Assembly (NCBI RefSeq): GCF_002775205.1
Contig: NC_036456.1
Coordinates: forward strand, 18,829,976 to 18,893,975
Source: Xiphophorus maculatus
Lineage: Eukaryota > Chordata > Actinopteri > Cyprinodontiformes > Poeciliidae
Length of the DNA stretch: 64,000 nucleotides
Direction: 5' to 3'
Within the stretch, counting starts at the first letter, position 1; each line of letters starts with the position of its first letter. A program made the position numbers and the translations under genes. Below, in pieces: positions 1 to 64,000 of this stretch. The notes under the pieces are model-generated. The model was not told where the DNA came from, did no database searches, and saw nothing but the letters and a program-made list of their open reading frames with translations.

Positions 1-163
1 ACACTGGTCTTCAAAGCTTGGATTTGATAACACCAGGTATAGATGAAGATTGAACAAAACTACACTGATACTGAGAGAAGAAATAGTTCTCTCAGTCTAG
101 AGTTAGATTAAAATTAATAACAAAATGCTGGCATGTAATGTAATGTAACATTATTCTCCTCAC

Positions 164-410
164 CTTCAATTTCTCAAGCCTTTCCCTCATTTGCTGTTGC
201 TTTTCCTTCAACTCTGCCTGAAAGTGGGATAAAATTGACGTTTAGTTTCCCTCACAAACATAAGGACAGGTAGGTGGCGCACTGTCAAAATTTCTAAAAA
301 CAATTGTGCACCAATATTTCTAATAAACTTACCAGCTGCCCCTTGTCTAACAGGGAGTTTGTGAAGCCGACCAGGCTGAGCAGAGTGCAGATCAGGAACA
401 AGCCTTTCAT
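164..410 (-). CDS. Cluster gene A, partial: short secreted helical protein (5' part)
   Basis: Two coding exons are visible. Exon 1 (410-333, 26 codons) starts MKGLFLIC and is almost entirely a signal peptide, ending LLDKGQL before GTAAGT. Exon 2 (217-164) is an 18-codon charged helix ending RERLEKLK before GTGAG. Both junctions are phase 0. A non-coding first exon (about 545-513) is spliced to an acceptor at 434-436, just upstream of the ATG. The remaining exons lie beyond the left edge of the window, so length and C-terminus are unknown. The leader is closely similar to that of pseudogene N near 38.3 kb, and the 18-codon exon resembles the second exon of gene M. The family is unrecognised; a secretory-pathway location is inferred from the leader only. 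Confidence 0.6.
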
Positions 411-570
411 GGTTCTGGTAGCTGATGCCTTGACTGTTATGGAGAAGAAAATAAAAATAGTTTTTGAACAGACATATTTTAATTTTAAACCTTTAACACT
501 ATTTGAACTTACCAGAAATGTGGCGATGGTAATGAATGAAAAACACTGTGGGGAGGCTCAACACTGAGGG

Positions 571-580
571 TTTTTATATA
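571..580 (-). promoter_or_regulatory. TATA box of gene A
   Basis: The minus strand reads TATATAAAAA about 30 bases upstream of the inferred non-coding first exon of gene A, whose donor GTAAGT lies at 512-507. Unlike most of the cluster, no good interferon-stimulated element is visible within the next few hundred bases. Confidence 0.55.
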
Positions 581-1129
581 CTGTTCATCAGAAGTAACCT
601 CCCTAATTGTGATCTTTTGGGGGGGTGAATGTGGGTGAGATTAGCTGTCACTATGTGCACATTGCACTGTGTAACCTGTTGTGTTATGTTTGTGTTTCAT
701 TTACAGAGAAACCATGTTTTTCAATTTCAGTTTAATCTACATTTAACTAAAATCACTGGTGCACATAAACTTACTTTCTAAACAGTAGTTAAGTAATACT
801 GTACTTTTCAACAGTGCAGAGAAACGCATTTAAAGAATGAATTAATTTATTATTAAATTATCCACCATATAATGTCTTAAAGATACATTGTTTTCAAGAT
901 TGTGATATTTGATTAAATGAACACCATGGAGAAAAAGGTGTTCTTTATTTAATTTATTTTATAATAATTCTAATAATTTTATTACCTTTATTTGACCATA
1001 TAGTAATTTCCAAATGGGCCATAAGATTTGACTCATTTAAGTTTTTTAGACACATCTGTCTACTTTCCCACATGTTCCTGAAACTGGCTGTCCAACTGTA
1101 ACAATACCTGCAAAAAGAATAAGAAAGGG

Positions 1130-1310
1130 CCACTGGTCCCAACACCACTACATCCACACATTCACACACCAATGGTGGTCAGCTTCATAGTAACTACAGC
1201 TGCCCTGGAGCAGATTGACAGAAGTCAGGTTGCCATTGAATTGGCTACAATTGAGATTGCCAATTGCAACACTCAAGGCAGATTAAGTGTCTTGACTAAG
1301 GACACTTGAC
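1130..1310. repeat. Decayed dispersed fish repeat
   Basis: The stretch contains CACACATTCACACACCA and, about 110 bases on, AAGTGTCTTGACTAAGGACAC. This is a mutated form of the AAGTGTCTTGCTCAAGGACAC motif that recurs in fish genomes. The repeat class cannot be settled from the sequence alone. Confidence 0.45.
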
Positions 1311-2179
1311 CAAATTTAAAACCTAAATTTAAATTTAGGTAAATTTAGGAATCAAATAAACAGGCACTACATTCACATTTTCTAGGAGTCAAATCAGGTA
1401 CGTCATTTATATTTTCTACATCTTATTTTGTTTGCACAGAAATCTGTAAATGCCAAACCTTTAGTCACATGAAGGCAAACGGAATCAGGCACACCCTGCA
1501 TTCTTTACTTTCATTTTCCCAGAAGTTACCCGTGGCAGATCCATTTCTCAGGAAAGCAATAGTTACAGCATCAGCTACAGTTGAGAAATAAAATGGATTC
1601 CATTGAAGTACATGTACACTTCAAGTTCGGTATCTCTAGCAGAGGGTGGGGTTTACATAATGTCTTAGACGCTTTTAGGATTGTGCTGTTCTATTTCTCT
1701 TCAACGGCAATGTCAAACCAAATGGGTATTATCTGTTTATTTAGTTTGAACTATAAATCACACAAGATCTTAGCTCTGCAGGGTTTCCCGCAGTGTTTTA
1801 GAAGCCTGGCGGGCTACCAGGCTTTACTTGCCCCCCTCACCAGGTTGTGGGAAGCAACAAGTACTGATTGTTTATTTTAAAGGCCAGGGCTGCGCACCAA
1901 TTGTGCCATCCTCACCTGCTCTTCCAGCGCAGGTTGTGTGTCTCAGAATTTCTGTAACTCTGCACAGATCGGGCACAACACCTTTCATTCAAAATGGTCT
2001 ATTTGGAAGGTGTTCTTGAAGAGCAGCTTCACCTGTATATGATCCCTTTATGAAGTTTATTTCATACTTCAGGTTGCAACAAAACACACTAAACCATCTT
2101 TACAGTGAAACACTTTTGTGTAACTGTTTTTTTTTTTTTTTCATTCATCCACACCGCTTCCCGCCCATGTTTGGAGGCC

Positions 2180-2330
2180 TTGAGTCCTCAACGTGGTCGT
2201 CGTGGGTTCGACTCCCGGATCCGGCGATATTTGCCGCATGTCTTCCCCCTTTCCTATCAGCCTACTTTCATATAAGGGACACTAGAGCCCACAAAAAGAC
2301 CCCCATGAGGGGTAACAAAAAAAAACAAAA
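2180..2330 (+). mobile_element. tRNA-derived SINE relic
   Basis: A perfect Pol III B box (GGTTCGACTCC, about 2205-2215) is followed by a TGCCGCATGTCTTCCCCCTT-type tail, typical of tRNA-derived SINEs in acanthomorph fish. It ends in an A-rich tract near 2317-2333. The A box is not clear, so the copy is probably truncated at its 5' end. Confidence 0.65.
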
Positions 2331-3530
2331 AAACTCTGTGAGACCGTGAACTGATGTGCCTGTGGCGCCTCCTAGAGGGTAACAGAGCAAACAAATTCCA
2401 TTTTCATATTCGGTTATAAGTTAAATACATATCAGTCAGATTTTATGTCACTGACAGACATTACAGCTGTGATCCAGAGGAGGTGCAAAACTGATCAAAT
2501 GAGCAAAATTAAAAGTAATCAATAGGGGAACACATGGCAGAAATCATTGTTTGAGTGATGAAGAAATTACAACATGACCTATCACATGGGCATGTTGTGG
2601 CATGTCATATGGTTACCAGCTAAGATGTGTCTTTTCAGCTTAGTTTTGTAACAGCTAAAATACAAAAACAAAGCAAAGAAAACAGCATGCACAAACTAAT
2701 GTACTTTTCGTCCTCTTTATCAGTTATTTACCACTGAAAGATTTAGAGCAGACTCAACTGAAACAGAAGTTTTAAACTCTTGAGATATGTCAGTGTGAAA
2801 ATGCAGTTTTGACCTTGTCACACTGTGTTTGAGTTTTTGTAGTATACAAAATGTAAATTAAAACAATGTAATTTAATAAGCAGAACTGGTTCATGCCCCG
2901 TCAGGTGAGCTTTCTCAGTTTCATTCATTATTAGTAGTTTATTCACAGACAAACAAAACAAAATAAACAAAAATGTTTCCAATGTACAGCTTTGCATAAT
3001 TTATTTGAATTTCCTCTAAATCCTTTAATTCACTTAATTTTTTACTCCACTTTCCATTTGTTCTTAACTTCATATTTTCTGCTGTCCAGACTGTAAAAAG
3101 CAGAAACAAAAGCAAATGTTTTTTTTTTTTCTGGGTGCAAAGCCAGCAACTTTTAATCCCTCTTAAAAGAAAAGTACAATTTGCAATTTTGTAAATTTTG
3201 ACATATAAAATAATCTAGTCTTTACAAGGTTATAAGTAACTTTAATATGACCACAAGTGCACCAAAATACACTTCAGATTCTAACATTTCATTGGTATCA
3301 AAGTCAGATATTTTGAACAAATAAGAACAATAAGAAAAAGTGCTAACTGGGTAACACTGTTCTTGTTCATTGTATCATCATCACTATATATAGAGACAAT
3401 AAGAATACACACTTACATGACCATTTAAGTTCTGGATAACTTTAAATTACAAACATTTCAGCCCATTATACAGTCAGCTTTCTTTTACAAAATACTCTGT
3501 CCATTTGTCACAGCATTAATCTTAATTATT

Positions 3531-4197
3531 TCACATAGTAGCTTCTGACTGTGCCAGGTTTTCTATAACCCTCTCCAGTTGTTTGGCCTTGTCTTCATAT
3601 TCTTGGATTCTTGCCTCTTCCCTTTCAAATTCTCTGATCGCATAAGCCAGAGTTTCCTTCATGAAGCCTTTTAGCTCCTTCATAAGTTCAGGTAGAGATC
3701 CACTGTTTGGCAGCAAGTTCTTTATAGTTCCTGTTAAACTGTCCATTAACTGCAAGACATCCTCAAGGAGATTTGGTAGGAAGGTCATGTCCACCATGTT
3801 GTCCACCTAGTGGGGAAAACGTGTAGTTTATGTAACAGTTAAAACTAAATAATTTGTAATGAGGTGATTATTTGTGTGTTTTACTCACTTTTCTCATTAC
3901 TGCATCCTGCTGTAGTTTCAGAATATTATCTCTGATCAATTTCTGTTAAAGAAATGCAAACATTTACAACCAGAGCAAACAGTTATGTCACATATTGACA
4001 ATGAGCTCAGAGAAACCGTGACTGTAATAACAGTCCTTTTAAAAAAACAAGTATTTCAAACTAGAAAAAATTACCAGCTTGTCTTCGTCTATCCACGAGC
4101 TTGCAGGGCAGAGCAGAGTCAGCAAAGTAAAAATGAGGAAAAGATGTTTGTTTTTATCGACACCAGCCACTCCTCTGCTACTGCTTAAAACTGCCAT
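3531..4197 (-). CDS. Cluster gene B, subgroup 1: 150-aa secreted helical protein
   Basis: Three phase-0 coding exons: 4197-4075 (41 codons), 3942-3889 (18 codons) and 3806-3531 (91 codons plus stop), all with consensus GT-AG sites. Exon 1 encodes a basic start (MAVLSSSRGV), a hydrophobic core (HLFLIFTLLTLLC) and a likely cleavage site after PASS. Exon 2 encodes the helix KLIRDNILKLQQDAVMRK. Exon 3 encodes two or three long amphipathic helices and ends NLAQSEATM, with neither an ER-retrieval signal nor a membrane segment. No cysteine follows the leader. It is most similar to F, G and I (leader LLTLLC.ASS, and an ending of the EN/TN/SN-LA type). A non-coding exon probably ends at 4346 (donor GTACAG). 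Family and function are unrecognised; secretion is inferred. Confidence 0.75.
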
Positions 4198-4641
4198 CGC
4201 TGCCAAAACTGGTTTTCTAACATAAACTTACACAATAGAGTCTTAAGTCGGAGTTAAATCTGAGAAGAGACAAATTTTGAAAGTAAAATGAATAAATGCT
4301 TTACCAAATTCAACATGATTACATCTGTAATGTTCATTACTGTACCTTCTAATGGATCAGAGGGCAAATCAGACGTCAGGAGTTACAAACAGCGAGAGAA
4401 TGAAACACAACATAGTTTTTGTTGTCCTTATTGTCTCCTCCCACATAGCTCAGCATATTTGCATAAGTACTTTCATGATGTTTCTGGATGGCTTCCATAA
4501 AAGTTTTACATGTGACTTTGACCTAGCCCTTATCTATGCAACAGCCTTAAGTTACTGGAATATGCCTACATCGTTTACTGTAACTGAGTCTAGTAAAAAT
4601 AAAACTAAAGAACAAATGAGGTTAGAGAAAACGGGAACAGA

Positions 4642-4653
4642 GAAAATGAAACT
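4642..4653 (+). promoter_or_regulatory. ISRE upstream of gene B
   Basis: GAAAATGAAACT is a perfect match to GAAANNGAAACT, the IRF/ISGF3 site. It lies about 450 bases upstream of the B start codon and about 240-300 bases upstream of its likely non-coding first exon. Confidence 0.55.
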
Positions 4654-4659
4654 ATTTTA

Positions 4660-6370
4660 TGCCACACATAGCAGGGTGAAATATTTCTAAAAGATGATAT
4701 TAAAAAGCATGCAGAATACTTTTTCTTAGCAGTCCTAACTATAACCAGATTGTTGAAGGTAAAATAAACAATGGCATGCCGGTTCAATAACATGCTCTCT
4801 TGTTTTGTTCTTGTGCGGTTACCAGATGCCATTGGCAGCGAATCGAATATTGTTCCAAACCTAAGTAGGCTTCGCCCCGTCCATATGCTCTGGATCTACC
4901 AAATCTGTCAAAATTGGGATTTTCACTTGTTAATTTTAAAATTAAACTTTAAACAGACAACGTGTACATTTCATTAATAATTTTATTTTTCACCATCTAT
5001 CCTTATCTTCTGACGATGAAAACTCAGAGGACCAAAATAATTCCCACCATAAATTACATTTATGAGAGTTTTACAAGCTCATTGTGCAACTTTTTGTTTC
5101 CACCTCATATTGTCATATTAGCCTTGCTAATATTTCTGTTTCTGTTTTCAGGTTGCACATATTTCAGTATGTTTGACTTTTAAGAGCAAGTTTGAAATAG
5201 TAGCCATTTTTAATTGTGAGAGTCTGTGGGAGAGTTTAAGACATGTGTCATTCCAAGTAGCCTGTTTTATTCTAGAGTAATCTAATTACCCTGAATAATT
5301 GGTAACAGCTGTTTTTATTAACTAAGCAGGTGGTTACCAGAAGCTACTGTAGCAAGCAGTGGAAGGCACCGCTAACCAAAAAAGTTAGCTGCATAAACTC
5401 CAAAGCACTAATCCTACATTTAGGTTCTGCTAACTCTAATGTGCTAAATTCAACCTCGTTGATTCCCACCATGTGTGAAAACATGTGCTACAGCACAGTG
5501 CATCAGACTGCATAATCCAGTAGATTACACAATGACAAAATTAATTTTGATCTTGATTTTTATGTTGCATCTTTATGAACCCATTGTTTCTCAAAATGTA
5601 GTACAATAAATAACACAATTTAAAATGAAACTGTAAGGTTTTGGTTTTTCTGTGTATTAATTCAGGTTTCTGTGTTCAGTTGAGACTCCGTGTTGTCATG
5701 TTTACCCCTTTATTGTCCCCAGCTGTCCCTCGTTTCCACTGATTACCTTCCTTGTGCATTTAATCCCACCTGTGTCTGTGTTTCCTTGTCTAATGTCATT
5801 GTCTTTGCCAGCTACCATTGGAGTTCCTTGCTTCTTAGTTCATCTGTGCTGCCTGGATTTCACCTTTGTGATTATCATTAAACCTTATTTTTTTTCACAC
5901 CACTACCTGGGTTCTCCTCATTCATCCTCACCACCAACACCTCATGGCAGAAACTCATCCTCAATCACATTACGTTCACAAAACATACATAGATGTTTGG
6001 CTTTCGGCATTCTTTGAATCAAATCAAATCAAAATCGGTATAATGTAAGTTGTCTGAAATATCAATTTTAATGATGAGAAAAAAAGGTTGTTTGTTGCAG
6101 GAAAAAAAAAGAGTAAATACACAGTTAATTAAAAGGAAAAAAACACAGTATTAAAAACATGTGAAACATTTAAAAAAAATGAACAAGATATTTTCTTTTC
6201 AAAAGGACTTAAAATGTAAAGCAGGTTACCACAGTGTTTTATAGCAAACATTAGGTTCATCTTGGGTCGTTGCACATATGATACAGGATCAAAGTAATAA
6301 AATACAGAAATTAATCCACACAAACTGAACCTGCTGGATAAATTACAACAGGAAAAGGCCACAGAGAGAG
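4660..6370. other. Intergenic between B and C
   Basis: No exon with splice context or cluster similarity is visible. The interval holds one dispersed repeat relic (listed separately) and, on the right, the presumed 3' untranslated region of gene C. Confidence 0.45.
5680..5960 (+). repeat. Dispersed repeat relic, class unresolved
   Basis: This C/T-rich stretch differs in composition from its AT-rich neighbours. It runs through CCACCTGTGTCTGTGTTTCC and GTGATTATCATTAAACC and ends in ACCTGGGTTCTCCTC. That wording is typical of the ends of abundant fish retroelements (LTR or LINE 3' ends). The two open frames across it share nothing with any protein I know. Confidence 0.45.
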
Positions 6371-6378
6371 AGAAACGG

Positions 6379-7679
6379 TTACAGCTCTTCATGCTGGTGC
6401 TGGTGAGACTTTTTCAAAACGTTCAAAACCTCCTTCAGGCTTTTCCCCATGTTCTTCGCTTCTGAAGAGATCACCTTTTCCTTTAGGGTAAAATAAGTCC
6501 TGACACTTTGAATGAGTTTTTCTGAGATACGTATCACTGGATCATCCCCCGTTGACAGTTTTCTCAATTGTTGTATTTTAGGATAAAGTTCAAGCAGCTT
6601 CAAATCAAGCTGTTGTACTCCAGCTGAGATTCTGTACTTGCCTTCTGTCTGGAGGTAGAAATGAGATGTTTTAAAAAATTACCTTTGGATAAATAGTTTT
6701 TATAAACCACCTCAGAGTTATTATGCAATCAAAACTTTAGTTTATCACATTAAGAAATAGTGGTAAATACATAGAGTGATATATATTCTAAGCATTTATT
6801 CCTGTTGTCTTTTATGACTAAGTTTAATGAAAACCTCAAATTAATTTCCTCATAAAATACCAAAGTAAAAGAATCGGTAAATTCTTTTATCTATATATTG
6901 ACAGGAAAGACAACTGCCCCTCAGTGTAATGAATGTATATTATTAAATTAGTTATATATTCAAATCAAATAGAATAAAATAAATAAACTTTTGGATGTTT
7001 TATTTTAAACTTACTGATGCCTTTTTGTGTCCTTTAAAAGTTTAACAGACCCACCTTTTGTTCATACGCTTCATTCACTGCTTTCTGGAGATTTTTCATA
7101 AATCGTTCCTAAAACAAATAGATGAGGTAGACAATTAAGTGGACATTTAACAGGAAATGATGTGCATGCTGAGAAGCTTACGGTAAAGGATGTGACTTTT
7201 TGCACAAATATTAATTATTAACTTTACCAGTTGTTTCTCGTTAGTTAGAGATTGTGCTTCTGTCAAAAGTCTGGAGATGGTATCAACTCTGTTTTGTCTT
7301 TGTTTCTAACAGAGAAAAATAAAACAGAATTTTGACAACAAGCATTTATTTTTTGCATAATTTCTGAACCAACATGTGAGTAACACTCAGACCCACCTGA
7401 TATCCTATAGCTTGATCTAGCATTGCCCGAAAGGCTGCCTTGTACATGTCCTGAAATGCAGCAAACAGGAAGTAACATATAGCATAAAAGTGTAATTACA
7501 TAAATCCAAAATTTATTTAGTTTTAGGCAGAAAAGCTTAAGAAATGAAGGTCAGTTTACCAGATTAGCACCAAAATCCAGAGAGCTGACGGTGTCGGTCA
7601 GAAACACCAAACAGACGACGAGGGAAACGAGTTTGATGAGTCTGACTGAACTCTCTGCTTTGCCTGCAGATTCTGCCAT
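6379..7679 (-). CDS. Cluster gene C, subgroup 2: 191-aa helical protein ending HEEL
   Basis: Five phase-0 coding exons: 7679-7560 (40 codons), 7450-7397 (18), 7305-7228 (26), 7108-7055 (18) and 6648-6379 (89 plus stop). All junctions are GT-AG. Exon 1 begins MAESAGKAES and carries a hydrophobic leader (LVSLVVCLVFL) ending around TVSS. Exons 2-4 are charged helices, including the near-invariant KAVNEAYEQK. The last exon starts TEGKYRI, matching TEMKYRI in gene E. The protein ends HQHEEL; HEEL fits the PROSITE-type ER-retrieval pattern [KRHQSA]-[DENQ]-E-L. With a signal peptide this predicts an ER-lumen protein. E is the closest relative (same exon sizes, HDEL end). A non-coding exon upstream has a donor near 7800. 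The biochemical role is unknown. Confidence 0.78.
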
Positions 7680-7910
7680 GATTTCTGCAAATTAAAAACT
7701 AACAACAAATGATTATACGATCCATTGAAGTAAAGCTTGAAAGAAAACTCATTTGAAATTGTTTGGAAGCTTTTTGTTGTGCAGCTGTGAAAACCTTACC
7801 TGTTGGATGAGTGACGACTGAGGAAATGATAAGCTGATTCGGCAGCAATGCTTCAAATGCCCCTGGCTGTTTCTTTCCCAAGTTGTGACTCACATGTGAT
7901 CTGATTCTTT

Positions 7911-7922
7911 AGTTTCACTTTG
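7911..7922 (-). promoter_or_regulatory. ISRE-like site upstream of gene C
   Basis: The minus strand reads CAAAGTGAAACT, one base from the GAAANNGAAACT consensus, about 110 bases upstream of the non-coding first-exon donor. A second GTGAAAG half-site on the plus strand follows at about 7931-7937. Confidence 0.55.
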
Positions 7923-8261
7923 CTGCAAAAGTGAAAGTAAAGAAGCTTTAACATTTAGTGTTATTGCAAACTGAACCCAAAGCTAAAACTATTACTCCAA
8001 ACCATATTGTTCTGTTGAACGTATGAATGAAGGTCAAAGGATCCTTGATAATGGTGGTTTTGATGAACATGCTGTAAAGCTTTCATTCATGTCAATCTTT
8101 ACAATCCTTATTGAGTATTTGCAGCTTTATTCAGAAGTTATTTAACTGAAAAAGCTTTGCTTTGCTCAAGGAAGCCGTTTGTCTCTTATGAATTCTCAGA
8201 AAGGATGATCACAGTTTTCCTTTCAGCATTTCAAGGAAACCATCCAAAAATCTATTTAAAC

Positions 8262-8330
8262 GTGTCTATCCAGGAACTTGCAGAGCAGACTCGGCTGATT
8301 GAAAAGAACGAAAACATCTTTAATTGTTTT
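8262..8330 (-). pseudogene. Relic of a subgroup-1 leader exon
   Basis: The plus strand shows TCTATCCAGGAACTTGCAGA followed by GCAG, CTCGGCT and GAAAACATCTTT. This lines up with the antisense of the gene B leader exon (TCTATCCACGAGCTTGCAGG, GCAGAGTC, GAAAAGATGTTT) with scattered substitutions and small gaps. No matching start codon, donor or downstream exons were found, so it looks like a dead fragment of a lost gene copy between C and D. Confidence 0.55.
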
Positions 8331-8339
8331 CAACAACAG

Positions 8340-9670
8340 CAACTGCTCTGGTTTCAAATTATATCCACATACAAAAAGTCAGAATTCTGAAATTAAAATC
8401 TATTTTTTCTTTTGGCCCTAATCCTCTTCCGTAACATTAGACTATCTGGTATCTGAACTTAAAAGATAGAATCTATATTGTAAACATATTCAGGGAATGA
8501 GAGACACATCAGGAATCAGATTAGTTTGTGAATAGGTATTTCATGTTTCACTTTTGAGGAGAAACAGGCTTGCAAACTTGCTCTTCATATTTTTCTGATC
8601 CAGTCATTTGTTCATTTACTGTAAAATGAAATTGTGAAAAGAAAGAAAATGTGACAAGAAACAGAAACCTATGGCTGCCGTATGAACCGTACGGATTTTA
8701 TCTGTTGTGAGGTAAATATCTGATTCTGTGCCAAAAAAGGAAAATGTACAGCACACAAGAAACGTCTTAGATTATTTTTTTCTTCTGCATTCATTTTGGG
8801 GCATGCACATTCAATAAGTCATTCACTTCTTCTTTTTAATTCCAAGAGACTTAAATATACTCAGACGCTATAAATGCTAAACTGCTGACAATAATTATCC
8901 ATTTAATCTAAAACAACAAACATCATGTCCAAGCTTAAATATTGTGCTATTACCAAAGCCTAACTCCCACTAGAGACCATAAAACCACACACAGCCAAAG
9001 GGATACTGAAGTTAAAACGGGTAAAAATAAATGTTTTTGTGCTCCAGCTTTCCTCCCCTTCAAAGTTTCTTAACAGGTTCACATGAAACACATTCATTAT
9101 CATGATCAATTATTACAACCTTCATTGGTCTACAATGTTTGGGTCAATTAAGAAATATTAAAATTGTCTAAATTGTCACATAAAGATCCAACATCAAGAC
9201 TGGACCGTCAGGAATCATGGGAGGATGAAGATGTTTAGAGCTTCATTTTGATTGATCTGTAAATGTTTTTACTGTTGCAGCTCATCACATTATAAGCTAA
9301 TTTAAATTACGTTTATTAGTATTATCATTAGAGCTCCAGCATAAAGTCTTTTTTTTTATAGCCACAATTTTTAATGCATCTGTTCCTGTCAGTCTTTGTA
9401 GAGTTAAATACACCCACTTGCTGCACATTTGATTCCTTATTTGGAATCTTGGTAAATTGTGCATTTAAATTTAAAACATGGGAATAAACAGACACTACAG
9501 AAATCACATAAATCATAATTTTTATTTGTATGTTCTCAAAAATTGCCAGAAAATCTTCCAGAAAACATGATGATGCAGTTCGATGATATTTCAGCAAAGC
9601 AGTGAAAAAAGATACACGACTAAATCAACACAAAAATGGTTCAGCAGACACAAACACAGCCTTCCACAGA
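8340..9670. other. Intergenic between C and D
   Basis: Apart from the relic leader exon to the left, nothing here can be called. The open frames are short and show no splice context. Confidence 0.4.
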
Positions 9671-9671
9671 A

Positions 9672-9824
9672 TCATTTTAAGTTCAAAACTTCACAGCAGG
9701 TACAAAATGTGTGTTCATTGTGAAACAATTTATTAGTATGAACATATATCTGAGAAAAGATGTAGAAAGTTACCCGATATAGTGCTACAGTACAAAATAA
9801 CAGAGGAAGGAAAAATGTTACAAC
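9672..9824 (-). other. Untranslated remnant of the D membrane tail
   Basis: Directly after the gene D stop the same frame stays open for 50 codons. The first 25 or so resemble the H membrane segment (GTAGCA..TAT and GTA..TT blocks align without a gap), with hydrophobic residues preserved. The following bases match the J 3' untranslated region (TTCATACTAATAAATTG against TTCATACTTATAAATTG). This supports a single nonsense change in an ancestral membrane-anchored gene. Confidence 0.65.
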
Positions 9825-10326
9825 TCACACAGGATCATGAATCTTCAGCAGAGAATTTAAAGTCTTCAATGCATTCTCCAGTTTTGTCTCTGTTTCATTT
9901 GCTTTTCCAGTGTATAAATCTGTATGTAACAATATGTTTTGGTGGATTATCTGAAAGATTTTCTCTACGGTTTCAGCCATCCTTCTCATCAATGGTCCTC
10001 CACTTTTCCATTCCCAAATTTTAGGTAAATAGTTAAGCGTCTCCATATAAAACAGTGGTGTGTAAGCTTTAGCTTCAGCTGTTTTTTCTACCTGTTGGAA
10101 TAAAAAAAAAAAACATTTGTATAATCTTAGCATTCACATTTCTATACAGTGAACCCTCGTTTTTCGCGGGAGTTACGTTCCAAAAAGAAACCGCGATAGG
10201 CGAAATCCGCAAAGTAGGAACCTTTATTGTTTTTACAATAAAATACTCCATAATACATTGAAACCAAAGAACAAAACCTTTTTACAGGCCCAAACATTTG
10301 TTTATCAAATAAAAAGTACTGTGTAT

Positions 10327-10366
<40 letters not shown>

Positions 10367-11580
10367 ACTACTGTACTGTAAAATAATAATTTTAATATGA
10401 ACTGAAAGCGGATTCCCGTGCCCGAGTTGCGGAGATCAGCGCCGCCCCACCGCGACCTGAGTTATTGGATTAGAAAGGGAGAAAATAAAAAATGATTATG
10501 AAAAAAAACAAAAACAAAGTACAGTAGGACAAATAGTGACTCGCATGTATTTCACTGCACTTCTGACTGAGCCGCTGCATCCTGACTCCGCTCTGCAGCG
10601 GGTTTTTTCTTCTAAAGCTCGCGGTGCAGGTGTGTTTTTTCGAGAGAAGAACATAGTTATCGGTTGTTGTTGCCGCTCTTTTTTCTTCTGGGCAAAAAGA
10701 TTCTTATAAACCGACATGCCACCATCGATTATGTTAAATTTGGCAAGCTGTTTTACGTACGTGTAGGCCTACATATTAAACCGCAACGTTGTTGACACAC
10801 AGGTAGAGAAGAAGCGGAGAGACTGTTTAGCCAATCAGAATGCAGAACACAATGCACGATGCAAATTCGCGAAGCAGCGAGACCGTGAAAGGTGAACCGC
10901 GATTTAACGAGGGTTCACTGTAAATATTTTCTTGCTGACTTACCATCTGAGTAACATAAAGGTTGACTGACCCACCTTTTGTCTGTACGCTTCATCTACA
11001 GCTTCTTGAAGAAACTGCTGAAATAACTTCTGAAATTTACACAGAAAAGATGTGGATGTGAAAACTGGTCAGATATTTAATATAAAACTGTGTTTAGAAA
11101 AAAATACTGTCACTTTTTAAACCCTTGACAAAATAAATCCACATTACTTACAAGCTGCTTCTTGTTTGCCATAGAGTTTGCTATATCCAAAAGTGTTACA
11201 ATATGTTCTGTGCCACTTTCACTTTCTCTCTAATGAAGAAAAATTAACTTTATCAGACAGCTGTGGAGAATTTCTGAGACAGAAATTAAGCAAAAAGAGA
11301 CTTACAATGAGTCTGACTGATTCTCTTGTTCTCTGTATGCCATTTATCAACATGCGCTAGAATTTACAAGAAACACAGTTCCACAATTAATCAGGTACAG
11401 TTATGTATGTATTCCATATTAGTCAAAACACATTTACCAGTGAAAAGGCCAGTTTACCAGTGAATTATTTTCAAAATTCAGCGACAGACCAACGTGAACC
11501 AGAAACAGCAGGGAGACGATTCGGAAAAGGGTTTTGTTGAAGCTCAGAGCCTCCAGCCGTCTTCGTCCTGCTTCAGCCAT
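9825..11580 (-). CDS. Cluster gene D, subgroup 3: 190-aa helical protein with truncated membrane tail
   Basis: Five phase-0 coding exons: 11580-11458 (41 codons), 11356-11306 (17), 11229-11152 (26), 11029-10976 (18) and 10091-9825 (88 plus stop). Exon 1 begins MAEAGRRRLE and has a hydrophobic core (RIVSLLFLVHVGLSL). The third exon (SGTEHIVTLLD) and fourth (LQEAVDEAYRQK) match H and J closely. The last exon ends KIHDPV followed by TGA. In H the same IHDPV runs on into a membrane segment. In D the frame after the TGA still encodes a hydrophobic stretch similar to that of H. D therefore makes a soluble form or is on the way to loss. A TA-flanked MITE sits in intron 4. The promoter region is shared head to head with E. 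Function is unknown. Confidence 0.75.
10147..10920. mobile_element. Non-autonomous TA-flanked DNA transposon (Tc1/mariner-pogo type)
   Basis: The element opens with CAGTGAACCCTCGTTTTTCG and closes with the inverted CGAGGGTTCACTG. It is flanked by TA on each side (10145-10146 and 10921-10922). Internal GC-rich sequence around 10410-10900 and a long T run (about 10330-10359) contrast with the host intron. No transposase frame is present. The inverted ends plus a TA target duplication point to a pogo/Tigger-like MITE inserted in intron 4 of gene D. Confidence 0.8.
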
Positions 11581-11942
11581 TATTTCTGTGATTGGATCAA
11601 CGAGAGGGATTGAAACCACGGGTCATGATTAAAATAAAATGATATATATATATTTTTAAACCTAATTAAAACGCCAGTGTTAAAGATCTTACTTGTAGGA
11701 GAATCGATGATGAACTGAATGGATGATAGGAGAAAACAACGCAGCTGTTTTTAAAACTGAAAGCAAAGGTCAAGTTATATGGGTCATAAGCAAATAAAAA
11801 AAAAACCCAGGAGGAAGAGAAACATTTGCTGACAGCCACAAGCAGCTGTCAGTAAACCGGCTTGGTCACATTAAGTGGTCACATACAAAACTTGTATGTT
11901 GACAGTCAAGATCCATCAGTCAAGATCCAGCAAACAATAGAA

Positions 11943-11978
11943 AGTTTCACTTTCTGTTGTTTCTAAAGTTTCACTTTC
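11943..11978. promoter_or_regulatory. Tandem perfect ISREs shared by divergent genes D and E
   Basis: AGTTTCACTTTC occurs at 11943-11954 and again at 11967-11978. Read on the minus strand each is GAAAGTGAAACT, a perfect interferon-stimulated response element, and the two starts are 24 bases apart. They lie about 200 bases upstream of the non-coding first exon of D (donor near 11689, minus strand) and about 200 bases upstream of that of E (donor at 12230). A weaker AAAACTGAAAG lies nearer D at about 11753-11763. Confidence 0.75.
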
Positions 11979-12320
11979 TGTTGTTTGCTTATGTCAATAC
12001 TAAGTGACTGAAAGGAGTGCTTGACAACTGCACATACTGTATGTGTCAGCTTATGAGTTTAGCTCTCCAACAATCCTGAACAGAATGAAAAGGATGGATG
12101 AAGCACTTTTTATTAGTTAAATTAAATGGTAAATTAGACGGTTTTTACAGGAGAACTGATCAAACCAGAGCGGCCTAACCTGTTTGCATCTCGGCATCTA
12201 TGGTGGACGTATTTTCAACCACCTAACAGGTAAGATCATTAAAGCTGTAAATTAATATTTAAGCTACAAAACTTTAGTTCGATTTTAAACTTGTTTTTTT
12301 AAAGAATTTTAACAGAAATC

Positions 12321-13819
12321 ATGGCAGAAGCTGCAGGCAGACGATGGACTGTTATGAGAGTCATCAAATATCTGTTCCTCATCCTGACTCTGCTGTTTCT
12401 CCTTTACATCGGAAAGATACTCATATTTAACAACCCTGTGGTAAACAGCTTTTAAATATTCATTTCTTTCAAATCCATAATGTCTAAATGCACCTAATGC
12501 TCCTTCATGCATCTTCAGTTGACTTGTTTGTATGCTTTTGCTCATTTCAGGACATGTTGAAGGAAAGTTTTAAGGCGTTGTTAGAGGAATCAGTCAAGAT
12601 GAACGTGGGTCTTTTTTTTTTGTTCACATGTTGGCTGTGTTTCCTGCATGTGTTACAGTACAAAACTGCTGTGCATGTTGTGTCTATAATTTGATATGAA
12701 GTGAAGTGTCTATAAACTAGTGCAACAGCAGCAGTAAAAACATTCCTGTAATTTTAAAAGTTTTATTTTGTGCCATTAGAAAGAAGAGCAAAGTAGGCTT
12801 GAAACTCTTTCAAGACTTCTGGATGATGCAAAGTCCATGAAAACCAAGGAAGAGCTGGTAAATTCTTATTTAAATAAATTATGTAAATGGTTTATTTGAA
12901 AGTCACGTGTACAATTTGTGAATCTCCTTTCTGGTCAGTGACCATTCATGCTTAGTTTTGATTTGATTCAGTAAGTCATCAGACTTTTTTTTTTTGAAAA
13001 CCTGTAGGAAACTACTTTCTCCATGCTTCCAAATTGAGTGCTACGACAGAAAAATACTTTCTTTTTGTTTCTTTAAAAATGTTGTTGCTTTGTAACTTGC
13101 ATTGTTTTGTAATAAACCAAATCATAACATTTTATGATAATGATCAGTTTAAATAAACATTGGATTTGTATGCTAATAGTAACCGGCCTTAATAATAACC
13201 CTCGTTTCTGTATAAGAAATATATTGTTTATTGTTGTTTTATGTGAGGATCCCAATGACTCCACACAATATGACAAACAACGTTTGAGACTCAATTCTTT
13301 CCAAATTCCTTATTCTTGCTAAATGTAAACAGGGTTTGTTACACCAATGTAAGTACATTCTCACAAATATTCTTTCTCTGGTAAATTTCAGGAGATATTC
13401 AAGCAGACCCTCAGGAAAGCAGTGAATGAAGCGTTTGAACAAGAGGTGGGTTATGTTGCCTTTATGATGCTCAAAAGCTACCTGACTGGTAAACAAAAAC
13501 TGCACTTACTGTAAAACATCTGACTTCTTTTGTCTTCCTACAGACTGAAATGAAGTACAGAATTGCAGCCTCTATTGAACAGTTCAATGACAAGATAAAG
13601 GAGCTTAATCCCAGTCTGGAAATCGTGAAACGGGGATCAAAAACAGATCCAACAGCAAAGCGACTGGTGACAGTGGTGGAGCGTGCCATGAGAAGAGTGG
13701 AGGCCTTCTTAGAGCTGAGATGGTGGGCCTTTGCTGAAGGAGCAAAGTACACTGAAGAAAATCAGAATTACATTTCAAATGCTTTAAAATCCCAACGGGA
13801 TCAACATGATGAGCTGTAG
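12321..13819 (+). CDS. Cluster gene E, subgroup 2: 193-aa helical protein ending HDEL
   Basis: Five phase-0 coding exons: 12321-12440 (40 codons), 12551-12604 (18), 12780-12857 (26), 13392-13445 (18) and 13544-13819 (91 plus stop). The start MAEAAGRRW follows an acceptor at 12313-12315; a non-coding exon ends at 12229. Exon 1 has a strongly hydrophobic core (YLFLILTLLFLLYIG) that could be a cleaved signal or a signal anchor. Exons 2-4 are charged helices, with RKAVNEAFEQE paralleling KAVNEAYEQK in C. The last exon is a long amphipathic helix region ending DQHDEL. HDEL is a classical ER-retrieval signal, so an ER-lumen location is predicted. AATAAA at 14053-14058 is a likely poly(A) signal. 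The tandem ISREs lie upstream. Family function is unrecognised. Confidence 0.8.
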
Positions 13820-14575
13820 CCACTGACGGCTTCCTGTCCTTTGTTTAATTCAAAATCTGTAATGGCAAGACTGGCTTAATGTTTTATTGAGTAAATCAGG
13901 TTTAAGTTTATCTAAAAACCTTTATATCTCACAACTTGATGCTTTAAGATATACAATTTCTACATTTTAAAACTTTTTTTGTTTTAAACTGTTTGATGTT
14001 CTTTAACTAATGATTCATTTTGTACACAGATGAGTTAAAACCCTAAAGCCCAAATAAAAACAAAATGGATTATTTGGAAGTTATTTCTATTTTGTTCTAA
14101 TGTGTAAATGCTGTATTAAGACTTATACAACATTTAAAAGAAGAAAATAAATTACTTTTCTTTGCTCTGTGTCACTCCATCCTGTTATCTGTTTGAGCTC
14201 ACAGTTTCTGAAAACTATTTTTCTGAATAATGAAAATCTTTTTCTTGTTGCAAACAGTACTAATTTTTCACCACAAATTTCATTTTCTCCATTATTTAAA
14301 TGTAACTCTATGTATCGCACCATTTTTAGAAAGTAACTGTAGATCTTCTAACGGGCATCTGAACATGTGAGCAGTTTTCAGCTTCAAATAGAGCTTGTGT
14401 GGTTTGGTGATTTGTGGTTGCATTAGGTTTGGTGAAATGTGGAGAAAAAGAAACATGAAACTGAACATAAGTTAGACTAAATTTATTGTTGGTAATTTTG
14501 AAGAATACAGGAGGATTTTATAAAAGAGAAATCACTTCAGTGAGACAGAGCTGAGACGCTGACAGAACATAACAT

Positions 14576-15217
14576 TTACATATTTTTTTTGTCTGCTAGG
14601 TTTGTTACAAGAGTTTCCAGTTGTGTCAGCTTCTCTGTACTGTTCTTGATATTTGCAGCTTGATTCAGCAGCTCTTTAATTGCAAAACCTTTCATTTGCT
14701 CCAGGAAGTCGATTATCTCTTTCACGATTTCTAGCAAAAAATGTGGCACTTTTCCCATCAGCGTTTCCACCAAACTGTTCAATATCTGTGTGACATCATC
14801 CATAATCCCAGGGATGAAATTAAGGTCAACTGTGTTAATTGCCTGAATGGAAAATAAAAACACCAGCAGCTTTTTAAACGAGGTGACATTTAAAGTGTTG
14901 ATTTTTATTTTAAAAAGTTGTTTTGCTTACTTTTCTCCTGGCGGCATTATGTTGCAGTTTCTGAATGTTTCTTCTTATTTCTCTCTGCAAATTGAGTGAT
15001 TATTTAAAATCAGAAGTAAAAGATTTAACACAACAAACAACCAACAAAAGTATATGTTAAAGATTTGCTTGATGTCAAAATCTATTTCAAATTGCTTGTT
15101 TATTTTAATGAAATAAAAGTTTACCAGCTCGTCGTCGTCAATCAAAGAACTTGCAGAGCAGAGCAGAGTCAGCAGAACGAACATGAGGAAAACAGCTTTA
15201 ACTCTTAAAACGGCCAT
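14576..15217 (-). CDS. Cluster gene F, subgroup 1: 137-aa secreted helical protein
   Basis: Three phase-0 coding exons: 15217-15125 (31 codons), 14984-14931 (18) and 14842-14576 (88 plus stop). The leader MAVLRVKAVF is followed by LMFVLLTLLCSASS, then the acidic LIDDDEL just before the donor, as in B (WIDEDKL). Exon 2 is the basic helix REIRRNIQKLQHNAARRK. The last exon has two amphipathic helix blocks, an NST glycosylation sequon and the end NLADKKNM, without a retrieval signal or membrane segment. A non-coding exon ends at 15347 with donor GTATGA, the same donor wording used by G and I. F lies head to head with G, about 1.3 kb between the start codons. Secretion is inferred; function is unknown. 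Confidence 0.75.
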
Positions 15218-15472
15218 TGATCTGCTTCTAGATGAGAATACAGCCGCCGTCAGTGTTTCAATTCACACGCTCAGTGATAAAAGAAACAGTTCAGAAGTCA
15301 GAATTGCTAACAAACACGAATACATATTTAATATTTATTATCATACCTTTTTGCAGTGTGAGAATCTGTGGTTGATTCATTAAAGGTTCCTTTCCTCGCC
15401 TTCACGGTGGCAGACTCTCCGTTCAGCTGCTCGTCTTCTGTGAAAATAAAACAAAGAAAGCATCACAAACGT

Positions 15473-15484
15473 GAAACAGAAACC
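15473..15484 (+). promoter_or_regulatory. ISRE-like site upstream of gene F
   Basis: GAAACAGAAACC differs from GAAANNGAAACT only in the last base. It lies about 125 bases upstream of the splice donor of F's non-coding exon, a typical position for an interferon-stimulated promoter. Confidence 0.55.
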
Positions 15485-16219
15485 CATGGCTGTTTGTCTT
15501 ATTTAGGATTTTTGCTTTCGTTTACTGGCACGTACATCCTTCCATAGGATTTTGAGGTTTTTGCTTTTTGCAGACTTAAAAAAATAGACGTATACTGATG
15601 TTAAAATTCGAAACGTGATGAATTTTTAAAATGGTTCAAGTCAGTGAAATGCTAAAAGACATGCAGTGAAAGCGAGTCTTGCACTAATATTGCACATGCA
15701 TGCATGAATCATTCCGTAAAGTTAAAACTGCTGTTTTAAGCCAATGCAAAATGAACCACAGCAACAACAGAAAAAGACACTTTTATGTTTCCAGGTTCCT
15801 GCAGCTCATGTTCAGTTAAAGTTGCCTCCTCTATAAATGCACTATTAATGCAATAACTTTTAGCATTCCAGCTTCTAAGAACTACATTTTCTTTTGCTGC
15901 TATTTTTCTAATGCACACAAAGGCAGAGGAACAATTATTTTAGACCTATGACAAACATTTCACATCCTGCAACTTCACTCTTTGCCTTCACAGCAGGTGC
16001 CACTGACTTCTGTAAATATTTGTCTGATCATCATTTCCTGAACCGGGGCTTCAGCTTCAGTTTCTGTGCAAAGCCAAAAATTTAGTTTCTGTAAAATTTC
16101 AAATATACTCCAGTTACCAAAACAAGTAATTTGGATAAGTTTCTAGCTTTCTGAGTTTACGTTTTTGTTTTGTTTTGTGTTTTTCATACGTGGATTAAGT
16201 AGCGTTGTCACTTTAAAGT

Positions 16220-16386
16220 GAAACTGAAAAGAGCAGAACCGTCCAATCACATGCTAAGGGTGTGTTGTGTGTGTGTGTGGGTGTGTGTGTGTGTGTGTGT
16301 GTGTGACAAGCCCAGTATATTTAAAACATTTATTGTCCTTACTTTCATTTCTGCCACCTGTAGAGCAGCTCTCTCTCCAACACAAG
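16220..16386 (+). promoter_or_regulatory. Gene G promoter: ISRE, GT repeat, TATA, non-coding exon
   Basis: GAAACTGAAAAG (16220-16231) is an ISRE-like site. A GT microsatellite (about 16262-16305) separates it from a TATA-like TATATTTAAAA (from 16316). A short non-coding exon ends at 16386 (CACAAG before GTATGA). The same arrangement, nearly identical, recurs upstream of gene I, showing that promoter and gene were copied together. Confidence 0.65.
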
Positions 16387-16548
16387 GTATGATTAAACTC
16401 CCATTTGAACAAACTGGTAAAAAACATTTATCACATACTATCTGCAACAGGAAATATCATAACATAAATGCCTTACCTCTGACCTGACTCGCTGTCAAAT
16501 ATATATGTTTGTAAATATTTTTGTTTCAGAAGCAATTTCAGAGCAGTG

Positions 16549-17260
16549 ATGACAGCGTTGTCCTCGTTCAGAAGCAGAGGAGTGGCTGGGCTCAGAAAAT
16601 ATAAAGACCTTGTCTTCATGATTACTCTGCTCAGCCTGCTCTGTCCTGCAAGTTCATGGATAAGCAAGAAGGAACTGGTATACTTGTTCTTATTTTTAGA
16701 TTAGAGAACAATCATAGTTTTAAAAAGTTTATAATATATGCATGTTTTATTCCCCCTAGTTACTTTTCTTCCCTTGTAAATGTTTGTATCTTTCCTTTCT
16801 GGATTTTCAGCAAGAAATGAAGGAAAATATTCAGACGCTACAAGAAGATGCAGCAATGAGAAAAGTAAAAAAAAAAAACAACCAAACAATAACAAACAGC
16901 ATACATCTTTATAAATATAAAGTCATGGAGTGCCACAATTAATTAATTGTTATTTTAATTAATTATTTTGTTTGTTTGTTTCAGGTTGACAACAAGTTGG
17001 ACAAGGCTCTACTGACTTTGCTCCTTGAAGAAGCTACACATGCTATAGACCTTTTAACTGAATATCTTAAGAGGTCGTTACCAAAGCTTCAATTTCCCGT
17101 TGAAGAACTAAAGGACCTGAAGAAATTTCTGGTGGAAAGCCAGGATTTTATGCCAAAAAAGTTTCAGAACGAAGCCGAACAAGTCCAGCAATATGAAGAC
17201 ACACTCGCATATTTAAAGACGTTTGTATCAAATTTAGCAGAGGAGCATGTTGACTTGTAA
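16549..17260 (+). CDS. Cluster gene G, subgroup 1: 152-aa secreted helical protein
   Basis: Three phase-0 coding exons: 16549-16677 (43 codons), 16811-16864 (18) and 16985-17260 (91 plus stop). The start MTALSSFRSRG precedes the hydrophobic core LVFMITLLSLLC and a cleavage-like PASSW. Exon 2 is QEMKENIQTLQEDAAMRK, identical to that of gene I. Exon 3 begins VDNKLDKALL and ends NLAEEHVDL. HVDL only loosely resembles a KDEL-type signal and does not fit the [DENQ]-E-L pattern, so ER retention is uncertain. There are no cysteines after the leader. Gene I is a recent duplicate, about 4.5 kb away. AATAAA motifs at 17425 and 17546 are candidate poly(A) signals. Gene H faces it convergently. Function is unknown. 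Confidence 0.8.
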
Positions 17261-18002
17261 ACTGTGTAGCATAGTTCCAGACACTTTATCCCTGGGAAAC
17301 CTAATTACCCAGAACTATAAATTTACCTGGTGTCTGTTTATTGTGTTTAAGAAAACAGTTCTGATAAAATGTCTGAATCACTTTTATTGCTTTTTAAAGA
17401 ACAATGAAAAAAGAGGTGAGCTATAATAAAAAAGACCTCGATAAACTGGTAAATAAATCTTAAGCTGAAATAGATTTTAAATGAGATGCTATGTGTAAAT
17501 GCCTACAATGGGTGCTGAGTGTTTGACAAAAAAATGCAGTTGTGAAATAAAAGTATAAATAACACTCCTTTTTTCAGTGATTTTATTCAAACCCTACTGG
17601 AAGGTATATACTGTATGTATTTAATGTGTGAATCTTCACCCTCCTGGGGCAGAGGATGAATGAATGAGACCAGTAACTGTCTTCTGATCTACAACAAAAC
17701 CTTAGATTACACTTCACACTTTAAAATCTGTGACTTATTGTAATTGTGGACGCAGAAAGTTAAAATATATGTAGAAACAAACACCATAAAAATCACATCA
17801 AGAATAATTTTTATTAATTTTTTTTTAGATGTGGTAGCACTTCAACAGAAATAATGTCCTCTCCCACACAATCCAGGCTTAATACAGAACATTGATTAAA
17901 GACATATGAATAAGTCAACACAAAAATGGTTTAACAGACACATACAATCTTGTCCTGGAGTTCCCAGACCGAAAACATTCAAGTTATACATGTGTATTTA
18001 TC

Positions 18003-19093
18003 TTAAAATATCCATATTATCCAAGTATATATCCAGTAACATACTTTATACACTGCTACTATGCAAAGCAACAGCAACAGGAGAATTGTCATCATTCCAA
18101 CAGGATCATGAATGTTTTGCCGGGATTTTAAATTCTTCAATGTATATTCCAGTTTGGTTTCTGCTTCCTTTGTTTCCCCTGTAAATACGTTTTTCTTCAG
18201 CTCTAAATAATTTATAGATATCTTAAGCATTTGGTCCATACTGTCCTTCAGTGGATTTGATGAAGTTTGCATTCGCTGCCTTTTAGCAAAATATCCTGGG
18301 ACCATCATATGAAACTGTTGTGCAGTTACTGTAGTTTCAGCTTTTTTTTCTACCTGTAGGATTAAAAACCAAAAATCTAGTTTTAGTATTACAATTTAAA
18401 AAAAATATTTTGTTAATCTCTTACAAATAACTAACATCTGAATAAAATAAAGCAGACTGACCCACCTTCTGTCTGTATGCTTCATCTACAGCTTCTTGAA
18501 GATACTGCTGAAATATTTTCTGTAGAATGTGGAAATGAAAACTGGTTAGATATTTAATAAGACTCTGTTTAGGAAATACTGTTGTCTTTGTTTTAACTTT
18601 CGACAAAATAAAACCACATTACTTACAAGCTGCTTCTTGTTTGCCACAGAGCCTGCGTTGTCCAAAAGTGTTAAGATAAATTCAGTACCACTTTCATTTT
18701 CCATCTAATAAAAAAAAAAATGCTTTATCAACCAACAGTTGAGCTCTGTTTACTATTCATGTAATAAAGAGAATTTCTCAGACAGCATGTAAGCAAAAAG
18801 ACTTACAAGGAGTCTGATTCCTTCTCTTGTTTTCTGTATGCCATTCATTATCTGGTGCTAGAATTGACAAGAAACACAATACCACATTTATTCATTTACA
18901 ATTATCTAGGTACCATACATTAAACACAACATGTAAGAAAGCACCGTCTCAGTAAATGTAAAAGTCAGTTTACCAGTTGCTCATTTTGAAAATCCAGTGA
19001 CTGTCCGATGTGAACCAGAAACAGCAAGGAAACGATTCGGAAAAGGTTTTTGTTGAAGCTCAGAATCTCCCGTCTCTGTCCTGCTTCAGCCAT
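18003..19093 (-). CDS. Cluster gene H, subgroup 3: 217-aa helical protein with C-terminal membrane segment
   Basis: Five phase-0 coding exons: 19093-18974 (40 codons), 18857-18807 (17), 18704-18627 (26), 18519-18466 (18) and 18353-18003 (116 plus stop). Exon 1 begins MAEAGQRREI with the core RIVSLLFLVHIGQSL. Exons 3 and 4 (SGTEFILTLLD; LQEAVDEAYRQK) nearly match D and J. The last exon opens VEKKAET, carries a helical block (TKEAETKLEYTLKNL) and then about 30 hydrophobic residues from DPVGMMTILLLLLL to the end, rich in W, Y and I. With a cleaved leader this predicts a luminal or extracellular helical domain anchored at its C-terminus. A non-coding exon has its donor near 19220. It was duplicated to give J together with its upstream DNA. 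Function is unknown. Confidence 0.78.
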
Positions 19094-19834
19094 TATTTCT
19101 GTGATTAAAATACTTTAAGAAGTCAAGAAAAACCACAAACTGTGGTGGATTCAGTACGAAAAAAAATCAGGTTTCTAAAACTTAATTAAAATTGATGACT
19201 TTCCAGATTTAAAGATCCTACCTGTGGGTGAATCAAAGACGGACTGAATGAATAATATGAGAACACAACACAGGTTTTTTTTTAAAAAGCAAAAGACAAG
19301 TCATGTGAGTAGTAGTGTGAGAAAGGGAAGAACCGTGACCAAGAAAAACACATCTCATACCTGCATCCGGTTCGGTCACATTATTAGTGTCGACACAGAA
19401 AACGATCCAGTTTATGTAAGAACCAGGTTCAGAAGTGAAAGAAAAAATAAGACACTTAATTAACTGTCAGCGTGTTTTTTTGGACACAACATGACAACAA
19501 TGGAATATTGTAAATAAATAAGGAGAAAGTAAGCATCAATTTCACTATCAAATGATAAAGTTCAACACAAACACACATTCTCAATTGTGTGTTTATTGAA
19601 ATAAACCCACAAAGACAGCATTTCTTTTTAATTTGTGTTGTGATGTTATGGTAAACACAAACACTGTCTACTTCCTGTAATTTATTTCTCATTGAATGAC
19701 ACAATTACCCTTTAGATACACACAACAAAACAAGAAATGTATAAAAAAGTTTATTTTACATACTTTAAACATAGTAGACTTTGGAATCCAGGTCTGAAGT
19801 CACTTGGGTCATTACATGAGAAAATAAAAAAACT

Positions 19835-20010
19835 GGGAGGAAGAGAAACATTTACTGAGAACCACAACCAACTTGGCCACATTAAGCGACGAAACAGAAA
19901 ACTTGTTGTATGTTGACTGACGTTTTTGTAAGCAAGATCCAGGATCCGAAGTAAAACCAAAAAGCTTCAGTTGTTTGTTTATTATGTCAATATTAAGTGA
20001 CTGTATAAGA
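19835..20010 (-). promoter_or_regulatory. Orphan copy of the D-type promoter
   Basis: This block aligns with the D/E promoter (about 11812-12010). It shares GAGGAAGAGAAACATTT, TTGGCCACATTAAG (TTGGTCACATTAAG in D/E) and TATGTCAATATTAAGTGACT (TATGTCAATACTAAGTGACT). It keeps GAAACAGAAAAC (19891-19902), close to an ISRE, but has lost the two perfect elements of D/E. No member-type leader exon sits directly beside it other than H, which has its own non-coding exon near 19220. Confidence 0.55.
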
Positions 20011-20094
20011 TATATGAGGTGTGGTTGTAAAGTTTGCAAATGAATTACCAACAGAGTGAGATTTTGTAGACATAATGGCTTGCGGCTACACTAC

Positions 20095-20287
20095 ACTGTA
20101 AAAAACCCCCAAAACCAAAACATTTCTAATTTACGGTAAAATACCGGCAGGTGTGGTTGCCAGAATTTTACTGTAAAGATGCGGTAGAATTTTTGTTTAT
20201 ATGGTAAAATTTTTAGGAAAGTAGTAAAAACACTGCATTTATACGGCAAAATTTTGCCATAAATTAGAGATTTTTCTTTTTTACAGT
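20095..20287. mobile_element. MITE with ACTGTAAAAA termini
   Basis: The element opens ACTGTAAAAAACCCCC and closes TTTTTTACAGT, with internal TTACGGTAAAATACCGGCAG and GTTGCCAGAATTTTACTGTA. This is the wording of a very common fish miniature element. It is non-coding, and it lies between the H-side and I-side duplicated blocks. Confidence 0.7.
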
Positions 20288-20697
20288 TAATAACTAATGT
20301 CCGGTAACATATAAGTAACTGGCTATAAAAGAAAAAATAAAACAAAAAAAATAAAAGTAGTTACTTTGTCTTTATAAGACACACTGTCAGTTCTTTTGCC
20401 ATTCAAGACTTAATCGAAAAAACTATTCAACCAAACCGAACAACATTTTAGTTCCTGCAACGTCCACTGTTTACCTTCACCAAGCAGGTGTTGCTGCCAA
20501 CTGTAAATTTGTCTGATCAACATTTACTGAGACGGTGCTTCAGTTTGTAACAAAGCCAAGAATTTAGCTTTTGTAAAATTTCAAATATACTCCAGTTACC
20601 AAACAAACAAGTTTCTGTTTTCTAGTTGTCTCAGTTTACTTTTTTCTTCCTTTTGTGTTTTTTATATGTGGATTAAGTAGCGTTGTCACTTTAAAGT

Positions 20698-20867
20698 GAA
20701 ACTGAAAAGAGCAGAACTGTACTGAACGTCATCCAATCACATGCTAAGGGTGTGTGTGTGGGTGTGTGGGTGTGTGTGTGTGTGTGACAATGCCAGTATA
20801 TTTAAAACATTTATTGTCCTACCTTTCATTTCTGCCACCTGTAGAGCAGCTCTCTCTCCAACACAAG
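20698..20867 (+). promoter_or_regulatory. Gene I promoter: ISRE, GT repeat, TATA, non-coding exon
   Basis: GAAACTGAAAAG (20698-20709), a TG repeat (about 20749-20786), TATATTTAAAA (from 20797) and a non-coding exon ending at 20867 before GTATGA copy the gene G promoter. Differences are an 11-base insertion (ACTGAACGTC region) after the ISRE and a shorter GT tract. Confidence 0.65.
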
Positions 20868-21027
20868 GTATGATTAAACTCCCATTCACACAAACTGATA
20901 AAAAATTTGTCACATACTATCTGCAACAGGAAATATCATAACATAAATGCCTTACCTCTGACCTGACTCTCTGTCAAATATATATGTTTTTAAATATTTT
21001 CGTTTCAGAAGCAATTTCAGAGCAGTG

Positions 21028-21720
21028 ATGACAGCGTTGTCCTCGTTCAGAAGCAGAGGAATGGTTGGGCTCAGAAAATATAAAGACCTTGTCTTCATGA
21101 TTACTCTGCTCAGCCTGCTCTGTCCTGCAAGTTCATGGCTAAGCAAGGAGGAACTGGTATACTTGTTCTTATTTACAAATTAGAGAACAATAGTAGTTTC
21201 AAATAGTTTATCATGTACATTTGTTGTTTTTTCCCTAGTTATTTTATTTCCTTTGCAACTTATTGTAAATGTTTGTATCTTTCCTTTCTGGATTTTCAGC
21301 AAGAAATGAAGGAAAATATTCAGACGCTACAAGAAGATGCAGCAATGAGAAAAGTAAATAAAATACACCACACAAATCTTTATAAAGTCATGGAATGCAC
21401 AATGAATACATTTGATTATTTATTTGAATTTTTGTTTGTTTCAGCTTGCCAACAAGTTGGACATGGAGCTCCTTTCTTTAGTCCTCAAAGAAACTAGGGA
21501 TATTCTAGACATTGAGAGTGAAATTCTTCATCGGTTATTTTCAGGTTATCTATATCCCGTTGGAGAATTAAGCGACATGAGAAGTTTCCTGGTAAAAAGA
21601 CATACTTTTTTGACAAAAAAGTTCCAAAATGAAGCCGAACGGGTGAAAAAATATGAAGACACACTCGCAAATATGGAGACGTTTGTAGCAAACTTAGCAG
21701 AGAAGCATGTTGACTTGTAA
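21028..21720 (+). CDS. Cluster gene I, subgroup 1: 152-aa secreted helical protein, recent copy of G
   Basis: Three phase-0 coding exons: 21028-21156 (43 codons), 21300-21353 (18) and 21445-21720 (91 plus stop), the same sizes as G. The leader differs from that of G at only a few residues (GMVGLRKYKD against GVAGLRKYKD; WLSKEEL against WISKKEL) and exon 2 is identical. The last exon is much more diverged: it begins LANKLDMELL, changes the middle (RLFSGYLYPVGEL), and keeps the distal KKFQNEAE and YEDTLA blocks. The end is NLAEKHVDL. This uneven divergence suggests change concentrated in the helical domain. It is convergent with J. Function is unknown and secretion is inferred. Confidence 0.8.
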
Positions 21721-21729
21721 TATGTGTAG

Positions 21730-23200
21730 CATGATTCCAGAACCTTTATATCTAGAAAACCTAATTACGCAGAAATATTAATCTTCTTTGCTGTTTTTTA
21801 AAAATAAAATACTTCTGCTGAAATCAAGAATGCTGCTGACATTCATTTCTGTCTGCATCTATAGCCTGTTAGTCCCTCCTAAGCTGAAGTGGATTTTAAA
21901 TGAAATGTTATGTCTAAATGTCCTGTACAGTTGCTGAGTTTTGGTGTGAGCGATTAAATAAAGTGATTGATTAAATACAAGTAAAACCAATTATTCTTTT
22001 GCAGTATTTTCTTGAACTGAGACCAAACAAACAAAACTTACTTTTCATAAAACTACATTAAAAATTTTAATTTTTTTAAAATAACTAGTTACACTATGCT
22101 GAACATGAGATTATCAAACTGAAAAAGAACTGTTTTGTAGCAAATGGAAAGTTCAGACTTTTTATGTAGGGTTATTTTAAGTGGCAAGGAGTTGAGTAAT
22201 GGTTTGAAGCTTCAGTGAAGCAGTACACATCAGCAAACAAAATCAGGAAATCTTAATTCACCTGTTTCTTTTAAATATGAATGAAAGTTTAGTTCTACAG
22301 TCTCCATACTTAGAATGTCTGATATTTATAATTGTCTACTTGTTTCAGGGAATAACCAATGGGAAATTGTGACTGTACCTTTTGAATCAGTTTGGCTAAA
22401 TAAAGCCGCACAATAACATGCAAACAAGGCACAGGGACACTACGGACTAATATTACATTTTTAGTTCAGTGTTCAGTGGTGTTTTTTGTATGTTTTTATT
22501 CTGTTGTTATTTATGAAGTGATGTGAAATGTGTATTTTTGTTACAGTCGAATGTCATTTATTTATTTACCCCAGTTATAATATGGCTCAATAATAAAATG
22601 GAAAACTAATAATAATAATTTAAAAAAACTCAATCAAAGTGATAAGAAACAGCAAAATAAAATTAGCTTGAAATCACATTGGAAATAAGTTACATTTTGT
22701 AAAGCATTATATTAGATAAATGAAAACAAATGTAACATTAACAAAACAACCATTTTTACTTATTGATCAGTTAGTCAAAATTGAAATTCTGATGGATAAA
22801 ATGTCGAGTTGTAATTTGGAAAATTGCAAGTAATATAAGCCAGTATGGAAACCATTGCAGTTAATAAGATTAACAGTTGACTGAGAATATTTAGTAGTCA
22901 GGCTGGGAAGCAATAAGAATTTTAATAAAGTAAAAATAAGAAGAAGACTCCACAAAAGAACACATTAAGCATCAACTTTATTTTGTGAACATGCTACACA
23001 AAATAGCAAAATGACGTTTCCCAGGAAACATGAAAATATAGTTTAGTGATCCTTCAGTGATTAAAGTTATATGACTAAATGAACATAAAGAAGGTTTAGC
23101 TGACACAAACACAACCGTCTCCTGTTGCCCCCAAACCTAAATCATGCAAAGTTCAAAAAGAGCTAAACTTTTCAGCAGGTACAAAATGTCAGGTCATTGT
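21730..23200. other. Intergenic between I and J 3' ends
   Basis: AT-rich sequence with no supported exon. Presumed 3' untranslated regions lie at both edges; AATAAA near 21957 could serve I. The block just below 23209 (GCAGGTACAAAATGT) is shared with the corresponding flank of gene D. Confidence 0.45.
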
Positions 23201-23208
23201 TAAACAAT

Positions 23209-24258
23209 TTATAAGTATGAAAATATACAAGAACAGATGCAGGAACATATCCAATAAAGTGCTAATGCACAAAAAAAAGAGATTGGTTTAATTTCAGAAA
23301 GATAGGGAATTATCTTCCAGAATTTGATTTTATTCAAAGTATATGTCAGTTCTCCTTCAACCTCCTCTAAATCTCTATTGAAGACGTCTCTCTTTAACTT
23401 TAAATAAATCCTATATACTTCAAGGCGTTGCTCTATGGCTTTTCTTAACTTTCTCACCAATGAATGAGACAATGCTGACTTTTGTTGCCATTCAGGATCA
23501 TCCAGGATCTTACGAAGATTTTGCATCGTCAAAGTAAAATAAGATGATTTTTCGACCTTTAGGAAAAGAAAAAAAATATATCAATATTTTCTTAACTTCT
23601 TACAAATAACTAACATCTGAGTAATATGAATGTAGACTGACCCACCTTCTGTCTGTGTGCTTCATCTACAGCTGCTTGAAGATATTGCTGAAATATTTCC
23701 TGTAAATAACCAGAGAAAGAAAGTAGATTTGAAAACTGTAAGACTGTGTGTTCAGAAAATACTGTAGTCACTGTGTTAACCTTCGACAAAATAAAGCCAT
23801 ATTACTCACAAGATGCTTCTTGGTTTCCAGAGGATTTGCTTCATCCAAAAGTGTTAAGATAAATTCAGTGCCACTTTGGACTTCTGTCTAATAAAAACAA
23901 CAAAAAAATCGTTATTAGCCGACATTTGATTTCTGTTTGTTGGTAATCTAATGTGGAGAATTTGTCACACAAATATGAGCATAAAGGAAACCTACCAGGT
24001 GTGTGATCAATTTTTGTACATTATTCCAGCTTTCCACAAACTGTTTCCGAAGCTTCCAAGGAAGACAGACAAAAGATTTTGTCAGTACAATTATGAAAAT
24101 ATTGTACATAAACCAAATATAGATTTGAAAAGCCAGTTTACCAGATAATCTCCAGAATCCAGTGACTGTCCGATGTGAACTAGAAACAGCAGAGCAACGA
24201 TTCGAAAAAGGTTTTTATTGAAGCTCAGAGCCTCCAGTCTTTGACTTGCGTTTGCCAT
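23209..24258 (-). CDS. Cluster gene J, subgroup 3: about 217-aa helical protein with Cys-rich membrane tail
   Basis: Five phase-0 coding exons: 24258-24142 (39 codons), 24052-23996 (19; an alternative acceptor gives 15 codons from 24040), 23887-23810 (26), 23699-23646 (18) and 23556-23209 (115 plus stop). The leader MANASQRLEAL with RIVALLFLVHIGQSL matches D and H. Exon 2 (ending QKLITHL, donor GTAGGT) is clearly different from the 17-codon exon of D and H. The last exon starts VEKSSYF, has a basic helical centre (RKLRKAIEQRLEVYR) and ends in a hydrophobic segment with the cysteine-rich stretch WICSCICSCIFSYL, which could be palmitoylated. J is the duplicate partner of H, sharing about 0.9 kb of upstream sequence. 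Function is unknown. Confidence 0.72.
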
Positions 24259-24459
24259 TATTTCTGCCATTTCATCAATCAGGAGAAAAAACACAAATCA
24301 TGATAGATGTAATTACAAATTGAAATAAAATGATTTTTTTAAAAACCTAGTTGAAATGCATAACTTTCAAGTCTCAAAGATCTTACCTGTTGGTGTCTCA
24401 AAGATGAACTGAGTGAATGACAGGAGAGAACACAGGAGTGGTCAAGTAACATGGGTTGT

Positions 24460-26060
24460 ACCACGAGAAAATAAAAAAACACAGGAGGAAGAGAAATATT
24501 TACCGACAGCCACAACTGGCTTGGTCACATTATTAATGTTGACACAGTCTATGTAAACTGCAGAATCAGAAGTGGAAGAAAAATAAAAGAAATAAGAAAA
24601 ATAAAAACCTGTGTAAAACCCAGGCTAGCCACTAACAAGGTGTAAACAGAAAGGACATTTAATTACTTAGCATGTTTTTGTTGGACAACCATTGTTAGGA
24701 AGAAATATCGTAAATAATAAGAAAGAAGGTAAACAACAATTTCACAGTCAAATGATAAAGTGCAAAATAACAGCCACACAACTGAGAAGGACTAATAAAC
24801 AAATACATCATTTCTGTTTTATTTCTATTGCAGTGTTATGGTAAACACACACACTGTCCCCTTCCAGTAATTCTTTCTCATTGAAGAATGCAATTATCCT
24901 TTAAATCCACACAGCAAAACAAAAAATGTATATAAAAAGTTTAACTTTCAAACTCTAAACCATAGTAGACTTGGCAATCAAGGTTTGATGCCCCAGATTT
25001 TTTTTTGTGTAGTCCTCTCTTTAAGTAATACATTTGAAAGAAAAAGCACTAAAAATAAATTGCAAAAAATAAACAGGAATGTGGAAACTTTTCATTACCT
25101 CTCATTAGTTTTTATCTTCCCTTCGGAAGTTTGGATTTTCACTTATTAATATTCTCTCAAATTCTCTTCTATATTTCTGGCACATTTAACATTTCTGAAT
25201 TTTAATATGGACCTAGAAACAGGGTAAAGTTCTGATAAATACTGGGTGCAGGACCAGAGATCGGTTAAGATTCAATTGATCATCTGCTTTTCTTCTGTTA
25301 TGCGAAAAATAATTACAAATCTGACTCTGTCAGGGGCTGAATAACATTCAGTTTAATATTCCAACAGTGGCTTCTGCTTCAGGGCTACATGCTTCAGTTA
25401 AATATATAAACAGGGCAATGTGACTCTCGGCGAGCCAATGATATTTCTGTGAATCAAAACAACACTGCCACCTTTTGAACTGCTGCAGGAAATGCTCAGA
25501 GTCATATTTTTCATAACCCAGTATTTCATGTTTTATTTAATTTTTGCAAATTCATACAACCAGTATCGAAACTATAGACATGTATTAGTAAAATAGGCAT
25601 GACAGGGTGTTTTAAATAAGTTTTATTAAAGGTTTTTTTTAAATACTCAAACATGAAACAAGTTGGTATATAAAGTTTATCTATATGGAAATATTAACAG
25701 AAAAGAATCACAAATTTCTTATGAAACAACTAAATAAAATTCTTAAATTCTAAAAATAATTTATTAATGAAAAACAGTACTATAGAAAGGAACAAAATCA
25801 TCATATCAATTTAGCTAAAGTACCATGTAGCAAAGTTGATTAAAGTGCTTTAAGTGGCTTTTTAAGTGGAGTGATTGGATGGAATCAAAAGTAAGATTCC
25901 CACATCTGTCAAAGATGTCTGCATTCATAATAAACTTTTACTTGCATCATTAAAAAATGCCTCAATTATAATTTTAGATAATAAATATGAAAAAGAAGAC
26001 TTTCTCAGATAATAAAGAGAGGAGAGACATTATAAAAACACCATTTATCTGCCACAAAGA
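24460..26060. other. Intergenic, duplicated upstream block then unique AT-rich DNA
   Basis: The first part (to about 24990) aligns with sequence upstream of H (about 19330-19800), including ATGGTAAACACA(A/C)ACACTGTC and AAACCATAGTAGACTT-like blocks. Beyond about 25000 nothing is recognisable and no exon can be supported. Confidence 0.5.
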
Positions 26061-26070
26061 CTAGCTGCAG

Positions 26071-26917
26071 CTAATCCTCACCGTACTCCTGAGCTTTTAT
26101 GAAACTCCAAATATCATCAATTTCTTTCTGATTTGCCTTTACAGTTTCAGCAAAGTCTTTTCTTTCTTTGACTAAAAAATCTGTGATGGCACGCGAGAGT
26201 CCTTGTAGGGACGTGGAGTTTGTTGTTGCTGCTTTCAGCTGCTTCAGCGTGGGATGAAACTCCTCAAGTTCTTCCTCAAAGACGATTGAGGCAACTTTAA
26301 TCCTGTTCTCAAATTCTTTCTTTTGGGGGGAAACAGAAGAGAAACTTTTATTAGATCTCTGTAGAGCATGTTTATGTATTAGACAATCTCAGAGACACTT
26401 TGTCATGATTTATACTGAAATTATTAATAAAGGTGTCATAAAAGCTTTTCAGACTTAATCAATGACTCACCTTCTTGTCAGCTGCATCCTCCAACCCGCC
26501 CTCATAGTATTCCTGAATTATTTTCTGAAATGTGCAAATATAGAGCTGTGTTACAGGATGAGAGCTGCAAAGGCATTTTTAACAATATAAAGACCATAAC
26601 TACGTCATGTTTTAGAATTTAAGTGGTGATAACTGCGCAGTGAAAACAACATTCACACTGTAAATAAAACAGAATAAACTGGTGTCCACAATTTTTTGAT
26701 TATTACTAATTTATTTTGTGTCAGACCCAATTTAAGTTGATATATATATAAACAAAATAAAGCTGAATATGTCAGAAAAACATTTTACCAGGTATCTTGT
26801 GTCAATCAGAGAGTTTGCTACAGAAACTAGACCCAGCAGAGCGACGATGAAGAGCAGTCCTTTGGTTGGTCTGATGCCAAACAATCCTCTGTTTCCATAC
26901 GGAGCTGATCTGATCAT
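26071..26917 (-). CDS. Cluster gene K, subgroup 4: 143-aa secreted helical protein
   Basis: Three phase-0 coding exons: 26917-26789 (43 codons), 26524-26471 (18) and 26319-26071 (82 plus stop). The start MIRSAPYGNRG follows an acceptor (TTTCCTAG) about 20 bases upstream, and a non-coding exon has its donor at 27028. The leader GLLFIVALLGLVSVANS is typical of a cleaved signal peptide. Exon 2 is KIIQEYYEGGLEDAADKK. The last exon is helical, has an NST sequon at about residue 95, and ends AQEYGED. It has no membrane tail or retrieval signal. Gene L is its closest relative (aligned exons, same sequon position). Two ISREs lie upstream. Function is unknown; secretion is inferred. Confidence 0.78.
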
Positions 26918-27145
26918 GATTGCAGTGAAAATACACCCTAGGAAATCATAAGAAATTCACTTAACTTGGTTATTTCCTCAATGAAAATTGAAATTTGTCT
27001 TAATTAAAAGAAAGTCATTGGTCTTACCTGAAGTGTAGAGAAAAGAGGAGCTGTTACTTAAGAGGAAACTCAAGAAGTGACAAGATGACGCACGTTCAAT
27101 TCTTATAACACTCCTGAAGTTACCTGAAGCTTATAAACTCTCAAC

Positions 27146-27173
27146 AGTTTCACTTTAATATAGTTTCTCTTTC
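27146..27173 (-). promoter_or_regulatory. Double ISRE upstream of gene K
   Basis: On the minus strand GAAAGAGAAACT (27173-27162) is a perfect ISRE, followed by TAAAGTGAAACT (27157-27146), one base off the consensus. The pair lies about 75-100 bases upstream of the non-coding first exon of K. Confidence 0.7.
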
Positions 27174-27199
27174 AATTCTGCACTAAAACAAATAGTAAC

Positions 27200-29640
27200 T
27201 CATGATGAAGCTGTGACAGAAACCACAACAGTCTGACTACAAAACCTCCAAACACACATTTGCACCTTTTTTCTTTATTATTTTCAAGTTAATGTATTCA
27301 AAATGCGGAACACAAAAAACTGTAGGAATGCAGTTTTTTCATGCAAAAATACAATCGACACGTTCATAAGCATTGCACCTCAGAGATGCTACACACAGTA
27401 CTGCTTAAACCAGATATTAAAACATGAAAGAAGGTCATCTTTATAATCAACTGGCATATTACACGGATATGGCAACAATTAATTTCAGAAAGTTAATTGT
27501 ATGGAAATGAGATGGTTATGTGGATATACTGCTGATCTGACATTTGTATTGGTGTTACTTTTATGAATTGTTTTTATTTTTGATGTTGTACCTTAACCCT
27601 ACTTCCTAGACACAAATATATTTGATATTCTTAGATGCAGTCAATAAATAATGTGAACATGCACCATAAAGTGAAAATTTAAGTGTACATGTTTGGAATG
27701 AGGATGCTTGATGGGAGGGTTTTATTCATTTTCATAAAAAAAAAAAACGCTTTTCCAACATTTTGAAATTTAGTCTGTTATGCTTTTTTGACACAACTTC
27801 TCCTGTTGTGGAAAAATATTAAGTAAACAATACATTTATATGAAATAATTTATAAAAAGCAACTGAGCAATTTGTAGAATGGCTGTATGCCTGAGTTTAT
27901 CCAGGTGTGTCTTCATTCTGATGCCTGGCACTATAATGCCTCATCATTGAGGAAGTGGATTTATTTAAATAAGACAGTTCTGTCAAACATATGCAAAACT
28001 TAACCTGCAGAACATAATATGAAAGTAAACTAAGAGTCAATTTCAGCTGAATTTGGATTCGGATAGATCGAGTAGAAACTGAAAAGAACCGGATGAAACA
28101 ACAACAAAATGAGAACCAAATGGTCCCAAACTACAAAACCTTTTGTTTGCCTTGAGGCTCCATAGTTGACGCTGTACCGTAAAAGATCAAGAATTATTTT
28201 AGCAAATGCATCCAAGTGCATCCTGTTGAAAGATTCGCTTCCTTGTAAACACAGTTTGGTGCCTCAGTGTCATTTTGAAACAGTTCCTGTATCAGTCACG
28301 TGACTTGCTGAAAGCAATACGCACACCAACATGGGGTTTTGTCTGTGGGCTTGACACATGCGTTGACGCACCGGTGTTGCCGGACCCATCACTAGTTGTT
28401 GGTACCACCAGGGAGAGAACTAAAACGTGCAGGATGCCGGCCCTCGGGGACCGACTTTGGGCACCCCTGCCTTAATCGTTTTACACCTTTTGGATTTATG
28501 TCTAAATTTGGAAAAGAGTTTTGGACTTTTAGGGAGAACACATTCTCTGTTGTCTTTGGCAGATGGCCAAAGTAGTAGAAAAAAACCCTCCACCACTTTC
28601 TCTTTCGCAGAATAAAAAATAATTTCCCGGCTTACTGTAAATCATGTTGGCATATTTCCCAAAATGACAGCTGCCTGTTAAGAGGTGATAACAGGAAGAC
28701 AAAATATATCTGTTTGCTGCGTCAAAGATTGGCACTCCTTTTCAATCAATGCATCATCTTCCACTTCAAAGTTATTCTCTTTATTCGACTTGTTACATCA
28801 TAAGATCCCAATAAACCACTAATGTTCAGGCTGTAATTTGACAAAATTATGAATACATTTACAAGGTACTGAACCCCAACAAAAAAAAATGCTTTTCTAA
28901 TACAAAAATTTCAGTTATACTGAAAACTATACATGATATACTCATCCTAAAATCCTCACATTTTCCTATGTGTTGATTTCTCTTTGTATCTAAAGTATCA
29001 AAATAATTCAGCATGCATGCTGGTTAACCTCTTTTATGGCTAAAATCATATTTAAATATATCTCATAAATATAATAAATAAATCCCAACATGGCAGCAGG
29101 AATCTTTTAGGTCTTGATGAGCTCCAGTTTGTACATCATTGTACAGTGATCAATATTGCTATTTTCCTTCTGCAGGAAATAGTTATTTGGACAGAACTTT
29201 GTTCTGCAAGCAATTATCTAATTTTGGTTATCAACAACTCTTGTGGCATCAAAGAAATTCACGTTTATATTGCATTCTTATGTTTCTTAAACTCAAAACG
29301 TTAAAGTGCAAATCCAGACCTGATAAATGTGACTCAGTTTTTGAGACCTTAAAAACAGAAAAGAAGATCACAAAAAAAAAAAAATTAAAAACAAAACTCA
29401 TTTAGAGCTAAAGCTTGGCATTAGAACAAATTACAAACTGCTAAATTGACAAATTTAACCAAAACAAAGTTAAACTTTACGCATACAAGCAGAAAAACAT
29501 GATGATTGACAAAAAAATGATGACTGATCACTTGAGCAGAATCAAAAACATTTTCTACAATCACAGTCTCTTCACTCAGTTCAGTTATTTGCTTACAAAA
29601 ACAAAAGAGCTCAGAAACTGACCATCTGTAATAGAGAAAC
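27200..29640. other. Intergenic between K promoter and L 3' end
   Basis: No supported exon. One hAT-like terminal fragment is listed separately. Several short open frames around 28300-28700 overlap that repeat and show no gene-like features. The stretch below 29653 is expected to be the 3' untranslated region of L. Confidence 0.4.
28428..28469 (-). mobile_element. hAT-like transposon terminus relic
   Basis: Read on the minus strand the stretch begins CAGGGGTGCCCAAAGTCGGT and continues through a CCGAGGGCCGGCATCCTGC block. This matches the well-known terminus of abundant non-autonomous hAT elements in fish. I did not find the other end or an 8-base target duplication, so this is a fragment. 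Confidence 0.6.
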
Positions 29641-29652
29641 GTTTTACAACTG

Positions 29653-30581
29653 CTACAGCAAATCTTTGCCATAATGCATGGCTTTTATGAAGTTCCAAAT
29701 ATCATCAATTTCCTCCTGATGTGCCTTTTTATTTTTAGCAAAATCTTTCCTTTTTTTGACTAAGAGGTTGGTGATGGAGCTCATGAGTCCCTTCAGAGAC
29801 GTTGAGTTTGCTGTTGCAGCTTTCACTTGATCCAACATGGGATGAAACTTCTCCAGCTCTTCTTCAAAGATCTGCGAGGCGACTTTCAGCTGGTTCTCAA
29901 AATCTTTCTTTTAAAAAGAAAAAACGTCATTGACAGATATTCTATGCAGTGTGTTACATCTTTTAATTTCCCTCTACCCACTATATTGACCTGAAAATAA
30001 ACTAAATAAATGATAGAAGAAAAGCTTTGATTAACTCACCTTCTTATCAGCTGCTTCCATCAGTCCACCCTCATAGTATTCCTCAATTATGTTCTGAAAT
30101 GTTCAGAAATAAGGGTTTACATGAGATGAGTAACATTGTAACAGCATATCTGAGTTCCACTGTTCCACTGTTTGAAGAGTTTCTGTCCATAACTGTATGA
30201 TTATGAAATTAAAAACAAATAAATAGAAAGAAATAATTTGCAAAAAACTTGGACTACAATACGAGCTATCAATGAGTTCATTAAATTATATATTTCCTAT
30301 TCAAAGAGGCTAATTTCCAGTCTTTAAAAGCACAACTGAAACAAAAATGCACTCTTTATTTTATCTCTAATTGCAAATTTCAAAAGCTCCTCTTAAAACA
30401 TGGAGATTAGTTATTTTAGATATAAAAGAAAATTAAAGTGAAACTGATTTACCAGGTAATCTTTGCTAATCATTGAGTTGGTGACAGAAACCAGAGCCAG
30501 AAGAGAGAAGATGAGGAACAATCCTTTGGCAGGTCTGACACCAACCAGACATTCGCTTTCAGGTAAACCTGCTGCAGCCAT
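29653..30581 (-). CDS. Cluster gene L, subgroup 4: 145-aa secreted helical protein
   Basis: Three phase-0 coding exons: 30581-30453 (43 codons), 30093-30040 (18) and 29907-29653 (84 plus stop). The start MAAAGLPESECL precedes the leader GLFLIFSLLALVSVTNS. Exon 2, NIIEEYYEGGLMEAADKK, is close to that of K. The last exon aligns with K throughout (FEEELE.FHP, NSTS.LKGL, EIDDIW.FIKA), keeps the NST sequon at about residue 95, and ends MHYGKDLL. A non-coding exon has its donor at 30701. K and L look like an older tandem pair. The promoter resembles that of M, with which it is head to head. Secretion is inferred; function is unknown. Confidence 0.78.
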
Positions 30582-30765
30582 GATTCCTGGAAACAAAACA
30601 ACCAGGACTCTAAAATAATTTGACTCTTTTAGGTTTGAGTTATACCGGAAAGCATGTCTGTTTTTATTAAAATATTTAATTAAAAATGTTACAGATCTTA
30701 CCTGCTGTTTGAGAGGAGGAGCTGCTGTTAATGTGAACACAGAGAAATGAACGATGCCTCAGTAG

Positions 30766-30781
30766 TTTTTCCTTTCGTTTC
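30766..30781 (-). promoter_or_regulatory. Degenerate ISRE-like GAAA array upstream of gene L
   Basis: The minus strand reads GAAACGAAAGGAAAAA. It is a run of GAAA-type repeats, but the spacing does not fit GAAANNGAAACT exactly. It sits immediately upstream of the L non-coding exon, in the position held by clear ISREs in K and M. Confidence 0.4.
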
Positions 30782-30799
30782 TGCTGTAAGCAATAACTG

Positions 30800-32450
30800 T
30801 GGCATGTGATGATGTTATCGTGCGAACACCAACAGGGAAATTCCTCTTTGGAAACAAATTACGACATCTCTGACTGCTCACCTTTCATTTTCAACATTGT
30901 GTCAAGTTATTCACTGTGCTCCACGGTTTTGGCACCTCTGGTAAGGCTGTGCAAAAAAATTAATTAATAGATAACAAGAGAATAAAGGAATTTCTGGTAA
31001 GAAATGCCCATAAAGCAGTTCTAAATCCATATTTTAGCTTTTGCATTGTTGTTAAGAAACATTTAGTGAGATATCCATAAGTTTTCCTTTCCCAGAAAAG
31101 AAATGGCTACAAAAATAGCTACTTATCTAAGCATCTATTGTGAAAAACTAGGCAGGACGAGGATCCAATCGTATATTAGCAGCCTGTAAACTGAGGAAGA
31201 TGCTCATGTTAAGCTCACTGCATTTTTTATTTTTTGAGGGGAAGGTGCTAAAAAACAGAAAACAATGCTGAGACTTCAGAACAAGAGGAACGTGCACCTA
31301 CTTGTTACAACAACCAGTAGATGGAAGTGTTGCTTTGAAAATAACTGGCTGTACAAACTGACTTGTTCTCTTGAAGACAATTTTTTTAAGTGGATACCTT
31401 TACCTTCTAGAATAAAAGTATATAATTTAATCTGAAGACAGAGTCAAATGATGTGACACTGTAAAATTATCATCATTATACCTTTTGCGTTAAGGGCGTA
31501 AAATAATCCAGGAAATAAGTCGAGCTTAGAGGAACATGTTGGGAAGTACCTTGAAATACAACGTCAACAAAACTTTTTAAAACTTGTCATGTGGTTTCAT
31601 ATCCATACATGATTTATCAAAACTTAAGCCTGTAAGTTACAAAAACAACGTGACAATTGTGAAACAGAAAGTGGTCCAGGTGACGCAGAGCTGATCGGCT
31701 GCTGACGTAAATATATTTTTTATAGATACTTGCCTTCTGATAAATAACAGATTATAACAATCAAAAAATGTTAAACTTATGTCAAGTAGTTTCTTACCAT
31801 GTTGGGTATCTAAAACATATTTCACACAGGTCAGATTATGAAGTAATAAAATTATATTTTGTATGTGTATGTAATATGTCAAGTGCTTTTAATCCTTTGT
31901 AATATGTGTTGTACATATTGGGATAGAGTGTATATAATATACATTAGCATATCATTTACAATGACATATGATACACACTCAGTCTGTCTGGAAATGTGCA
32001 TGACTTTCGCTGTGCTAACACCATCTTCAGTCTTGACAACTGGATTTTGTATTTCTGCAGTATTTTGGTGAAATTGCTTTCTTTTAAAACCCAACAATGT
32101 TTTTGGTAATTTCTGACCCATTTGTCCAGACAGGCTGGTGTTTGATGGCTGTTATCCTTGCACACACCTTTCCAGATCAGTCAAAAGTTTTCAAATCTTT
32201 AAAGACATTTTGTCAGTATGATTAAGGCTATTGTCTATTTGGAAGATGATTTATTTTGTGAAGTAAGCTGTCCCTCCTACAGCAAAACATCAACTCAACA
32301 TAACATTGCAAGCTTCTCTCTTTTTCCTCCAATGTGGGGCACACTTTAATTTTTGTACACAGTAACTTGTAAACAAAAAAGAAAAGTGTGAATGTGTGGT
32401 GGAAGGCTTTGTCACATTATTGCGCGTCACTGTATTTCTGTATTTCTGCA
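30800..32450. other. Intergenic between divergent genes L and M
   Basis: No supported exon. The part at about 30800-31360 is the source of, or shares origin with, the relic near 35.6-36.1 kb. The stretch 31860-32340 includes short frames on both strands but no splice context. It may contain an old repeat I cannot name. Confidence 0.4.
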
Positions 32451-32458
32451 AAAGAAAC

Positions 32459-32596
32459 GAAACAGAAACTGCTTTAAAGGTAAGTCAGCTGATAAGACTC
32501 AGGTAGCCTGAGGAGTTTTTAAAGTATTTGCTGTGCGTCATATTGTCACTTGGTGAGTTTTCTCCTGAACAGCAGCTCCTCCTTTTTATACACCAG
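32459..32596 (+). promoter_or_regulatory. Gene M promoter with perfect ISRE and non-coding exon
   Basis: GAAACAGAAACT (32459-32470) matches the ISRE exactly and is preceded by another GAAAC (32454-32458). A non-coding exon ends at 32596 before GTAAGACC. Its ACAGCAGCTCCTCCT wording is shared with the antisense non-coding exon of L, so the L and M promoters are related. Confidence 0.7.
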
Positions 32597-33239
32597 GTAA
32601 GACCTTGAAATTTTTTTTTATTCAATTCAGGCAGATTTCTGTTTATATTTAGGCATAAACCAAGTTAAGTAAATTTCCCATCAATTCTCAAATATTACCA
32701 TGTGGATGTAACATGTTGACTGATTTTGATGACGACTATCAGGGTGAGGCAGTTTATGAGAAAAGAACATTTTCATCAACAAGGAAATTCAAAGTGCTTT
32801 ACATGATTAGGAGGAAAATAAAAAATTAAACAAGCAAAGAACATTGTATTAAAATGTCAAAATAAGGGAAAATGATAACAGATTGAAAACCAAAATGCAC
32901 TTTATGATGTTCCAGTTGTTATTAATCAAAGGCAACTCTAAACAAACTGTGCTCCAGCATTTGGAAAGAGTGTGTATAATGTACAGTGGCACCATCTCCA
33001 TTGCTAAAAGCCACAGTAATGAAAATAAAAATATTTCTGAGAATCTTTTTCTATTACTGGTTTCCTACAGCACAAACGTCACAGATTCATCATTTTTCTA
33101 TTAAGTAGATATTAAATTTGGGATGTACAATGCCAACGTTTGCATCCACTTCTCACACCTTGGTTGAGTTCACACAGTAAAACTATAACTAACAGCTACA
33201 TTTTCAACATCAAGTTTAATGTTTCCTTTTCTCAGAATA

Positions 33240-34169
33240 ATGATGATGACGGGTGTTAGAGGAGCGACTGGAATCAGAACCACAAAAATCCTGTTCCTAA
33301 TTTTCCCTCTGTTGGATCTCATCCGCTTCACAAATTCCCATTCTGCACAGAAACACTTGGTAAATTATGGAGAATTAATCAGAACGTAATGTACTGCAGC
33401 ATTTGTAGAATGATTTTGTTGTGACATCACATGTTTAAGTGTGACTAAGTTTCCCTTTTCACTCTAAATCTGCAGACAGCATTACAGGAATTGTGCCAGA
33501 AAACAAAAGAAGATCTTGAGAAACTGAAGGTGAGCGTACAAACAATTAGAAAAACGACACATGTTTTTTGCTTCATCTTATTATAAACACATGTTGATTT
33601 CTCAGAAAATTGAAATATTACTTATAAGCACCAAAAAATGATTTTTAATAAATAAGTGGACTTCCTGTAAAAAATGTTTTTCTTTGAATATAATTTGTTT
33701 TTCTTGGCTTCTCCACCTTGTGGCAGGTGTCAGTGACTTCCTGTCAGTGACAATCTGCAGACTGTCTTGATTGGATGGTCAATCCCATAACATTCCAGCA
33801 ATAAAATCTATTTTTTATTGGTTTTATGTATTTTAAAAATTTTCTGAGAAATACCAAATGTTTACTCTCTTTTTTAAACCTATTTACGTTTTGCTTGAAT
33901 GTACTTTTAATATGTGCTTTTTTGTTTGATAAACAAGCCTTATCGGAAATATATTCAAAATACTCAGTGTGACTAAAAATGTTTCTTTTCATCTTCATCA
34001 GAAAACACATCAGTTTGAATTCAGGACTCCATTAGATCCAGCTGATGAAGGTGTCAACATAATAAATCCAGTGAAAGCACTGATGAAGAAATATGATCAT
34101 AACCTTCCTCATAGTCATCCTCCAGTCCAACCAAAAGTTTCTCTGAGGGAAAAAGATCATCGCTGTTGA
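33240..34169 (+). CDS. Cluster gene M, subgroup 4 leader with atypical basic C-terminus (113 aa)
   Basis: Three phase-0 coding exons: 33240-33359 (40 codons), 33476-33529 (18) and 34002-34169 (55 plus stop). The start MMMTGVRGATGIRTTK is followed by the hydrophobic core ILFLIFPLLDLI, and the GIRTTK.LFLIF wording aligns with K and L. Exon 2 (TALQELCQKTKEDLEKLK) resembles the 18-codon exon of A. The last exon is unlike any other member: short, rich in proline, histidine and basic residues, and ending KDHRC. Either it has diverged strongly or the true 3' exon differs from this model. Three in-frame ATGs open the frame; the first is given. Function is unknown. Confidence 0.6.
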
Positions 34170-34179
34170 CTGCAAGAGT

Positions 34180-35550
34180 GATGAGTTTGAAATGCATGTT
34201 TACTTGACAAATGAACATGTGTGCAGGATGAAGAAGTTACCTTAAGAATAGAATCTTATCTCTGTTCACTTAAGATATTTATAACATTCTGTTTTAATGT
34301 AATGAATCATGGAAAATCAATGGAAGTTGGTATAATATTATTTTTTAACATTTTGTGGCAGATTTATTCAAAACCAGGCAGAAACAGAAGTGGATAAAAT
34401 AAACAGCAAAGAACTGTTTGCCGTTTGCTAGCCATGTTTTGGCTAGCATGTGATGCGTCCGTCCTGCTCCGTGTGTTGCAACATGAGAAGGATATCCTTT
34501 ATGGAAAAAGGATGGATACGTTCAAAATACATAAATCATAGGCATAGGCCAAAGCAGCGGAGATGACAATCAGCTCAAGACTTTTACACATTATTGTATC
34601 TCCTCAGAACAGGTGATGTGTCTGTCTACTTACATGTTTAGCATCATATTATAAACTGAAAATAAATATGGTGTAAATATAGCACATAGATTTGGAACAC
34701 AGATTTAAATTGTATTTTATTCAACAAGACCATTTTTTAAAATTATCTAAGAACTTACAGTTACTCTTAGTCTATCTCATCAGAATAAAAAACAGAGGGT
34801 TGTTTCCCATCATTCTTGTTTCCTTTGATTCCTTTACACTTTCTTCCTTCATCCTTATTTTAATTGAAATAAAATTTGTACAATATATTTATACTTTTGT
34901 CTGTACAATGTATGAGTGTGAAAACTCAGGTCAAATGTCTCATTGGTGCATACAATCTTGGCCAATAAGGCTTATTCTGATTCTGTGGTTGATTATTTTA
35001 CAGTAAGACTCCTTTGAATATTTCATAGATTGCATATTAACGATATTTGATTTAAAATGTTTCAAATGTTGATCGATCTGTCTTACTATGCTTGAGAATT
35101 TACATTCAGGGTTTTCACTGTTTGTGTTAAAAATAACAATATCAATCTTTTTTTTTTTGTATAATCCCTGGTCATACTATAGTTTGCAGACTGAAACTGG
35201 TGACCTGTGGTGGAGCAGATAACACACACCACAGATTGCAGAGTGGCGGCAGTCATTATCATGGTGGTACACAGGTCTGTTAATAATGAAAACACAGATT
35301 AAAAGACAAATTAAAAGATGGACTTTTATATAAAAAGTAAAAACACTAATTAAAAGTGAGATGGACAAATTAAAACAATCAAACTACTGAAAAGAGAGGT
35401 GGAGTTAAATAGCATAGCACTGTACTCTGAATTAAATTTGACCAACATCAATCCTTGGGCAGGGGGCATGTGTAGAGTTAATGCATGATAAAAATGATGG
35501 ATTATTTTAGAGGTGGTAATTGTTCACCAGGTATTTTTTTGTTAATTATT
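34180..35550. other. Intergenic downstream of M
   Basis: AT-rich sequence with no supported exon; AATAAA near 34661 is a possible poly(A) signal for M. Open frames at 34692-35006 and 35086-35368 lack any gene-like feature. Confidence 0.4.
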
Positions 35551-35559
35551 AAGGTCCCG

Positions 35560-36085
35560 TGGCCATGATTACTTCAATCAACGCACCCAAAGACTCTAAA
35601 ATAATTTCACTCTAAGGTATTTCAGCTAAGTCACGTACACATCTGAAACCATATGTGTATTTAGTAACAAATTAATTAAACTACCTGAATATAAAATGAA
35701 CTGTTACAAGTATTAACTGCTATTGAAAAGAGGAGCTAGTGCTAAAGTGAGAACTAAGAAATGAATAGTGTCTCAGCAGTTTCAGTTTTAAACTGTTTTT
35801 CTTTTGTTTCTGCTATAAACAATCGCTGTGGCATGTGATAATAGTTTGACATAAACAACAACTGGAACCTGCCTGCAGCCTCACAGACCAATCAGCTTTC
35901 ATTTTCAATAATGTTTCAAGTTATGCTCTCAGGAAAATGTGGAGAAAACGTACAGAGTATTTCTTATTTGTACTGTCACAATATCTAAAAAGAAATGTGG
36001 GAAATTAGAACAAGCGATAGATGCACCGACTGGTTGCAACAACTTTTCAAGGCAGTGCTGCCTTGAAAAGAAAAACTGGCAATAT
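35560..36085 (-). pseudogene. Relic copy of the L promoter/leader region
   Basis: This stretch parallels 30575-31360 in order. Shared blocks are GACTCTAAAATAATTT, GGAGCT.(G/A).T, TCTCAGCAGTTT (CCTCAGTAGTTT in L), TTTTGTTTCTGCT (TTTCGTTTCTGCT), TGTGGCATGTGAT, TTTCATTTTCAA and GTTGCAACAAC (GTTACAACAAC). GTGGCCATGATTAC matches the L start region (GCAGCCATGATTCC on the plus strand), but the leader codons are not maintained. It is a partial, decayed duplicate without downstream exons nearby. Confidence 0.6.
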
Positions 36086-36089
36086 CTGG

Positions 36090-37650
36090 TTCTATGCACT
36101 TTGAGACACTAATTTAAAGCATGCAGGATCAAAAAGGTTTAATTATTTTCTGGGGTTTTTTTCAGAATATTTGCCATTAATGTTACACTGTTAAAATGTT
36201 TTCAATCAATATTTCTGACATTGTTTTGTCTTACACAGAAAGTACAAATATGGGCATTTTTGTCAAATGACCTTAACCACAAAATTTCCACTGCAGACAT
36301 CAGTCATCAGAATGAAACTGAAGGAACTTATTGTGGTTTAGACCCCAGATACCAACAAGCCACAAGACAGCTGGTGGCATCATTCAAAGGACCTTTTCCA
36401 CATGTCCACTAGATTTATTTTTTAGATTGCATGTGATAGAGTGAGAGTCTATAAGATAGAATGACACAAAGTAAGACACAGTAGTGGTTCTATCATACTG
36501 TGGGGATGGCTTTCTTTTGCAGGGTCAGTGAAGTTAGTCATACTAGATGGGAAGGTGAATGGGACTAGATACACAACACTGAATGCAGAAAACGGCTAAA
36601 AGTTACAAAATACCAGAAACGTGAGAGGAGTTTAACCTTGTAGCTAACAGGACAAAGCTCCAAAATATATGGCTAAGAATCAATTGGTAGAGGACAAAAA
36701 AAAAAATCCAATCTTAAAACGTCTCCAGCTGTAAATGCATTGAAGATGAAAAATTGCTGAGTCAGTGCACTGAACATAAATGCACTTTCAATGTGGTATT
36801 TAAATAAAACATGAAAAAAACAGAATTTTCTTCAAAATAATCCACCACCCTGTACTGGTATTTCATCTTAAATTTAAATACAATTTAAGCGTAAATTTTA
36901 TGCGTTTCTTTTGAAAGGCACTGTAACATAATACTGTCAGTATTGAACAATATGTGTTTCTGTGTTTACTTACATAACAACATTGTCTGACGTGAGTTAA
37001 ACGAGAACAACACAGCTGCTATTGACATGAGTTCAATTACCACTTAAATATTATACTCAGTATGAAATCATTTTCAACTAACCAGAAACAGCACAGAGCT
37101 AGATGTTGAAAAGTTTGCTGTTTTATTTCACAGTAATTAAATTAATGTTGTTTCCTGTTATTTTGTCAGTGTGGTAAGTATAAAAATGTAAAGCTTTCTC
37201 AAGGCTTAAACTGTCATAACCAGCATTCTACAAATTACCCATTGAGTTGAATAAAAAAATATTTTTTTATTTTTAAACATACCCCACAATTGTATTTAAC
37301 CAATATTGTCAAAATTGATGACATGCTAAAATTAGTGTAATTTTAAATATAATTAAACTTTCAGGACAGAAACAACAATCAAAATTATCTCTGGCAACTT
37401 CATTTCATATTTTTTTTCATACAAGCATTTTTATCAACGTTACATTTAAAACATCACCATCAAAAACTTCTCTAGAGTAATAAAAAATGTCGTAGTTCTT
37501 GATAATGTTACATCTCGATAAGGTATTGCAACTGTATTCAGCAGTTTATGATATTAAGCAACTTCCAGAAACGTTAGAATTATGCTGCACATTAAGACAT
37601 AATAAAAGGCTAAATTATGCTGTTATAGTTATAACAGCATAATTATAGTT
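36090..37650. other. Non-coding stretch before pseudogene N
   Basis: No supported exon. The frame at 36221-36412 is open for 63 codons but has neither splice context nor similarity to the cluster. Confidence 0.4.
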
Positions 37651-37657
37651 ATAGAAG

Positions 37658-38317
37658 TTATAGTTTAGCCTGCTCTTCTTCCTGAACCTTGAGAAAGTCC
37701 CACGTTTGTCTTATTTTCTGATTGATTTCCTCTATCAGTAGATGACGGTTTTCAATCTGGAACTCCTCACTCTGACGAGGAAAAAAAAATAGATCTTTAT
37801 CGTATAGCAAATAGAGATTAAGATCTTAAAAATTATGATTATATTATTTATATCACCTTCAATTTTATGTATTGCAGCATGAACATCACACAAATCCGAC
37901 TTAGTAAAGAATTTGCATCACTGACTAAAAATACAACAGAAATCTTTCAAAAGCAAACTAACTGTGAGTTTTATGATTATTTTTTTTAGCTGTGGCACAA
38001 AATAGTCAGTTCTTCCACTGTCTTGTAAAGTAAAAGAATGTAGCTACTTTTAAGCATGAAAACATTATGACTCACCTTCAGTCTCTCAAAGAGTCATTTT
38101 GTTTTTTCAATAGTTTCACGGAGTTCAGTCTGCAAATCAACAGTGAAAATATATATTTGGTTAAGTTATTAAAGTAGACTGCATCAAAAATGTAAGTATT
38201 GTACTTTTTTTCTATAAGCAGGTTAATCAATACATTATGTACCAGCTGTTTGTCAAACTGTGAACTTGTGCAGCATAAGAGGCTTAGCAGAATAAAAACA
38301 AGGAACAAGCCTTTAAT
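37658..38317 (-). pseudogene. Cluster pseudogene N, relative of A
   Basis: Three exon-like blocks are kept: leader 38317-38243, helix exon 38129-38076 (54 bases) and a last exon 37771-37658, each with usable splice signals (the leader donor is GTACAT). The leader matches gene A (ACCAGAACC.TTAAAGGCTTG wording, then LLSLL), but the start codon ATG of A is ATT here, and the frame upstream meets a stop without another ATG. The helix exon has an in-frame TGA at 38096-38094 (TELRETIEKTK, stop, LFERLK). The last exon encodes NQKIRQTWDFLKVQE, recalling NQKEIDDIWSFIKAQE in K. A possible extra exon near 37860-37930 is unclear. Two independent lesions make loss of function very likely. Confidence 0.75.
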
Positions 38318-38329
38318 GGTTCTGGTACC

Positions 38330-39510
38330 AAACGCACTTAGGTGAAAGCGTCACATTCATGCCGGTATTACAAGTTATACTGTTCAGTGTACCTTTAATG
38401 CTTATAAACAGCAATTATTATAATGTTCAATGTCCAAATGTTTTGTCAAAGCTAGATGTTCAGTCTGATTTTTCTTGCTGCAAGTAATAAATGGGCAACC
38501 TGTCAACATTCCTGCATTTTTTTCCATGAACACCAAGGGGCAGTATTTTATTAAATTACATCTTGAACATCTTAGTAGTATAGTCAGAAGCAGGGATCAC
38601 ACTTAAGATCAACAATGACATACAATGGAGAATAAACTGTATGTCATCGTTTAAGCACATGGGTGTGTTTTAAGGTATGAAATAGAAGCAGAAAATGACT
38701 AAATATCTATTCATATGGGATACAAACTGTAGCAAAACCTAGCGAATATTTTATCCTCTCAACCTGAAAGGATAAAATATAACACATTGACGTAAATACA
38801 CTTAGAAATAAAAATGTCTAGTGTTCAGCTTTATTTCAAAAGCACCTTAACTTAAAAGGACAAAATTGCTGTACAAAAGAAACATTATAAATGCCATTAT
38901 AAGAATACATATAAAATACTAAAACACAAAATACTTTTAAACCAGCCATGAAGTTTTAAAAAACAAAGCAAAAAAAAACAAACAACAACAACAACAAAAA
39001 ACAACAACCACATAATAAAATAGCTATATGTAGCATGACAAATTATGACCTGCTACAGCATAAGCTCGGTCCCCTCTAAGTTGACCTTTTTTCTGTCAGG
39101 CACAATCAGGAGCATCTGATCAGGGGACCAGAGTGAGCTGAGGGTGCAGCAGCTCAGACAGGTGAGGTAAGAAGAAACATTATAAAAATAACTTGGACAA
39201 TTAATCCTAAAATGTATGGGAAGCCAGTGAGTTGAAGCAAAAATGGGAGACAGCTCATATGTGCATGTGCCAGATCAAATACGAATTTATAAATAAAATT
39301 AAGTAAATAGGTGTTTGTCTTGTTTTGAATAAAGTTGGATTTTTAGCTTACATACAATTGGATAAGTCCAAATTAGAACCAAACTCAGTGACTATCAGAC
39401 ATCAGGAAACGTCTTATTTCCGTCCTATCAAACCAAAACAGACAAACAAACATACAGAAAGCTAAGGATGCTGAAACAGGTTGACAACGCTCATTTTCTA
39501 AAAATCAATC
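38330..39510. other. Boundary between the cluster and syt4
   Basis: No supported exon. A CAA/A-rich simple repeat lies at about 38968-39010. The boundary between the duplicating cluster and the stable single-copy gene falls here. Confidence 0.45.
38968..39010. repeat. CAA-rich simple repeat
   Basis: A run of A tracts and AAC/CAA units (AACAACAACAACAAC core) stands out from its surroundings. Confidence 0.7.
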
Positions 39511-39519
39511 AGGCGCCAT

Positions 39520-39965
39520 TGGCAGGCTCTTTGTGCCGTTTCACCGGGGGTTCTGATTTCGCAGCCAGCCTCCGTCACCACTGCGTCAGCACTGATGAGC
39601 TCAGCGTTGGCCCGGAGCGGGAGGGGCGGAGGGAGCATGAGACCAGAAGATGGGAGAGAGACCCAGAAAACGAGCAGACGGAAGGAGAGAGAGCGGGGTG
39701 TTGCCGCCTCTGAGACGCTCTCACGCATCAAAGAGTAACAGCAGCAGCAGCGGAGCGAGCAGAGCATCCTTCTCCCTGGGAAGAAAAAACAAAAACAAGC
39801 CTATATTTTACTTTATTGAAGCTTTGTAATCAGCCTTTATATTATTAAACGGAATCAGAACGAGATTTACCCAGAACCCATCAGAAGATCGACCTCGCCG
39901 TGAGAGAAAAAAGGAGCGCCTGGTGTGGAAACAGACCGAGGCTTTCAGCACCTTGGATAGCGATA
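39520..39965 (+). promoter_or_regulatory. syt4 promoter-proximal region and 5' untranslated exon
   Basis: This is the most GC- and CpG-rich stretch for many kilobases (CACCGGGGG, GGCCCGGAGCGGGAGGGGCG, a GGGGCGG Sp1-type box near 39624), followed by an AGCAGCAGCAGCGGAGCGAG tract. It directly precedes the first coding exon with no TATA box. This fits a CpG-type neuronal promoter with a long 5' untranslated leader. The exact start of transcription cannot be read. Confidence 0.55.
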
Positions 39966-47370
<7,405 letters not shown>

Positions 47371-48400
47371 TGCAGCTGATAACAGCCGTTTTGTTGATTT
47401 TGTTACCCATAGATTGAACTGATACAACCTTGAAAGTGATGAATTGAGGACTGGAGGGATGTGACATCCCATTGGCCAGTACTCATTGGACATTAACTGG
47501 GGATGTAGTGGGTTAGGTAAAGGGTTATTTAAAAAGAAGTGGGAGTGGACTTTTATATAGAGGAGATCATATTTCAACTGATGTCACGTTGCAATCATTC
47601 ATTAAACCAGTTATCTGTAGTGTTCTGTTAGAAGGTGGGGGATGTTGAAGCTTTAAACAATCCCAAAGACTGCCACTGAGAATCCTGTGTAAACATGCAA
47701 CAATATCATTATTGTTATCAATATCATAACAACAAATTTTCACTGTCCATGGTTGCAGTTCAGAATGTCTCAAATGTTGCTTTTACACTTTCCTTTCTTC
47801 TACATCTAGTTCTGCTCATTCTACGTCTCTCTGTAGCTCTTCCTCTGATAAATAGTAACCAATAGACCATCATACGAATCCCACAAAGAACCAAGACTGA
47901 TCTTGCTGTACAAAGGTGGACTATTAAAGATCATTTTATAATGCCAATGTTTCATTCTTAAAAGATGTATGTTGTTTTTTGTTTATCACACTGATTAATT
48001 TTTTTCTTGCTGATTTGCAAAACCTCAGTTTAGGTCTAAGTGTTATTTCATATATCATGACTGAGAGAGAAATAAGAGCCTAAATTAGGTGGTTTACGAA
48101 TTGACTGGAACAGACTGAGTGCACTGGGGACAGTGGAGTAGCTGCGGAGGCATTTATGTGTGTGTTTGTGTGCGTGTGTGTGTGTTTGTATGTGTCTTTT
48201 TCCAGAAGAGGATGTATGCAATGACAAAGCTTTGTGAGTGTGTGGATGCAAGTCACATAATGTTTACTGTAGGTGTTTTGTTCCTGTTACTGTGAGCACA
48301 AAGAGAGCTGAAATGTAAATGTATGTAACTTAATATAAAATATGGCAAGTTCTGACAAAAAACACGAGTCTGTTTTTTTTTTTTTCCTTTACTCCCTGTG
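47371..48400 (+). other. Probable syt4 3' untranslated region
   Basis: The stretch directly follows the syt4 stop and has no other gene. It includes a GT-type microsatellite (about 48157-48190). No single canonical poly(A) signal stands out: AATATAAAA-like sequence occurs near 48330, so the end of the transcript is uncertain. Confidence 0.4.
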
Positions 48401-48420
48401 GTGTTAAAAGTGTGCAGGCA

Positions 48421-48440
48421 GGGTGTGTGTGTGTGTGTGG
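48421..48440. repeat. GT microsatellite
   Basis: A short uninterrupted GT run (GGGTGTGTGTGTGTGTGTGG) lies just after the presumed syt4 transcript end. Confidence 0.85.
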
Positions 48441-51400
48441 TCTTGTTTTTTATTATCAGTGATTTATTTAATCCTAAATAATCACTGTTAGGACTATTTT
48501 TCTAACAAATGGGGGCCGACTGCTCCGTTTGACTCCAAAAGCCTGGGTCCCATAAGAAGAAGAAGTGCTGTTTGAGGTTTAGATACTGTATATACTAGTA
48601 ATGGTTCGGTTAGGGGAAATGCAATTAAAAACAGAAGACAATGCAAACTCCTAATATGGGTAGAAATACAGTTATGTGAGTGTGTGTGTTCACATTTATG
48701 TATTTGCAGGATTATTTTTCACGATCATTCTATTCTACTTAACTTCACATTAGGTCTTTTTAAACCAATAACGCATTACACAAGCTGTGCAGATTTTGTA
48801 CTTTGTATCAACCTTCATAACGAAGATGACATCACTGGGACCATTTCCAGGTTGATGATGTAATAACCTCTGAGTCTAAGTGCTCCAGGATGAAGTCATT
48901 GGGACTGAATTTAATATCAGCTAAGTGGTTCAGTGAAAGTGCAGTTGTCTCAGCATCTTTTCTTCCTTCCTTCCTTCGTCATTGCCATCTTACTCCGACT
49001 TTCATTATTTTTGGACTTGCACAGAGTTACATCAGATGCTTCATAGCAGACTTTAGAAAAGGAGAATGTTCTTTTCCTGTGCAATTCTCAGAATTTCTCA
49101 CTCTTTCTCCCTCCACTGTGATTCTTGTTTCCATTTCAGACATCTTTTGATACAATAACCCGAATGCTCTAAACTACGTGCAGTAAATTAGTGTGCTCTC
49201 TCTAAGGTACTTCCTTCCTCACAAACACTGAATTGGCACTAAAAGAAGGTAATTACCCTGTAAACAACAGAGCCCAAATGTTTTTATAGTTCTTTGCAGT
49301 AAAGTGCAGGAGGTATTTTGCCAGCTGAGGTTTCTGTGAGAGGCTGACATTGAGGTGTGACTTTCAGCAATAAAACTATAGTCAATAATTATGCCACAGG
49401 AATTGCACCTTGTAATTTGTTCACTACAAACTGCATTGAAAGGTGGAAATGTAGCACATTTTTAAAGGATTTGAATGATGTAGACATCCCAGTTCTATCT
49501 TCTTGTGTCCAGAGACGAGAAGAGAAAGTTCTAGTTGGGATTAAAACCCAGTATAAGCCATAAATCTGTCATAGTGTGTTAAACTAAAAAATTATAGTGC
49601 TATCTTCCTACCACACCCTTTCTTTGGGGCATGGGTCAATGACATTCTCTGAAAACTGCTCTGGTTCTTTTAAAAGGTTTCAGTCGTTTCACATCAAACC
49701 GTGACCAAGTGGTATTTTTCCATTTCCTACTTCTAACCCTGCATTGTGAGTTTATTATACCTTCAAGATGTTCACAGTTTACTGTTAGTTACGACATATT
49801 CACAGTAGGATTAAAAGAAACACACAGTGGACATAAAGAGCACTGTGCCTTCTGAACTATTAAGCGGCTTCAATGCCATCTTAGCATCATTTACACACAC
49901 AAACTCTTTGACAGGCATGGTTGCCATGACAACTGTCAGTGAGTCAGGCGTACGCAGAAGCAGTGCTGGTGGAAATGTGTGTCAGCGTTGTGGTTGAGCA
50001 AGAAGGCAGTTAGCTGTTGATCCCTTGGGAACAGAGCATCCTCAGGGATGCAGACACCGAGATAAATCGGACGTGTAAACAGACACTTTCTGACTCATTT
50101 CAACATGTGAGCAATTATCTAACATCAGGAGCAGAAAGGTAAATTCAACAGGTGTAAGAAAATAATAAAAATGCATGGAGAGATGCTTATTTAGTTGTGT
50201 AAGATGCAGTTTATTTCTGATTGAGGAAAGTTTAGGACAACCATATTACATGGCTTTGTTATGGAACCAAGGCAATTCCTATCTACACCTACCTACTGTA
50301 TATATTGTCACTTCCTGGTCAGTGCAGTTTCCTGGCTTTAAACAGGATGTTGTCAAAGTGATTCATTCAGGATCATTTACAGATAATAGAAATAACTACA
50401 TTTTGCTGCTTTAGAAGATTTATTGCCACATTCTGAACAGGACAGTGCTATTCATTCAATAGAAATTATTTTTGAGATCCAAGAAGAAAAACATTAATAC
50501 ATCAGATTATTAAACAATGAGCTATATTTTAGATTTATCTATTATTATTTGACAATTATTAACATTTAATGTTCCTACCTACTTAGAGGAAACAATTGCA
50601 TTCCTAGAGCAATGTCTCCAGCTAATCCATGTAGGGTTTTTTTGTTTTTGTTTTGGGTAACAGTCTTAACCTTCTGCTCATTTGATGATGCTGCTTAAAT
50701 GCTTAAATGTCATTAATTTTATCAGCTCCTCATTTCTTCTTTTTTGCATTTTAAAGCTCAGCTAACAACCTAGTAACAACCCAGCAGAGCAAAATGCAAA
50801 TCTGTGCAACTGTTTTCCATTGCTTTAATGTTAGAACCAGGAGTGTATTTCCAGAAAAGATGCCAAAAATAAGTGTTAGCCTCGAAAATCGACTTCTTCT
50901 TGTAAGATTCAGTACTGACTGAGTCACAGCCATGATTGTCCTTCCCTCCAGAGCTGTTGTAATTTTCCAGTGAGCTCCTTTTTAAAGGCATCCATCTCTC
51001 TGTGTGTCTGAGATTCATCCCCAGTGCATTGTGGGGATGGTGGGGATGAGTCATCATGCAAAAGACTTTCACCCAAGTAGACAATTACTGTCACTGAGTC
51101 CTTTACATGTGCTCAGTGTCTGCTGTGTGCTTACTTTACGCAAAAATAGTAATCTAAAAAAATATTTTAGGGTGTCTTAAAGAACTCCGATCTTTGCTTT
51201 TACAATTTCCACAATCATTTTGTGTGAATTCAAATTCATATTATTTCAGAGAGCAGTGCTAATTACCTCATTAGTTTGTCACTGGGGCTGGTTGTGAGTC
51301 AGATCGTGGGAGCACTGGGAAACAGATACCATTACAGGGAAAATGGCTGACAGGGAGAAATCAATGCTACTTTCTGTCAGAGTCCTATATGCTTCATATG

Positions 51401-54400
51401 TTAAAGGAGATTACATGACGAAAATAAGGGCTAAATAAAATGTGTTATATTTAATTTCAAAGGATGGTAGAGTTAACAAGTAGAAAATAGCTTAAAAGAT
51501 GGGAACATAACATTATTTGGCAGAGGCAGCCAGCTCTGTTTAGTGAAAGGCTGAATGTCTGCAAGCTTTCATGCCAAACAGCAGGCAGCCTCAGTGATTA
51601 ACAGCCCTGCACAGGAATTATTCAACTGCTTGTGTGCTTAGTTAGAATGCAAATGAGCAGATTCTGACACCATCTATTATAATATATAACTCAGTGATTT
51701 CAAATGCAAATATTTGTCTTCACTTCAAAAATATAGAAGCTGTGGGAAGTAAAACGCTGATAACAAAAGGATTATGGTTGAAGTGAGTTGGCACTGTAAG
51801 CTGCAATTGACAATTCATATTATTATCAGCATGAACAATTTTAGAATAGAAAGGAAATTGTGCTTGAGATACGTTTGAAATTGGACTCATAACATGTGGA
51901 GCGGTGACCTCAAATTAAGCTGTTTTCAAAAACGCCATTAATGTCTGCAGCCGATGTGTTACAGATGACAGGTGAGCAAAAGGAATGCAGCTCCAAGCCG
52001 GGTCTGCACAGCATGTTGTGAACTGCAGCACAATGCACAATAAATGATGCCTTCATTTTCCTTACTATTGAAATAACCGTACTGTGAAATTAAGCTGTCT
52101 AAAGATTCTTACAGTGCTTTTAGAAAAAGCACAGGAGCAACACTGATTGGAAATTGTGTGGTTTAAACTGAGCATAACATTAAGTGAATGTAAAACAATA
52201 TGTGCTAATACTAGTCACATAAGAAAACCTGGAGTTTTTCCTGCCAAGTGATTAGTGCTGTGGTCAGTTCACCTTAAGCATATTTTAAAACATATAAAAT
52301 GACAGAAAATCCATAGAGTAAATTAAATAGTCACTTGTCACATAAGGATGGATCCTATCAAGACTCCCTTTATGCTAATTTATAAGAAAATCATTACATT
52401 TGTTTGCAAGCTTTTTTTCACTCTCAGTTTTACTTTAATTAATCAAGTGTACATATTACTAATTCACACATTGTCGTTAAGCCAAATAGAAAAGAAAATA
52501 TTTAGGAAACAAATCACTTTGCATAAATATTTTTATTCTCCATAAAAAGAGAAACAGTGCAGCAAAGCACCTGTGCAGTTTGAGTTGATTTTATTATGTG
52601 AAATTCTAATTGCCACTAGAATTAGTATTACGAATCTCAGATCCAGACATTATTTGACTGAAAGGAAAACGTTTGCAGTAACCTTCTTATTCATTACTTC
52701 CCATAAGAAAACACTTAAACTCTATACACACAACGTCAAAGCGAAATAAACATCCATCTATCCAGTGTTTACAGCTGTTTGTCTATGCAGAGCGGCATTG
52801 AGATGTGGCTGTAAACCTTTACGTTTTTTTCACCCTGCAAAACTTTTCCAACTTCCAACTTTGTCAAGGTAAAAATCATCTTTCTCAGACATAAGTTGCT
52901 TCTTCATTGTTCACAAACATAATTATTACTCTTTTTTTCATTTGGAACTTAGTTAGTTATAATGTTTTCTACAAAAACTATCTAAGTCCTCTAGAAGATA
53001 AGTTTTTCCGTTTCCACATCACAGGCAGACATGTGACAAGAAGGATTTGAAAACAGATAACTGATGACAGAAAATTATTTTAAGATCCCAAATAATCGTT
53101 GAGGATGATATGTCCTGGGTGAGATGATGGAAGGACTCAAAGCTGGTGAGCAAATTTAGAGTGAGAGGCAGGTGTTAAAGGTGGGAAGGAGAGAATGAGG
53201 ACAGAAACACTCCAGTAAAATATTAAAAGGACTAAAATAGGACAAAAATAATGATGCCAAAGACTAAATCAAAGATATTTTATGCCACACGACCAAATAA
53301 ATTTGTGTAAATATGGCACAGTACGCAGCATTATAAATGACTGTAGACGACTGTAAATACACCACATTGTTCTTACAGCATCTTTTTAATTTGAAATAAA
53401 TATTGTGAACGTCTTCTGTCCACAACAGTGGAGAAATGCAGACATGATCCAGCGTCATGGCCTGCACCGCTTCAGCCAATCAAGGGTCAACCTGAGGCTT
53501 AACAACCAAAGAGCGATCAAGGCGAGTGTGAATGTGTGTTGCCATAGCAACAGCGTGAAGGCCACAGGTGCTCATCCTTGAGAATGGCAGCAAAAATAAT
53601 AGAGACAGCAAGATTCTGCTGTGTCTGGGTGTGATTTGAATGCACAAACAAAAGGTTTAAAAGCCGACGCCTTGCTCTCCACCCATCGTTCGTTCACCTT
53701 TGCTGTCATGACAACGCTGCCCTGTGGTGCTTCCAGTGTAGAGAGTCTGGAGATTGTTGGAGACGCAGAACAATAGTGGAAAGGACGAGAAAACTCGCTC
53801 TGTAATGCACGGGAACTGGAAAAGCCGGAGGAGCAGATAACGTCCATGATAAGAAACGGTTGGCATGACTGCACTGATAAGTTTTTGATTGTCTGATTGT
53901 CCTCAGCTCTTAACAAACTGCCTCCAAGCTTCCTAGAGGGACTGGGCAATTTAACTTTGGAGGTTTGAAAACAAAAAGAGAAAAAATGCAAACACAATCT
54001 TTACTGTGTAAGCATGCGGAAGCCCTTTAGAGAGAAAAAAGAGGGCAGAAACAAGAGCGAAAAGATGAAGCATGACACCCGCCTGCTGTGGGTGATAACA
54101 GCAGGAAGTCTCCTGGGTTCACTTTGCATCCCTGATGCTTTGTGCCTGCAGAGAAAACACCTCAGGAAACAGAGAGAAGAGCACCAAGCAGACTGGGAGA
54201 ATTGTTTCTGTTAAAGTAAAAAAATAACAACACAGACTTTCAAGTAAAACAAACAGGATGGATGAAGTAGAAAGCAATGCGTAAACAAATATACAATATG
54301 TCAAATCGATATGTTGCTTTGAATGTAACAAATATGTAGAACAAGTGGAACCACACTGAGATATTTCAGTGTGTAACCGTGCAAGAGTGTTGCCATTTAA

Positions 54401-55919
54401 AATTCTGCATCGTCTGCAAATTTGACCAAGTGAGAGAAACTGCATGAATCAGCATCTGTCACCTCAATGTCAGAAGTGCAACATCTCAGTATGAATCCAT
54501 ACACATTGTGTCTAGTTCTGTCCACAAACTCCAGCCTATTGGAAGGACATTTTGCAGGACATGGAAAAGATACTTGGAGTTCCCCAGGGAATGAACCCGT
54601 TTTCTCCAGACACTAAGGTCAGGACAACATTGCTGATGCCAGCCTGAGTAGACTCTCTCATATCCTCCCTCAAGGAAAAAACCTCCAAATAAAACCATCT
54701 GGCACAAAATCTGGATGGCATGCCTTCCTTCCTCTGGATCTAATCTACTTAAGTCATTTGTTTAAGGAACGGTTTATAAAAACTTGGTATCCAGATCTCT
54801 GCTTCAGGTCTCTTCATAACTCTCAAACCTGGTCATTTATGCTGATTTTCCACAAGGTCATCATTTGCCACATTTATCAAAGTTTAATTGTTTTATTTCT
54901 TTATCACTCAACTTGTATTGTGTAGAGATTGTTCTACAATGTAATTGAGCAGTCATTTTCATCATTTTGTACTATTGTCACTTTGTTTCTTGCACCTAAT
55001 ATTTTTCAGAAAAAATATTAGTCGAAAAAGCACTGATATGATTTTAAAAATGGCTCCTTGATTTGACTATAGGTTGTAATATCTAATAATATAAAATCCC
55101 TCAACTTAGCAAGATAGGGTCAGAAACAAGGTCCACACAATTTGTAAACATACTTTCTGGAAAGAATTAAAATTATATTTGAGTATTTTCAAATTACATT
55201 TGATGTTACTATTTTCTGTGATTACAAAGAAAGATAATTATATATGCAATTATTAAGCACAGTGAGAAATAGTTTGTCTATGGGGACTAAATGAAGGTGA
55301 ATAGATCCAGGAATATGAAGTACAACCTAAATTTCCTTGTTTAAAGCAGGTGACTAAAATATGCTAAAATATCTCGTAATTTTAAAGTCTTTCTGATATC
55401 TTCGGAGAAATTTGTGTTATGGGCTCAGTAAAAGCCATCGAACGGCAAAAATGTAGACATTTATCTTTGAAAGACAAATTTGTTTCTTTTATTAGATTCT
55501 CTAGCCTGACACTTCGTTTTTATCAACCCTTCCCTCCACAATCTCTTGTAAAGGCTCGGGGAAAATGTTGTTGATGGTCTGCAGAGACGGTGGAAGAGTT
55601 CAATTTTCTGAAGCTGCTAAGATGCGTTTTACGGCCCACGGGCAACGGTTGAAAATAGGAGGCAGTTTGTTTTGATCTCTCCTTCACACTCTCTTCTTTA
55701 CTTCCTGCTTTACCTTCGCCTTTACATTTTTAACACCATGCGTTTCTTCATTTTTATTTATCCCTCTCTGTTAGCCACTGTAAGTGCGCTTCTTGAAAAC
55801 AGATATCCTTCCTTCCTGCCTGTGTCAGTATTCTAACAAACAAACGCACACAATGCAGCGTTGTCGGTGTGGAAGCTCAAAGGGATCATATATCATGAGC
55901 AAAACCCAAACGTCCTGCT

Positions 55920-56045
55920 GGTCTTTGCAGGGTCCTGGTGCCCATTAGCAGCGATCATTGGGAGAGGGCCATAACTGTTCACCAATCCATTATAGGGCAA
56001 CACAGAGTCACACAGTAAAACGCCAAATGGACACAGAGTTATACA
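55920..56045 (+). repeat. Dispersed repeat relic, same type as in syt4 intron 3
   Basis: AGCGATCATTGGGAGAGGGC, ACCAATCCATTATAGGGCAA and CACAGAGTCACACAGTAAAA appear in this order. They match the pattern (CAGTCATTGGGCGAGAGGC, then GCCAGTCCATCACAGGGCAA, then CACAGAGACACAC) of a very common fish dispersed repeat. The copy is old and truncated. Confidence 0.55.
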
Positions 56046-59000
56046 AAAATATACTCAACAAACTAATGTGAAGGACTTTTATTTGTTAGCTAACCAAGCA
56101 AATTTGCAGAAATGTACACTTGAAATCAAGATGTATTAATTAGAAAAATAGTATATTTTTCAAATTTTATCCAATTAGAATATCACAAAAGACCACTAAA
56201 GACGATGTTTTGACTATATTAAGGCCTACACAATCATGTGGACTGATTTCAACCATATTAGTGGAAAGCTGAGTGGAAGGAAAAAGTGTGGCGGAAAAAG
56301 ATGCACAAATGATAGAAGAGGAAAACAAGAAATACCAGACATAACAACTCAAAACAGACATGATTATCAATTACATCATAATTTAAAAAAAATAACAATG
56401 TTTTGTTGTTCTGTTTTTATATTGCAGTGTTAGTTGATTCATTTTCGGATCCAAAAATGTTGTGCATGAAATAAACAGGATTCAGAAAAATGCAAAACAT
56501 GGAAGGAGAAAAATGACCAGCTCCCATTGTGGTTTATGAGTTTAATTGATCAAAGTTGTTTTCATCTGAATGGCCTATAAATGAATTAACATAAAGAATC
56601 TGAAGTTTCTCTCTCATTGAGATTACAACCCATTTTACAGCTGAGTCTTAATTTCCTCTTTGTGCAGAACATCAAAAGTTTTAATAGTACGCTCTGACTT
56701 CCTCTGCCTTACTGCCTCTTTTATGGTGAGACAAATCTTCTGTCATTCATAAAGAAAGCAGCTGATGAGAAATATCTGGCCATAAAATGGAGAATGACTT
56801 TAAAGTTGGCTGCCACCGAGAACAGGCAGACATTTGTGCTTGTGTTAAACAGGCTATTAGCTTGCACACTGCTGCTAGTGCCTTGACAACATTTGCATTG
56901 AAATGAAAGAATTGGCTTCCAGTTTGATCGCCTGGCTTACAACACTTCTGCCCTCTCAAGAAATGAACTGTGGAGCAAAACTGTTCAGCCTTCTTAGCTG
57001 TTACAGATATTTATTTTCTCTCTTTTTTTTTTGTTACAAAGCCAATATTCTTAGCCTAAGTGGGAGGAAACTGAGCTGACAAATCGATTCCGGTTGACTG
57101 CTTGTATTTCTTTTGTGGCTCTTGTAATTTAAAACCTCGGCCTGACACCACTGATCGACTCTCCTCCTTGCATTGTTCTCCAGTTAACCTGGATTTTGGG
57201 GGATTGGTCTGGGCTGAGAACTCCAGGCGGGAAATTGATAGGCAACTGCTGTGGGGTTTAGTGGGAGGAAACTGCTGCACAAAGAAACCTGAAAGTGCAA
57301 AGACTGAAGTTGATTCGCTAATATGGATTTCCCAATCATTTATTATTTCTGACACTCCTGTACTAGGAGCAAAATACAACTAAATGTGGAAAGAGTTATT
57401 TAAAAATCCAGCATCAGGCCTTTGATGATTTAAACGGCTTAATTCAGAAGGAATGTTTTTAATATGTCTTGGTTATGTCTACTGAAGGTTATCTTCTGTA
57501 GTTTTTAGTTATAAGCCACAGCCAATATCATACTTAAGCAAAAGAAGATTAAGCCAAAACTTTCTTTAGCTTTCAATCATTTTTTGCTCTTCTTTATGAA
57601 AACATACACCACTCAGAAACTTCCTAAAATATGGAGTCTATAGAAAGTTTTGTGGACAGCATGTCTTGTACTTGGGTAGTATTAGCAGATCCTGATGATA
57701 AACTAAAAAAGTGACAATACATTAGTTGAAATTACTTGATTTTTATGACTTCAAAGTTAAATCATAAATATTTAAAATGCCTACTTTCTCAGTTAATCGG
57801 CACTTATTAAAAAAACAATAATTTTATGGAAATTAGAAGATATTTTGTGAGGTCGCCATGAAAAATAAATTAAATCATTTATATAACTTAAAGCGCTTCT
57901 TTGACAAAACCCAATTTAGCTTCACATGTTACACATTTGCTGGTAATACGCAGCTTTTCCAAAGATCTGATGCTGGAGGTCATGATGCCGTCAGAAACAC
58001 AAGTATCATGTTACTAACAGAGAATATTGTGAAGCAATGAACCCTAAATAATGCCTTTCAATCAATGAAGTCAGGTTCCCACACACCAAAGGTTTTAATA
58101 GGTCATAATTAAATTACAAAAATAAGTCGGCCGGATGAACACGTTTCCCCAGTCGTGACTCTTTTTCTGCTCTTCAGCAACTATTCAGGGAAAATAGATT
58201 ATGAAAGCAACTCAGAGCTCAACTTTTGACACACTGCCAGCCACCTAGTCCACTTCCACTGAATTACTAAATTAGATTTATCTTTTTACATCTGACGGTG
58301 ACTTTATTAATTTAGAACTTTATTTACATTATTAAAGGTAGAAACTGCCTATTAAATTTAGAGTGGCTCCTTGGTTGGGTCAATTCATTTTCGGACTGAA
58401 CTTTCCAAAAATAGGGCAACAAAGCTGGCAACATCTTCCAGCAAATACTAAGAGGTGAGACAAACGGATTTGTATTTTAGGGACACAATCAGGATGATCC
58501 CCATTTAAATCATAAAGCTAATTTAAGACATAGCCTACTGTGAAATCAGAGCTCTCTGTTGAAAGCAGGGGCCTAAAGCAATACATGAAATAATAGGGGC
58601 CATTCTTCAGTGCATCAAACATGTATGAATTTCACATAAGGAGGTCGGAGTCCCTTAGTGTGGTTTTGTGTTCAAGGGCATGGAGGCCGTAACTGAACCC
58701 ACCCTGGGAACTCCCCAGGGAAAGACGACAATAAAAACCACTGAGATGCATTACTTGGTCTCCTAACAGTGCGAATGCCGGAAATTGTATCGATATAAGC
58801 GTGCAAAAAAATAAAAAATAGTAATTAAAGAGAATATCTTGTTACAAACTAGAAATAATGCTTACTGACATTAATCTGAAATAGGGATGTTACTTAAAGG
58901 GACTGACAAAGTGTAACATATAAACAAGATAAAACTATCTAGTAAGCGATGATTAAATGAATTATAAACTGTGAAATAGATGGCACTACGAGTTATTTGA

Positions 59001-59499
59001 CATGAGAAAAAAACACTGTTTTGCTCAAGCATGTATTTTATTTTAAATCACTGCAGAGTAAAAAATTAAAAATGATCAGTTGAAATAGCTTTAAGTGCTT
59101 GAAAGGTGCCAGTTTGGTAAATGTTAAAATTGTATTATTTCTAATTGTCGTTATTTATGTAGCATCAATTCAAAACAAATGCCAACACAAAGCACTTTAC
59201 AACTCAGTTTTAGGTATGAAAGTATATTGTCAACCTAATCTAGTCAGACAGACAGGTAAAAATGTTGTTTATTTAATTCCAATTTGACAGCATAGTCATA
59301 AAACAATGCAGTCAAGTTTAGTTAATCGGCAAAAGGTTTTCTTTCTAAGGAATCCCAGCCAATTGCATGAACTCCTCCTGTAACGACAGCGGACAGTTGA
59401 TTTCTTGAAGTTAGTTCCTTTGCAGAAGCCTCTCCTGCTCTGCATGGACTTGACAGTGAAAAGGAAAACTCTGTCTCAACATAATTTGTGCAGGGCCTG

Positions 59500-59660
59500 G
59501 CTAGACTGAGGGTCTTTGTTTGGTGATGTTTCAGCAAGACAATGGTGCAGTTCATAACTCCCATCTGACAAAGGACTTCTTCTCTTCCCATCTCATAAAG
59601 TTACTCTTTTGGACCATTCTACTTGTTGCCCTGACCTAAAACTCACTGAAAATGTTTGCT
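59500..59660 (+). mobile_element. Decayed Tc1/mariner-type transposase fragment
   Basis: The plus strand encodes MFQQDNGAVHNSHLTKDFF and, after a frameshift, CCPDLKLTENV. These correspond to the FQQDN..H and SPDLNPIENVW signatures of the IS630-Tc1-mariner DDE domain, with the usual spacing. Two frames and a stop are needed to read it, so it is dead. Similar but weaker wording extends to about 59340 and 59740. No inverted ends were found. Confidence 0.6.
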
Positions 59661-62600
59661 GAAATGCAGCAAGGTGGATTTACAATAACTGATGTCAGCT
59701 TCAGACAGTGGATACCTTTTGTGTAGCATCTTCAAAAATTAAAGCAAGTTTTAAAACATCCCATAGGAAGCACAACCATCCAGTAGGCTGACATTTTAAA
59801 AAATTATCTTTAACTTTTGATCGGCTCATAAAAACAGTTTGAGATAAAATGTCAATTTTGATAAATGTCCGTCTTTTTGCCTCTTGGTTCTGTTTCTTCT
59901 GTTTGCATATTGAAGATCAAATTGCAACACAGTCAAGATGTAAATCCATAGATTTGAATGAGGCCATACTTTCCTCTATCTTTCTCTGCAAACGTATTAT
60001 TCAATATTCTCTAAGATGACGTAAAATTTTTGTGCAAAATTCTTTGCGTTCATTTATGAGAGAGATGCTGTTATTCTTTTCCATGCAAAGGAGCATGCAG
60101 GCCATAGAAAAGTTGTGAAGAACATCCAATGTACCAAATTACCATATAAGATATAAAAGGCAGCCACTGACATGTTTTAGTTTTGTGTTCTTGGTATGAA
60201 GCTCTTCTTCATCAACTCCAGCAGGACTTTGCACACAAAAAAAGACAACAGAGCTAAATTAGACAGTCATCTGCACAGCACTCAGCTGCTCTGCATGCTG
60301 TGCATCAGGAGCTCACGGTCGTATGCGTTGAGTCACAAACACTCAGCAATCACTCACCGCCTCCGATGCTGTTTGTTCCCTTTCCACTTTATGATGTAAA
60401 TTTTTTTGGATTGGGTTCATATTGGATGTCTTCATTTCTTTCAAAGCCAAATAAGGTAGCATGTCGGGGAAGGGCTATTTTTAAACTGCCATCAATTATT
60501 GCCCAAATTGGACGATAATTAGCACGGCTGTAAACAGGGCCAGCGTGTGCTGGAGCGCCACGTCTCTGTTATTTGACATGCCGTAAAAAGAGAGAATGAA
60601 CACGATTCAAAGGAATAAACACATTTTTCTGTATGAAAATAACAAATTAAAACATTAGTTATTCTCTCAAAGGAGGATTAAGTCAACCTTGTTGATCTTC
60701 AATGTTTTTATTGAAGATAAGAACAGATTATTTTTGTACCTTATGCTGAAGAGGTGCCTCACTGAATTATTAACATAAAGGCAGCTAGATTTGAAGTACA
60801 TTTCAGACTTAATTTTTTTTTTTAAAGCAAAAAAATGTGTCATATTCCCCAATTATATGAAAGAAATACATGATTTCTAATTCCATAAAGATCCATGTCC
60901 AAAGTGAAGCATGGCAGACGAAACATTTATCTGTTTATTTTTCATTTTAAAGGTTATTTACTATGGGAGTTTATAATTGGACGACATTGGAATAGAAAGG
61001 GCAGTTAACTACAAACAGAGTCTGCTGGTCACAAGAGAGAAATCACAACCTCTATTATCTGAATACTTTGGCAGAAATGTGCATAAATCAATTAAATTAA
61101 AAATAAAAAAGCATTAAAAGATTTCTAGAAGTCTGAATTTGAGTCTGAGTCTCCTTGATAGCATGATAACTTTTGGATCATCAGAGTAATATTCTGGTTC
61201 AGAAGTACTTCGCTGAATGGCTTTCTAAATTAGGGATCAATTAATCTGGGAAAATATCTGTTCTTTTACTATCAAATAAATCAACCATCTACTTTCTGTC
61301 TTTATAACACCCGGTAACATCAAGTGACCTGGATATTTAAGTGGAAACAACTTTTTCTTCTCTGTTTTTTTAGATTGTGCATTGAATTTGTTGTATATAT
61401 ATTGTTTACCTCTAAACAGTGTATCTTTGAGCTACATTGAAACTTCAAAGCGCATTGTCAAAAGTGCTGGTAGAAATCAAAATAAGATTGAGTGAGATTG
61501 AATAAAAGGTTGTGTGTATTATTGTGTGCAAATAGAATGAGAAAAATGGCAATTGCCATGGAAACAAGCAGAAATCAGTGCTTGTTTTCCTTGTCTCGTC
61601 TCTCTTTTCTCGTCTTTTTCCACAAACAAGTATTTGTTCTTACTCCTCTCAGTTGATTTTAGTCTTCAGCTTATGTGAAGATTTTGTGGCTCACAGGCTC
61701 CACATCCTGATAATGTTGGAAGATTAGAAGACGGTTAGCCTGTTCAGTGATGGCCTCTGGGAATAAACAGTGTGAAAATTGTATCTCGATGTCCAGATGG
61801 GCTGCAATTTCAGCTCCTCGTTTGTGATATTATCTTGGCCTCATGCTTCATTAGCTTTAGAAATTGGATTCTTTGAGCAAAACCTTGGTAATTATATGTC
61901 TCAGTGACTTTGGGGAATTTTTGAAAATTGGTACACATGCTCGCATTAGTTTTGCTCGTTATCTCAATGTTGTAATATATTTATGTATTCTCAAACCTGC
62001 CTCACGTTCCTTCCAGTATTCAGAGGATCAATTGACACTCTGTCCTTGTACAATTACATTATCATACAGCTGAAAAAATTATATGTACATGTTATGGTTC
62101 TTATGTAAGTAAGAGCTTTAGATTTCTTTTGAAAGTATATGGCATAAGAGAAAAAGATATTGTTTGTTAATCTATCTTTTGTTTGACACCTAAATTGCGA
62201 GGGGCATCCTTACATCAGCTCTGCAGGATTATTATGTTCAGCCTTTTAGAGCTGCAGCCTGTCAGACAGTCGAACTCATGCTGTGTGTTTCCAACGGTGG
62301 CACAGTTTTCAGAAAGGGCATCGAGGGAAAAGCAAATCTGCTGGAGCTGTCTGATACATTGTAATTACACATGTTACACACTCATCCAAAACATTCACAG
62401 TCTGTCATCTGACAGAGTGAAAGAAAACACTGATGGGTCAGACAAAATACTCATTTTTCTAAAGCTAAGCCTTGAAGAATCAGGCTTGATGTTAGGATTG
62501 GTTTTACATAAATACATTTTCTTTGGCAATTCAAAATTTTCATAGGGATGTTTCACATCAACTTTGAAAACCACTAGAGCTGTTTTGTTATTGGTTTCAT

Positions 62601-64000
62601 TGTCATCATTTTGACTCTTCTAGTTAGAATGATGACCTCTTATCCTTCAAGGGAATCTTCTATTGGAGGTTTTTAAGAATAAATGCTACCAAGCATTAAG
62701 TCATCCAAGCCCTGTTTCACAATAACACCCAGTGGTGTTTAACTATGTTCAATTGGGCCCAAATTTGGCCCAGAAAATCTCCCCCATATGGAAGCCGATG
62801 AAAAGACACATTGGCTTTTGTGGCTTCTTGACTGCAAACATTATAGAAAAAAATTGGTGCTTTGTTAAATATTTCTAAGTAGAATGAACATTTTTTCTAC
62901 ACCAGTGTGTTAGTTGCTTCCCTTCTTCCTCCTAGGTCATTCCTAAACAATTTGCTGCTCTTAAAAGCATGAATACTACTGATAATCAGTGTTACATCAA
63001 TTTCCTTCCAGCAGGATTAAAATTGTTTGGGTAAGCGTTCCTCATTGGAGATATAAATAAATGAACCAATGTTATTGCAATTCACAAGGTGCACATGAGA
63101 AAGTTTCTTTTAAAAAGATGTAGTAATTGTTCTTGTTTGTGATCTACCACCAGAATTGAACCATTTAACATTTTTCCTTTAAGAGAAAAGAGTCAAACTG
63201 TTTAATCTTTTTTTTTCAGAGTTAGGGTAAAATTTCCTCCATGGGATCCAGTTGCTTTAAAGCCCAGTTTAGCAGATCAACACTGTGCTGTGCATAGACA
63301 GTCAATAATCACCAGTAAGAGCCCTTAGCTCACCTTAGTCAAATATTAATTACTGAACATACTGTATGGTGGTATTCCCTAATTTGATGCGCAAAGACAT
63401 CAGATTTATTTATCACCTCAGTAAAACCAACACATTTACACATCTGAGTAGTTCTGCATCCTTTCTCTTAATATCGCTCACTCTGTACCCATCTGTCGCT
63501 AGTTTTTGTTGCTCCACAGGTGTTGAAATGTGTCAGGGAGCATATAGAGCCAGAGGGGAGGAGGACATATTTACTGAGGCTAATAAAACATAAACGAAAC
63601 GGGGCAAAGCAGAAGAGCGATTAGCTGTCAGAGCATTTTGGAATGTCACGAAGGTTTCCATCAGTAAAGACGAGGTTTTTAGATCCTAACTCTGATGGAG
63701 GGATTGTACCTGACATGTTGTTATTGTCTTTACTTTCTTCACTTTGGCTTTTCATATCAGTTCATCTCAGACAAAAATATTGTGCCCTTTAGCTATTCAA
63801 TTCCCTGATAGACGCGTGCAAAAAGGTCTAAAATAGATGTACTTTTCATTGCAAAAGGATAATCTCACGCAGAGAAAATAGAAACATGCAGCTTTTATAT
63901 TACAAAGGGTTGAAATTAAAAAATATATTTTAAAAAACTGTGGTCAATGCAATGATCAGCATCACTAAGCATCATGGCTGTACAGCTGAAAAACCGGCAG

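Follow-up and report, generated by a model that had tools for sequence, protein, structure and literature searches.

Gene content and exon architecture

The window analysed here is a 64,000-nt stretch of the Xiphophorus maculatus genome (GCF_002775205.1, NC_036456.1, 18,829,976-18,893,975, forward strand). Within 38 kb of it we confirmed a cluster of small helical genes, comprising 11 complete genes (B to L), an edge-cut gene A, a doubtful gene M and a relic N. A preliminary description had counted at least thirteen genes; the 11 complete ones stand, but A runs off base 1, the last exon of M is doubtful and N is a relic. The only other gene recognised in the window is synaptotagmin-4/11-like and lies at 41-47 kb.

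Gene structures were derived from splice-site scans, frame scans and joined translation. They share one layout, with a leader exon, one or more 18-codon exons, sometimes a 26-codon exon and a helical last exon, in phase 0 throughout. The complete members have 3 or 5 coding exons and encode 137-217 aa. In all 12 genes from B to M the penultimate coding exon measures exactly 54 nt, or 18 codons, and gene A likewise has one 54-nt exon. All five five-exon genes (C, D, E, I and J) carry a 78-nt (26-codon) exon, together with an extra exon of 54, 51, 54, 51 and 57 nt (18, 17, 18, 17 and 19 codons), respectively. Every junction used shows AG...GT and phase 0, and at least one intron in each of genes B to M contains an in-frame stop, so that the proteins can be made only if splicing occurs. 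Exon sizes, frames and joined translations bear out the single modular phase-0 architecture of the preliminary description, including its subgroup exon of 17-19 codons (51-57 nt in the five-exon genes). In C to L a GT donor precedes the ATG by 91-162 bp, and in M by 643 bp; non-coding first exons are likely in C to M, and the same sequence inspection found no clear upstream first-exon donor in A or B.

Gene A is present as its 5' part (164..410, minus strand), with a leader exon at 333-410 (MKGLFLICTLLSLVGFTNSLLDKGQL) and an 18-codon exon at 164-217; the remainder lies beyond the window. TATATAA occurs 170 bp upstream of its ATG, and its BLAST matches are M, L, H, G, F and K (E 2e-8 to 1e-4). 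Gene B (3531..4197, minus strand; exons 4075-4197, 3889-3942 and 3531-3806) encodes 150 aa with 44% identity to G and F. Gene F (14576..15217, minus strand; exons 15125-15217, 14931-14984 and 14576-14842) encodes 137 aa; its last exon is 94-96% identical to P0022 and P0023, and its leader 100% to P0025 (P numbers denote relatives from outside the window). Genes G (16549..17260; exons 16549-16677, 16811-16864 and 16985-17260) and H (21028..21720; exons 21028-21156, 21300-21353 and 21445-21720) are on the plus strand, share 69% identity, encode 152 aa each and end in HVDL. Upstream of G, AGTGAAACTGAAAAG is found at 16217-16231, and the likely non-coding first exon ends at 16386. Genes K (26071..26917; exons 26789-26917, 26471-26524 and 26071-26319; 143 aa) and L (29653..30581; exons 30453-30581, 30040-30093 and 29653-29907; 145 aa), on the minus strand, both have an N-glycosylation sequon at residue 95. 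K is 77% identical to P0014 over 143 aa, and L is 70-76% identical to P0016 and P0017. Gene M (33240..34169, plus strand) consists of a leader (33240-33359), an 18-codon exon (33476-33529) and a doubtful 55-codon last exon (34002-34169). Its leader and exon 2 are 51% identical to A and 44% to L; the last exon is not helical-looking, showed no family match and may be misread or decayed. Relic N (37660..38318, minus strand) has a leader without ATG (~38250-38318), an in-frame stop in its 18-codon exon (38081-38134) and a helical last exon (~37660-37773) that ends in EEQAKL.

Among the five-exon genes, C (6379..7679, minus strand; exons 7560-7679, 7397-7450, 7228-7305, 7055-7108 and 6379-6648) encodes 191 aa ending in HEEL and is 37% identical to P0001 over 185 aa. 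Gene E (12321..13819, plus strand; exons 12321-12440, 12551-12604, 12780-12857, 13392-13445 and 13544-13819) encodes 193 aa ending in HDEL. It has a long N-terminal hydrophobic segment and a leader that may stay uncleaved as an anchor. P0001, which may be a paralogue, also ends in HDEL and is 61% identical to E over 184 aa, spanning all four junctions. Genes I (18003..19093; exons 18974-19093, 18807-18857, 18627-18704, 18466-18519 and 18003-18353) and J (23209..24258; exons 24142-24258, 23996-24052, 23810-23887, 23646-23699 and 23209-23556), both on the minus strand, encode 217 aa each with a C-terminal hydrophobic tail. Over its whole length I is 73-80% identical to P0002-P0004, and J is 53% identical to P0006 over 221 columns and 96% to P0011 in its last 105 aa. 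Gene D (9825..11580, minus strand; exons 11458-11580, 11306-11356, 11152-11229, 10976-11029 and 9825-10091) encodes 190 aa and has a TGA where I runs on into the tail; an in-frame hydrophobic stretch can be read past this TGA. P0009 and P0010 lack the tail, like D.

Relatives, family searches and selection

Nineteen further proteins (P0001-P0010, P0013-P0019, P0021 and P0024) align along the joined exons past the intron positions, 12 of them from 10 named fish species and 7 from contigs of 957-1364 nt that look like spliced transcripts. Gap-free alignments include P0003 with I (217 aa), P0013 with G (152 aa, 61% identity) and P0014-P0018 with K or L (143-145 aa). Judged by these alignments, the genes are real and not chance open frames. 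The relatives include ones in Gambusia, Poecilia, Fundulus and a cichlid, and the named members are mainly Cyprinodontiformes. Most named relatives may be gene predictions themselves, so the seven short-contig relatives are the more independent support. In one relative search, scoring covered the 7987 candidates with most shared words. One-exon matches of P0020 with G, P0022 with F and P0011 with J stood at 96% identity; the contig-derived relatives may therefore come from the window's own or a near species, and some may be its paralogues.

The preliminary description had placed three- and five-exon genes in a single family. Comparison of the two types gave a probability of 95.5 with E 1.6e-8, and an hhalign score of 57.1; 100 column shuffles did not exceed 19.8, and reversal gave 17.1. 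Without the leader exons the score was 37.1, with 19.4 in 100 shuffles and 13.6 on reversal. By this measure the two types are homologous. The family had also been said to match none that is recognised, and the profile searches of Pfam and PDB and the Foldseek searches agree, leading to no credible match with a characterised family. No credible Pfam or PDB match was common to many members, NCBIfam, a prokaryote library, gave none for ten five-exon relatives, and the 13 named relatives are labelled only 'uncharacterized' or 'hypothetical'. The open-licence PubMed Central literature found, including PMC13030082, does not describe the family.

Selection was assessed by pairwise Nei-Gojobori dN/dS with bootstrap. 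Last-exon ratios ranged from 0.22 to 0.78 across eight paralogue pairs, with 0.22 for K/L (0.10-0.43), 0.26 for C/E (0.05-0.63), 0.40 for I/J (0.06-0.73) and 0.51 for B/F (0.23-0.89). dS was high in several paralogue pairs and exceeded 1 in three of these four. Ratios near 1 were seen in the internal exons of I/J (1.04, 0.54-2.08) and the leader of C/E (1.08, 0.57-2.19), and none can be formed for the leader of G/H, with four replacement and zero silent changes. Last exons diverge faster than 5' exons in 4 of 8 pairs (p<0.05), and G/H is a 5'-homogenised pair. The family had been called fast-evolving: divergence, especially of last exons, relic N and the homogenisation of G/H fit this, but positive selection was not found among the paralogue pairs by this method (dN/dS mostly <1).

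Protein features and promoter sites

The proteins end in HDEL (E) or HEEL (C), in a hydrophobic tail (I, J and P0002-P0006), or in neither. Only C, E and P0001 combine a leader with a K/HDEL-type C-terminal tetrapeptide. P0013 ends in HAEL, which fits HXEL; HVDL of G and H and QAEL of P0024 do not. Composition would give two or more [KRHQSA][DENQ]EL ends among 11 termini with a probability of ~6e-5, if the kinship of C and E is ignored; KEEL occurs twice inside proteins, as frequently as the motif at protein ends. A retention signal is absent from B, D, F, K and L. The ER-retrieval and transmembrane variants are the features bearing most on function; the preliminary description was silent on them, as on the likely non-coding first exons.

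A model of P0013 has helices at residues 40-92 and 97-151 (10-residue pLDDT means 72-85 over residues 41-150). The five-exon protein P0001 was modelled at low confidence (mean pLDDT 64.3, pTM 0.45) as a leader helix followed by four helices (10-residue means 48-84). Foldseek matched neither model to any structure at E 0.001 or better. N-x-S/T is present in 8 of 9 K/L-type proteins (K, L, P0014, P0015, P0017, P0018, P0019 and P0021) and aligns close to the break predicted between the helices of P0013, a placement that would fit a luminal or extracellular site.

The ISRE promoters of the preliminary description were recovered, beyond chance, for most genes. Of 13 genes, 10 have a site of this type in the 600 bp upstream, compared to 77 of 404 other windows (19%). 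Removing a match at the splice acceptor of M leaves 9 of 13; counting D/E and G/H once each as well gives 11 units, 7 of them with a site (p ~0.0015). The ISRE core GAAANNGAAAC, a short motif, occurs 10 times in the window, nine of them within bases 1-40000, against 1.22 expected by shuffling, a comparison that alone overstates the excess because the background in other windows is higher. Two cores (GAAAGTGAAAC, 11944..11978, minus strand) lie in the interval that separates the divergently oriented D and E. Others are GAAACAGAAAC at 15473..15483 (plus strand, 256 bp from the ATG of F) and at 32459..32469 (plus strand, 138 bp upstream of the proposed non-coding first-exon donor of M), and GAAAGAGAAAC upstream of K (27163..27173, minus strand); the ISRE-type site GAAACTGAAAA is upstream of H at 20698. 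No strict site was found within 900 bp of C and J, C having a looser one, AAAAGTGAAAGT, at 248 bp, and the single site of I is at ~800 bp; induction may therefore not be family-wide.

Interpretation and comparison with known systems

We lean, by a little over even chances, to a tandem, lineage-restricted family of Ovalentaria fish that encodes small helical secretory-pathway proteins, interferon-responsive and targeted by their C-termini. An undescribed family is the best reading, nameless in the sources searched. The promoter sites suggest that the family is probably interferon-responsive and that most members are likely switched on by IRF/ISGF3 in the interferon response. The leader exon would deliver the proteins into the secretory pathway, where the three-exon type may fold as an antiparallel helical hairpin and the five-exon type as a four-helix bundle. 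C-terminal changes would set the place along the route: ER retrieval for C and E through HEEL/HDEL, and perhaps for G and H through HVDL; membrane anchoring for I and J through the hydrophobic tail; and release from the cell for K, L and perhaps B, D and F. In the ER, at membranes or outside the cell, exposed helical surfaces might then engage envelope proteins of viruses or cargo proteins of the host and block virus folding, budding or entry. We offer such interferon-induced effectors as a tentative idea, with the protein target a guess. Helical exons of 18 or 26 codons can be gained or lost without damage to the frame, so that a binding surface can change; an interferon-driven antiviral family built on one helical-bundle scaffold, with C-termini swapped and phase-0 helix exons added or dropped, is a similarly speculative extension.

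Secreted helical proteins that bind lipid or are membrane-active, in the manner of exchangeable apolipoproteins or ApoL, with microbes or lipid particles as targets and interferon control secondary, are a rather unlikely alternative. Leaders, a K/R/D/E content of 23-38%, the lack of cysteine past residue 45 in B-H, K and L, and designed helical bundles in PDB as the best matches of an 11-member profile would suit them, but HDEL/HEEL and hydrophobic tails are ill-suited to circulating lipid carriers, and no apolipoprotein family is among the Pfam matches. We regard as unlikely that these are secreted helical ligands with membrane forms, like four-helix cytokines or ligand/decoy systems, in which soluble D and anchored I and J are alternative forms. 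That the five-exon model shows four helices behind its leader, and that relatives come in soluble and anchored forms (D versus I and J; P0007-P0010 versus P0002-P0006), is as expected of such ligands; the 11-member profile matched macrophage colony-stimulating factor weakly (E 0.44), but no better than chance, members retrieved to the ER would send no signal, and tandem turnover would be unusual with a one-receptor ligand. Equally unlikely is an ER or secretory housekeeping family of chaperone-like or matrix-like character that expanded to serve secretion in particular tissues of live-bearers and related fish, with ISRE-like sites as chance or relics. The phase-0 exon plan resembles that of secretory matrix genes, and many of the named Cyprinodontiformes are live-bearers; however, the ISRE-type sites exceed the background of other windows, and Fundulus and Maylandia, which also have members, are not live-bearers. 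Finally, although N is a relic, the last exon of M doubtful and most named relatives possible predictions, mis-called exons or pseudogenes alone are a highly improbable account, since 19 proteins keep the joined frame, dN/dS is <1 in several pairs, and the short contigs are taken to speak against it for the family, gene M excepted.

Finding lineage-restricted interferon-stimulated genes is difficult, as there are no homologues to name them by. In this compact cluster, with relatives in accessible fishes, induction, location and antiviral effect are each directly testable. A C-terminal switch among HDEL-type, hydrophobic and free ends within one family would clearly exemplify the re-posting of effectors along the secretory pathway. 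The phase-0 helix exons are a simple system for studying how exon gain and loss reshape a bundle. Gene models are also supplied for proteins now only 'uncharacterized' or 'hypothetical'.

The ApoL cluster is likewise a tandem set of interferon-inducible helical proteins with rapid turnover, of which some carry a leader. The genes described here resemble it as tandem genes for leader-bearing helical proteins, but gave no ApoL match in Pfam scans and include HDEL/HEEL C-termini. Tetherin/BST2 has an interferon-induced helical ectodomain and hydrophobic segments near both ends, as do I and J for the latter; however, the I/J leader looks cleavable, which would leave these proteins with a single anchor, a GPI signal was not recognised, and tetherin is absent from the listed PDB profile matches. 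SCPP genes have a non-coding first exon and the leader in exon 2, are linked to SPARCL1 or other SCPP genes, and include genes for P/Q-rich or phosphorylated proteins. One abstract describes the SCPP ameloblastin as both. According to PMC6732285, virtually all SCPP introns are in phase 0, and exons are gained or skipped without frame shift. All coding introns of the cluster are likewise in phase 0, but its proteins (11 genes) have 4.6-11.3% P+Q and 0-2 S-x-E motifs each, helical models and ISRE-type promoters; being neither P/Q-rich nor S-x-E-rich, they were set aside as SCPPs on composition. As PMC12247413 and PMC7316828 describe them, gig1-like genes are fish-specific, occur in tandem copies and respond to interferon or virus, and their only domain is PANTHER PTHR38706, named after an uncharacterised gene. 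Three salmon genes hold the whole frame of 222-240 aa in one exon (PMC12247413). By that description the cluster is set apart, with frames split by 2-4 phase-0 junctions, and a gig1 identity was set aside on a single-exon frame (PMC12247413) versus 3 or 5 coding exons and 137-217 aa here. With interferon-stimulated genes in general, most genes of the cluster share a promoter-near ISRE, as read from the DNA itself.

Gene models and their relatives

With GC at 0.33-0.41 in 4-kb steps, the window is A+T-rich, and its genes mark it as fish DNA; the gene cluster occupies bases 1-39 kb. Both strands were scanned for leader exons, for phase-0 exons flanked by AG and GT, and for last exons of helical type; joined translation then gave the gene models. 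Genes B, F, G, H, K and L have three coding exons, and C, D, E, I and J have five; A is truncated at the window edge, the last exon of M is doubtful, and N is a relic. All 12 genes from B to M have a last internal exon of 54 nt, and all five five-exon genes have a 26-codon exon of 78 nt. Because exon scans and joined translation give these models and exon sizes, the modular exon architecture claimed in the preliminary description is correct. Read by eye, positions 35700-35900 resemble the region upstream of gene L, with no recognisable leader following, and are possibly a second relic promoter. The sequence at 2150-2330, which has a GGGTTCGACTCC box, resembles a tRNA-derived short interspersed element. 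A synaptotagmin-4/11-like gene encoding C2 domains (41692-47370, about 41-47 kb, plus strand; best PDB match synaptotagmin IV, E 2.1e-38) is a possible synteny anchor for locating the cluster in other fish.

With joined protein E as query, one relative was found, P0001 (E 1e-59, 61% identity, 183 aa). It is uninterrupted across all four junction positions of E, and its contig measures 966 nt, compared to an ATG-to-stop span of 1499 bp for gene E in the window. Profile searches, one per type, returned 12 and 13 proteins, and overall 25 distinct identifiers (P0001-P0025, P0001 recurring) were obtained by a search sensitive to relatives sharing short words only. By BLAST, 19 of the 25 keep the joined architecture (P0001-P0010, P0013-P0019, P0021, P0024), and another five (P0011, P0020, P0022, P0023, P0025) are open frames confined to one exon. 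P0012, on a 10.7 kb contig of Ataeniobius toweri, is one predicted protein joining C/E-type exons to B/F-type exons, probably an annotation fusion of adjoining cluster members; because it strings both kinds of exon together, it suggests that C/E-type and B/F-type genes are also neighbours in Ataeniobius. Twelve of the 19 joined relatives come from ten named species, of the genera Gambusia, Poecilia, Poeciliopsis, Girardinichthys, Goodea, Xenoophorus, Ilyodon, Crenichthys, Fundulus and Maylandia; by taxonomy look-up, Ovalentaria includes both Goodea (Cyprinodontiformes) and Maylandia (Cichliformes). Seven of the 19 (P0001, P0007-P0010, P0017, P0018) span the junctions on contigs of 957-1364 nt, the pattern that spliced transcripts would give. 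The named-species entries, which may be gene predictions, support splicing less strongly than the short contigs.

BLAST matches are strong within each type. Profile comparison between the types gave a probability of 95.5. A repeat with controls scored 57.1, while 100 column shuffles averaged 12.4 and peaked at 19.8 (reversed, 17.1); with leader exons removed the score was 37.1, and 100 shuffles peaked at 19.4 (reversed, 13.6). On these profile scores the three-exon and five-exon types form one family.

Structure models were made of the relatives P0013 and P0001, not of window proteins, with 9 and 10 sequences in the underlying alignments. In the P0013 model a leader helix is followed by two helices, 53 and 55 residues long, that form a hairpin (mean pLDDT 70.8, pTM 0.49); the P0001 model has a leader helix and four helices (mean pLDDT 64.3, pTM 0.45). 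Foldseek found no match in the PDB at E 0.001 or better for either model; a second comparison, of P0013 only, returned many tied generic hairpins.

ISRE-type sites upstream of the genes

ISRE-type sites are in excess. GAAANNGAAAC occurs 10 times in the window versus 1.22 expected. Ten of the 13 genes A-M have GAAANNGAAA in the 600 bp before the ATG, versus 2 of 12 downstream stretches and 77 of 404 other 600-bp windows; the shuffle mean is 1.08, and not one of 1000 shuffles reached 10. When the limit is widened to 1200 bp, a site precedes 12 of the 14 genes A-N, versus 114 of 456 windows in 40-64 kb. One of the ten sites within 600 bp, 18 bp from the ATG of M, is a splice acceptor's pyrimidine tract; a better site for M lies 138 bp upstream of the donor of a likely non-coding first exon. 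Dropping the acceptor match leaves 9 of 13 genes (p about 1e-4), or 7 of 11 (p about 0.0015) when the D/E and G/H pairs are each counted once. The divergent genes D and E share one upstream region holding two sites. No strict site was found within 900 bp of C and J; C has a looser site at 248 bp, and I one strict site at about 800 bp.

Divergence of exons and C-terminal signals

In the last exons of K/L, C/E, B/F and I/J, the internal exons of C/E and B/F, and the D/J leader, the bootstrap limits of dN/dS stay below 1. For the last exons of G/H (0.62, 0.33-1.12), D/I, D/J and B/G the ratio is below 1, not significantly, and the G/H leader has four replacement changes and no silent ones. Silent divergence between G and H is 0 in the 5' exons versus 0.36 of silent sites in the last exon (p 6e-6); it is likewise lower in the 5' exons of I/J (p 5e-6), D/I (p 0.01) and C/E (p 0.04), and the difference is not significant in D/J, K/L, B/G and B/F (eight tests on rounded counts, p values uncorrected for multiple testing). 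Between the stretches 16049-17260 (G) and 20528-21720 (H), each including 500 bp upstream of the gene, identity is 92% over those 500 bp, 97-100% over coding exons 1 and 2, 84% in intron 1 and 73% in the last exon. This pattern would be accounted for by gene conversion, or by an older last exon having recently received a copied promoter-leader part. The last intron of gene D is 884 nt long, versus 89-406 nt for those of C, E, I and J. It contains a stretch with inverted ends (CAGTGAACCCTCG... / ...CGAGGGTTCACTG, 10147-10920) that looks like a non-autonomous DNA transposon.

Sorting signals are present as sequence letters. C ends in HEEL, and E and P0001 in HDEL, despite a three-residue gap in their alignment some ten residues before the end; G and H end in HVDL, their Goodea relative in HAEL and the cichlid relative in QAEL. 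A control count of internal positions in the 11 joined proteins gives two motifs of this class, KEEL in each case. The C-terminus is a hydrophobic segment in I, J and five relatives, P0002-P0006 (19-residue mean hydropathy 2.19-3.09). Gene D has a TGA where I reads on, with an in-frame hydrophobic stretch directly behind it (9740-9830, minus strand), and is a candidate for a soluble form or for readthrough; P0009 and P0010 likewise end without the tail, and the putative soluble form is therefore not peculiar to D. An N-x-S/T sequon is found in eight of nine K/L-type proteins (K, L, P0014, P0015, P0017, P0018, P0019, P0021; lost in P0016), and aligns near the predicted helix break of P0013.

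Proposed role and nearest known systems

Family members would act as interferon-induced secretory-pathway effectors. Secretory entry and interferon control are likely, and we infer ER, membrane and secreted locations, together with a putative antiviral effect. As a specific mechanism this is the proposal we choose, at low probability; the description of the family as a whole, including the proposed effector role, we slightly favour. The accessible part of a review of fish interferon-stimulated genes (PMC13030082) holds nothing matching the family. Membership in the gig1-like family and in the SCPP genes was rejected, the cluster departing from each in a tested feature as far as the accessible parts of the sources describe it. 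From the same parts, the gig1-like genes of fish (PMC12247413, PMC7316828) come nearest in kind and the SCPP genes (PMC6732285) come nearest in gene plan.
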